64,000 nucleotides of DNA, taken from Xestospongia muta (lineage: Eukaryota > Porifera > Demospongiae > Haplosclerida > Petrosiidae). Below the pieces are notes generated by a model. It searched no databases, was not told the origin of the DNA, and worked only from the letters and a program-made list of their open reading frames with translations. Positions 1 through 64,000 of this stretch are shown piece after piece. A program made the translations under genes and the position numbers. Position 1 is the first letter of the stretch. Each line of letters opens with the position of its first letter. Location of the stretch: positions 3,586,618 through 3,650,617 of the forward strand of contig OY848917.1 in NCBI GenBank assembly GCA_963693285.1, given 5' to 3'.

Positions 1-113
1 GTGTGTAGAACTGGGTGGAGTGCAAGGCAGGTCTTATTTTAGCCACTCCTCCTTGCCTAGTTATGTGTCCTATATATATTTTAATATATTAACTTTTTTG
101 TAATTGCATGTAG

Positions 114-1188
114 GTGGCGTTTTGTAATTCACGGTGGAATTGATGGCTATTCAAGGCTACCAGTATACCTGAAATGCTCATCAAATAATCGCGCAAACAC
201 TGTACTTGGCTATTTTGTTGAAGCTGTTCAAACCTATGGTCTACCACTTAGAATTCGTACAGATCTAGGAGGAGAAAATGTGGATGTTGCCAAGTATATG
301 TGGTCCCAACCTGACAGAGGTCCGGACAGAAATAGTGTTATTATGGGACGAAGTGTACACAATCAGCGGATTGAGCATCTTTGGCGCGATGTCTTTCAAG
401 GGTGCACTTGTTTATTCTACAGACTTTTTTATTATCTCGAAGATGTAGAAGTTCTTGACCCTTGCAACGAGCTTCATCTATTTGCTCTTCATTTTGTGTA
501 CTTACCCAGGATACAGAGGAGTTTGGATCACTTTTGCAATGCTTACATAACCATCCTTTAAGTTCTTGTCACAATCAATCACCAGCACAGCTGTATTATG
601 TAGGCTTTGAAAACAATATTGAACATAACCGAAGGGTTGCAGATCAAGTTTACCAGGTATTTATTCCTGTTAATCATGTTTACATTTGCATGTTAAAACA
701 GTCAACACGTGTGTGTGTGCACATGAATGTTGTAGGTATGTTGCTGAATGTTAAAAGAGAGCAGATTTGCATTGTATATTGGTTCTCATTTACGAAAGTT
801 TAGTAATGTACTAGATTTATGTAATGGCATAACTTATTAGTGGTGACTTGGCCTGTGGTTATTGATTTGAGTACTTTCACATCAATCACACATGCATTGA
901 AATAGCACAATACATGTTTATGAATTGCATTCAGTTATACATCTTTTTCTCATACAGCTGTCTACTAGTATGTATGGGGTGGATTTAGATGCTCCACCAT
1001 CAATTACACCTGATTCAATCGTCACTGTTCCCAATGTACAGGTGGATAATGAAGAAACATATTTGACTGCACTTCAACATATCGATCCACTCTCTCCTGA
1101 CCATGATGATGATTATGGCATTAATTGTTATATAACAGTTATAGAGAGTCTAAATGGCATAGTTACCGAAATAAACAATGACCATTAA
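114..1188 (+). pseudogene. DDE integrase-core gene, 3' part (copy A)
   Basis: The window opens inside an intron, and two exons are visible. Exon 114-656 follows the acceptor at 112-113. Exon 958-1188 ends in TAA. The first exon encodes an rve-type integrase fold: an [10 protein letters not shown] block, the second catalytic Asp in [10 protein letters not shown], and the catalytic Glu in [11 protein letters not shown]. The first Asp would lie in the exon beyond the left edge (compare HLD in the copy at 54686). The last exon encodes an acidic tail including YGVDLDAPPSITPD. Near 545-560 the reading frame shifts by one base: the NAY...[12 protein letters not shown] block is split between two frames, so the protein stops early. 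The copy at 55485-56559 carries the same lesion. This integrase-core family is found as gene-like copies in fish, cnidarians and sponges; its function is unknown. I infer a pseudogene of a transposon-derived gene. Confidence 0.72.
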
Positions 1189-1499
1189 TTTAATAACCCT
1201 GTGTTTAATAATATAGTTATTGTGAAAAGAAAAAGAATCTCTATACTGCATATGCCATACCTAAATGGACATGTCTATATTATATATGTATATAATTGTA
1301 TACAATTACCTGGCTAGCAATAAAGTTGAAATAAATGAAGTTCAATTGATTACAGTAGTCAGAGAGAGAGGGAGTTGAAAAGGCACAGTAAAAATGAATG
1401 ATTTATTATATGGATAAATTAAATTCAGATACTGTATGCGTTAGTAAACTCCACTTGTTATCATTATATAAATATGCATTGTGTACGTAAACTGTTTAC

Positions 1500-1620
1500 A
1501 TGTACACAAGTTATGTCTCTTAGTTTTATGCCAAAAAACATGCATCTTGATGTCCATATCTTAATAGAGATATGTTGGCATTCCTGTTATGAATAAATAT
1601 AGGCATGTTGGACTTAATAA
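1500..1620 (+). repeat. Dispersed repeat, also inverted near 50713
   Basis: This segment recurs in direct orientation at about 56872-56990. It also recurs in inverted orientation at about 50713-50925, where an internal stretch of about 62 bp is doubled. Shared landmarks are CATGCATCTTGATGTCCATA and GATATGTTGGCATTCCTGTT. The minisatellite unit is the right end of this repeat. Probably a small mobile element or fragment; the class was not determined. Confidence 0.7.
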
Positions 1621-1878
1621 TTGAATAAATATAGTCATGTTGGACTTAATAAATGAATAAATATAGGCATGTTGGACTTAATAAATGAATAAATATAGGG
1701 ATGTTGGACTTAATAATTGAATAAATATAGGCATGTTGGACTTAATAAATGAATAAATATAGGCATGTTGGACTTAATAATTGAATAAATATAGGCATGT
1801 TGGACTTAATAAATGAATAAATATAGGCATGTTGGACTTAATAATTGAATAAATATAGGCATGTTGGACTTAATAATT
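1591..1878. repeat. 32-bp minisatellite, nine copies
   Basis: Nine tandem units of 32 bp begin at 1591, 1623, 1655, 1687, 1719, 1751, 1783, 1815 and 1847. The unit begins GAATAAATATAGGCATGTTG and ends in GACTTAATAA plus two variable bases. Copies differ by single substitutions. The equivalent site in unit C (about 56961-56990) has one unit, so the array expanded after or independently of the duplication. There are no unique spacers, so it is not a CRISPR array. Confidence 0.93.
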
Positions 1879-2388
1879 TTGACACTATTATATATATTAT
1901 ATATGAACTACTATATATAGATATCTTTTATTGTAACTAGCATCATGTGACAGAGTCAGTATAGAGTTAGATATATCTATAACATGAAAAACAAATTACA
2001 ATAATATAACTTTTCTACCTTTCTGTTTAGCAAAATCATTAATTATATCACTGAAGTTTCTTGCTATATTCATGAGCTGTTAATGAAGTAAGGAAAATTG
2101 TATCAATTAATAGTGTAATATTTTGAGTACATTGGTATAATTATTATTAGAATGCTCATACTATATACATACAGAACTGTTGAGATCCACAGGACTAACT
2201 ATACTGAGGCAAGATGGAGATTTTGTTCCTTAAGTTTAATATTTAAAGAAACCAAGCATGGAAGTTTAACCTGATCTAGCTATTGTAATTAACAAAGATA
2301 TCTCAATTAAACTCCAGCTTTAACTATATCAAATATGCATATTCATTATTGTAACTGGTATTAACATAATTATAGTTAATAATTTATT

Positions 2389-2474
2389 ATTAGGGAGTGG
2401 TCAGAAAGTCAAAGTGGGCGTCAACGTTGGCCTGTTATCTTTGAGTCCTAACTGTGTCCTTAAACTGTCTCAGT
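2389..2474 (+). promoter_or_regulatory. Conserved 5' flank/UTR of gene A
   Basis: The bases just before the start codon are conserved in all three units (A 2389-2474, B 30530-30597, C 57131-57219). Shared words are GTGGTCA, GTCAAAGTGGGCGTCA and CTGTCTCAGT directly before ATGGCGACT. The sharp start of A/B homology here suggests the duplicated unit begins at the promoter or 5' UTR. No TATA box can be assigned; the class is inferred. Confidence 0.45.
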
Positions 2475-5400
2475 ATGGCGACTAAAGATGAAAAAAAGAT
2501 GGGATTTGTAAGTTAAACGACTCATTAATAGTTAGTAATATGTTGTAATGACTCTATTTATTGTATAAAGTTGGTAATAGTTGTACACTCAGTCTTATCT
2601 CCTTTGTATACATTAACATTGACACTACAGTATCTTGTATACTACTGAGTCATTACTAACTTCTATTAACATAGTCTCTCATTTACTCTCCTTTATATCA
2701 ACTGATATCTATAGTAGGTAGGTGTGGCCTGACCCTCAGTTATTAATTAATTAAATAATCAGGTCTGTCACCTTATATAGTCATTGCTTGTGGAAATGGA
2801 GTCCCTGTGTCAGGACCACTTCATATACAGAAATTGTGACACACAGTTCTATAAAAGAATGTGCTAATTAACTGTTGCAGCATATAGTGTGGTAGAACAA
2901 GTTTGATATATACATGTTACTAGATCCTTCCTCTCTAAGCAAATGGGTGACGATGACAGACTGGCTTTTGGTATGACTACATCAGTTTTAAATGAGTTTA
3001 AAGATGACTTATAATAACCTGGTGGAGTTAAGGATTTTAAAAAAATCAGTGATGAAACATCAAAACTTTTTTCCAATAATTAAATTTGAAGTTAACATTT
3101 ATACCTGCTCTACTTTTATTTGACTGTTTACTATTTCAATTATGATAGAAGGATTAAAATAACACTGATGTGATATCCTCCTGTAGTAGAGTTTTTCCAG
3201 CTGGTCACATTTATATTTATTATACACAGTGGTTCTGAGCCTCAACTTTCATAAGGACCAGAACATGCTTGACGATATCTATAGCTATACATTTAGTTGT
3301 CCTCTTAAAGTTGCTTTAGTCATTTGAGAACCCATTCTTACGTGTACATGTACATGTAGTATGATAGGACACTAATAGTATTACTAAATTTACAATTATA
3401 TTCATGACTTGTCAGCTTCTAAAGAATTACCAAGAAGACTGACAACACTGTGTGAATTATACATATAGGTTATTATGTAGGTTTATTGTAGATTTACTCC
3501 TTGAATACTTGTAATAAAATCATCATTTTTACATCATAAAAACAATCTATAGATAACATTTGAAAAGTAACTATTTCAAATAGTCTTCTTTAGCTAGTGG
3601 TATGTAGAAGACTCTTCAGAAGTAACAGCAGAACTAAGAGAAACTATAGTTACATCTGCATCATAGATATTTCTTATTTAAAAGTCCAACCTAATTTCTA
3701 GCTACCACCTAGTAGTGTTTGTAGTGTAGGAAAAGTAAAACGTTTCATTTACTTGTTTGGGAGTTTCACACTTCTCTCTCTATCTCTTCTCCTTTTCTGT
3801 CATTATATACTCTTGTTATTAACTTATTATATGTTAATGGGAAACATGATGATACCTTGTGTACTACTAATATGAGTGTGCATTATTTAGAGTATGTATG
3901 TTACCGTATATCGGGAAACATTCTCATTGCTAAATTTTTGCGAATTTCACGAATTTAACTCAATCGTAAAAATATCCCTCGCCAATTTCTTATAATTATG
4001 GGCGTGGTAAATGGGTACGCAGAAAATTTGATTACGGGAGACTGTATGACAAATAGTTAGTAAAAATGATTTCTTCTCCATTGGACATCCATTCCTCATT
4101 ATGAACTTGGTATCCTCTGATAGAGGAGTCCATTTCGAACGTCTCTTTCATTGTCGAGTCCAGGTGTGAGAAACGTTTTAGGGTGTGGTCAACAGTAACA
4201 ATTACAAGTGGGTGGAAACATGGTATAAATCGCAAAATTTATATTCGCGAAAAACTACAATTTCACCAATTCGCAAAAATATCCCGACGTGAAAGTTTCC
4301 CGATATACGGTAGTTTATGTACCTACTCTAATTATACAGTGTAGTTATTATTTTGTATGTACATATTATAATAGACAATAGTGTGTGTGTGTGTTAATTG
4401 TCTGTTGTACTTCTGACATCACAAACTGTTACTCACCTACATGTACTAATGTAACTTAATATCACATACTAGTACAAGTTGTAGATATGTCAAAATAATT
4501 GAAAAATTATGAGATGACTATAATTATAACATGACTAATTAATTATACGTGGTTTATTCTCTTGAGTTATATAATGAATTACTTTATAATAATGTGTTCC
4601 TCTTCCTTAGGGCAGTGATCTATATGATGCTGCACTAAATGGTAATATAGCAAAAGTAAAGAAAGCAATTGAAAAAGAAAATATTCATGTTGATGCTGAA
4701 TTGGTAAGTAATATCATTATAATCACACTACAATACTTACAAGATCTAATGGGAACTTTAATTATACAATGATTACTAGTAGTATTGTTATTGTTATTGT
4801 ATAATTCTATTTTAAGTGTATACAGACAAAAGTACTTATTTTTGCAATTGGAACTAGAAAATAAATTATTGGCCAGAGAATATAAAGTGAAATTATTAAG
4901 TTAGTTAGCAACAACTTTGAAGTGACTATAGGTCATTGTGTTCATAATAATGTGTGAGGTCCACACTTTACAAATGATTTATAGCTGATCCAGTGTTTTC
5001 CTGAAGTGTGTTAAGTACATTTGTTGCACACTTTGATTTTCATTAGAAGTAGGTGGGGTTAAAGCCACACCCATCAAACAAACTTGCCTTGAATTGTAAT
5101 ACTATTTTATGAATAAAGTTTTATTAATAAATGACTCGTTGAACATGCACTTTTTCCTGACTCTACTTTGGACTCTTCCAATCTTTCTTCAGATCTGTAA
5201 GAAAAAAATGTCAAAGTGACCACATGACTAAGTAATGTATTATCTAAAACTACCACATCATTTTTAATGTTGTTTAGTAGACAACACTCATACTAATTAC
5301 AGTGTAGTTGGTAACTTAGGCTTGTAATAATATTATTTGGTAGATTGATCTACAATCTGATAATTTAACTTTGATATAATAAAATTTGACTGTGTTCTTC

Positions 5401-8400
5401 TGTTAACAAAGGAAGATTCCTTGAGTATATTGATACTGAGTCTGTTGAGAAACATTAGAAGAAAATATGTTCTAGTGATTTTCTGTACTATATCACTTGA
5501 AAGTGTCCTCAATTAAACTTAAAACTCCACCCTCTACATGACAAAATTAATATTGGTTAAATTAAATTTGGTAATCCATGTAAAGATTTGTCAAAACACC
5601 AAATTTAATTGTCTATCAAATTATCTATTTTTAGTTTATACCAGACACAAATACTGCAATTTGATTGGCCAGCCTCAAGTTTTATATTTATTAATAACCT
5701 GTGCGGAGGTTACTATATAAAATACTATGGTAACGCGATGTTATTACGTCTCTTAACTAAGTCACCTAGTGCCCTATGCGTCGGTTATTTAGTTGCTCAG
5801 TAACCTTGAATTCAAAATAATGCCCTTGCCTGCGGCTTGGGTATTATTTGGAATTCTCAGGTTACTAAACAACTAAATAACCTCATGTAGGGCTCTAACT
5901 ATTACATAGTAATAAAGTTAATGATGTGTGAAATTTGTAATGATTGTTTGTTGATTTTCAAAGGATTATGTGTACTTTGTGGAATAAACTATGATATTGA
6001 GTTATTATAATATGTTTGTGTACTTAATATATCACATGTAATGATTTATCATTTATATCTCTTTGTTCAGGCTAGTTTCACAATGCTAATTGGAGCAAGT
6101 GCTAGAGGACATGAAGAATTAGTTATTTATCTCTTAGGTATGGGAGCAACTATGAACATTCAAAATGATGTAAGTGTAGATATTTACATTGTATAGTATA
6201 TATTTCATGTTATGTCATTATATTTACAAGTTATAACATAGGACAGCAACTATTTGTTTTGACATAAAGGATTACCTGTGTTGCTTAAAACTGTTGTCAT
6301 AACTTTAGCTATCATATCGTAACTGATATACACAGTTCTAAAGCTACAGTTTATTATAAAGGTTAAGAGTCAATTCTCATATTTCTGGGTTTTGTTATTC
6401 CTATATTTAAACACTGCCCTTGAATGGTGACCACCCTTGAATGTCTCTCCCTGTTGGACATGAATTAAACACTTCAACAAGTTCAGCTATATTCAGCTAT
6501 ATAGCACATGTGTAACAATTAATATACCACACTCTCACAAAACCTTTCTTTAAAAATTGTATGACATATCTCATTATCTTGTTTCTCAACCAATCATGAA
6601 AATTAGGACCCTCAAATTTACTAACTGTTCGGTACTTCCATTTTTAATATTAATAAAATTTCATGAGACAGAACCAGTTTATAAGAACCAGTCTATATTA
6701 TCTACATGTACCTTGTATTTATACTAAACCACAAAACCTTGTGTTCTAACACAATATTAGCTGTAATATGATCCAGTCTATAGATGAGAACTTAGGTTTC
6801 AATCTGTGATATCTAGTATATTGTACATTAATTTATTAATAGACTTGACATTAAGAATTGTTATGTATTATGTATAATCTTTAATGTTATAATAATATTG
6901 TTTACACCATCATAATTTCACATGATCCTTTAATAGTCACATATAACAGTAACACTTAAACACACACATGTACATGTAATTCTAAACAATCTTGAGAAAC
7001 ATTATATGCCAGGCTATAACAATTGTGTATTAAGTAATATAATTATATGGACCCATATAGAAGACTGTCCCATTTTAGAAAGCTCTAATAAAACTAGATA
7101 ATAGTCTATCACATCTTTGAAAGAATGACATTTATGACATTGTATATCTGAGCCACTTTCTTTAGTATCATTACATTATATTAGCTTTATGTACTGTTGT
7201 ACTGATAAAATTATCTTTTTAATAGACATTATCTTACTGCAGATAATATAATGCAGCTGCATCAATTAAGCAATGATGTTACTGTATATTACAACTGTAT
7301 ACTATTTTAATGATTCATGTAGACTATATACCTTAAACAAATTGGTTGTGTTTCCTGATGTGACAACTTTGTCACCACAAATATCACAAATACCATTGTC
7401 ATCAGACCTTTGCTCAAAATGAATCCATACCAAGCTTCTTTTGTGCTTGTTTATTGCTCCACCTGCAGCTGTCATAATTAATCAATAGTAGACTAGAGAA
7501 TAAGATTTCTAACAACTCAATACATGTTAGCTTTTGATGTCAATCTATTTGATACTAAAGTAAACTTAAGTTTGGTATGTGAGTGGCTATTGGCTAGTTA
7601 GCTTTATTACAGGTGTGGTTAATATGGGTGTGGTTAATACATATATTGATATTAATACAGCAATAATTGTAATACTGATAATAATCAATATTCTAAAATA
7701 TTGAAAGTATTGATCAATAGATCATTAGTTTTCGATGTTGATCGATTTGATACTAAAGTAAACTTAAGTTTGGTATGTGAGTGGCTAGTGGCTAGTTAGC
7801 TTTATTATAAGCATGGTTAATATGAATGTGGTTAGTACAAATATTGATATTAATACAGCAATAATTGCAATACCGATAATAATTAATATTCTAAAATATT
7901 GAAAGTATCAATTCAAAGTTTAATATATCATCCATTATTAATGACAATGCCTTTTTCACAAGCATAGTTCTCGTATGCATTATTTAACACCACGTGTTCA
8001 TTACTAACTAGTAAAAAAGCATGGCAGCACATGGTTCTTAAGGCCACCATACATGGTGCAACATTGTTGCACGCAACATATTGTGTGCAACATGTTGCAT
8101 GGAATAGACAAGCTTTCTATTCCATGCAACTCTTCGCAACATGTTACATGCAACACTTTTTTAAATCATACACCATGCAACATGTTGCACACAACAATGT
8201 TGCACCGTGTATGGTGGCCTTTATCAAACAGAGTTGAAAGTTAGTATATCACACAAAAATATTATATATAAAAATTTTATTGATGGATCTTCGGAATTTT
8301 ATGCCAGATTATAGCTTCCAATTCTCTTGTGTGTGCTACAGTATGGTCCATCCTAGACAGAGTTACACAGCCTATGATTCTATGAGTGCCATACCAATAT

Positions 8401-11400
8401 GTTATAAAGACTATGGCAATGTTTTTTATTACCTTCCTGAAAGACAAGGAACAGTTGTGTGGTAGGCATTGGCAGTTGAGTTATGTTGTGCATCAGTTAT
8501 GACCCACTGTAAGCTAACTATAGTGAGAATTGTCAAACAGTACATCAATATTACCTTTCTATTTGCTGAGTACTCAAGTAGAGTTTTAACTTCATCAATC
8601 ACTTTTATCATAGATTGCTCAGCACAGTATCTCACAATTTCAATATATGTTTGTGATTTATAAGGTACAGTTAAAATTCACTAAGAGTTCTGTGTCTTGT
8701 TATATAAATACTGTTAATCTTGTCCACTTCATTACTTGTAACAAACATTGAAGTCTATCCCATAAGATCCCACCACTTGATTCTCTATGATATTGTAATT
8801 AGAGCATATCACTATATTTTACTAGTATGGGAGACAAATGTTATAGCCATTATCTGTAATGTTTTACTATAAATGAAATAAAAGCAGTCTGTATAGTCTA
8901 AATGTAAATTTCATTTCTACTTGTAAACAGTACTGGCTACTTTTAACATATACTGAGTTATCCTGACATACACATAATATCACAATTATATACCTATAAT
9001 GTACATTGTTGCTATGTAACTTCTCTAGTTCTGATATCATTTAGTCTATGAATATGATATGCTAAGCTGGGATATCTCATTTTAAGATATCTAGCATGTT
9101 TTATGATATTGTAGCAATATTCTTGACAATAGAGGTTGTTAACAGCTCTGTAATACAGTTAACTCATTTACTGTTACTCTAAATAAATTAATTGGTTACT
9201 TTATATAATTATTTAAATTACATATAAAGTATTAGACACTAAGAAGTAGTAAATATCACTACAGTCATGTAGTTAATTGTCAGAGCTATGAAGATTCCAT
9301 TTAATGTCTCATTAGTTAGACAAAAAAATTTAATGGATGTTGGGTCCTGTATTTGTGAGGGCTGTTGCTATGAAATTTATAAGAGGACAATCTTTGATAC
9401 CACATACATGTCCTTTCTAAGAAGTGATTTGTTGAAGTTCATGAAATGTCATTTCCATAGTAATCAAAACAACATATATATTGTCAAGAATTTTAAATGT
9501 ATTTTGTAGTCATGTAAACAACCTAAATGATCATGAACAGGTTAAAACAAGCAATCTATTTGAACAGTGTAGTAATCTGTCTCTGACTTGTAGAAGTCTG
9601 TACATACATTGTACATTTGTCACTAAAGTATTTAAATTAGGAAAGTACAAACTTTTTCTGATGGAGGTTATAGAAAGTATTTGGCCAAATAATTGATTTT
9701 ATGAGTCAATCACATTAATTTATTACATGATATTGTTGTGATTAGCTATACTTAATTCTACTAGCATTGCTAGTAAAGTCAATATAGTTTAATGGATGTT
9801 ATATGGTGAGTACTTAAGACAATACTACAAAATATCACTATATTAATATTAGTGGTTATTAATATTCCAGTCCACATGTAATAGAAAATAGGGAGTATTA
9901 GAATTGCTAAGCCCTAGAAATATTTGTGGTTATCTTGTATAAATACTGTTAATGTTGTCCACTTCATTAGTTGTAACAAACATTGAAGATTATCCCAGTA
10001 GGTCCCACCACTTCATTCTCCATGAGATCCTAATTAGAGCACAGGAGATTGGCTGTCCCAAGCTACTGTATATATTAGGTTTAAATGGGTCCATCCAAAA
10101 TAATTATAATAATTGTTTGTCATTGAGACAAGAAACCAATGCCCTTAGATATGTACTTAATAATAGCTAATAAATAGTTTTAGGTATGAATTTAATTGGT
10201 CACAAAAATAAAATCCCTCCAAAGAATGTCGTTATTTATTACTGAAAGATACCTTTTGAAAAAAGCCACAAAGTAACACTAGAGCAAGATAAAGCATAAC
10301 AGAACAGTATAAAAAGTATTACAAAAAGTAAATTGAAGACTCATACTAGTGAGTAGAAGCCAGAGTGTGTGAGATGGTAGCTCAAGATACCTGGCCTTCT
10401 AACTGTTTATTAATTTGGTCCTGCCTTTTACACTTATACCTGCTAACTCTCTACAGCAGGAGGTATATATAATATAAAATATGAGGTTAACTACAATTAT
10501 GGTATCATATTATAGTTGTGGCCAGTAAGTATAATATGTATATTATAAGGTGTTAGTAAGGACCAGGTACATCAACTTATGATTGTTATCAGTTGTAAGT
10601 GTATGTATAGTACATGTACTTTTGTAACATGACATATTGTTTATCAGGTCTGTGTATAATATATAATGTAAAAGTGTTTTAGCACTTAATGTATACACGT
10701 GTACTACATGTGATATAACTATGTAATGTGTAGTTTTTACTTATCTATATGTTGTGACCTTTATTTCTATTATTAACAGTATGGAGACACTGCTCTACAT
10801 TGGGCCTGTATGTATGGACATACAGGTACTGCCCAACTATTAATTTCAAGTGGTCCCAATATTGACATTACTAATAAGGTTAGTAGTGACATCAAATTAT
10901 TGCATTTTGTAAACATATTAATGACAATAACAGTTAAGGGATCATCATATATGAGTACATCTAAAACACCACACATGTCCAAGCACTCCATTGACAGTCA
11001 GTGCTGTACTACTGACTTCTAAATTACTAACTATAACCTATAAATTACCTGGAGTCCAACACACCTGTGAACAAATTCACTATCTACCTGTATATCGGTG
11101 TAACTTTAGTTATTGTGTATTCACCACAGTGACTACAATCATACCAGTGTTTTAGGAATTTGAGTGTTCCTTGATACATCTATATTCACCAGAGTCATTG
11201 ATATTTTTATTCCTGTACAAGTCTACAGTGACTGTAGTACTATCACTACATGTAGGTAGTAGTATATACTACATAGCTACATAGTACAAAGTATTAATTG
11301 TTTGTGGTTGGTAGTGTTCCTGCCCACATGTAATAATGATGTGGAGATATTAGAATTGTTAAGTCCTAGAAGTATTTATGGCTTCATAACATTGAAGTGT

Positions 11401-14400
11401 AAACACTTGAGGAGAAAAGTACATCTATAAGAAGTTTAGAATTTCTTATCTACTTTATGTACCACACCCCTTAATACATGTAAATGTAATTGAAATAATA
11501 AAAAAGACATTATATATCTGAGCCACTTTCTTTATCATCATTACATTAGCCCCCATAGCTTTATCCTATGATGTTATTATAAGGTTATTGACCAATGTCA
11601 TAACCAGGCCTAGAAATGCATAGATTAATTAGTGGTTGCCCAGGCAACTTTTTAATACCACACAATTTTGAATGACATTTCTTTACATCAATTTGAATCA
11701 ATTATTTTCTTTCTGATAAAGCTAGCTGTTCCATCTAGAAAACAAAGTAGTTTACTTGTAGTAAGTCTTCATTAAATCATACAGACTACAGTATTATTAT
11801 CAAACCTCAATCCAAGCAAGTAATTGACCACTTCCATCATGAATAGTTAATTATAGGGAGATCTTTGTTTCACACTGCATGCTGTATATGATCCTTACTA
11901 TATCAGCCTGTCTGGTGCTGTACCATTGCTATTGAGTAATTGTGAAAATTGTCTTAAAAGTGGAATTGATAAGAGGAGTACAATATCTCATGACAAATTG
12001 ACAATAAAAAGTCACAATGTAACAGTTAGGACATGTATGTATGTAGAATGACAGTTGTTATGGTGATAGAAATATTTTTTTAGTGGACATTACCTTACTG
12101 CAGATAATGATAATACAGCTGCATCAATTAAGCAATGATGTTACTGTATATTACAGCTGTATACTATTTTAATGATTCATGTAGACTATATACCTTAAAC
12201 AAATTGGTTGTGTTTCCTGGTGTGATAACTTTGTCACCACAAATATCACAAATACAATTGTCATCAGACTTTTGCTCAAAATGAGTCCATACCAAGCTTA
12301 TTTTGTGCTTGTTTATTGCTCCTCCTGCAGCTGTCATAATTAATCAATAGTAGACTAGAGAATAAGATTTCTAACAACTTGATACACATTAGTTTTCGAT
12401 GTTGATCAATTTGATACTAAAGTAAACTTAAGTTTGGTATGTGAGTGGCTAGTGGCTAGTTAGCTTTATTACAGGTGTGATTAATATGGATGTGGTTAGT
12501 ACAAATATTGATATTAATACAGCAATAATTGCAATACCGATAATAATTAATATTCTAAAATATTGAAAGTATCAATTCAAAGTTCAACATATCATCCATT
12601 ATTAATAACGATGTCTTTTTCACAAGCAGAGTTCTCTTATGCATTATTTAATACCATGTGTTCATTACTAACTAGTAAAAAAGCATGGCAGCACATGGTT
12701 CTTATCAAACAGTTAGTATATCACACAAAAATATTATATATAAAAATTTTATTGATGGATCCTTGGAATTTTATGTCAGATTGTAGCTTCCAATTCTCTT
12801 GTGTGTGCTACAGCATGGTCCAGCCTAGACAGACTTACACAGCCTATGATTCTATGTGTGCCATACCAATATGTTATAAAGACTATGGCAATGTTTGTTA
12901 TTATCTTCCTAAAAGACGATGTGCAGTAGGCATTGGCAGTGGAGTTATGTCGTGCATCATTTATGACCCACTGTAAGCTAACTATAGTGAGAATTGTCAA
13001 ACAGTACATCAATATTACCTTTCTATTTGGTGAGTACTCAAGTAGAGTTTTAACTTCATCAATCACTTTTATCATAGATTGCTTAGCACAGTATCTCACA
13101 ATTTCAATATATGTTTGTGATTTATAAGGTACAGTTAAAATTCACTAAGAGTTCTGTGTCTTGTTATATAAATACTTTTAATCTTGTCCACTTCATTACT
13201 TGTAACAAACATTGAAGTCTATCCCATAAGATCCCACCACTTGATTCTATATGATATTGTAATTAGAGCATATCACTATATTTTACTAGTATGGAAGAAA
13301 AATGTTCTAGCCATTCTCTGTAATGTTTTACTATAAATGAAATAGAAGCAGTCTGTATAGTCTAAATGTAGATTTCATTTCTACTTGTAAACAGTACTGG
13401 CTACTTTTAACATATACAGAGTTATCCCTGACATACACATAATGTCCCAATTATACACCTATAATGTACATTGTTATTATGTAACTTCTCTAGTTCTGAT
13501 ATCATTTAGTCTATGAATATGATAAGCTAAGCTGGGATATCTCATTTTAAGATATCTAGCATGTTTTATGATATTTTAGCAATATTTCTGGCAATAGAGG
13601 TTGTTAACAGCTCTGTAATACAGTTAACTCATTTACTGTTACTCTAAATAAATTAATTGGTTACTTTATATAGTTATTTAAATTACATATAAAGTATTAG
13701 ACACTAAGAAGTAGTAAATATCACTACAGTCATGTAGTTAATTGTCAGAGCTATGAAGATTCCATTTAATGTCTCATTAGTTAGACAAAAAAGTTAATGG
13801 ATGTTGGGTCCTGTATTTGTGAGGGCTGTTGCTATGAAATTTATAAGAGGACAATCTTCGATACCACATACATGTCCTTTCTAAGAAGTCATTTGTTGAA
13901 GTTCATGAAATGTTATTTCCATAGTAATCAAAACAACATATATATTGTCAAGAATTTTAAATGTATTTTGTAGTCATGTAAACAACCTAAATGATCATGA
14001 ACAGGTTAAAACAAGCAATTTATTTGAAGAGTGTAGTAATCTGTCTCTGACTTGTACAAGTCTGTACATACATTGTACATTTGTCACTAAAGTATTTAAA
14101 TTAGGAAAGTACAAACTTTTTCTGATGGAGGTTATAGAATGTTATTGTCCAAATAATTGATGTTATGAGTCAATCACATTAATTTATTACATGATATTGT
14201 TGTGATTAGCTATACTTAATTAATTATAATTGCTAAGCCCTAGAAATATTTGTGGTTATCTTGTATAAATATTGTTAATCTTGTCCACTTCATTAGTTGT
14301 AACAAACATTGAAGAGTATCCCAGAAGGTCCTACCACTTGATTCCCCATGACATTCTAATTAGAGCACAGGGGAATGGCTGTCCCAAGCTATAGTATATA

Positions 14401-17400
14401 TATTAGGTTTAAATGGGTCCATCCAAGATAATTAGACTAATTGTTTGTCGTTGATACAAGAAACCAATGCCCTTAGATATGTACTTAATAATAGATAATA
14501 AATAGTTTTTAGGTATGAATTTAATTAGTCACATGTATGAAATGGTTCCAAAGAATGTTTGGTTATCTCAAGGTATAGTATATATTATGATTGTTATCAG
14601 TTGTAAGTATATGTATAGTACATGTACTTTTGTAACATGACATATTGTTTATCAGGTCTGTGTATAATATATAATGTAAAAGTGTTTTAGCACTTAATGT
14701 ATATACATGTACTACATGTGATATAACTATGTAATGTGTAGTTTGTACTTATCTATATGTTGTGACCTTTATTTCTATTATTAACAGGATGGACAAACTG
14801 CTCTACATTGGGCCTGTAGTGATGGACATACAGGTATTGCCCAACTTTTAATTTCAAGTGGTGCCAATATCGATATTACTGATAAGGTTAGTAGTGACAT
14901 CAAATTATATGAGTACATCTAAAACGCCACACATGTCCTAGCACTCCACTGACAGTCAGTGCTGTACTACTGACTTCTGAATTACTAACTATAGCCTATG
15001 AATTGCCTGTAGTCCGACACACCTGTGAACAAATTTACGATATAGTATATACTGTATTTTGGTATAACATTAGTTATTGTGTATTCACCACAGTGACTAC
15101 AATTATATCAGAGTTTCACTACATGTGGGTAGTAGTATATACTACATAGTCCCAGAAGTATTTATGACTTCATAGCATTGAAGTGTAAACACTTGAGGAG
15201 AAAAGTACATCTATAATGACTTTACATGTTTTAGTTGAAGGTGCTATAAGTGATAAGAGGAGTACAATATCCCATGAGAAATTGACAATAAAAAGTCACA
15301 ATGTAACAGTTAGGGCATGTATGTAGAATGACAGTTGTTATGCTAATAGAATTATCTTTTTAGTGGACATCAGATAATGATAATGCAGCTGCATCAATTA
15401 AACAATGATGTTACTGTATATTACAACTGTACACTATTTTAATGATTCATGTAGACTATATACCTTAAACAAATTGGTTGTGTTTCCTGATATGACAACT
15501 TTGTCACCACAAATATCACAAATACCATTGTCATCAGAATTTTGCTCAAAATGAGTCCATACCAAGCTTCTTTTGTGCTTGTTTATTGCTCCTCCTGCAG
15601 TTGTCATAATTAATCAATAGTAGACTAGAGAATAAGATTTCTAACAACTCAATACATGTTAGCTTTTGATCTCGATCAATTTGATACTAAAGTAAACTTA
15701 AGTTTGGTATGTGAGTGGCTAGTGGCTAGTTAGCTTTATTACAGGTGTGGTTAATACATATATTGATATTAATACAGCAACAATCACAATACCGATAATA
15801 ATCAATATTCTAAAATATCAAAAGTATTGATCAATAGTTCAATATATATCACCCATTATTAATGATGATGCCTTTTCACATACATGGTTTTCCTATACAC
15901 TATTTTATGTGAAGTAAAAATAGTTAATTAATTTGCCCTGGGTAGGGCCTTTTTATGTCCAACCTCCTCGTTTAATGGAAGAAACTTTGTAACTGTTGTC
16001 ATAGTAACTGGTATTGTGCTATCATTGAAAACTTATTCAGTTTGTCATTTGTTTTTGATATATATCAGTATAGTAAGTAATGTAATTCTAATTCTCACTT
16101 TGGATTGTTAGTTACAACACTCAAGTCAATGTATTATATATACATGTACATGTGTATATACATAATGTTTATACATATATCATGTACATGTACATTTTAT
16201 ACACATACATGTACACAGCATGTACCCTGAAACTTTATACCTTAAATACCAGGCACTAAAGAGTTTTAATTTTTCACCTAATATTTTCTATGATATATAT
16301 ATAACTACAATGTAGTTAATTTGTTAATATCAATGACAGTTTAATATCTGAAATTATTTGTGATTTATTTATGTTATTTTAGGATGGCAAGAAACCATTG
16401 GATTATATTAGAAATAAAGAGACTGTTCAGTTATTAAGTAAGTGGTTTATTAAGTGTACAATGTTTGTTGTTTTAACTTTTCATATAATACTGTACACAA
16501 CACCTGTAATCTTTATATTTACCAAATGAAAGTATCATTACAGTTTTTCACAATGTTAGTTCACTTTTTGAGTATTAAGAACTAAAATGTGGTAGGAAAG
16601 TAAATGCATGATAGTATTTTTCTAGTCAAAAGATCATATGTTATTGCTCTACCTTCAACAGTTGTGAAATGTATTGTAACATCAATTTCACTTAAAATAT
16701 TTGTAACAAATGGTAAACGTTAACGCCTTAAAATTGTCAATGACATATTTTTTAAATCAAACTTTAGACTCAATAAAAAGTGTTAACTCTTGATGTAGAG
16801 TGGTGCAATAATTATATGTACAAACCAATTTATGTTGTCATCAATACAATTACTTTGAACAATATTGTATTTATTATTAGTGGTATAAACAACACATCAT
16901 TTGTTACTCCCATTATATCATGAAATAAAATGTTAAAACAAATTAAAGTTGAATGTAGTCTTATGTAAATTTATGGTTTGAATTGATAGATATTATGAAA
17001 CTAAAGAATTTCTAGTATTTACTCAAGAAACTGTGTAGCCAGTTTTATTTGTGGACATGACTTTTTTACTAAAATATACATGAGATTATATTTCTTGCCT
17101 TTTCAACATATTTAATTTATGCTGAGTTAAATTTTAATTTTTGTGCATTGGAGGATTAATCAAAGTTCCAATGAAAAAACTGGCTATATGGCAATCTGAC
17201 TAAACTTTTAAAATTAATACATGTATCAGAGCTACAATACCTTGTACAACAATATAAAACACCACATATTAACTGGTTAAATTTGTTGAAAACTGTTTTA
17301 GCTGAATATATCATTAATGGCCTATAGCTCAATGTAATTGGTTTACCTACCACCAAGATATAAATATGTATTTCATTTTTTTTTGTTTTATGATAATCAT

Positions 17401-20400
17401 TTAAATCTTGTTTGCTTTACAACTGTCAATGGTTCATCCACAATGGTCTTATGTTAAGTTTACGAAAGTAATAGCTTATGATTAATTGACCTTGTAAGCA
17501 TACTTAAATAAAGAATTTGTGAAGTTCTTTTAATAATAGTTAATACAGTTTGTAATAAAATTATGTGTGATTACAACTTCAATTGTGGACATTCTAGTAC
17601 TAGGAATAATATCACAAAATTATAATTATATTAAGGTAAAATTCAAATGTGGGATAAAATATAATACCACATGCACAGTTATATTTGAGTAATATAAAAT
17701 TCACATAACTGTGTTATTAAAGGTTTTGTGTATTAAACTTTTGTATTGGTATAATTATTCAAAAGATTCTTAAGTTGATTTGTTCTGTATAAGGATTAAG
17801 AGATTAAAAGGTTTCATAAATCAACATTTCACCACAAAATGTTTTTGATATAAATAAAATTTATTGTTACTATATCCAAATTAGGAAAAAGAACTTATGA
17901 CATAATAAGTACTTGAATAACATTTTTAATTATACTTCTAAAGTTATATATTCTTGTCCTTTGCAGAATCTATTCCATTGTTCAAAAGAGGACTACATGA
18001 AGGCTATGTGTACATCACAAGTCTGAAGTTAGTCCTTCTTGGGCCACCCTGTGTTGGAAAAACAGCATTCAAAAATCTTCTTTTCAATTGGCCTTCTCCA
18101 AAAAATCATCACAGCACAGCCATATCTACTCGTCCAATTCGTGCAATAGAGAGAGTGGCAGATCAGAAGGAAGGCAAGATATGGCTTCAAATTACTGAAG
18201 TGGAGTTGTTTAAAATGCTCTCAGATGCAATTCGAGATCTAGCTGCTACCGAAGGTTCTGTTGCAATTAGCTTGAAACGAAAATTGAGTGAAGCGTCTGC
18301 TAATTCTTCTGACTCAACACGTGAACCAAAGGATATTTCTACAATGACACCAGTAACAACGCCAAGTTCTGTTAATGCTTCGACCACATTATTGTCTTAC
18401 TCTTCACCTGATGTTATGGAAGAGGATGTACCACAACCTAAACCACAACTGGATTCTACCTACTACTCTAAGGATATACTTGGTATACTTGCAAAGCGTA
18501 AGAAGTCAGAGGAGCTTCATAGGTCAACGTGGATACATGTTCTTGATAGCGGTGGCCAACCTCAATTTGCTGATATATCTCGATTTTTTCTTCATGGTAA
18601 TGCAATACATGTCATCCTTACAAAGTTAACAGAAAGCCTTTATGATAAGCCTCAGTTTTGCTATTCAGTGAATGGCAAGTTACTGAACCAACCAAGTGAG
18701 CTCCAAATGAGCAACCTTGAGCTTATAGAAAATTTTGTGCGTTCCATTGTCTCTTCTAAAAATATAATGGCATCAAAGGGAACAACAGTTGTAACCTCAA
18801 AACCTTTGTTTGCAATTGTTGGTACATACCTTGATCAGCTTAACAAGACCTTTAAGAAATCAAGAGTAGTAGAAATTTTGAGGGAAAGAAATGCACAGCT
18901 TTTGTCTGCCTTACAAGAGTTTAGAGGTCACTTTATATTTTATGATGATGAAGCAAAGGAGCTTACTTTTCCAGTGGATAATTTGTGCTGGTGGAGTCGT
19001 AAGAAGATATCTTCAGCAATCCGTCAACGAATCATGTCTAAAGTTGGTGTCGGCTTTAATTTTCCAGTATCAGTTCGTTGGTATATGTTTGAATTAATAG
19101 TGAGTGAACAAGCATCACAAGAAAAACATGGTATCATCCCCTTTGACAATTGCTGTGAGATTGGTGGTCAATTGAGTATGGATGTAAGTGAGGTGAAAGA
19201 GTGTGTAACCTTTTTTGACTCTCTAAGTCTGTTCCTGCATTATCCCAAAGTCCTGCCTAATATTATTTTTACTAATCCTCAATATCTTTTAGATTCACTC
19301 TCCACTTTAATAAGATTCTCATTTGTTGATCTGTTAGAGGAGATATTACCAGATGAAGAGCTATCACCTGAAGATCAACGTTTACTTCGTGAAGATGGCA
19401 TCTTTGAAGATTTACTTCTTGATAAGCTTTCTCTTCCTTTTATTCCTCATCTGTTCTCAAAGGATGATTTTCTTCAGTTACTTTGTCATCTATGCATCAT
19501 TGCTCCTCTTCCTACAGCTGATCCTGTGAGGCGTTATTTTATGCCAATTGTGTTGACACCGTCTGTAGTAACAGATGAGGATAAAGCAGTGTACATGACT
19601 TCATGTGATCCTATGATCATTGAGTTTAGCAGTAAAGTAGTCCCTCAGGTATGTGTTAATAAAACCACATACAGTGTATAGTACTTTAAATTTTTTTTCT
19701 GTGTGCATTCCTTGTATTTTTATGGATATTTATAGTTAATACTTAGCCTTTATAGTATTAACCATTCTTAACTTATTGTGTGATGACTTGAATAGATATG
19801 ATGACATTTCATACTTCTTAAAATACTATAGTATATTTCAGCTTAATAAAATTAGTCAATGCAATGTATAAACAGTTTCATAGTTTATAATGTCTTAATA
19901 CAATTGAGTAAGTAATCCTTGTCTCTTTGTTTATAGGGCATATTTCCTGCTATGGTGGTGTCACTGTTAGGTAGAAAAGATAAACCTCAATTTTCAGTTG
20001 ATAGTGGATCACGCACTTTTGGGAGACAACGTCGCTATGGAGTTAAGCTACATTCTGAAGATCTCTTTGGCAATGTCCTACTTGTAGACAACTTTAAGAG
20101 CATTGAAGTCTACTTTACTGGTCTTCCAGAGAAGTGTCCTTTTGTTCGTGAAGCTATCAAAGAAGCCATAGCTACCTGTACTGAACTGTTATCATATGAC
20201 ACTAAAGACTTGAAGATCTTAGCGACTTTGGCATGTAGACAGAAACATCGTAAAGATGATGGCAAGCTACATGGTGTCCGTCTACGTCCTGATAATAATC
20301 GTTTCCTTGCCAATTGCTTAGTTGAATCAGAAATTGCCACTTTTATAATAACTGATCCACGACAGCTCTGCTGGTTAAATGGTAAGTGTATATATTCATA

Positions 20401-20970
20401 CATGCAGAGAATTTAGTGGTATATTCTTTTTGTTTTGATTGTAGATCCCATTGTTGATTCTGGTCCATTAAACTCTTCTTTTGTAGATGCTCCACTTGGT
20501 AAGTTAGAAACTTTATTTATTATTTGTCCAATATTTACTTAACTTGTAGAACATGATCTGTTAGAGACTTATCCTGTTAACACATCTAACTTGGATGCTA
20601 TACTAGGTAAAGAAACATCATTAGTATTTGATAAATTAATATGTATTTATGCTTTTATGCAGACAAAAAGCCACAAAGACTTGATCTTCAAAGGTTACTA
20701 GCTCCTATTGAATATCAGTGGCGAGTCGTTGGAGAAGCTCTACAAATTAAACACGGGGCAATTAAGTCCCTTGAGTACAATCAATCATACACTGATACGC
20801 TTCGACTATCAGAAGTACTGCAGATATGGATGGATCAGAAGCCAGCTTTTGTATCTTGGCGTACGATTATTGAAGCAATCGAGAAACCTCCTGTCAATAA
20901 TTCTGCCATAGCTGAAGAAATACGTCAATTTCTTTCTCAGCCCAATGTAATTTCAAATTACACTGAATGA
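2475..20970 (+). CDS. Ankyrin-ROC-COR-Death protein (gene A)
   Basis: Eleven exons give one frame of about 1007 aa: 2475-2507, 4611-4703, 6071-6169, 10780-10878, 14788-14886, 16383-16437, 17967-19648, 19937-20381, 20445-20498, 20550-20606, 20663-20970 (TGA). All introns are GT-AG and every phase matches. The start is MATKD, conserved in three paralogues. Residues 12-141 form four ankyrin repeats, one per phase-0 exon (31, 33, 33, 33 aa), followed by a half repeat (142-159). A ROC GTPase follows: P-loop GPPCVGKT (about 185-192), a switch-II-like DSGGQ (about 353-357) and a G4-like GTYLDQ (about 445-450). COR-like sequence then runs to about 870. The end is a Death domain. This resembles DAPK1 without its kinase; in that family ROC-COR binds GTP and the Death domain recruits partners. 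A role in apoptosis or immune signalling is inferred. No signal peptide or membrane segment was seen. Confidence 0.85.
2508..4610 (+). other. Gene A intron 1
   Basis: An AT-rich intron of 2.1 kb without coding sequence. It aligns with B intron 1 (30631-31815) and C intron 1 (57253-58960). A has a private MITE at 3904-4310. B lacks about 570 bp corresponding to A 3165-3735 and has a (GT)n run at that point. A short (GT)n run also occurs at about 4380-4395. Confidence 0.75.
3904..4310. mobile_element. Non-autonomous TIR transposon (MITE), TA target
   Basis: A 407-bp insertion with perfect 16-bp terminal inverted repeats CCGTATATCGGGAAAC at both ends. Inward the repeats continue imperfectly, sharing ATTTTTGCGAATT. 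It is flanked by TA at 3902-3903 and 4311-4312. Units B (near 31543) and C (near 58658) preserve the empty site, reading TATGTTAGTTTATGT with a single TA. This shows insertion after the units diverged. No transposase frame is present. The TA target fits Tc1/mariner-like mobilisation, but the superfamily is inferred. Confidence 0.93.
4704..6070 (+). other. Gene A intron 2
   Basis: No exon seen. It contains the hairpin element at about 5628-5912. The rest is AT-rich and collinear with B (31909-33270) and C (59054-60141). Confidence 0.7.
5628..5912. mobile_element. Foldback/hairpin element (unit A copy)
   Basis: About 285 bp present in A and B but missing in C, where the sequence passes from CAAATTATCTA straight to TAATGATGTGTG with only a short bridge. 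It contains an imperfect inverted repeat with arms 5770-5821 and 5843-5893, sharing GGTTATTTAGTTG and a GAATTC-containing core, separated by about 21 bp. The exact ends and target duplication could not be fixed. A foldback transposon or MITE is the likeliest reading. Confidence 0.65.
7332..7475 (-). pseudogene. BED zinc-finger exon fossil (hAT-type), module A1
   Basis: On the minus strand an ATG (7473-7475) opens a 48-codon exon-like frame ending AAG before a GTATAT donor. It encodes a BED finger start: SLVWIHFE, then CDICGDKVVTSGNTTNLFK with the two zinc Cys. The His pair expected in the next segment is absent, so it is a fragment. BED fingers are typical of hAT transposases and ZBED genes. 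Homologous 144-bp frames recur at 12194-12337, 15464-15607, 38278-38421 and 41548-41691; a 143-bp copy is at 61403-61545. No downstream transposase exon was found. Confidence 0.75.
8041..8220. mobile_element. 180-bp MITE with TTA target, unit A
   Basis: The ends are AGGCCACCATACA and its inverted form, flanked by TTA at 8038-8040 and 8221-8223. The homologous site in intron 4 (12707-12712) and in unit B (38786-38791) is empty and reads GGTTCTTATCAAACAG with a single TTA. The interior is a nested palindrome rich in TGCAACATGTTGCA, with a hairpin CATGGAATAGA/TCTATTCCATG. A 3-bp TTA target is characteristic of PIF/Harbinger elements; the assignment is inferred. Another copy is at 61912-62090. 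Confidence 0.9.
8280..8663. repeat. Conserved intron block 1 (copy A1)
   Basis: This block recurs at 12750-13130, 38834-39214 and 62520-62903. It keeps open frames on both strands, for example a 107-codon minus frame at 12776-13099. The minus strand has an exon-like piece reading EIVRYCAEQSMIKVIDEV that ends AANRKV-like at a GTAATA donor. I recognise no family. It may be a fossil transposon exon. Conservation may simply reflect recent copying. Confidence 0.5.
9240..9720. repeat. Conserved intron block 2 (copy A1)
   Basis: A segment of about 480 bp copied with the intron modules: 13700-14170, 34930-35410, 39780-40255 and 63470-63945. Short frames in it are not conserved in length between copies and match nothing I know. 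Treated as non-coding repeat DNA. Confidence 0.5.
12194..12337 (-). pseudogene. BED zinc-finger exon fossil, module A2
   Basis: A 144-bp minus-strand frame from ATG (12335-12337) to a GTATAT donor. It keeps SLVWTHFEQKSDDN and CDICGDKVITPGNTTNLFK. It is open but has no continuing transposase. Same fossil as at 7332-7475. Confidence 0.75.
12750..13130. repeat. Conserved intron block 1 (copy A2)
   Basis: Second copy of the block at 8280-8663, nearly identical to 38834-39214 in unit B. The plus frame that starts upstream at 12563 (137 codons) and the minus frame 12776-13099 overlap on opposite strands. Neither has a recognisable domain. Confidence 0.5.
13700..14170. repeat. Conserved intron block 2 (copy A2)
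   Basis: Second copy of the block at 9240-9720; identical in the parts compared to 39784-40254 in unit B. Confidence 0.5.
15464..15607 (-). pseudogene. BED zinc-finger exon fossil, module A3
   Basis: A 144-bp minus frame from ATG (15605-15607) to a donor at 15463, encoding SLVWTHFEQNSDDN and CDICGDKVVISGNTTNLFK. It lies in intron 5 (14887-16382), so three ankyrin-linked introns of gene A each carry this fossil. Confidence 0.75.
16438..17966 (+). other. Gene A intron 6
   Basis: A 1.5-kb AT-rich intron with no recognisable gene or mobile element. It aligns along its length with B 42522-44055; small indels begin after about 17080. Confidence 0.7.
17967..19648 (+). CDS. Gene A exon 7: ROC GTPase plus COR start
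   Basis: This 1682-nt exon carries most of the signalling core (residues 160-720). It starts after TTTGCAG and ends CCTCAG before GTATGT. A Walker A P-loop GPPCVGKT follows a hydrophobic strand. An insert of about 100 residues rich in Ser, Thr and Pro lies between the P-loop and the DSGGQ motif, so these motifs are about 165 residues apart, far more than in a compact small GTPase. After GTYLDQ comes a COR-like helical and winged-helix region (FPVSVRWYMFELIVSEQ). The reading frame stays open into the intron before and after the exon. The paralogous exon in gene B is 44056-45737. Confidence 0.88.
20663..20970 (+). CDS. Gene A terminal exon: Death domain
   Basis: The exon encodes about 102 residues ending SNYTE and TGA. 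The pattern fits a six-helix Death domain: LQRLLAPIEYQWRVVGEAL (helices 1-2), then a charged loop, DTLRLSEVLQIWMDQ (the L..W core of helices 4-5), and FVSWRTIIEAIEKPP with a final amphipathic helix IAEEIRQFL. Such domains act by homotypic binding to adaptors. The preceding exons (20445-20498 and 20550-20606) form a short Ser/Asp-rich linker. A broken second copy of this exon group lies at 26813-27337. Confidence 0.85.
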
Positions 20971-21890
20971 CTCAAATATATATTATATGACTCAAATATA
21001 TTATATAAATGCAAACATATTGAATGCTTTTATTTGTTATGTATATACAAATGTAACGTTTTCGTAAATATTATTAGTTGAATTAATGTTATCATCACAA
21101 CTACCTTTTGGTATGTCCTCTCAAGTTGAATATTAGGTATAAATGATGTTCACAATGACAGTGACCAGTTCTAAACAATTCTGTGTCAAGTTGAAATAAT
21201 TAAGAAAGAAGTTCAAACAATATATCAAACAGATGTAATATTACACTATTTTTACCAAGATGCAGAGAAGGATTTTTCATGGATTGTGGTAATGTTTGAT
21301 ATAAGTTTGTGTTTTGTGATTCATACAGGAGATGAAAGAGAATAATGTCAAGTTTATTCAAATGTTTTGAATTGTGATTGATATACATGCCTGAATTCTG
21401 ATGAAAATATGTGCTATAAGAAGTATCAAAGCTTGAAAATGGTCTCTTTATACAGGCAGGCCCTGTTCTTTGTTGATATATTGTTGATAACTTTCACATT
21501 TAAGGTGAGTTAGACCCTTCACAAACCACACTCCAAAATGATTTTTATTAACGTGTTCTTCAAACTCATTCTCTGTCTTCTCATACTTAACTATCTACTA
21601 TGTTGATAGAAATTTCAGGATACTCAGGTGAAGGAATTGATAGCCCTCCTCATTGTACAAAGTTATTAGTCCAAAATAGCCCTCTACATAATTACTGGTT
21701 AAGAAGGTGATGTAGTTCAGGTCATTCTGTTTTTCTCAAACTGTTTTTAAGTAGACTTGCTAATAATAAAACAACAATCATTAATTTATATGTAATATCA
21801 AAAGTTTTGATATTGCTTGAAACAAATTGAAAACATAATACTATAAACTAGTAAGTTTAATCTTGAAAGAACAATTGACCTAATTGTCAC
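20971..21890 (+). other. 3' flank of gene A up to the retrotransposon
   Basis: Contains a short tandem GACTCAAATATAT duplication (about 20970-21003). About 20971-21130 resembles 27338-27570, the flank of the stray Death exons, so the gene 3' end was duplicated together with its flank. No gene was seen in 21130-21885. Confidence 0.6.
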
Positions 21891-22127
21891 TGTGGTAACT
21901 GTATACATATTCATTTTGAATTATTATTTCTGTTAGGCCTTATTTAATTAATTTCCGATGAAACCTTATATGTATGTATGTATATATAGTGCTGTAAAAC
22001 CTTTTTAGTTTTAATTCGTTACAGTTCGTTGTAGTTCGATAGTTCATTATAGTGTTGTTAGTTCAATTAGTGCTGTTATCAAAAAGTTCTGTAAAAAGTT
22101 GTTTTCATCGCGTGCTCGGCTACAACA
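21891..22127 (+). repeat. 5' LTR
   Basis: 237 bp, starting TGTGGTAACTG and ending TACAACA, bounded by TG...CA. It matches the 3' LTR (26123-26356, 234 bp) with scattered substitutions and small indels. A TATATATA stretch near 21975-21990 may be part of the LTR promoter. Confidence 0.92.
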
Positions 22128-22129
22128 TT

Positions 22130-22145
22130 TGGCGACGAGGGTAAA
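22130..22145 (+). promoter_or_regulatory. Candidate primer binding site
   Basis: TGGCGACGAGGG begins two bases after the 5' LTR, where a tRNA primer would pair. TGG matches the CCA end of a tRNA. The tRNA species was not determined. Confidence 0.55.
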
Positions 22146-22148
22146 GTC

Positions 22149-23408
22149 GTGTCAGTTCACGGAAAAATTTCTCAATTCATCCCAAGCCAAGAAAGTTGGT
22201 CGTCCTATACCGAAAGATTAGAGTACTACTTCATAGCAAATGATGTTCAGGATCAGGCTAAGAAGAAAGCCATTTTACTTACAGTGTGCGGTCCCTCGAC
22301 CTTCCAATTACTCAAGAACTTGCTACAACCCAATACGCCAGATAGTAAATCATATGCTGACCTCGTAGACCTGCTTAAAAATCACTTCAACCCAACTCCT
22401 TCAGTCATTATGCAACGTTTCAAATTCAACACGAGGACAAGAAAAGATACCGAATCAGTAGCTACATACGTGGCAGAACTCAAACGTTTAGGTGAATACT
22501 GCGAATTCGGTGATAAATTGAACGAAATGGTCAGAGATCGTCTAGTGTGTGGTGTTAACGACATCCGTATACAAAATCGTTTACTTCAAGAATCAAAACT
22601 AACTTATGATAAGGCCTTCGAGCTTGCTCAGTCAGTCGAAGTTGCTGCTAAAAATGTTGCTGATCTACTAAAAGGGTCGTCCACCCACAACACTACTGTA
22701 GTTCAACACCTGCACAGCAAATCACCACCAAGTACTACATTCAGACGCCATGTTAGCTGTTACCGCTGTGGAGGTTATCATTTAGCTAATATATGTAGTT
22801 TTCAGACAGCAGAATGCAGAGCCTGTGGCAAGATTGGACATATTGCTAAAGTCTGCAGGAGTAAAAATAGACAACCCCCAAGACATCCTCCTGGTGGGAC
22901 TTTCAAACCTCAAGACAGACCTGTTAGATCCTCAAAGAAAGCTAATGTCCACACCTTAACCACAGACTGTGCCCCTTTCCATATCTCTGAAACCTCTGAC
23001 CCTCCTACCACTTCAAATGGGCTGGAACACACTTACCTCTTATTTGCTTTACCTGGGAAAGTCAAACCTATTGTTATTCCAGTTAATGTCAATGGAACAG
23101 ATATTTTAATGGAGGTAGACACTGGTGCCTCACTTTCAATCATTAGTGAACAAACCTTTCAGACCATAGCAAGTCCAACAGACAAGTTACAATCGACGAG
23201 GATTACACTCACCACTTATTCAGGTGACAATCTCCACATCATGGGAACCTACGACGTTCAAGTGGGTTATAAAAGTCAGTCACAGACACTTCCATTAGTA
23301 GTAGTACAAGGCCATGGACCAAGTTTATTCGGGAGAAATTGGTTAGAAAAGATCAAGAGAGATTGGAACTCTATCTACTCACTTCAGGAACAGTCATTAT
23401 CTCATTAA
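22149..23408 (+). CDS. gag-pro: Retrotransposon Gag plus protease (degenerate)
   Basis: A 419-codon frame encoding a Ty3/gypsy Gag. The N-terminal part has capsid-like helices (ESWSSYTERLEYYF near residues 15-28). Two CCHC zinc knuckles follow: CYRCGGYHLANIC and CRACGKIGHIAKVC. The frame continues into an aspartic protease with the catalytic DTGAS in VDTGASLSIIS (near residue 325) and a GRNWL ending. The frame opens with GTG where ATG is expected, and no nearby in-frame ATG is present; I infer a mutated start. It ends at TAA 23406-23408. The frame then shifts before reverse transcriptase. Confidence 0.85.
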   Translation: MSVHGKISQFIPSQESWSSYTERLEYYFIANDVQDQAKKKAILLTVCGPSTFQLLKNLLQPNTPDSKSYADLVDLLKNHFNPTPSVIMQRFKFNTRTRKDTESVATYVAELKRLGEYCEFGDKLNEMVRDRLVCGVNDIRIQNRLLQESKLTYDKAFELAQSVEVAAKNVADLLKGSSTHNTTVVQHLHSKSPPSTTFRRHVSCYRCGGYHLANICSFQTAECRACGKIGHIAKVCRSKNRQPPRHPPGGTFKPQDRPVRSSKKANVHTLTTDCAPFHISETSDPPTTSNGLEHTYLLFALPGKVKPIVIPVNVNGTDILMEVDTGASLSIISEQTFQTIASPTDKLQSTRITLTTYSGDNLHIMGTYDVQVGYKSQSQTLPLVVVQGHGPSLFGRNWLEKIKRDWNSIYSLQEQSLSH

Positions 23409-23421
23409 TAAATATAATTCT

Positions 23422-24610
23422 TTGTTTTCTGATTCTCTAGGTTTGTTACAAGACGCCACTGCTAAATTGTACATCAATACAGAGGCTGCACCTAAATTTT
23501 TCAGAGCCAGACCGGTTCCCTATCGACTAAAGGATAAGATAGAAGTCGAACTCAGACGATTGCAAGATTTAGGTATCATTACTCCAGTTCAACATTCTGA
23601 ATGGGCAGCACCTATTGTTCCTATTATGAAACGAGACGGCTCAATGCGTCTCTGTGGTGATTATGAAGTCACTGTCAACAGAGTTCTCACTCCAGATAAT
23701 TATCCATTACCTCGAATCGAAGATATTTTTGCTGCATTACAAGGAGGAAAGTTGTTTTCTAAATTAGATCTCAGTCAAGCATATCAACAGTTACCTCTAG
23801 ATTCAGATTCAAAAAAATTCACTACTATCAATACTCATAAAGGTCTATTTCAGTTTGAGCATTTACCATTTGGGATTTCAACAGCTCCTAGTATTTTTCA
23901 ACATCTAATGGAGAACCTCCTCCAGGGCCTTCCAAACGTCTGTGTTTACATAGATGACATTCTAGTTTATGGTATAAGTGAAGCAGATCACATGCAAAAC
24001 TAGAACAAGTTTTGTCTCGCCTATCATCAGCTGGAATACCTTGAAACGATCCAAATGCACCTTTGCCACCACTTCAGTGGAAATTTAGGTCACATAATTG
24101 ACAGCACAGGTTTACATCCATCACCTGCTAAAGTTCAGGCAATCCAGAAAGCACCTGCTCCTACCAATATCAGAACTAAGAGCCTTTCTAGGTCTCGTCA
24201 ACTATTATCACAAATTTCTGCCAAACTTATCATCTACATTGTCCCCACTTCATATACTGCTACGTAAAGGTACTAAGTGGAATTGGACTCAGAACCAACA
24301 AATTGCTTTTGACAAAGTCAAAGAACTCCTACAATCAGATGCACTGTTAGTTCATTTTGACAGTACAAAACCATTATTAGTATATGCTGATGCTTCTCCA
24401 TATGGAGTTGGAGCTGTACTGGCTCATAAGATGCCAGACAATTCAGAAAAACCAATAGCATTTACCTCTCGTACTCTCACTCCAGCAGAACGTAACTACT
24501 CTCAACTAGAAAAAGAAGCTTTAGCTATCATCTACGCTGTTAAACGTTTCCACCAATATTTGTATAGTACTCATTTCACATTATACTCAGACCACAAACC
24601 ATTAGAATGA
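23422..24610 (+). pseudogene. pol: Reverse transcriptase and RNase H (frameshifted)
   Basis: Reverse transcriptase is in 23422-24003, with LSQAYQQLPL, the FGISTAPSIFQ block and the catalytic YIDDILV. A TAG at 24001-24003 arises from a frameshift; the homologous reading resumes in another frame. After another shift near 24160-24180, 24098-24610 encodes the RT connection and RNase H (LLVYADASPYGVGA, FTSRTLTPAERNYS, LYSDHKPLE). A TGA at 24608-24610 and a TAG near 24665 interrupt the way to integrase. At least two frameshifts and two stops make pol non-functional. Confidence 0.88.
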
Positions 24611-24721
24611 CTCTTAGGTGAATTTCAACAAATTCCTCCATTGGCCTCAGCAAGAATTCAACGTTAGGCACTCACCCTTGCTGCATATCAATACACAATT
24701 AAGTACAAACCAGGAAAAAGT

Positions 24722-25975
24722 ATGTCCACAGCTGATGCCCTCAGTAGATTACCTCTTCAAACTACTCTCAATGATTCTCAAGTTCCCCTACCAGGTGACC
24801 TTTGTCATCTACTCAATCATTTAGATCAGGCCATTGTTACAGCATCTCAAATAAAAGTCTGGACAGACAAGGATCCTCTATTGTCTCGTGTCAGAAAATT
24901 AGTACAGTGTGGCTGGAATATTACCAACCCAACAGCTGATATCCTTCCATTTCATACAAGGTACACAGAATTGAGTGTTTTAGACGGATGTGTATTATTA
25001 GGTTGTCGTGTCATTATCCCTGCAGCAGGACAGGACATTGTTCTAAATCAACTTCATGAAACCCATGTAGGGATTACTAAAATGAAAATGTTAGCTCGCT
25101 CTTACGTATGGTGGCCAGGTATTGACTCAGATATTCAACGAAAAGTTCAAAGTTGTTTTACCTGTCAATCAAATTGTCCAGTGCCAGCAAAAGCACCTCT
25201 TCACTTTTGGGAATTTCCACAGAAACCATGGTCTCGTCTTCATATTGACCATGCAGGACCATTTCTAGGTAAATATTTTTTCGTACTAATCAACGCTTAT
25301 TCAAAGTGGCTCAAAGTTCATATTGTTAATTCAACCTCATCCGAAGTTACTATTCAAAAGCTACAACAAATTTTTTCCACTCATGGTCTCCCAGAGCAAA
25401 TAGTTTCTGACAATGGACCAGTTTTCACTAGCCATGAATTTAAGAACTATATGAAGCAATGTGGTATTCATCATATATGTACTTCACCATATCATCCAAG
25501 TTCCAATGGTCTTGCAGAACGTGCAGTTCAAACATTGAAGTCATCCTTAAAGAAACTAGAAGGCAATGTCAAAACTCGTTTATTCACATTTTTAGCTCGT
25601 TATCGAGTGACACCTCATTCCACTACAGAACTGTCACCTGCAGAACTCCTGATGGGAAGGAAGTTACAAACAACATTGGATTTGGTGCATCCTGATGTAT
25701 CTCGTAAAGTGACTACTAAACTATCATCTAGTTCATCAAGAAAACCACCTCGCACTTTCAGTGTTGGTGACAAAGTCTTTGCTCGCAACTATCATGGAAC
25801 AAAAATATGGTTGCCTGCTGAAATAGTTCAAGTGGCAGGTCCAGTCTCCTATAAAGTTAAAACGTCATCAAACTTGATTCTACGATGTCATATTGACCAG
25901 TTATGTACACATTATGGACACTCAAATGAAGATACTGTTACTCATAATGATTTGGATAATTGGACTTTTCCATGA
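24722..25975 (+). CDS. pol: Retrotransposon integrase part of pol
   Basis: A 417-codon open stretch. It begins with the end of the RNase H linker (TADALSRLPL), then an HHCC zinc domain (HETHVG ... CFTCQ) and the DDE core: Asp in LHIDHAGPF, Asp in VSDNGPVF, Glu in GLAERAVQTLKSS. A chromodomain-free C-terminal part with VGDKVFARN follows. The frame is intact and keeps all catalytic residues, but it is the 3' part of an interrupted polyprotein and would not be translated normally. Confidence 0.9.
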   Translation: MSTADALSRLPLQTTLNDSQVPLPGDLCHLLNHLDQAIVTASQIKVWTDKDPLLSRVRKLVQCGWNITNPTADILPFHTRYTELSVLDGCVLLGCRVIIPAAGQDIVLNQLHETHVGITKMKMLARSYVWWPGIDSDIQRKVQSCFTCQSNCPVPAKAPLHFWEFPQKPWSRLHIDHAGPFLGKYFFVLINAYSKWLKVHIVNSTSSEVTIQKLQQIFSTHGLPEQIVSDNGPVFTSHEFKNYMKQCGIHHICTSPYHPSSNGLAERAVQTLKSSLKKLEGNVKTRLFTFLARYRVTPHSTTELSPAELLMGRKLQTTLDLVHPDVSRKVTTKLSSSSSRKPPRTFSVGDKVFARNYHGTKIWLPAEIVQVAGPVSYKVKTSSNLILRCHIDQLCTHYGHSNEDTVTHNDLDNWTFP

Positions 25976-26110
25976 TCTATAGATAGTAATACATTTACTC
26001 CTACAAGTACTTTATCTACTAACTCTCCACCTGCTCAATCTCAGCCAGTACGTCGTTCCTCTCGAGTTCGTAGAGCTGTTGACACATATGGTCCATATGT
26101 TTCTTAGCTA

Positions 26111-26122
26111 GGTGGGGGAGAG
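26111..26122 (+). other. Polypurine tract
   Basis: GGTGGGGGAGAG directly precedes the TG of the 3' LTR, the standard plus-strand priming position. Confidence 0.85.
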
Positions 26123-26356
26123 TGTGATAACTGAATACATTCATTTTGAGATATTATTCTGTTAGGCCTTATTTACTTAATTTCTGGTGAAACCTTATAT
26201 GTATGTATGTATATATAGTGCTGTAAAACCTTTTTAGTTTTAATTCGTTACAGTTTGTTGTAGTTTGATAGTTCGTTATAGTGTTGTTAGTTCAATTAGT
26301 TCTGTTATCAAAAAGTTCTGTAAAAAGTTGTTTTCATCGTGTGCTCAGCTCCAACA
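26123..26356 (+). repeat. 3' LTR
   Basis: 234 bp, starting TGTGATAACTG and ending TCCAACA, followed by the target duplication GTCAC. Confidence 0.92.
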
Positions 26357-26644
26357 GTCACATTTCATAAATGTTAAGTAATGTTGCTGAACTTGCTATT
26401 GTAATCGTTTCAAAAGTGATATATAGTTATGTTGTTGCTATGGTAATGTTGTTATGGTGATTGTTATAATGATATAATAGTTGCTATGAAAATGCACATG
26501 TTCCTACTAAGTAACTTTTGTTATGGTGACATATGTGATGTTGCTATTGTATAGATTAAATGGTTTGATGGATTTGGGAAGTCCATGAGTCCAATTGAAT
26601 CTTATATCAATAACATATGGAAATTGAACAATACACTAAAAGAT

Positions 26645-26780
26645 AAATAATATTAGATTTGTCATCATTATAATGATAATACCATTATTACCAAGACTGT
26701 TAAGTCATCTGACTAGAACATAATTATAAACATTAAGTTATTATAGGTGATCTTTCTAATGCATTACTAACAGCTCCATG
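26645..26780 (+). repeat. Flank shared by the two stray adaptor exon groups (A side)
   Basis: About 135 bp containing ATTAGATTTGTCATCATTAT, CTGACTAGAACA, AATTATAAACATTAA and CATTACTAACAG. The same words occur in the same order at 50343-50477, just before the stray CARD exon. Neither intact terminal exon has this flank. Confidence 0.8.
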
Positions 26781-26812
26781 TTAGTGGTATATTCTGTTTG
26801 TTTTGATTGTAG

Positions 26813-27337
26813 ATCCCATTGTTGATCCTGGTCCATTAAACTCTTCTTTTGTAGATGCTCCACTTGGTAAGTTAGAAACTTTTATTTATTATTTGTCCAA
26901 TACTTGTTTAATTTGTAGAACATGATCAGTTAGAGACTTGTCTGTTATCATATCTAACTTGGATTCTATACTAGGTAAAGAAACATCATTAGTAAGCAAG
27001 AAATTAATATGTATTTATACTTTTATGTAGACAAAAAGCCACAAAAACTTGATCTCCAAAGGTTACTAGCTCCTATTGAATATCGATGGCAAATCATTGG
27101 AGAAGCTCTACAAATTAATCATGGAACAATTATGTCCCTTGAGACTAATGTAACATATGATAATACGCTTCGACTCTCACGCATACTACAGAAATGGATG
27201 GATCAGAAGCCAGCTTTTGTATCTTGGGTACAATTATTGAAGCAATTGAGAAACCTCCTGTCAACAATTCTTCCATAGCTGAAGAGATACGACAATTTCT
27301 TTCTCAGCCCAATGTAATCTCAAGTTACACTGAATGA
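26813..27337 (+). pseudogene. Stray broken copy of gene A terminal Death exons
   Basis: Three exons homologous to gene A exons 9-11: 26813-26866 (54 nt, intact), 26919-26974 (56 nt instead of 57, so frameshifted and running into TAG), and 27031-27337 (307 nt instead of 308). The last encodes RLLAPIEYRWQIIGEAL and WMDQKPAFVSW, then loses frame where GGCGTAC has become GGGTAC. Splice sites are still recognisable. Two independent one-base deletions argue for a pseudogene. The stretch lies 6.2 kb downstream of the intact exons, beyond the retrotransposon. Confidence 0.9.
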
Positions 27338-28360
27338 CTCAAATAAGTTAGTTATGTATAATGCGTTGTTGGGTTTTTTGCTAATTTGTTAAACATTAAT
27401 TTTACATTTTATAGTGTATTTGAATTTTTTTTCAAATTAGATAATTGCAAATGTATTGAATGTTTTAATTTGTTTTGTATATTTGAATGTATTGTTTTTT
27501 TTCATAAATATTGTTAGTTGAATTAATTGTGTCCTTACAATTACCTTTTTGGTATGTCCTCTCAAATCAAATCACAATGAATGTGATCAATGTATCATTA
27601 ATACAACACTCCAATTGTACATTGATACCAATACAGTGTCATCAAAGAAAAGAAGGTTGCAGTTTCTATATTAGCTGTTATCTGATAAAGTTCATGCTTG
27701 AACTCCTTATTATGTGTCTGACCAGCCATTAGAGCAGGCCTTAGAGAAATTGAACAGTTTGGAAATAAATGGTTTCTTTTTATTGAAACTTATTGATAAT
27801 TTATAGAAATTAAATAATGGTCATTCATTAAATATCTGGTAGGTTTAGCATTGCACTATGCAAACATAAACAAATAGTGTTGTATTAGTATTGTATTTTT
27901 CAAGTATACATCAGATATAACCTTCAGTATTCTATTAATATCCTCTGTTGCATATTATATGTATTGGAACATTATACACTATGTGTGATACAATAGTGTA
28001 TAACAATTATATACATGCATGTATACCATGTGTATAAATGAGTATACTATTTGTATAACATAGTATAAATAGGATATACACTATGTATACTAGAGGTATA
28101 TTCTATAGAGTTTAACAAGTATATCTTTTAAGTAACATCCTCCAATAACAATTACAATTGTACATATATTGAAATTAGATTAAAATAACATGAAGAATTA
28201 TTTTTAAGAAATAAACATAAACCAAACAACATATTACACATGATGTAACATGATGTAACTATCAAAGAATACATGCACAAAAGATTAAATCAAATGTTTT
28301 CACATTAAATTATTTGAGATGAATCAGTTACTGAGGTTTCATTTGATGAGATCACCCATT
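27338..28360. other. Intergenic, AT-rich, no gene seen
   Basis: Up to about 27570 it resembles the 3' flank of gene A. After that only AT-rich DNA is seen, with an irregular array of TATAC/GTATA words at about 27980-28110. No supported coding region. Confidence 0.6.
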
Positions 28361-28367
28361 CTTTCAC

Positions 28368-29620
28368 TTATCCAAGGTGTGGACACTTGAGGGGTGTTCC
28401 TAGCACTCGAACCTTTCGTGGATGTTTAGATGAATAAAATGATCGAAGGTCTAGTTCATCCATAAAAACATTAAATACTGCTCCTCTCCAATCTGGCCTT
28501 CGTCGCTTGAGACATTGATCATCAACTGTTTCCTCATCAGACATCATAATAGGCTTTACATCATTCCACTGTTCCATTTCCTGTGGTAAGACATGTTTTG
28601 ATCGTCTGTCCCATATCTAAAGTATAAGGAAAATGGATGTCATTATTAAATGGACAATGTTTTAACAGACATGCATTTATACAAATAGAAATCAATAAGT
28701 GATTGTTGATGTGTAAATGTACAAACATAATAAGCTCCATACCTGTTGCTGTCTTGAACGTCAAAGTCTTTTTCTTTCTCACTGTCCTTTGGTATCCTTT
28801 TCAAAGTTCTTTTATATACAGCTAGTACATCTGAGTTTACAATAATGAAGCAATAAAACATCAATGAAGGTATACTTACTTCTGACTTGGTCTAACTTAT
28901 GTTCACTGTCTAGCACAGCAAGTACACTCCGCACAACTTGGTGGTTATGCTGGCTATCAATTCTAAGGATGACAGTCAATAAATTAAATCTCTAATAGAA
29001 TATTATTACCCTCCATCCAGTTTTAGCTGTTTCTCTTCAGGGAGGTTGTTATACATAGTTCTGATTTCATTCTACAAGAAAAGACAAAAGCAATAAGACT
29101 GAAGATCACGAAGTCACTACTTGAAAGTGTGTAGAAATAACATACAAACATGTGCATATAGTGTACCTGAGTTTCTACAGGTATTTTTCACTTCCTTCCA
29201 GATCCTAACAATTCCTTTGAACTTAAACCTATAGTGTACTGCTAATATGTGATGATAATGTGTATGATGATGAAGAAGACACTTTTGTCTCCACATCAGT
29301 AATACACTGATTTAATTGTGAAACTGACTCATTTATTTTGAAATTTCATTAAATATTCCATCCTACATAGTTGATATCATTGTGTGAAAGGTAGATTTCA
29401 ATTCTTCTATTTCAGTGGTGAATGATAGTAAAGTTTCTCCAGGTTGCCGCCATCTGTGATCATCTTCAGGAACAGTATCACTCATCAGTCCTCCACCACA
29501 ATTACATGTAGCTCCATAAAATCTATTAGTCTGACGACCATGAGCACTAATGCTTGATATTTGGTGCTGCTGCATTCTACTTGGTTTGTTAAAGAGAGCA
29601 CAACGAGCATTTGTACATTC
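28368..29620 (-). CDS. Spliced minus-strand gene, unknown function
   Basis: Read on the minus strand. Exons 29071-29010, 28962-28880, 28830-28743 and 28605-28368 join in consistent phases with GT-AG sites. They encode TMYNNLPEEKQLKLDGG, then SQHNHQVVRSVLAVLDSEHK, a Lys/Glu/Asp-rich stretch, and a C-terminal block RRSKHVLPQ ... IMMSDEE ... RRRPDWRGAVF ... PRKVRVLGTPLK, ending in TAA (28368-28370). A further exon about 29620-29367 encodes CTNARCALFN and CNCGGG; its join to the next exon is not resolved, and the first exon was not found. The SDEE plus W-R block recalls an uncharacterised, multicopy invertebrate family. No enzymatic motif was seen. It may be partial. Confidence 0.55.
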
Positions 29621-30529
29621 CTAATGTAGTATAGGATGTAGTAACTATAACTTACAGTAGTAGTGTTGTTTTCATTAAAAGATATCCCATCAATAATAAA
29701 CATGTTGTGTATACTTAATAATTTACTTGCTTTATATAACACTACTTAATTCCATGTCTGGCTAGCATAGCAAGATCATCACTAAACAGTTTGGTCTACT
29801 TAGCACTAAGGACTTGTACAAATGAAATGTTGTGGTTTACATATATAGCCACAAAAATGATTACTAACCTCAAAATTATATACAAGACTTAACATTTTTC
29901 CATTTATGATAGCTGTTAGGGGAGTTATTAAAGAATCTTCAGTGCAAAATATTGTGAAGACAGGCCAAAAAAGGATCTTGCTGTATCTCATTGGTAGAAA
30001 ACCAAATACCATTACTTATGACAAAGCTAGAGATAATAGTAAGCTCATATATGTTAATGTAACCAAGTGAAGTTGCTGCTCCCCTCTATGCACTCTCAAC
30101 TTGGCATAACCAACTTTGCCATTTTGAAATACACAACATCACATATTGAGGAATGTTAGAATTAGCTTCTCAGAAATCTGATTGGGTCAACCAGACTTCA
30201 GTAACACTACACAAGTTCTCAATGTTAAGCCGACAGGACCCTCTTCCATTTAGTACAAGGGTCTGGCTTATACTAGACTATACTTGATGCACTAGCCACA
30301 TCAAATTACGTAAGCACTACACATATACCAATAGTGGGAATATATGACAGATCATTTAATAATATGTCTCAAGTTAAAGTGTTAAGTCTAGCTAATATGG
30401 TTGTACTTAGAACTTACATGTCTGTTGGTTTGACGTCCTGATGAACGATCTCATTGATTGGGAAGCATAGCTGAAGCCACAAGCTATAAACACAAACATG
30501 TTTAATGTTCAATGTATAATGTTAATATA
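29621..30529. other. Intergenic between the minus gene and gene B
   Basis: No supported coding sequence; the minus gene's first exon could be here. The DNA has no obvious match to the region upstream of gene A, so B lacks the integrase copy that precedes A and C. Confidence 0.5.
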
Positions 30530-30597
30530 ATTAGGGCGTGGTCAGTAAAGTCAAAGTGGGCGTCAGGGCCAACTGTGTCCTATAAAACTGTCTCAGT
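30530..30597 (+). promoter_or_regulatory. Conserved 5' flank/UTR of gene B
   Basis: Matches the flanks of A and C (GGCGTGGTCA, GTCAAAGTGGGCGTCA, CTGTCTCAGT before ATG). About 20 bp seen in A and C, around the CCTGTTATCTTTGAG stretch, are missing here. Confidence 0.45.
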
Positions 30598-31309
30598 ATG
30601 GCGACTAAAGATGGAAAAAAGATGGAAATTGTAAGTAAAACGACTCATTAATAGTTAGTAATATGTTGTAATGACTCTATTTATCGTATAAAGTTGGTAA
30701 TAGTTGTACACTCAGTCTTATCTCCTTTGTATACATTAACATTGACACTACAGTATCTTGTATACTACTGAGTTATTACTAACTTCTATTAACATAGTCT
30801 CTCATATAGTCTATTATAATACTCCTTTATATCAACTGATATCTATAGTAGTTAGGTGTGGCCTGACCCTTAGTTATTAATTAATTAAATAATCAGGTCT
30901 GTCACCTTATATAGTCATTGCTTGTGGAAATGGAGTCCCTGTGTCAGGACCACTTCATATACAGAAATTGTGACACACAGTTCTATAAAAGAATGTGCTA
31001 ATTAACTGCTGTAGCATATAGTGTGGTAGAACAAGTTTGATATATACATGTAACTAGATCCTTCCTCTCTAAGCAAATGGGTGACAATGACATACTGGCT
31101 TTTGGTATGACTACATTAGTTTTAAATGAGTTTAAAGATGACTTATAATAACCTAGTGGAGTTAAGGATTTTAAAAAATCAGTGATAAACACGAAAACCT
31201 TTTTCTAATAATTAAATTTGAAGTTAACATTTATACCTGCTCTACTTTTATTTGACTGTTTACTATTTCAATTATGATAGAAGGGTTAAAATAACACTTC
31301 TAGTTAGTA

Positions 31310-31342
<33 letters not shown>

Positions 31343-34300
31343 TAAAAATAGTAACATTTCTAGTATGGGAAAAGTGAGATATTTCATTTACTTGTGTGGG
31401 AGTTTCACACTTCTCTCTCTATCTCTTCTGCCTTTTCTGTCATTATATACTCTTGTTATTAACTTATTATATGTTAATGAGAAACATGATGATACCTTGT
31501 GTACTACTGATATGAGTGTGCATTATTTAGAGTATGTATGTTAGTTTATGTACCTACTATAATTATACAGTGTAGTTATTATTTTGTATGTACATATTAT
31601 AATAGACAATAGTGTGTGTGTGTGACAAACTGTTACTCACCTACATGTACTAATGTAACTTAATATCACATACTAGTACAAGTTTGTAGACATGTCAAAA
31701 TAATTGAAAAATTATGAGATGACTATATTTATAACATGAGTAATTAATTATATATGGTTTATTCTCTTGAGTTATATAGTGAATTACTTTATAATAGTGT
31801 GTTCCTCTTCCTTAGGACTATGATCTATATAGAGCTGCATTATATGGTAATATAGCAAAAGTAAAGAAAGCAATTGAAAATGAAAATATTCATGTTGATG
31901 CTAAAGACGTAAGTAATATCATTATAATCACACTACAATACTTACAAGATCTAATGGGAACTTTAATTATACAGTGATTACTAGTAGTATTGTTATTGTT
32001 ATTGTATAATTTTATTTTAAGTGTATACAGACAAAAAGTACTTATTTTGGAACTAGAAAATAAATTATTGGCCAGAGAATATAAAGTGAAATTATTAAGT
32101 TAGTCAACAACAACTTTGAAGTGACTATAGGTCATTGTGTTCATAATAATGTGTGAGGTCCACACTTTACAACTGATTTATAGCTGATCCAGTGTTTTCC
32201 TGAAGTGTGTTAAGTACATTTGTTGCACACTTTGATTTTCATTAGAAGTAGGTGGGGTTAAAGCCACACCCATCAAACAAGCTTGCCTTGAATTGTAATA
32301 CTATTTTGTAAATAAAGTTTTATTAATAAAATGACTCGTTGAACATGTGCTTTTTCCTGACTCTACTTTGGACTCTTCCAATCTTTCTTCAGATCTGTAA
32401 GAAAAAAATGTCAAAGTGACCACATGACTAAGTAATGTATTATCTAAAAGTACTACATCATTTTAATGTTGTTTAGTAGACAACACTCATACTAATTACA
32501 GTGTAGTTGGTAACTTTGGCTTGTAATAATATTATTTGGTAGATTGATCTACAATCTGATAATTTAACTTTGATATAATAAAATTTGACTGTGTTCTTCT
32601 GTTAACAAAGGAACATTCCTTGAGTATATTGATACTGAGTCTGTTGAGAAACATTTTAAGAAAGTGTGTTCTAGTCATTTTCTGTACTATATCACTTGAA
32701 AGTGTCCTCAATTAAACTTAAAACTCCACCCTCTACATGACAACAATTAATATTGGTTAAATTAAATTTGGTAATCCATGCAAAGATTTGTCAAAACAAC
32801 AAATTTAATTGTCTTCAAATTATCAATTTTTAGTTTATACCAGATGCAAATACTGCAATTTGATTGGCCAGCCTCAGGTTTTTATATTTATTAATAACCT
32901 GTACGGAGATTACTATATAAAATATTATGGTAACGCGATGTTATTGTGTCTCTTAACTAAGTCACCTAGTGCCCTATGCGTCGGTTATTTATTTGCTCAG
33001 TAACCTTGAATTCAAAATAATGCCCTTACCTGCGACTTGGGTATTATTTGGAATTCTCGGGTTACTAAACAACTAAATAACCTCACGTAGGACTCTAACT
33101 ATCACATAGTAATAAAGTTAATGATGTGTGAAATTTGTAATGATTGTTTGTTGATTTTCAAAGGATTATGTGTACTTTTTGGAATAAACTATGATATTGA
33201 GTTATTATAATATGTTTGTGTACTTAATATATCACATGTAATGATTTATCATTTATATCTCTTTGTTCAGGGTAGTTTCACAATGCTACATGTAGCAAGT
33301 GAAAGAGGACACGAAGAATTAGTTATTTATCTTTTAGGTATGGGAGCAACTGTGAACATTCAAAATTGGGTAAGTGTAAATATTTACATTGTATAATATA
33401 TATTTCATATTTATAAGTTATAACATAGGACAGCAACTATTTGTTTTGACATAAAAGATTACCTGTGTTGCTTAAAACTGTTGTCATAACTTTAGCTATC
33501 ATATCATAACTGATATACACAGTTCTAAAGCTACAGTTTATTATAAAGGTTAAGAGTCAATTCTCATATTTCTGGCTTTTATTATTCCTATATTTAAACA
33601 CTGCCCTTGAATGGTGACCATCCTTGAATGTCTCTCCCTGTTGGACATGAATTAAACACTTCAACAAGTTCAGCTATATTCAGCTATATAGCACATGTGT
33701 AACAATTAATAAACCACACTCCCACAAAACGTTTCTTTAAAAATTGTATGACATATCTCATTATCTTGTTTCTCAACCAATCATGAAAATTAGGACCCTC
33801 AAATTTACTTACTGTACGGTACTTCCATTCTTGATATTAATAAAATTTAATGAGACAGAACCAGTCTATAAGAACCAGTCTATATTGTCTACATGTACCT
33901 TGCATTTATACTAAACCACAAAAACTTGTGTTCTAACACAATATTAGCTGTAATATGATCCAGTCTGTAGATGAGAACTTAGGTTTCAATCTGTGATATC
34001 TAGTATATTGTACATTAGTTTATTAATAGAGTTAACATTAATGATTGTTATGTATTATACATAATCTTTAATGTTACAATAATGTTGTTTACACCATCAT
34101 AATTTCACATGGTCTTTTAATAGTCACATATAACAGTAACACTTAAACACACACGTGTACATGTGATTCTAAACAATCTTGAGAAACTTTATATGCCAGG
34201 CTGTAACAATTGTGTATTAAGTAATATAATTATATGGACCCATATAGAAGACTGTCCCATTTTAGAAAGCTCTAATAAAACTAGACAATAGTCTATCATA

Positions 34301-37300
34301 TCTTTGAAAGAATGACATTTATGACTTCATACAATTGTAGATCTATTGTTGATTTGTCTACTACTTTCTAGTTAGTATTGAACCTCTCCTTTGTCTACAT
34401 GATATATTGAATAATAATTATCATGACTGTTGAGCAGTATACCTTGTTTTTGTAGCTACTATGTACTGACTTTCATTGTACTATTCCTACTCTGGTCTTG
34501 TATGATACATTATGATACCATTTCTACCTTTTCTGAGTCTTTGATAGTCAATATTATAGATTACAATGAATTCAGGTTTGTTATCGCTATATTTTACTAG
34601 TATGGAAGAAAAATGTTATAGCCATTCTCAGTAATGTTTTTCTATAAATGAAATAGAAGCAGTCTGTATAGTCTAAATGTAGATTTCATTTCTACTTGTA
34701 AACAGTACTGGCTACTTTTAACATATACCGAGTTATCCCTGTCATATACATAATGTGATAAGCTAAGCTGGGATATCTCATTTTAAGATATCTAGCATGT
34801 TTTATGATATTTTAGCAATATTCTTGCCAATAGAGGTTGTTAACAGCTCTGTAATACAGTTAACTCATTTACTGTTACTCTAAATAAATTGATTGGTTAC
34901 TTTATATAGTTATTTAAATTACATATAAAGTATTAGACACTAAGAAGTAGTAAATATCACTACAGTCATGTAGTTAATTGTCAGAGCTATGAAGATTCCA
35001 TTTAATGTCTCATTAGTTAGACATAAAAAGTTAATGAATGTTGGGTCCTGTATTTGTGAGGGCTGTTGCTATGAAATTTATAAGAGGACAATCTTTGATA
35101 CCACATACATGTCCTTTCTAAGAAGTCATTTCTTGAAGTTCATGAAATGTCATTTCCATAGTAATCAAAACAACATATATACTGTCAAGAGTTTTAAATG
35201 TATTTTGTAGTCATGTAAACAACCTAAATGATCATGAACAGGTTAAAACAAGCAATTTATTTGAAGAGTGTAGTAATCTGTCTCTTACTTGTACAAGTCT
35301 GTACATACATTGTACATTTGTCACTAAAGTATTTAAATTAGGAAAGTACTAACTTTTTCTGATGGAGGTTATAGAAAATTTTTGTTCAAATAATTGATGT
35401 TATGAGTCAATCACATTAATTTATTACATGATATTGTTGTGATTAGCTATACTTAATTCTACTAGCATTGCCAGTAAAGTCAATATAGTGTAATGGATGT
35501 TATATGGTGAGTACTTAAGACAAAACTACAAAATCTCAATATAATAATATTAGTGGTTATTAATATTCCAGTCCACATGTAATAGTAAAGTGGAGAATAT
35601 TAGAATTGCTAAGCCCTAGAAATATTTGTGGTTATCTTGTATAAATACTGTTAATCTTGTCCACTTCATTAGTTATAACAAACCTTGAAGATTATCCCAG
35701 AAGGTCCTACCACTCAATTCTCCGTGATATTCTAATTAGAGCACAGGAGATTGGCTGTCCCAAGCTACAGTATATATTAGGTTTAAATCATTGTTGGGAT
35801 AATTGCAATTGGTAATTGTAATTATCTGTAATCATTACATAATTAGCTGTAATCATTACATCATTCATAAATATTGTAGTTGTAATTGCAATTGTATATC
35901 TGTAATTGAGAAATAATTGGATGGCTAAGCTACACACAATAAATCTATTCTGGTAAAGGGTCGTCACATCACATGATGTACACATGACCATAATTATTAT
36001 GAGTAACTAAAGTGGTTTATGAAACCATTTTGCAAATTGCACTGTAACCTTCTTGCACAAGGTCATGAATGATGTAGAGCACTTGTATAGGGTACTGATA
36101 ATAGCTATTGTAATTGTGTGTAATTACTATCAATTTATTGTTGTAATTGCTGTGTAATATGTAATTGGTAATTGTAATTGAAATTGGATGATGAAAAACA
36201 GAAGTAATGGTAATTGTAATCAATTACTTTTTTATGGAGATTGGCTGTCCCAAGCTATAGTATATATTAGGTTTAAATGGGTCCATCCAAAATAACTAGA
36301 ATAATTGTTTATCATTGACACAAGAAACCAATGCCCTTAGATATGTACTTAATATAAAGATAATAAATAGTTTTAGGTATGAATTTAATCAGTCATAAGT
36401 ATGAAATGCCTCCAAAAAATGTTATTACTTATTGCTAAAAATATTTATTACCTGGCCTTTTATCTGTTTATTAATCTGGTGCTGCCTTCTACACTTGTAC
36501 CTGCTAACTCTCTACAGCAGGAGGTATATATATTATAAAATATGAGGTTAACTAACATTATGGTATCGTATTATAGTTGTGACCAGTGAGGGTACAATAA
36601 TTTAGTACTTTTATGATGTAGTATTGTAGTATATATTAGATATAATGATAGTCTGTGTCCTGAGTAATAGTTATCTAGTAACAGGTACTTAGTATTAACT
36701 AGTTTACATTCCTATTAAGCTAGTAAGGAATATATACAGTCTCATTTAACATTACCTTACATATTAATGTTTTAGTACAATTATATCTTTACAGTACACT
36801 GTACCAGTAAGTATAATATGTATATTATAAGGTGTTAGTAAGGACCAGGTACATCAAGTTATGATTGTTATCAGTTGTAAGTGTATGTATAGTACATGTA
36901 CTTTTGTAACATGACATATTGTTTATCAGGTCTGTGTATAATATATAATGTAAAAGTGTTTTAGTACTTAATGTATACACATGTACTACATGTGATATAA
37001 CTATGTAATGTGTAGTTTGTACTTATCTATATGTTGTGACCTTTATTTCTATTATTAACAGTACGGACAAACTGCTCTACATTATGCCTGTAGTAATGGA
37101 CATACAGGTACTGCCCAACTTTTAATTTCGAGTGGTGCCAATATCGACATTACTGATAAGGTTAGTAGTGACATCAAATTATTGTATTTTGTAAACATAT
37201 TAATGACAATAACAGTTAAGTGATCATCATATATGAGTACATCTAAAATGCCACACATGTCCAAGCACTCCACTGACTGTCAGTACTGTACTACTGACTT

Positions 37301-40300
37301 CTGAATTACTAACTATAACCTATGAATTACCTGTAGTCCAACACACCTGTGAACAAATTCACTGTATACCTGTATGTTGGTATAACTTTAGTTATTGTGT
37401 ATTCACCACAGTGACTACAATCATACCAGTGTTTTAGGAATTTGACTGTTTCTTGATACATCTATATTCACCAGAGTCATTGATATTTTTATTCCTGTAC
37501 AAGTCTACAGTGACTGTAGTACTATCACTACATGTAGGTAGTAGTATATACTACATAGCTACATAGTAACAGAGTATTTATTGTTTGTGGTTAGTAGTGT
37601 TCCTGCCCACATGTAATAATGATGTGGGGATATTAGAATTACTAAGTTCTTTGAGTGTTATTATAAGATTATTGACCAATGTCATAACCAGGCCTAGAAA
37701 TGCATGGATTAATTAGTGGTTGCCCAGGCAACTTTTTAATACCACACAATTTTGAATGACATTTCTTTACATCAATTTGAATCAATTATTTTCTTTCTGA
37801 TAAAGCTAGCTGTTCCATCTAGAAAACAAAGTAGTTTACTTGTAGTAAGTCTTCATTAAATCATACAGACTACAGTATTATTATCAAACCTCAATCCAAG
37901 CAAGTAATTGACCACTTCCATCATGAATAGTTAATTATAGGGAGATCTTTGTTTCACACTGCATGCTGTATATGATCCTTACTATATCAGCCTGTCTGGT
38001 GCTGTACCATTGCTATTGAGTAATTGTGAAAATTGTCTTAAAAGTGGAATTGATAAGAGGAGTACAATATCTCATGACAAATTGACAATAAAAAGTCACA
38101 ATGTAACAGTTAGGACATGTATGTATGTAGAATGACAGTTGTTATGGTGATAGAAATATTTTTTTAGTGGACATTACCTTACTGCAGATAATGATAATAC
38201 AGCTGCATCAATTAAGCAATGATGTTACTGTATATTACAGCTGTATACTATTTTAATGATTCATGTAGACTATATACCTTAAACAAATTGGTTGTGTTTC
38301 CTGGTGTGATAACTTTGTCACCACAAATATCACAAATACAATTGTCATCAGACTTTTGCTCAAAATGAGTCCATACCAAGCTTATTTTGTGCTTGTTTAT
38401 TGCTCCTCCTGCAGCTGTCATAATTAATCAATAGTAGACTAGAGAATAAGATTTCTAACAACTTGATACACATTAGTTTTCGATGTTGATCAATTTGATA
38501 CTAAAGTAAACTTAAGTTTGGTATGTGAGTGGCTAGTGGCTAGTTAGCTTTATTACAGGTGTGATTAATATGGGTGTGGTTAGTACATATATTGATATTA
38601 ATACAGCAATAATTGCAATACCGATAATAATTAATATTCTAAAATATTGAAAGTATCAATTCAAAGTTCAACATATCATCCATTATTAATAACGATGTCT
38701 TTTTCACAAGCAGAGTTCTCTTATGCATTATTTAATACCATGTGTTCATTACTAACTAGTAAAAAAGCATGGCAGCACATGGTTCTTATCAAACAGTTAG
38801 TATATCACACAAAAATATTATATATAAAAATTTTATTGATGGATCCTTGGAATTTTATGTCAGATTGTAGCTTCCAATTCTCTTGTGTGTGCTACAGCAT
38901 GGTCCAGCCTAGACAGACTTACACAGCCTATGATTCTATGTGTGCCATACCAATATGTTATAAAGACTATGGCAATGTTTGTTATTATCTTCCTAAAAGA
39001 CGATGTGCAGTAGGCATTGGCAGTGGAGTTATGTCGTGCATCATTTATGACCCACTGTAAGCTAACTATAGTGAGAATTGTCAAACAGTACATCAATATT
39101 ACCTTTCTATTTGGTGAGTACTCAAGTAGAGTTTTAACTTCATCAATCACTTTTATCATAGATTGCTTAGCACAGTATCTCACAATTTCAATATATGTTT
39201 GTGATTTATAAGGTACAGTTAAAATTCACTAAGAGTTCTGTGTCTTGTTATATAAATACTTTTAATCTTGTCCACTTCATTACTTGTAACAAACATTGAA
39301 GTCTATCCCATAAGATCCCACCACTTGATTCTATATGATATTGTAATTAGAGCATATCACTATATTTTACTAGTATGGAAGAAAAATGTTCTAGCCATTC
39401 TCTGTAATGTTTTACTATAAATGAAATAGAAGCAGTCTGTATAGTCTAAATGTAGATTTCATTTCTACTTGTAAACAGTACTGGCTACTTTTAACATATA
39501 CAGAGTTATCCCTGACATACACATAATGTCCCAATTATACACCTATAATGTACATTGTTATTATGTAACTTCTCTAGTTCTGATATCATTTAGTCTATGA
39601 ATATGATAAGCTAAGCTGGGATATCTCATTTTAAGATATCTAGCATGTTTTATGATATTTTAGCAATATTTCTGGCAATAGAGGTTGTTAACAGCTCTGT
39701 AATACAGTTAACTCATTTACTGTTACTCTAAATAAATTAATTGGTTACTTTATATAGTTATTTAAATTACATATAAAGTATTAGACACTAAGAAGTAGTA
39801 AATATCACTACAGTCATGTAGTTAATTGTCAGAGCTATGAAGATTCCATTTAATGTCTCATTAGTTAGACAAAAAAGTTAATGGATGTTGGGTCCTGTAT
39901 TTGTGAGGGCTGTTGCTATGAAATTTATAAGAGGACAATCTTCGATACCACATACATGTCCTTTCTAAGAAGTCATTTGTTGAAGTTCATGAAATGTTAT
40001 TTCCATAGTAATCAAAACAACATATATATTGTCAAGAATTTTAAATGTATTTTGTAGTCATGTAAACAACCTAAATGATCATGAACAGGTTAAAACAAGC
40101 AATTTATTTGAAGAGTGTAGTAATCTGTCTCTGACTTGTACAAGTCTGTACATACATTGTACATTTGTCACTAAAGTATTTAAATTAGGAAAGTACAAAC
40201 TTTTTCTGATGGAGGTTATAGAATGTTATTGTCCAAATAATTGATGTTATGAGTCAATCACATTAATTTATTACATGATATTGTTGTGATTAGCTATACT

Positions 40301-43300
40301 TAATTAATTATAATTGCTAAGCCCTAGAAATATTTGTGGTTATCTTGTATAAATATTGTTAATCTTGTCCACTTCATTAGTTGTAACAAACATTGAAGAG
40401 TATCCCAGAAGGTCCTACCACTTGATTCCCCATGACATTCTAATTAGAGCACAGGGGAATGGCTGTCCCAAGCTATAGTATATATATTAGGTTTAAATGG
40501 GTCCATCCAAGATAATTAGACTAATTGTTTGTCGTTGATACAAGAAACCAATGCCCTTAGATATGTACTTAATAATAGATAATAAATAGTTTTTAGGTAT
40601 GAATTTAATTAGTCACATGTATGAAATGGTTCCAAAGAATGTTTGGTTATCTCAAGGTATAGTATATATTATGATTGTTATCAGTTGTAAGTATATGTAT
40701 AGTACATGTACTTTTGTAACATGACATATTGTTTATCAGGTCTGTGTATAATATATAATGTAAAAGTGTTTTAGCACTTAATGTATATACATGTACTACA
40801 TGTGATATAACTATGTAATGTGTAGTTTGTACTTATCTATATGTTGTGACCTTTATTTCTATTATTAACAGGATGGACAAACTGCTCTACATTGGGCCTG
40901 TAGTGATGGACATACAGGTATTGCCCAACTTTTAATTTCAAGTGGTGCCAATATCGATATTACTGATAAGGTTAGTAGTGACATCAAATTATATGAGTAC
41001 ATCTAAAACGCCACACATGTCCTAGCACTCCACTGACAGTCAGTGCTGTACTACTGACTTCTGAATTACTAACTATAGCCTATGAATTGCCTGTAGTCCG
41101 ACACACCTGTGAACAAATTTACGATATAGTATATACTGTATTTTGGTATAACATTAGTTATTGTGTATTCACCACAGTGACTACAATTATATCAGAGTTT
41201 CACTACATGTGGGTAGTAGTATATACTACATAGTCCCAGAAGTATTTATGACTTCATAGCATTGAAGTGTAAACACTTGAGGAGAAAAGTACATCTATAA
41301 TGACTTTACATGTTTTAGTTGAAGGTGCTATAAGTGATAAGAGGAGTACAATATCCCATGAGAAATTGACAATAAAAAGTCACAATGTAACAGTTAGGGC
41401 ATGTATGTAGAATGACAGTTGTTATGCTAATAGAATTATCTTTTTAGTGGACATCAGATAATGATAATGCAGCTGCATCAATTAAACAATGATGTTACTG
41501 TATATTACAACTGTACACTATTTTAATGATTCATGTAGACTATATACCTTAAACAAATTGGTTGTGTTTCCTGATATGACAACTTTGTCACCACAAATAT
41601 CACAAATACCATTGTCATCAGAATTTTGCTCAAAATGAGTCCATACCAAGCTTCTTTTGTGCTTGTTTATTGCTCCTCCTGCAGTTGTCATAATTAATCA
41701 ATAGTAGACTAGAGAATAAGATTTCTAACAACTCAATACATGTTAGCTTTTGATCTCGATCAATTTGATACTAAAGTAAACTTAAGTTTGGTATGTGAGT
41801 GGCTAGTGGCTAGTTAGCTTTATTACAGGTGTGGTTAATACATATATTGATATTAATACAGCAACAATCACAATACCGATAATAATCAATATTCTAAAAT
41901 ATCAAAAGTATTGATCAATAGTTCAATATATATCACCCATTATTAATGATGATGCCTTTTCACATACATGGTTTTCCTATACACTATTTTATGTGAAGTA
42001 AAAATAGTTAATTAATTTGCCCTGGGTAGGGCCTTTTTATGTCCAACCTCCTCGTTTAATGGAAGAAACTTTGTAACTGTTGTCATAGTAACTGGTATTG
42101 TGCTATCATTGAAAACTTATTCAGTTTGTCATTTGTTTTTGATATATATCAGTATAGTAAGTAATGTAATTCTAATTCTCACTTTGGATTGTTAGTTACA
42201 ACACTCAAGTCAATGTATTATATATACATGTACATGTGTATATACATAATGTTTATACATATATCATGTACATGTACATTTTATACACATACATGTACAC
42301 AGCATGTACCCTGAAACTTTATACCTTAAATACCAGGCACTAAAGAGTTTTAATTTTTCACCTAATATTTTCTATGATATATATATAACTACAATGTAGT
42401 TAATTTGTTAATATCAATGACAGTTTAATATCTGAAATTATTTGTGATTTATTTATGTTATTTTAGGATGGCAAGAAACCATTGGATTATATTAGAAATA
42501 AAGAGACTGTTCAGTTATTAAGTAAGTGGTTTATTAAGTGTACAATGTTTGTTGTTTTAACTTTTCATATAATACTGTACACAACACCTGTAATCTTTAT
42601 ATTTACCAAATGAAAGTATCATTACAGTTTTTCACAATGTTAGTTCACTTTTTGAGTATTAAGAACTAAAATGTGGTAGGAAGATAAATGCATGATAGTA
42701 TTTTTCTAGTCAAAAGATCATATGTTATTGCTCTACCTTCAACAGTTGTGAAATGTATTGTAACATCAATTTCACTTAAAATATTTGTAACAAATGGTAA
42801 ACGTTAACGCCTTAAAATTGTCAATGACATATTTTTTAAATCAAACTTTAGACTCAATAAAAAGTGTTAACTCTTGATGTAGAGTGGTGCAATAATTATA
42901 TGTACAAACCAATTTATGTTGTCATCAATACAATTACTTTGAACAATATTGTATTTATTATTAGTGGTATAAACAACACATCATTTGTTACTCCCATTAT
43001 ATCATGAAATAAAATGTTAAAACAAATTAAAGTTGAATGTAGTCTTATGTAAATTTATGGTTTGAATTGATAGATATTATGAAACTAAAGAATTTTCAGT
43101 ATTTACTCAAGAAACTGTGTAGCCAGTTTTATTTGTGGACATGACTTTTTTACTAAAATATACATGAGATTATATTTCTTGTTAACTTCCTTTCCACCAT
43201 ATTTAATTTATGCTGAGTTAATTTTTAATTTTTGTCATTGGAGGATTAATCAAAGTTCCAATGAAAAAACTGGCTATATGGCAATCTGACTAAACTTTTA

Positions 43301-46300
43301 AAATTTATACATGTATCAGAGCTACAATACCTGGTACAACAATATAAAACATCACATATTAACTGGTTAAATTTGTTGAAAACTGTTTTAGCTGAATATA
43401 TGATTAATGGCCTATAGCTCAATGTAATTGGTTTACTTACCACCGAGATATAAATATGCATTTCATTTTTTTGTAGTTTTATGATAATCATTTAAATCTT
43501 GTTTGCCATTACAACTGTCAAGTGTTCATCCACAATGGTCTTATGTTAAGTTTACAAAAGTAATAGCTTATGATTAAGTGACCTTGTAAGCATACTTAAA
43601 TAAAAGAATTTGTGAAGTTCTTTTAATAGTTAATACAGTTTGTAATACAATTATGTGTGATTACAACTTCAATTGTGGGCATTCTAGTACTAGGAATAAT
43701 ATCACAAAATTATAATTATATTAAGGTAAAATTCATATGTGGGATAAAATTTAATACCACATGGACAGTTATATTTGAGTAATATAAAATTCACGTAACT
43801 GTGTTATTAAAGGTTTTGTGTATTAAACTTTTGTATTGGTATAATTATTCAAAAGATTCTTAAGTTGATTTGTTCTGTATAAGGATTAAGAGATTAAAAG
43901 GTTTCATAAATCAACGTTTTACCACAAAATGTTTTTGATATAAATAAAATTTATTGTTACTATATCCAAATTAGGAAAAAGAATTATGACATAATAAGTA
44001 CTTGAATAAAATTTTTAAATGTACTTCTAATGTTATATACTCTTGTCCTTTGCAGAATCTATTCCAGTGTTCAAAAGAGGACTACATGAAGGCTATGTGT
44101 ACATTACGAGTCTGAAGTTAGTCCTTCTTGGGCCACCCTGTGTTGGAAAAACAGCATTCAAAAATCTTCTTTTCAATTGGCCTGCTCCAAAAAATCATCA
44201 CAGCACAGCCATATCTACTCGTCCAATTCGTGCAATAGAGAGAGTGACAGATCAGAAGGAAGGCAAGATATGGCTTCAAATTACTGAAGTGGAGTTGTTT
44301 AAAATGCTCTCAGATGCAATTCAAGATCTACCTGCTACCAAAGGTTCTGCTGCAATTAGCTTGAAACAAAAATCGAGTGAAGCGTCTGCTAATTCTTCTG
44401 CCTCAACACATGAGCCAAAGGATATTTCTACAGTGACACCAGTAACAACTCCAAGTTCTCTTAATGCTTCGACCACATTATTGCCTTACTCTTCACCTGA
44501 TGTTGTGGAAGAGGATGTACCACAACCTAAACCACAATTGGATTCTACCTACTACTCAAAGGATATACTTGATCTACTTGCAAAACGTAAGAAGTCAGAA
44601 GAGCTACATAGGTCAACGTGGATACATGTTCTTGATAGCGGTGGCCAACCTCAATTTGCTGATATATCTCGATTTTTTCTTCATGGTAATGCAATACATG
44701 TCATCCTTACAAAGTTAACAGAAAGCCTTTATGATAAGCCTCAGTTTTGTTATTCAATGAATGGCAAGTTACTGAACCAACCCAGTGAGCTCCAAATGAC
44801 CAACCTTGAGCTTATAGAAAATTTTGTGCGTTCCATTGTCTCTTCTAAAAATATAATGGCATCAAAGGGAACAACAGTTGTAACCTCAAAACCTTTGTTT
44901 GCAATTGTTGGTACATACCTTGATCAGCTTAACAAGACTTTTAAGAAGTCAAGAGTAGTAGAAATTTTGAGGGAAAGAAATGCACAGCTTTTGTCTGCCT
45001 TACAAGAGTTTAGAGGTCACTTTATATTTTATGATGATGAAGCAAAGGAGCTTACTTTTCCAGTTGATAATTTGTGCTGGTGGAGTCGTAAGAAGATATC
45101 TTCAGCAATCCGTCAACGAATCATGTCTAAAGTTGGTGTCGGCTTTAATTTTCCAGTACCAGTTCGTTGGTATATGTTTGAATTAATAGTGAGTGAACAA
45201 GCATCACAAGAAAAACATGGTATCATCCCCTTTGACAATTGCTGTGAGATTGGTGGTCAACTGAGTATGGATGTAAGTGAGGTGAAAGAGTGTGTAACCT
45301 TTTTTGACTCTCTAAGTCTGTTCCTGCATTATCCCAAAGTCCTGCCTAATATTATTTTTACTAATCCTCAATATCTTTTAGATTCACTCTCCACTTTAAT
45401 AAGATTCTCATTTGTTGATCTGTTAGAGGAGATATTACCAGATGAAGAGCTATCATCTGAAGATCAACGTTTACTTCGTGAAGATGGCATCTTTGAAGGT
45501 TTACTTCTTGATAAGCTTTCTCTTCCTTTTATTCCTCATCTGTTCTCAAAGGATGATTTTCTTCAGTTACTCTGTCATCTATGCATTATTGCTCCTCTTC
45601 CTACAGCTGATCCTGTGAGGCGTTATTTTATGCCAATTGTGTTGACACCCTCTGTAGTAACAGATGAGGATAAAGCAGTGTACATGACTTCATGTGATCC
45701 TATGATCATTGAGTTTAGCAGTAAAGTAGTCCCTCAGGTATGTGTTAATAAAACCACATACAGTGTATAGCACTTTAAATTTGTTTTCTGTGTGCATTCC
45801 TTGTATTTTTATGGATATTTATAATTAATACTTAGCTTTTATAGTATTAACCATTCTTAACTTATTGTGTGATGACTTGAATAGATATTATGACATTTCA
45901 TACTTCTTAAAATACTATAGTATATTATAGCTTAATAAAATTAGTCAATGCAATGTATAAACAGTTTCATAGTTTATAATGTCTTAATACAATTGAGTAA
46001 GTAATCCTTGTCTCTTTGTTTATAGGGCATATTTCCTGCTATGGTGGTGTCACTATTAGGTAGAAAAGATAAACCTCAATTTTCAGTTGATAGTGGATCA
46101 CGCACTTTTGAGAGACAACGTCGCTATGGAGTTAAGCTACATTCTGAAGATCCCTTTGGCAATGTCCTACTTGTAGACAACTTTAAGAGCATTGAAGTCT
46201 ACTTTACCGGTCTTCCAGAGAAATGTCCTTTTGTTCGTGAAGCTATCAAAGAAGCCATAGCTACCTGTACTGAACTGTTATCATATGACACTAAAGACTT

Positions 46301-47303
46301 GAAGATCTTAGCAACTTTGACATGTAGACAGAAACATCGTAAAGATGATGGCAAGCTACATGGTGTACGTCTGCGTCCTGATAATAATCGTTTCCTTGCA
46401 AATTGCTTAGTTGAATCAGAAATTGCCACTTTTATAATAACTGATCCACGACAGCTCTGCTGGTTAAATGGTAAGTGTATATATTCATACATGCAGAGAA
46501 TTTAGTGGTATATTCTGTTTGTTTTAATTTTAGATCCCATTGTTGATTCTGGTCCATTAAACTCTTCTTTTGTAGATGCTCCACTTGGTAAGTTAGAAAC
46601 TTTTATTAATTATTTGTCCAATATTTACTTAACTTGTACACACATTGTTCTGTTGTTATTTCATAGTATTACTTTACATTTCAGGTTCATCTAGTACTAA
46701 TGAAGAGGATCTAGTCAGAGGTCCACATTCAACATCAGGTCTGTATTATTATTGGTGGAACAACTTATTTTGTTTATGAGGAATTGTTTTAACAGCTTTC
46801 CTTAATATTCTTTATATATTTATATAAATATGTTATTACTTAATTATAATGAAATAACTATCTGTGGCTACAAAATATGACCCTTACTTTATTCACACTT
46901 TTTATTTTATACTCTAGATGATACTCTGAACTCTGATGTAGCTAGACGAGCTTTAGTTAAATATACCAGTGCTATTGTTGAATCAACTATTGAACCCACT
47001 GTTCTAGCAAGGAGACTGGTTGAAAAAGAAGTTATTTCCGAGAATGTTTACAAGATTGTAAAAGACAAGAAAACAGGAGATACAAGTACAGATCGTCTTG
47101 AACTGATTCTTGATGATCTAAAGGATCATGTCAAACACAATGCTAACGCCTTTATGATTTTCCTGGATATTTTAAGAGATGATAGTTTAAATCGACAAGA
47201 CCTAGCTGACATAATAATGTCAAAATATAAAGGTATTATATATTAGCTTTAGTCCTTTCTTTAGAAAATACTCATTTCTGTTTCAGAATTAGCTACATCA
47301 TAA
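30598..47303 (+). CDS. Ankyrin-ROC-COR-CARD protein (gene B)
   Basis: Twelve exons give one frame of about 1014 aa: 30598-30630, 31816-31908, 33271-33369, 37062-37160, 40872-40970, 42467-42521, 44056-45737, 46026-46470, 46534-46587, 46685-46738, 46918-47232, 47287-47303 (TAA). All junctions are GT-AG with matching phase. Body as in gene A: MATKD start, four ankyrin repeats (the second has the canonical TMLHVAS, where A and C read TMLIGAS), half repeat, ROC with GPPCVGKT and DSGGQ, COR. From exon 10 on it is unrelated to A: a short Ser-rich linker and a CARD-like domain, then ELATS. An AATAAA follows at about 47459. In known families a CARD binds other CARDs, such as caspase or adaptor partners; the same upstream sensor would thus feed a different pathway from A. 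This functional step is inferred. Confidence 0.85.
30631..31815 (+). other. Gene B intron 1 with (GT)n and a deletion
   Basis: Collinear with A intron 1 but lacks about 570 bp equivalent to A 3165-3735. A perfect (TG)n run of about 31 bp (31311-31341) sits at the join. It also lacks the 407-bp MITE. Confidence 0.75.
31311..31341. repeat. (TG)n microsatellite
   Basis: An uninterrupted TG dinucleotide run at the place where unit B lost sequence relative to A and C. Confidence 0.9.
32823..33108. mobile_element. Foldback/hairpin element (unit B copy)
   Basis: Homologue of A 5628-5912 with the same inverted arms around GAATTC. Present in B and absent from C at about 59970. Shared presence in A and B suggests that A and B are closer to each other here, or that C lost it. 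Confidence 0.62.
33370..37061 (+). other. Gene B intron 3
   Basis: Shorter than the A counterpart. The part holding the BED fossil, MITE and block 1 is missing, with unrelated sequence at 34326-34586. Block 2 is present at about 34930-35410. A private insertion or duplication lies at 35747-36278. Confidence 0.65.
35747..36278. repeat. TAATTG-rich insertion flanked by 42-bp direct repeats
   Basis: Direct repeats 35747-35788 and 36237-36278, beginning GAGATTGGCTGTCCCAAGCT, enclose about 450 bp. The interior is full of GTAATTGTAATTAC-type words in both orientations and has strong self-complementarity. A and C lack it. Likely a palindromic AT-rich element with a long target or flank duplication; the class is unknown. 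Confidence 0.7.
38278..38421 (-). pseudogene. BED zinc-finger exon fossil, module B1
   Basis: Identical in the parts compared to A 12194-12337 (offset 26084). A minus frame from ATG to a GTATAT donor. Confidence 0.75.
41548..41691 (-). pseudogene. BED zinc-finger exon fossil, module B2
   Basis: Counterpart of A 15464-15607 at offset 26084. It keeps CDICGDKVVISGNTTNL. Confidence 0.75.
44056..45737 (+). CDS. Gene B exon 7: ROC GTPase plus COR start
   Basis: Same length (1682 nt) and frame as A 17967-19648. The P-loop GPPCVGKT, DSGGQ and GTYLDQ motifs are unchanged. By eye, 14 of the protein differences from A fall in the roughly 109-residue Ser/Thr-rich insert before DSGGQ, against about 8 in the other about 466 residues. 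Confidence 0.88.
46918..47232 (+). CDS. Gene B exon 11: CARD-like domain
   Basis: A 315-nt exon encoding about 105 residues of mostly helical sequence: LNSDVARRALVKYTSAIVES, then VLARRLVEKEVISENVYKIV, RLELILDDLKDHVKHNANAF, and MIFLDILRDDSLNRQDLADI. This follows the CARD pattern: a long helix 1, an L...L..K.VI.E.....I block, R...LLD.L, then F..FL..L. It has no similarity to the Death exon of gene A. A DED or divergent Death domain is the main alternative. A truncated relative lies at 50499-50680. Confidence 0.75.
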
Positions 47304-49257
47304 ATTGAAAAAGCAAAAGAAACCTTCACAACATTTCATTTCACTAACAAACAGTTGTACACATTTACAGCATTATATGTTAATGTTGACTTGGTTGTTG
47401 TCAAGTTTATAAGTATATATCTTATGTAAAGCCATTATTTTTAAAGTTGGACTGCCTTAATAAAACTATATACTATAGTCTATTATGTGATTTTGATGTA
47501 TTTGTTTTGATCATATATCTCATGCTAACAGATTGTGTCAATGTTACTCTTTTTATCATTTATACCATTGGTATAATTCCTTTACTTAATAAATGATTTT
47601 TGAAGTATTAACATAAAAATCAGTATGTATTATAACTTTTATTTAATAATTATAAAGTGCATAGCTAATTACAACCTCAACATTAACTATTTCTGAGAAA
47701 AGTCTCATAAACAGAGAGGAGGAGGGTATAATACAGTCCAAACTGCTCAGACCAGCTCCACTTTTAAAAATAGTACTTCTATTGTTGAACCAGATATTAG
47801 ATAATCTTAATGACATTGGAATCAAAACATTATGACTTATTACCAATACAACTGAGTCTACCTTATATAAGACTTGGACAATGTTGTTGTAAGAATTCCA
47901 GACAAGTAAACACTAATCTATACCGAGTAAGACAATATAAGTGATTATGGATGGAGCTAGTGTTTCTTCCTATGCTGTAGAATAGCCACTGTCTGTATAA
48001 TATAAATCTGTTAGAAGTAAGAAAGCAGGCCTGCAACACAACTGAATCAGCAGTCCATATCTTATAAGTGTTATGTTAGCACTTCATGGTACTGTTGTAT
48101 CTATCACCACAATCCATTCTTAACTTATCTATCTATATACTTTGTACAATGTAGTCTTTTTGTCTGTTCTTTATATTCACTCACCACAATGATAATACAT
48201 GTATTAAATACATGTAAATGTGTAGTGTTTATTAAAAATTAATTCATACATTTTACCTAATACCAAGTGACATTATCAGTGTAATGACTGTTAATATATC
48301 AAACATTAAATGTCATTTGTTTTATTCCAGTCAATACATTTGCCTTTGTTGCAATCTAATTTCTAGTGTCATGGGGTCAAAATAAATGATACATTGTTTA
48401 TAATTGGTGTTTATTTGGTTATAATGATAACACAATACACTGATGATGTATACATGTACATAAAGACCTTACAATAAAAACTGTCAACTCTTCAGGAACA
48501 AGTAAGCTGAACTCAATCTTCTGTTAGTCCACTATAAGAGCAATATATAGAGATGTGGTTTCAGTTGTCCAAGTCATATTAACAAGTATAATATTATTTT
48601 ATTATATTATCATCTCTGTACAATAAGGATCACAGTTTTACTTGTATCAACTGGAGTATCTCTTATTAGTCTGAGAAGGTGATAGATGTCCATAGATGTC
48701 AGATCATACTGACTGGTAGGATGTAGTTGGGATTTTTGTCAAATAAGTTGAAGAGAGTTATTACATAAGTTATTTCTACCATATCAAACTGATGAGTGAC
48801 CTACAGTAAAAAAAGTATTTTGTCATTTTAACTGAGGTCTTCGTTACCAGAGTTTCATCAATATGATGTGAACCCATTCTAAGTTGTGACAAGGTCAAAA
48901 CCAGCATAGCTTAGTATGTATAAAGCTAACTAGTTGTATCTACAACCAAATTACTTTTACACCCACTTTACTATAGTAATTGATCATCGCTTCAATAAGC
49001 AGATACTATTTCAACTGAAACTGATCCAGTTAGTTAAGTTGAAATAGTATATATCACTCCCTCATAGTTTCAGTTGTAGGACATAAACTACAAAGAGTAC
49101 TTTTTGGCTTCTAGTTGACTTTATACATATTGAGTTAGACCAGTTTTGGCTTTGTGGTAACTCAGTATTGGACTTGTATCATAATGATGAAATTATGGTA
49201 ACAAAGGCGATCATTGAAATGACAAAATGATATTTTAAGTGTAGTATATATAGACAA

Positions 49258-49640
49258 CACAGATATGTCATAACACTATATAATTAGTATATGAAATAAG
49301 TACATATACACTGTACTAAGAGATATAACACAGTAGAGCAGGTTTTAATACTGTTACTGTTTAATACATCTGAATCTACCTGTAATTGCTTAGCTAATGT
49401 CATTGTTGTAAGAATTCCAGATAATGAAACACCAATCCAAAGAAAGATTAAAAAATGAATAAGCTCTCTAATTCGCAAAATTACAAGTTATTTCTACCAT
49501 ACCAAACTGATGGGTCACCTAGTATATATAGACAACACAGATATGTCATAATACTATATAATTAGTGTATTGAATAAGTACATATACACTGTACTAACAG
49601 ATATAACACTGTAGAGCAGGTTTTAATACTGTTATTGTGG
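49258..49640 (+). repeat. Direct repeat pair inside the inverted repeat
   Basis: About 100 bp at 49258-49355 and again at 49540-49640, both with GATATGTCATAA, AAGTACATATACACTGTACT and GAGCAGGTTTTAATACTGTT. A further pair with ATCCAAAGAAAGATTA at about 49435 and 49805 shows that the whole block of about 330 bp was doubled. Confidence 0.8.
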
Positions 49641-49668
49641 AGAAAATAACAGGAAGGGGTTGACTGTA

Positions 49669-49691
49669 TGTCATGTGACTGTCACATGACA
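49669..49691. other. Perfect short palindrome
   Basis: TGTCATGTGA, a three-base loop, then TCACATGACA: a perfect 10-bp-arm hairpin. Possible protein-binding site or element core; unproven. Confidence 0.5.
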
Positions 49692-50498
49692 CAGACCCTA
49701 ATCAGTCTGGTAACATTGAGTAGTAAAGTAATAGTTATTATTAACAATACAACTGAATCTACCTATAATTGTTGTAAGAATTCTAGATAATTAAATTTAA
49801 AAACAATCCAAAGAAAGATTAGTAAAATGAATAAACTTTCTAATTCACAAAATTGCAAATGTACATTAAATGATACAATAAAAACAAATAATGTAAGTTT
49901 ATTTTTTTACACAATCAAACAAATATAAACATGTCATACTCATAATTTACATTAATATCATTATGTCATACATGTACATTTATGATATAAATTTTAAGTA
50001 AATCAACACAATCAATTGCAATTTGAAACAATGCATCATTTATTTTGACAACATGACACTAGAAATTAGATTGGAAATGACATTTAATGTTTGATAGTTT
50101 AACAGTCATTACACTGATAATGTCACTTAGTATTGGGTAAAATGTATGATTTTATTTTTAATAAACATTATATGTTTACATCTATTTTATACATGTTGCT
50201 CTAAAGCTTGTCTTTTTAATAGCCATCCTAAATTAGTTTGTTTTATGTACCACTTGAAGAAAAATACAAAGACTCTGAACACCAAGTTATGTCTTTCATA
50301 CTTTATACATAGGATATTTACATTTCAAGTGATATATTTATAGTATTAGATTTGTCATCATTATAATAATAATAATATCATTACCAAGTCTTCTGACTAG
50401 AACACAATTATAAACATTAATAAACTACCTCATTATATAAGTAATCTCTTGTTTCTGATACATTACTAACAGTTTGATGTTTTGTCTCTACACTCTAG

Positions 50499-50680
50499 AT
50501 GGTACACTTTATTTTGAACTAGCTAGACAAACTTTAGTTCAATGTACTGTTATTATTGTTGAATCATGTATTGATCCCTTTGTCCTGGCAAGGAGAGTCT
50601 ATTTAAAAGAAATCATTCCTAAATGTGTTTACATGAGAGTGAGAGACAAGCAAACTAGAAATACAAGTGAGAAGCTATAA
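50499..50680 (+). pseudogene. Stray truncated copy of the CARD exon
   Basis: Follows a CTCTAG acceptor like gene B exon 11. It encodes ELARQTLVQCTVIIVESCID, then VLARRVYLKEIIPKCVYM and RDKQTRNTSEKL, then TAA. This aligns with the first about 60 residues of the CARD exon; the second half is missing. No donor or continuing exon was found. It lies 3.3 kb past the gene B stop. Confidence 0.8.
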
Positions 50681-50712
50681 TATATGGGGTCTGATCTGTG
50701 TCAAAATTAACT

Positions 50713-50925
50713 CTAACATGCCTATATTTATGCATAACAGGAATGCCAACATATCTCTATTAAGAACAACATGGATGCCAGCATGCTCATATTTATCATA
50801 TATGAACATCAAGATGCATGTATACTTCCATAATAACACAATATTTTTTTCATATATGGACATCAAGATGCATGCGTATTCGCATAATAACACCATATTT
50901 TTGGAATAAAACTAAGAGAAATAAT
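50713..50925 (-). repeat. Inverted copy of the 1500-1620 repeat
   Basis: The reverse strand matches 1500-1620 and 56872-56990. Inside, a unit of about 62 bp with ATATGNACATCAAGATGCATG is doubled (about 50798-50855 and 50856-50912). Confidence 0.7.
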
Positions 50926-51077
50926 ATAACTTAATATTATTTAGTTTGGAAGTAAAAGAACGGTAACTACTTTTTGCGGCATAACTAATAACGTTTTTGG
51001 CGCGCTAAACTATTCATACAAGAGTGCCACAAAGTCGATCGTGTTTTCTCTACAACGTTTCTCTTAATTAGCTATCC

Positions 51078-54000
51078 ATGGCAGATCAAAACATGTCTCT
51101 GTTTGTTATCAAAGCTCTGGAAGAAGCTGCCCACGTTCTCGGATCTACTCCAAGTTGTCGAAATACGACAGGGACGTTGCAGCAAGACCTAACTGGACCA
51201 AGCTCTTCCAAGGAGTTACGAGGTGATCTTAGCATGTCATTGTTACCGACACCAAGAAAAAACGAGACTGGGTTAGTGAGTTGTTTGCTTGCATTACACA
51301 TACATGCTACATGATGTACACACACTTGCATGTGTGTGCGTATTTCTGTGTGTGGGGTGTGCTCCAGTAAGAGCTTTGTATGCTATATCTATTTAATGCG
51401 TTTTGCCATGGTAAATTAAGATCATACGTTTTTAGATTTTCAGGGGTCAATCTGCCTCCATTTAATCCTCGGCAGGGAAAAGGAAAGGGCCGCCATTTCC
51501 CATACCAAAAGGCAATGGTCAAACCTAGATGTCATACATGGACACACAAATTTATTTGCCTAGCAGACACTCATCAAGAACAAGTTCCTTCAATGAGTGA
51601 ACGTCATAGACTTTGGAGTGCTGGGTTAGGAGAGAAAAAGATTGTCTTTCGTCTGGATGGGGACTGGAGTCATATCAAAGAAGTCTTGATGGAAACCTTT
51701 CAACCATTAAAGAGTGCTGGTGGTATGGAGCTTCTCTGTACTGCTGGTTCTTATTCAAAAAACTTAGTAGTAATCGAGACCAGATATATAATTAGTGTCC
51801 TGAGGTTAAAAGAGTATGTGGATCAAGCAAAGGTGTATGTGAGACCTCTTCAAGTTGATTTGCCATTAACCTATGATGTTGACTTGCTGGAGGTCAGTAA
51901 TATTAATACTTAACTGCTGTTATAACTTTTTATGTCCAACCTCCAGACTGACAAGATAAAAGAAAAATGTTTATTGTGTGAAAAACAAATTGCTATGGAT
52001 GAAATGAAAGATCATTTACAAGTATGCAACAATTCTGAAGAAATTGAGTGAGTTTATATAGCATGTTATACAGACAGTAATGATTAGAATACCACCTTAA
52101 TGTATTTTTAAATACTTACCATGATGTATAGGTGCAGCATAGAGGATATTGGCGACAACATCCTAGCACCATCATTACCACCAATGCCACCAATATTGGT
52201 ACAAGCACCTGACCCTTCTAGCGTGAGTGCAGTAGCAAGGTGAGCTATACAGTGTGAAATTTACAAACTTCTGTGTTGCCTGTGGTTGCCATGGACACTG
52301 TTGTGGTGTTGGTTAGGGAAAAACCAATAAAAGTTGTACCTTCCTTTGGACAGGTGTTTGTGGTCATATCAAAGATAATAAGTTGTGATTACTGCCATTG
52401 TTTTTCTATTTAAATTTCACAGTTTAAAGGAGTAATTTGTGTTTATTACATAAATATATAAGCACAGTTACACATACTTTATCAAATTTATTTCATTTTA
52501 TACATGTCCATGACAGTAGTCTTGTGAATGATAATGGATCACTGGATGACAATGATGAAGAAATTCAGTCTATCATAGAAAAAGTCTCAAGGAACAAAGT
52601 TATATGGAAAAGTAAGTTCCCATTGGCCAATCATGATTAAATTTTTTCCTGTATGTTGTAGCTTGGATGACATTATTAAGAAGCTACAACTTGACAATGG
52701 GATGGATCTGGACTCGTCTTCCAATGATTATGAAAATACAATGCTGTTAGAATTCAGCAGAGATTCCCTTCTAGAAGATGCTCTAATGCATGCTCAAATG
52801 CCAACATTTGATCCCAAGAAGACATTAAGAGTAAGTATTTCAACTAGGTCTAATAATAGCAAATAATTGCATATGTGCTATATGTATTCATGTTGACATT
52901 TAAGTTTGTGTAATTTAGGTTGTTTGGCTTTGTTCTACTAATACATGGCAGTGTTATGAGACACATTCATTGTAGGTTTTTTTTTTAAAGAGAGGAAGGT
53001 GTTGATATTGGTGGGCTTCGTTGCGAGTTTTGGAGGATCCTGATTAAAAACATAGTGGAAAAATACTGTATTGGTGATGAGTGCAAGAAGACGTTTTATC
53101 AAAATGTACCAGCATTGCAAGTAAGTGAAAGAGATAAAGGAATGAGTGTTATGTGTATCCTAGAGCAAGGTTTTTATGCACATTGGAAGGTGGATTGGCA
53201 TGTCAATTTTGCAAGAGGGCCATGGTTTTCCTGTGCTGTTGCCAGGATTGTATCAGTACATGGTCAGCAGAGACATCACAACAATTTTTATAGATGACAA
53301 AGAAATTACGGATCAATCAGTTAAGTGCTTGGTAGCAGAAGTATGTGTACAGAACAGATAATAATCCATAATCCATCCATACCAATTCTGTTAGATCTCT
53401 GCTGTATCTGACAACCAATCTCTACAAAGTGTCTTGAGCCAAGAAGGATACCTTGCACTCTTATTGGAAACAGGTTACAGCAAATCAATCACTGCAATAA
53501 CTCTTGCTGATCGTAATATAATATCAGATGTTTTAAAAAGGTATCACTGTGTGATCAAAGTAAAGGCTGAAATTGACCAGTTTCCGGATGGGCTGAAGTT
53601 GTTAAAAATTGACAAATATATTTCCAGACACCCGGAAATAATGAAGGTGTTCTTCATCACTGATCATGATGATACAACACTAGAAATCACTCCTGGTATG
53701 TTTGGTGCATGTATCAACTCTAGATATTTGCAATAGTTATTAGAGTAGTTAGATCTTTACATTGATTAGTTACTGCAACAACTCCAACATTTGTTATTAG
53801 TGTTTCAGTTCTAATATTATTTTAAAATCTCAACTATACTATCAGTAAATATAGCATACTATCATGATAGATTTTAGTGTTTGTTTTGATTGACCAAAGG
53901 AACACTTGATTGTGTCTGACTGTCTGTCTATTCTACTTTTACAGACTATACATTAAGATGCTGCTAAAACCAGAGTTTTCTCATGATGGGCATTGGTACA

Positions 54001-54372
54001 CTAAGGAGAGGCGTGACCGAGAGGAGGCCACCTATATGTTCTTTTTAAGATTTCTCAATGAATGCCAAGGTAGGTAATTATTCAACATAGTAGTTTGTAC
54101 ATAATGTTCATCAATGGCCACTTTTTTAGAAGGCTCTGTTCCAGTATCTTTGGAAGATGTGTTGGTATTCTTTACAGGCTCTGATAAAAAAAAAAACAGT
54201 TACTGGTTACAGCAAAGCACCGAGGCTGTTGTTTTCCAGTGACACAGGTCTAGCTACTTCATCTATTTGTGACTTCTCTCTCTCTCTCCCGGTCATTCAC
54301 TCAAATTATAATGGATTTAAGGACAGTCTGGTATTGTCACTGAAAGGACACATCGGTTTCGGATTAATTTGA
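51078..54372 (+). pseudogene. HECT-type E3 ligase-like gene with lesions
   Basis: The start is MADQNMSLF. Exons: 51078-51271, 51436 (or 51444)-51892, 51947-52047, 52132-52239, 52517-52611, 52662-52830, 52995-53120, 53164-53340, 53395-53695, 53945-54069, 54130-54372. Exon 3 has a small zinc finger, CLLC ... H...C. From exon 6 the protein is HECT-like: EFSRDSLLEDAL, EGVDIGGLRCEFWRIL, SILQEGHGFPVLLP, VTGYSKAPRLLF and a C-lobe ending GHIGFGLI. HECT enzymes pass ubiquitin through a catalytic Cys in the C-lobe; the SICDFSLSLP stretch may hold it. Lesions: exon 5 ends in a phase that does not fit exon 6 (exon 4 does); exon 10 shifts frame after DYTLRCC; a run of 11 A at 54186-54196 puts the C-lobe out of frame. 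The relation resembles G2E3-like genes of fish and corals. Pseudogene, or sequencing errors. Confidence 0.68.
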
Positions 54373-54685
54373 AGACTTGATTCACTCGTATAACAATTAA
54401 TCATTAATGAAAAAATTGATCTCACTTCATTATATACACATTATGTTGTAATAATGATCACTTGGTGAACAATGGACTGTAGAGTAAAGAGTGGTAAAAT
54501 ACCATCAAAAATACAATGCTAGTACATTGATCGGTAATTTTTAACCAGTTGAAATTTTACAACTAATGTAAAACATCAATTTTCCAAACGTTGTAAAGTG
54601 AAAATTTTCCCTGTGTAGCCTTGTTGACCGCTTGATGCGAATGGTATGAGAGCTGTCGAGGCGACTTGCCCAGGGTGACGACATA
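54373..54685. other. Short intergenic stretch
   Basis: Separates the HECT-like gene from the integrase-core copy. Nothing recognisable. Confidence 0.5.
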
Positions 54686-56559
54686 ATGCCTTCATTATAC
54701 CAATTGGAATCTGTTCACTCTGATGTTATCTATTTGGAATTACGTGGGATACAACTTTCAATTCGAGCAACAGAGTTGATTGCAGAAGCTCTTTCGACAA
54801 TAGAAGACTACTGCGAGATTACCCGCAGCACAATTGAAGTGGCTAATCGCACTACAACTTGTCCGGGTAGACCGAGATTTGACCTGTCTCGTAGACAACT
54901 TGATCACCTGATGGAACTTGGGTTCACGGCAGTAGACATGGCATCCATTCTAGGTGTGTCTCGAAGCACCGTCCACAGAAGATTCCAAGAATTTGGAATG
55001 AGCATGGGGAGGAAGTATTGTATCATATCAAACGAGCATTTAGATGATATTTTGAGAAGCATTACACATCTGTATCCTGATTGTGGTCAGAAAATGATGC
55101 AAGGCCACCTAAAGGAATGTGGTATTGTTGTACAGCAAACAAGACTAAGAGAATCAATGTGACGAGTTGACCCTTTTGGTACAGAGATGCGTTTCAGACT
55201 GAATCTTCGTAGACGTCAATACAATGTGGCATTTCCTAATGAGCTTTAGCACTTGGACAGAAATCATAAACTGATAAGGTTATTTGTATTATTTTATACA
55301 ATACATATCAATTATTGTTTAAACACTAAATATTAATGTTGGCTGGTATATAGGAGGGATTGTAGCATTGGATGTGTAGAACTGGGTGGAGTGCAAGGCA
55401 GGTCTTATTTTAGCCACTCCTCCTTGCCTAGTTATGTGTCCTATATATATTTTAATATATTAACTTTTTTGTAATTGCATGTAGGTGGTGTTTTGTAATT
55501 CACGGTGGAATTGATGGCTATTCAAGGCTACCAGTATACCTGAAATGCTCATCAAATAATTGCACAAACACTGTATCTGGCTATTTTGTTGAAGCTGTTC
55601 AAACCTATGGTATACCACTTAGAATTCGTACAGATCTAGGAGGAGAAAATGTGGATGTTGCCAAGTATATGTGGTCCCAACCTGACAGAGGTCCGGACAG
55701 AAATAGTGTTATTATGGGACGAAGTGTACACAATCAGCGAATTGAGCATCTTTGGCGCAATGTCTTTCAGGGGTGCACTTGTTTATTCTACAGACTTTTT
55801 TATTATCTCAAAGATGTAGAAGTTCTTGACCCTTGCAACAAGCTTTATCAATTTGCTCTTCATTTTGTGTACTTACCCAGGATACAGAGGAGTTTGTATC
55901 ACTTTTGCAATGCTTACATAACCATCTTTTAAGTTCTTGTCACAATCAATCACCAGCACAGCTGTATTATGTAGGCTTTGAAAACAATATTGAGCATAAC
56001 CAAAGGGTTGCAGATCAAGTTTACCAGGTATTTATTCCTGTTAATCATGTTTGTATTTGCATGTTAAAACAGTCAACACGTGTGTGTGTCCACATGAATG
56101 TTGTAGGTATGTTGCTGAATGTTAAAAGAGAGCAGATTTGCATTGTATATTGGTTCTCATTTACGAAAGTTCAGTAATGTACTAGATTTATGTAATGGCA
56201 TAACTTATTAGTGGTGACTTGGCCTGTGGTTATTGATTTGAGTACTTTCACATCAATCACACATACATTGAAATAGCACAATACATGTTTATAAATTGCA
56301 TGTAGTTATATGTCTTTTTCTCATACAGCTGTCTACTATTATGTATGGGGTGGATTTAGATGCTCCACCATCAATTACACCTGATTCAATCGTCACTGTT
56401 CCCAATGTACAGGTGGATAATGAAGAAACATATTTGACTGCACTTCAACATATCGATCCACTCTCTCCTGACCATGATGATGATTATGGCATTAATTGTT
56501 ATATGACAGTTATAGCGAGCCTAAATGGCATAGTTACCGAAATAAACAATGACCATTAA
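54686..56559 (+). pseudogene. DDE integrase-core gene, fuller copy (unit C)
   Basis: Exons 54686-55278, 55485-56027 and 56329-56559 (TAA). The first encodes helical sequence and a helix-turn-helix: FTAVDMASILGVSRSTVHRR, which is followed by GMSMGRKY and an HTH-like tail. It has a TGA at 55160-55162 where an Arg is expected, and a TAG near 55247 just before HLDRNHKLIR (first catalytic Asp). Exon 2 carries [20 protein letters not shown] and [11 protein letters not shown], then the same one-base frameshift as copy A near 55918. The DDE residues remain, but three lesions prevent one full protein. The duplication with copy A begins by 55372, the equivalent of window base 1. Confidence 0.75.
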
Positions 56560-57130
56560 TTTAATAACCCTGTGTTTAATAATATAGTTATTGTGAAAAG
56601 AAAAAGAATCTCTATACTGCATATGCCATACCTAAATGGACATGTCTATATTATATATGTATATAATTGTATACAATTACCTGGCTAGCAATAAAGTTGA
56701 AATAAATGAAGTTCAATTGATTACAGTAGTCAGAGAGAGAGGGAGTTGAAAAGGCACAGTAGAAATGAATGATTTATTATATGGATAAATTAAATTCAGA
56801 TACTGTATGCGTTAGTATACTCCACTTGTTATCATTATATAAATATGCATTGTGTACGTACACTGTTTACATGTACACAAGTTATGTCTCTTAGTTTTAT
56901 GCCAAAAACATGCATCTTGATGTCCATATCTTAATAGAGATATGTTGGCATTCCTGTTATGAATAAATATAGTCGTGTTGGACTTAATAATTTTGACACA
57001 GATCACACCCCATAAAACTCAAGCTTCAGTTATATCAATATTACATGTCCTGAGTTAACATGAAATTATGCACCTGTTGAGTGATACTCCAACATCCTAT
57101 ATACTGGTATAGACTGGCTTAGTTTAACAT

Positions 57131-57219
57131 AATTAGGGCGTGGTCAAAAAGTCAAAGTGGGCGTCAATGCTAGCCTGTTATCTTTGAGTCCTAACTGTGT
57201 CCTATAAAACTGTCTCAGT
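57131..57219 (+). promoter_or_regulatory. Conserved 5' flank/UTR of gene C
   Basis: Same flank as in A and B, directly before ATGGCGACT. Unit C has 140 bp of its own between the integrase copy and this flank (56991-57130). Confidence 0.45.
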
Positions 57220-60200
57220 ATGGCGACTAAAGATGGAAAAAAGATGGAAATTGTAAGTAAAACGACTCATTAATAGTTAGTAATATGTTGTAATGACTCT
57301 ATTTATCGTATAAAGTTGGTAATAGTTGTACACTCAGTCTTATCTCCTTTGTATACATTAACATTGACACTACAGTATCTTGTATACTACTGAGTTATTA
57401 CTAACTTCTATTAACATAGTCTCTCATTTAGTCTATTATAATACTCCTTTATATCAACTGATATCTATAGTAGGTAGGTGTGGCCTGACCCTTAGTTATT
57501 AATTAATTAAATAATCAGGTCTGTCACCTTATATAGTCATTGCTTGTGGAAATGGAGTCTCTGTGTCAGGACCACTTCATATACAGAAATTGTGACACAC
57601 TGTTCTATAAAAGAATGTGCTAATTAACTCTTGCAGCATATAGTGTGATAGAACAAGTTTGATATATACATGTTACTAAATCCTTCCTCTCTAAGTAAAG
57701 AGGTGATGATGACAGACTGGCTTTTGGTATGACTACATCAGTTTTAAATGAGTTTAAAGATGACTTATAATAACCTGGTAGAGTTAAGGATTTTAAAAAA
57801 TCAGTGATGAAACATCAAAACCTTTTTCTAATAATTAAATTTGAAGTTAACATTTATACCTGCTCTACTTTTATTTGACTGCTTACCATTTCAATTATGA
57901 TAGAAGGTTAAAATAAGAGTGATGTCATATCCTCCTGTAGTAGAGTTTTTCCAGCTGGTCACATTTATATTTATTATACACAGTGGTTCTGAGCCTCAAC
58001 TTTCATAAGGACCAGAACATGCTTGACGATATCTATAGCTATACATTTAGTTGTCCTCTTAAAGTTGCTTTAGTCATTTGAGAACCCATTCTTACATGTA
58101 CATGTACATGTAGTATGATAGGACACTAATAGTATTACTAAATTTACAATTATATTCATGACTTGTCAGCTTCTAAAGAATTACCAAGAAGACTGACAAC
58201 ACTGTGTTAATTATACATATAGGTTATTATGTAGGTTTATTATAGATTTGGTCCTTCAATACTTGTAATAAAATCATCATTTTTACATCATAAAAACAGT
58301 CTATAGGTAAGATTTGAAAAGTAACTATTTAAAATAGTCTTCTTTAGCTAGTGGTATGTAGGAGACTCTTCAGAAGCAACAGCAGAACTAAGAGAAACTG
58401 TAGTTACATCTGTATCATAGATATTTCTTATTTAAAAGTCCAACCTAATTTCTAGCTACCACCTAGCAGTGTTTGTAGTATAGGAAAAGTAAAACGTTTC
58501 ATTTACTTGTTTGGGAGTTTCACACTTCTCTCTCTATCTCTTCTACCTTTTCTGTCATTATATACTCTTGTTATTAACTTATTATATGTTAATGGGAAAC
58601 ATGATGACACCTTGTGTACTACTGATATGAGTGTGCATTATTTAGAGTATGTATGTTAGTTTATGTAGCTACTATAATTATACAGTGTAGTTATTATTTT
58701 GTATGTACATATTACAATAGACAATAGTGTGTGTGTGTGTGTGTTAATTGTCTGTTGTACTTCTGACATCACAAACTGTTACTCACCTACATGTACTAAT
58801 GTAACTTAATATCACATACTAGTACAACTTGTAGACATGTCAAAATAATTGAAAAATTATGACATGGCTATAATTATAACATGACTAATTAATTATATGT
58901 GGTTTATTCTATTGAGTTATATAATGAATTACTTTATAATAATGTGTTCCTCTTCCTTAGGACTATGATCTATATAGAGCTGCATTAGATGGTAATATAG
59001 CAAAAGTAAAGAAAGCAATTGAAAATGAAAATATTCATGTTGATGCTACATGGGTAAGTAATATCATTATAATCACACTACAATACTTACAAGATCTAAT
59101 GGGAACTTTAATTGTACAGTGATTACTAGTAGTATTGTTATTGTTATTGTATAATTCTATTTTAAGTGTATACAGACAAAAAGTACTTATTTTGGAACTA
59201 GAAAATAAATTATTAGCCAGAGAATATAAAGTGAAATTATTAAGTTAGTCAGCAACAACTTTGAAGTGACTATAGGTCATTGTGTTCATAATAATGTGTG
59301 AGGTTCACACTTTACAACTGATTTATAGCTGATCCAGTGTTTTCCTGAAGTGTGTTAAGCACATTTGTTGCACACTTTGATTTTCATTAGAAGTAGGTGG
59401 GGTTAAAGCCACACCCATCAAACAAGCTTGCCTTGAATTGTAATACTATTTTGTGAATAAAGTTTTATTAATAAAATGACTCGTTGAACAAGTACTTTTT
59501 TCTGACTCTACTTTGGACTCTTCCAATCTTTCTTCAGATCTCCAAGAAAAAAATATCAAAGTGACCACATGACTAAGTAATGTATTATCTAAAACTACTA
59601 GATCATTTTTAATGTTGTTTAGTAGACAACACTCATACTAATTACAGTGTAGTTGGTAACTTTGGCTTGTAATAATATTATTTGGTAGATTGATCTACAA
59701 TCTGATAATTTAACTTTGATATAATAAAATTTGACTGTGTTCTTCTGTTAACAAAGGAACATTCCTTGAGTATATTGATACTGAGTCTGTTGAGAAACAT
59801 TTGAAGAAAGTATGTTCTAGTGATTTTCTGTACTATATCACTTGAAAGTGTCCTCAATTAAACTTAAAACTCCACCCTCTACATGACAACAATTAATATT
59901 GGTTAAATTAAATTTGGTAGACCATGTAAAGATTTGTCAAAACATCAAATTTAATTGTCTATCAAATTATCTAGTTATAGTGATAAAGTTAATGATGTGT
60001 GAAATTTGTAATGATTGTTTGTTGATTTTCGAAGGATTATGTGTACTTTGTGGAATAAACTACGATATTGAGTTATTATAATATGTTTATGTACTTAATA
60101 TATCACATGTAATGATTTATCATTTATATCTCTTTGTTCAGATTAGTTCCACAATGCTAATTGGAGCAAGTGCAGGAGGATGTGAGCAATTAGTTATCTA

Positions 60201-60240
60201 TCTCTTAGGTATGGGAGCAACTATGAACATTCAAAATGAT
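57220..60240 (+). CDS. Ankyrin-ROC gene C, 5' part (runs off window)
   Basis: Exons 57220-57252 (MATKDGKKMEI), 58961-59053 and 60142-60240 encode the start and first two ankyrin repeats; phases are 0. The next ankyrin exon would lie beyond 64000, as the intron is already 3.76 kb and is 4.6 kb in A. The second repeat reads SSTMLIGASAGGCEQLVIYL, losing the usual GH before the second helix. Adaptor type unknown. The first exon is identical to B. Confidence 0.8.
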
Positions 60241-61402
60241 GTAAGTGTAGATATTTACATTGTATAGTATATATTTCATGTTATGTCATTATATTTACAA
60301 GTAATAAGATATGACAGTAACTTTTTGTTTTGACATAAAGGATTACCTGTGTTGCTTAAAACTGTTGTCATAACTTTAGCTATCATATCATAGCTGATAT
60401 ACTGAGTTCTAAAGCTACAGTTTATTATAAAGGTTAAGAGTCAATTCTCATATTTCTGGGTTTTGTTATTCCTATATTTAAACACTGCCCTTGAATGGTG
60501 ACCATCCTTGAATGTCTCTCCCTGTTGGACATGAATTAAACACTTCAACAAGTTCAGCTATATTCAGCTATATAGCACATGTGTAACGATTAATAAACCA
60601 TACTCCCACAAAAAAGTTCTTCATAAATTGTATGACATATCTCATTATCTTGTTTCTCAACCAATCATGAAAATTAGGACCCTCAAATTTACTAACTGTT
60701 CGGTACTTCCATTTTTAATATTAATAAAATTTCATGAGACAGAACCAGTTTATAAGAACCAGTCTATATTGTCTACATGTACCTTGCATTTATACTAAAC
60801 CACAAAACTTGTGTTCTAACACAATATTAGCTGTAATATGATCCAGTCTGTAGATGAGAACTTAGGTTTCAATCTGTGATATCTAGTATATTGTACATTA
60901 ATTTATTAATAGACTTGACATTAAGGATTGTTATGTATTATACATAATCTTTAATGTTACAATAATGTTGTTTACACCATCATAATTTCACATGATCCTT
61001 TAATAGTCACATATAACAGTAACACTTAAACACACACATGTACATGTAATTCTAAACAATCTTGAGAAACATTATATGCCAGGCTGTAACACTTGTGTAT
61101 TAAGTAATATAATTATATGGACCCATATAGAAGACTATCCCATTTTAGAAAGCTCTAATAAAACTAGATAATAGTCTATCACATCTTTGAAAGAATGACA
61201 TTTATGACATTGTATATCTGAGCCACTTTCTTTAGCATCATTACATTACATTAGCTTTATGTACTGTTGTACTGATAGAATTGTCTTTTTAATGGACATT
61301 ATCTTACTGCAGATAATAATAATACAGCTGCATCAATTAAGCAATGATGTTGCTGTATATTACAGCTGTATACTATTTTAATGATTCATGTAGACTGTAT
61401 AC

Positions 61403-61545
61403 CTTAAACAAATTGGTTGTGTTTCCTGATGTGACAACCTTGTTACCACAAATATCACAAATACCATTGCCATCAGAATTTTGCTCAAATGAGTCCATAC
61501 CAAGCTTATTTTGTTCTTGTTTATTGCTCCACCTGCAGCTGTCAT
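61403..61545 (-). pseudogene. BED zinc-finger exon fossil, unit C (frameshifted)
   Basis: 143 bp, one base shorter than its relatives (a run of four A is three here), so the ATG frame breaks. CDICGNKVVTSGNTTNLFK remains. Confidence 0.75.
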
Positions 61546-61569
61546 AATTAATCAATAGGAGACTAGAGA

Positions 61570-62463
61570 ATAAGGTTTCTAACAACTTGATACACATTAG
61601 TTTTCGATGTTGATTGATTTGATACTAAAGTAAACTTAAGTTTGGTATGTGAGTGGCTAGTGGCTAGTTAGCTTTATTATAAGCGTGGTTAAAGGAGTGT
61701 GGTTAGTACAAATATTGATATTAATACGGCAATAATTGCAATAACGATAATAATTAATATTCTAAAATATTGAAAGTATCAATTCAAAGTTCAACATATC
61801 ATCCATCATTAATGATGATGCCTTTTTCACAAACACAGTTCTCATATGCATTATTTAATACCACGTGTTCATTACTAACTAGTAAAAAAGCATGGCAGCA
61901 CATGGTTCTTAAGGCCACAATACACGGTGTAACATTGTTGCACGCAACATATTGTCTGCAACATGTTGCATGGAATAGACAAGCTTTCTATTCCATGCAA
62001 CTCTTCGCAACATGTTACATGCAACACTTTTTTAAATCATACACCATGCAACATGTTGCACACAACATGTTGCATGGTGTATGGTGGCCTTTATTTAAGA
62101 TTTCTAACAAATCAATACATGTTAGCTTTTGATTAGTTTTAATTTACATTAGTTTTCGATGTTGATCGATTTGATACTAAAGTAAACTTGAGTTTGGTAT
62201 GTGAGTGGCTAGTGGCTAGTTAGCTTTATTACAAGCGTGGTTAAAGGAGTGTGGTTAGTACAAATATTGATATTAATACAGCAATAATTGCAATACCGAT
62301 AATAATTAATATTCTAAAATATTGAAAGTATCAATTCAAAGTTCAACATATCATCCATCATTAATAACGATGCCTTTTTCACAAGCACAGTTCTCATATG
62401 CATTATTTAATACCACATGTTCATTACTAACTAGTAAAAAAGCATGGCAGCACATCGTTCTTA
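61570..62463. repeat. Local tandem duplication around a MITE
   Basis: About 340 bp at 61570-61911 recurs at 62096-62463, both from TTTCTAACAA to GTTCTTA. Only the first copy is followed by the MITE; the second reads through the empty site TCTTATCAAACAG. Confidence 0.8.
61912..62090. mobile_element. TTA-target MITE, unit C copy
   Basis: Homologous to A 8041-8220, with ends AGGCCAC and GTGGCCT and TTA on both sides (61909-61911, 62091-62093). The interior differs slightly. Confidence 0.85.
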
Positions 62464-62519
62464 TCAAACAGAGTTGAAAGTTAGTATATCACACAAAAAT
62501 ATTATATATAAAAATTTTA

Positions 62520-62903
62520 TTGATGGATCCTCAGAATTTTATGCCAGATTATAGCTTCCAATTCTCTTGTGTGTGCTACAGCATGGTCCATCCTAGACAG
62601 AGTTACACAGCCTATGATTCTATAAGTGCCATACCAATATGTTATAAAGACTATGGCAATGTTTTTTATTACCTTCCTGAAAGACAAGGAACAGTTGTGT
62701 GGTAGGCATTGGCAGTCGAGTTATGTTGTGCATCAGTTACAACCCACTGTAAGCTAACTATAGTGAGAATTGTCAAACAGTACATCAATATTACCTTTCT
62801 ATTTGCTGAGTACTCAAGTAGAGTTTTAACTTCATCAAGCACTTTTATCATAGATTGCTCAGCACAGTATCTCACAATTTCAATATATGTTTGTGATTTA
62901 TAA
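62520..62903. repeat. Conserved intron block 1 (unit C)
   Basis: Copy of 8280-8663 with few changes. A minus frame of 68 codons (62669-62875) is kept, as in A. Confidence 0.5.
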
Positions 62904-64000
62904 GCTACAGTTAAAATTCACTAAGAGTTCTGTGTCTTGTTATATAAATACTGTTAATCTTGTCCACTTCATTACTTGTAACAAACATTGAAGTCTATCC
63001 CATAAGATCCCACCACTTGATTCTATATGATATTGTAATTAGAGCATATCACTATATTTTTACTAGTATGAGAGACAAATGTTATAGCCATTATCTGTAA
63101 TGTTTTACTATAAATGAAATAGAAGCAGTCTGTATAGTCTAAATGTAGATTTCATTTCTACTTGTAAACAGTACTGGCTACTTTTAACATAATACAGAGT
63201 TATCCTGACATACACATAATGTCCCAATTATACACCTATAATGTACATTGTTACTATGTAACTTCTCTAGTTCTGATATTATTTAGTCTATGAATATGAT
63301 AAGCTAAGCTGGGATATCTCATTTTAAGATATCTAGCATGTTTTATGATATTTTAGCAATATTCTTGACAATAGAGGTTGTTAACAGCTCTGTAATACAG
63401 TTAACTCATTTACTGTTACTCTAAATAAATTGATTGGTTACTTTATATAGTTATTTAAATTACATATAAAGTATTAGACACTAAGAAGTAGTAAATATCA
63501 CTACAGTCATGTAGTTAATTGTCAGAGCTATGAAGATTCCATTTAATGTCTCATTAGTTAGACAACAAAGTTAATGGATGTTGGGTCCTGTATTTGTGAG
63601 GGCTGTTGCTATATAATTTATAAGAGGATAATCTTTGATACCACATACATGTCCTTTCTAAGAAGTGATTTGTTGAAGTTCATGAAATGTCATTTCCATA
63701 GTAATCAAAACAACATATATATTGTCAAGAATTTTAAATGTATTTTGTAGTCATGTGAACAACCTAAATGATCATGAACAGGTTAAAACAAGCAATCTAT
63801 TTGAACGGTATAGTAATCTGTCTCTGACTTGTACAAGTCTGTACATACATTGTACATTTGTCACTAAAGTATTTAAATTAGGAAGGCACAAGCTTTTTCT
63901 GATGGAGGTTATAGAAAGTATTTGTCCAAATAATTGATGTTATGAGTCAATCACATTAATTTATTACATGATATTGTTGTGATTAGCTATACTTAATTCT

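Follow-up and report, generated by a model that had tools for sequence, protein, structure and literature searches.

Genes A and B are, with a probability of about 70%, members of a tandem array that serves intracellular recognition, in which a variable ankyrin sensor is followed by a near-constant ROC-COR switch and an exchangeable death-fold output. This reading is built on the predicted exon anatomy, the array, the mosaicism of the gene bodies, the exchange of tail cassettes and an excess of replacement changes at the ankyrin contact positions, all of which were observed. The window, i.e. the whole stretch of 64,000 nucleotides that was analysed, corresponds to C1:3586618-3650617, and the genome searched comprises 158 Mb in 28 contigs. 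Exon coordinates below are those of the window, and all features described lie on its forward (+) strand.

Predicted anatomy and the tandem array

The predicted architecture is the same in both genes, ankyrin-ROC-COR with a death-fold tail, over exon spans of 2475-20970 (A) and 30598-47303 (B). Spliced along the predicted junctions, the models comprise 11+996 (A) and 11+1003 (B) amino acids, close to the residue numbering of the sequence-only reading of this DNA. The start given there, 20499, is in fact near the 3' end of A, which begins at about 2475.

Gene A opens with a 33-bp ATG exon with a GT donor (2475..2507, MATKDEKKMGF, phase 0), and first exons of the same kind stand at 2475, 30598 and 57220 in the three units of the window. 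Predicted ankyrin exons follow: ank1 (4611..4703), ank2 (6071..6169), ank3 (10780..10878), whose contact positions are variable, ank4 (14788..14886), which is the same in B, and the partial repeat ank5 (16383..16437), which ends in phase 1. One exon, assigned by motifs and homology, contains ROC and the first part of COR, including the P-loop GPPCVGKT and DSGGQ (17967..19648). It is followed by the second COR exon (19937..20381; 98% amino acid identity to B), a predicted linker micro-exon common to both tail types (20445..20498, phase 1-1), a second predicted linker micro-exon of the Death type (20550..20606, phase 1-1) and the Death-domain exon including the stop (20663..20970), which was recognised by Pfam Death and a fold search.

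The corresponding predicted exons of B are the first exon (30598..30630, MATKDGKKMEI), ank1 (31816..31908), ank2 (33271..33369), ank3 (37062..37160), ank4 (40872..40970), ank5 (42467..42521), ROC with the first COR part (44056..45737; homology and Pfam), the second COR exon (46026..46470) and the first linker micro-exon (46534..46587). The second linker micro-exon is of the CARD type and differs from that of A (46685..46738, phase 1-1); it precedes the CARD-like exon (46918..47232), assigned by Pfam CARD and the set of its relatives, and a short last exon encoding ELATS and the stop (47287..47303). Reading past the CARD exon into the intron also meets a stop soon. The first exon of the next array gene lies at 57220..57252, and its CARD about 9.6 kb past the window end (C1:3660267). 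In both genes ank1-ank4 are one repeat per exon with phase 0-0, and the introns among the ankyrin exons are phase 0. Past the second COR exon the predicted introns are in phase 1, which allows exchange of the tails with the frame preserved.

The sequence-only reading described two tandem paralogues. The tandem ROC-COR genes are real, but the array holds 13 of them in about 325 kb of C1 (3.50-3.83 Mb), with eight CARD tails, four Death tails and one CARD-to-Death hybrid; a 14th copy with a Death tail lies elsewhere, at 11.48 Mb. By position on C1 the genes are CARD 3502, Death 3522, hybrid 3541, CARD 3580, Death 3607 (A), CARD 3633 (B), CARD 3660, 3690, 3715, 3743 and 3772, and Death 3800 and 3825. 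The resulting succession (C D H C D C C C C C C D D) departs from the alternation of Death and CARD that had been proposed. In the genome-wide searches the best 150 of 264 candidates were scored for the CARD query and the best 150 of 1554 for the Death query. Among the matches listed, the CARD query has eight near-identical copies at C1 3502632-3772493, and the Death query has copies at 3522544, 3528982, 3543212, 3607282 (A), 3613650, 3662325, 3800359 and 3825115, those at 3528, 3613 and 3662 being loose Death cassettes that lack a full body. Retroelements are located among the array units.

A 26 kb duplicate of 99% identity contains A and the 3800 gene, the copies lying about 190 kb apart. 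Together with the 4.8 kb of near-perfect identity between A and B, it would fit an assembly artefact, in which misjoined haplotypes or collapsed repeats lie behind the A/B pair and the A/3800 duplicate. Such an artefact seems very improbable to us, because most bodies differ from A by 3-5%, the tails differ, and P0001, a protein from a separate record, matches the 3502 gene without a difference over 560 residues.

A near-constant ROC-COR body with two classes of tail

The block 11566-20562 of A is 98.7% identical to 37649-46654 of B, and the identity stops at 20562 (A) and 46654 (B), in the intron before the tail exons. Over 11621-16419 the two genes are 100% identical in 11 of 12 bins of 400 columns and 99.5% in the remaining one; from about 16.8 kb onward the identity is 95.8-98.8%. 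The three-way site patterns of A, B and the 3800 copy form a mosaic. The earlier description of the ankyrin, ROC and COR exons as almost the same residue for residue holds for ank4 and ank5, but not for ank1, ank2 and ank3, which differ at 7/31, 6/33 and 6/33 residues, respectively.

The P-loop and DxGGQ are motifs of the ROC GTPase domain; the former is present in 14 of 14 genes and the latter in 13 of 14. Pfam Roc matches A and B at 21-21.6 bits, under the cut-off of 27, and homologues of 46-50% identity bear PF08477 (P0038, P0085). COR is placed directly after ROC by homology, as relatives aligned across nearly the whole ROC exon bear PF16095 (P0041, P0078, P0085); COR-A gave no Pfam match in A or B themselves. 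By these motifs and alignments A and B class as ROCO genes. The Pfam scan of the full-length B model at E≤1 gave neither NACHT nor NB-ARC, the NLR signature.

The tails differ in class, as the sequence-only reading had stated from the letters: profile comparison confirms a Death domain in A and points to a CARD-like domain in B. The Pfam checks that it had proposed gave 21.4 bits for the tail of A against Death PF00531 (E 2.9e-4, under the curated cut-off of 22.6) and 18.8 bits for that of B against CARD PF00619 (E 0.0016, under the curated cut-off of 23.9); over the full-length B model the CARD match has 14.3 bits (E 0.043). The tail sets of this genome point the same way, since PF00531 is matched by 8 of 8 Death tails, A included (best 4.2e-6), and PF00619 at E≤0.1 by 10 of 15 CARD tails, B included (best 4e-6). 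The Death and CARD profiles are not alignable with each other (hhalign probability 0.3%). Against the PDB, the Death profile finds FADD chains at E 0.016-0.1, with a designed TIM barrel and THO complex subunit 1 as the top two rows.

The fold-class check gave a clear answer for the Death tail. The low-confidence model of the A Death domain (mean pLDDT 59) has six helices, the last one short, and in Foldseek against the PDB the Death domains of FADD, RIPK1, TRADD and RAIDD rank first (FADD: prob 1.00, TMq 0.62, best E 0.066; none at E≤0.001). The tail of A thus combines a profile match with a six-helix fold in a model of low confidence. The B CARD model also has six helices (pLDDT 61), but it is too weak to be classed, with no significant fold match. 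Taken together, neighbouring genes couple the same GTPase body to death folds of two classes, as had been noticed.

It might be supposed that most array genes are pseudogenes or silent copies and that the mixture of tails is debris. Fragments and broken loose cassettes are indeed present, with the retroelements among the units. We nevertheless find such decay unlikely, since all 14 genes have open ROC and COR exons, pN/pS pooled over the bodies of 12 genes (excluding the two with a 6-base length difference) is 0.34, and there is no internal stop in the eight array CARD tails or in the Death tails of A, 3522, 3541, 3800 and 3825. For the tails themselves, pN/pS is 0.44 over six Death exons, one of them the loose cassette L024, and about 1.0 over the eight array CARD tails, at 1.7% divergence.

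Each locus could also yield both a Death and a CARD form by alternative terminal exons. A and B have tail exons of compatible phase, and a loose Death cassette follows each of three genes, namely A, 3522 and the CARD gene 3660. By tblastn (E up to 0.1), however, the window has no CARD match from the Death exon of A to the start of B, and no Death match past the CARD exon of B. Moreover, the cassette after A is frameshifted and that after the 3660 gene has a TGA, whereas the one after the 3522 gene is open. We therefore give two isoforms per locus little probability, and return to genes with separate, exchangeable tails.

Exchange of the tail cassettes

Of the claim that output is diversified by replacing the last exons, the exchange of tails is borne out by an intronic junction in B, by the hybrid gene and by the discordance between tails and bodies. 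In B, the A-like sequence ends at 46654, and homology to a ZU5-type gene on contig C6 (L017/L053) starts at 46638, so that the junction between body and CARD cassette falls at 46638..46654. The similarity to the C6 gene (86-91%) covers the linker exon and intron from 46638 and the CARD exon and 3' region from 46908. The C6 gene encodes ZU5 (21.8 bits, cut-off 21) together with its own Death domain, and no ROC or COR match was found within the 3.3 kb fetched upstream. Capture of the tail by intronic recombination is thus visible in B.

The hybrid 3541 (L026) represents a second case. It retains the CARD-type linker and intron up to the point matching 46908, which in B is 10 bases short of the CARD exon. 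About 190 bases follow that are 89-91% identical to the intron just before the CARD exon in L017, L019, L020 and L053 (in L017 this stretch ends about 20 bases before the CARD exon), and then a Death cassette stands in place of the CARD exon. L026 contains the junction between CARD-side intron and Death cassette twice, owing to a tandem duplication; the junction is also present in L024 and, within the window, at 26780/26781. Because it is identical at these places, it arose once and was then copied. In the window it belongs to the loose, frameshifted Death cassette downstream of A (26637..27345), in which Death is matched in two frames (27033-27248 and 27194-27334); here, 26637-26780 are 144 bases of CARD-side intron, and 26781-27345 are micro-exons and the Death exon. 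A further loose cassette, in L028, differs, bearing a piece of the COR exon.

The bodies, for their part, do not sort by tail in their sequence tree, which was built from the ROC-COR genomic stretch of 14 rows with the hybrid scored as Death and with exon borders one or two bases off. On this tree the tail label must change five times, at least as often as shuffled labels do on average (means of 4.8 for CARD and 4.7 for Death). At least two changes are forced by well-supported branches, and a tree that holds the eight CARD genes monophyletic is rejected (p-AU 0.0001).

Discordance of this kind could also stem from conversion of bodies between genes with fixed tails. Old, interleaved Death- and CARD-type ROC-COR genes would then have had their bodies made alike by recent conversion, the tails remaining unchanged. 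The uninterrupted identity of A and B over most of 11621-16419 and the mosaic with the 3800 copy favour homogenisation, and conversion tracts must end where the tails turn non-homologous, as at 20562/46654. On the other hand, the hybrid, which runs from a CARD-type linker and CARD-side intron into a Death cassette, is a change of tail, and the CARD cassette of the array is shared, with its linker exon and 3' region, with ZU5-type genes, so it has moved between bodies at least once. Weighing these, we regard fixed tails on homogenised bodies as possible but somewhat improbable. The preferred reading remains that the tails themselves moved, and it is the hybrid L026 and the intronic junction at 46638-46654 alone that show the movement.

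For 16 of the best 150 CARD matches, hand-picked across contigs, the 3.6 kb ending in the CARD were taken. A ROC match was obtained by tblastn in three of the 16 (L059, L060, L066). Ten open frames from eight of the 16 loci were scanned with Pfam, the other loci being assigned by eye or left unassigned. ZU5 is above the cut-off in L053 and below it in L054 and L066; Death is above it in L053 and below it in L064; COR-A is above it in L060 and just below it in L066. One frame of L068 has ankyrin and a sub-threshold Roc, and Pfam found nothing in the scanned frames of L055 and L059. The array CARD is 87% identical to the ZU5-type L017 and L018 and, among other ROC-COR loci, 68% to L059 and L060 and 57% to L066. 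It is therefore nearer to ZU5-type CARDs than to other ROC-COR CARDs, as expected if cassettes pass from one class of body to another. The presence of a conserved CARD on bodies of several kinds suggests a single, putative CARD partner common to many sensors. Neither the sharing of the cassette with non-ROCO genes nor the ankyrin variation described below had been part of the sequence-only reading.

Ankyrin variation, proposed working and known relatives

For the ankyrin exons, the best 150 of 2984 candidates to an ank4 query were considered, and all 25 of these within the array were read. Contact positions were set at 2, 3, 5, 13, 14 and 33, which we take to be the numbering of designed ankyrin repeat proteins. 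In such proteins six positions are randomised (PMC6590788, which is cited for the number only). Mean entropy over 24 exons is 1.74 bits at the six positions and 0.27 elsewhere (permutation p 5e-5), and pairwise pN/pS over the same exons is 5.2 at contact positions versus 1.28 at all others. Inferred changes were counted over 25 exons (22 unique) on an assumed single tree, which conversion among ankyrin exons violates. On this count, 48.5 of 86.5 replacement changes fall at the contact positions (expected share 0.19, p 6e-14), compared with 1.5 of 7.5 silent changes (expected share 0.15). Over the 22 unique exons, omega is about 7.6 at contact positions versus about 1.1, not below 1, in the scaffold without position 10; position 10 also varies, although it lies outside the assumed contact set. 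Silent changes being few, the Fisher test of replacement versus silent changes at contact versus other codons does not reach significance (p 0.096). These one-repeat-per-exon ankyrin exons seem to vary mainly at ligand-contact positions, if the contact set is as we take it.

We propose that the sensor is a short ankyrin stack whose contact residues differ from copy to copy, and that the switch may be kept alike across copies by segmental duplication and gene conversion. Recombination in the introns between phase-1 exons has placed a Death or a CARD cassette on the same switch. In other ROCO proteins ROC-COR is a nucleotide-dependent switch, and Death and CARD domains generally recruit partners through like-with-like contacts. 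Binding of a ligand to the ankyrin stack might thus change the GTP state or dimerisation of ROC-COR, so that the tails cluster. A clustered tail would recruit partners that contain Death or CARD, so that a single kind of sensor would have two outputs. The most likely role, a putative one, is recognition in innate immunity or of self versus non-self, with cell death or signalling of an inflammatory type as the result; microbial or self/non-self markers may serve as ligands, and the two tails may engage different partners.

If so, an early-branching animal could build varied intracellular receptors on a switch other than NACHT/NB-ARC, from an ankyrin sensor, an LRRK2/DAPK-type GTPase and interchangeable death-fold outputs. 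Genes near-identical in body but different in tail would also constitute a natural domain-swap experiment on how ROC-COR works with a death-fold partner. More tentatively, and at somewhat less than even odds, the array may be nature's equivalent, encoded in the genome, of a designed library of ankyrin binders, with positively selected contact residues, one GTPase switch and an exchanged Death/CARD cassette, the sensor and output recombining independently within one sponge gene array.

Among known proteins, DAPK1 combines ankyrin, ROC-COR and Death in one protein, as does gene A. Unlike DAPK1, the full-length B model has no protein kinase match in Pfam at E≤1, which sets it apart from the DAPK family, and A has the same exon layout as B. 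The named relatives in the protein search are Amphimedon queenslandica P0099 and P0105, with 44-45% identity over the ROC exon, which makes a sponge the most likely source of the genome. P0099 (LOC109584972; 44%) has the ankyrin-ROC-COR-Death order of gene A, but its Death domain is just 18% identical to that of A over 72 residues. One tail search found no CARD-tailed relative in Amphimedon.

Large lineage-specific sets of Death-fold/TRADD-N proteins with ankyrin and other domains have been reported from Amphimedon and proposed to act in immunity and cell death (PMC8195603). They resemble the present genes as large mixed sets of such domains; in the portion of that paper available to us, they are not described as ROC-COR based, and no tail exchange on a constant body is mentioned. 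In the brown algal LRR-ROCO genes, proposed immune receptors, each repeat has its own exon, and the repeats show exon shuffling and diversifying selection (PMC11378527). A and B are alike in belonging to an expanded ROCO family with one repeat per symmetric exon and apparent diversifying selection in the repeats, but theirs are ankyrin rather than LRR, and the sections of that article at hand describe no death-fold tail or output exchange.

A tandem ROC-COR family alternating Death and CARD had been held to be undescribed. ROC-COR proteins bearing either domain are already known from Trichoplax adhaerens, with at least 17 ROCO genes, some with CARD and some with Death, in the part consulted of Civiero et al. 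2014 (PMC4104024), as repeated in PMC11378527. These likewise are ROC-COR proteins of a basal animal bearing CARD or Death domains, but that part of PMC4104024 describes no near-identical tandem array with exchanged tails, no ankyrin sensor exons and no contact-site variation. What appears to be new relative to known ROCO genes is, as judged from the DNA, the combination in one array of ankyrin sensors varying at their contact sites with the exchange of output cassettes on a near-identical body.

Sequence identity between genes A and B and across the family

Between the Death-tailed gene A and the CARD-tailed gene B, a stretch of about 4.8 kb that includes ank4 and ank5 (window 11621-16419 in A, about 37707-42500 in B) is nearly or fully identical at the DNA level, and the parts flanking it are 95-99% alike. 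Either gene conversion took place here very recently, or the identity stems from the assembly.

A 14th, Death-tailed gene lies distant from the array on the same contig (11479076-11483500; loci L027 and L052), and it lacks the DxGGQ motif that is present in the other 13 genes. The protein P0005, from another record and 99.8% identical to this gene, carries DSGSQ at the corresponding site. Two further proteins of the family from other records, P0002 and P0003, share only about 96% identity with their nearest array genes, which may indicate that individuals, or their assemblies, do not all have the same set of genes.

Mobile elements among the repeated units

Pfam matches to gag, protease, reverse transcriptase and integrase frames define an LTR retroelement at window 21891-26356, the two LTRs of which are 93% identical. 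It lies between the Death exon of gene A and a loose Death cassette, and the duplicate that contains the array gene near 3800 kb has this stretch as well. In addition, an integrase-like open frame occurs twice, at window 85-561 and 55456-55932, in equivalent sites of the repeated units; its matches to Pfam rva_4 have E values near 1e-59 and 1e-53. A short tandem repeat occupies window 1589-1878, with a unit of about 32 bases according to self-match offsets.

CARD exon fragments and loose Death cassettes

Degenerate 5' fragments of the CARD exon are located about 3 kb downstream of the CARD genes B and 3772 (window 50311-50668 and L034:4268-4623); in front of them stands the intron stretch that also precedes the exon in the ZU5-type CARD genes. 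At L066, one of the CARD-match loci, ROC-COR, a ZU5-like domain and CARD appear to be joined in one locus within 3.6 kb.

Death cassettes without a full body are found at three places: L024, after the 3522 gene, is open; L028, after the 3660 gene, contains a TGA; and the one at window 26637-27345, after gene A, is frameshifted. It is possible that these loose cassettes serve as raw material for tail exchange.
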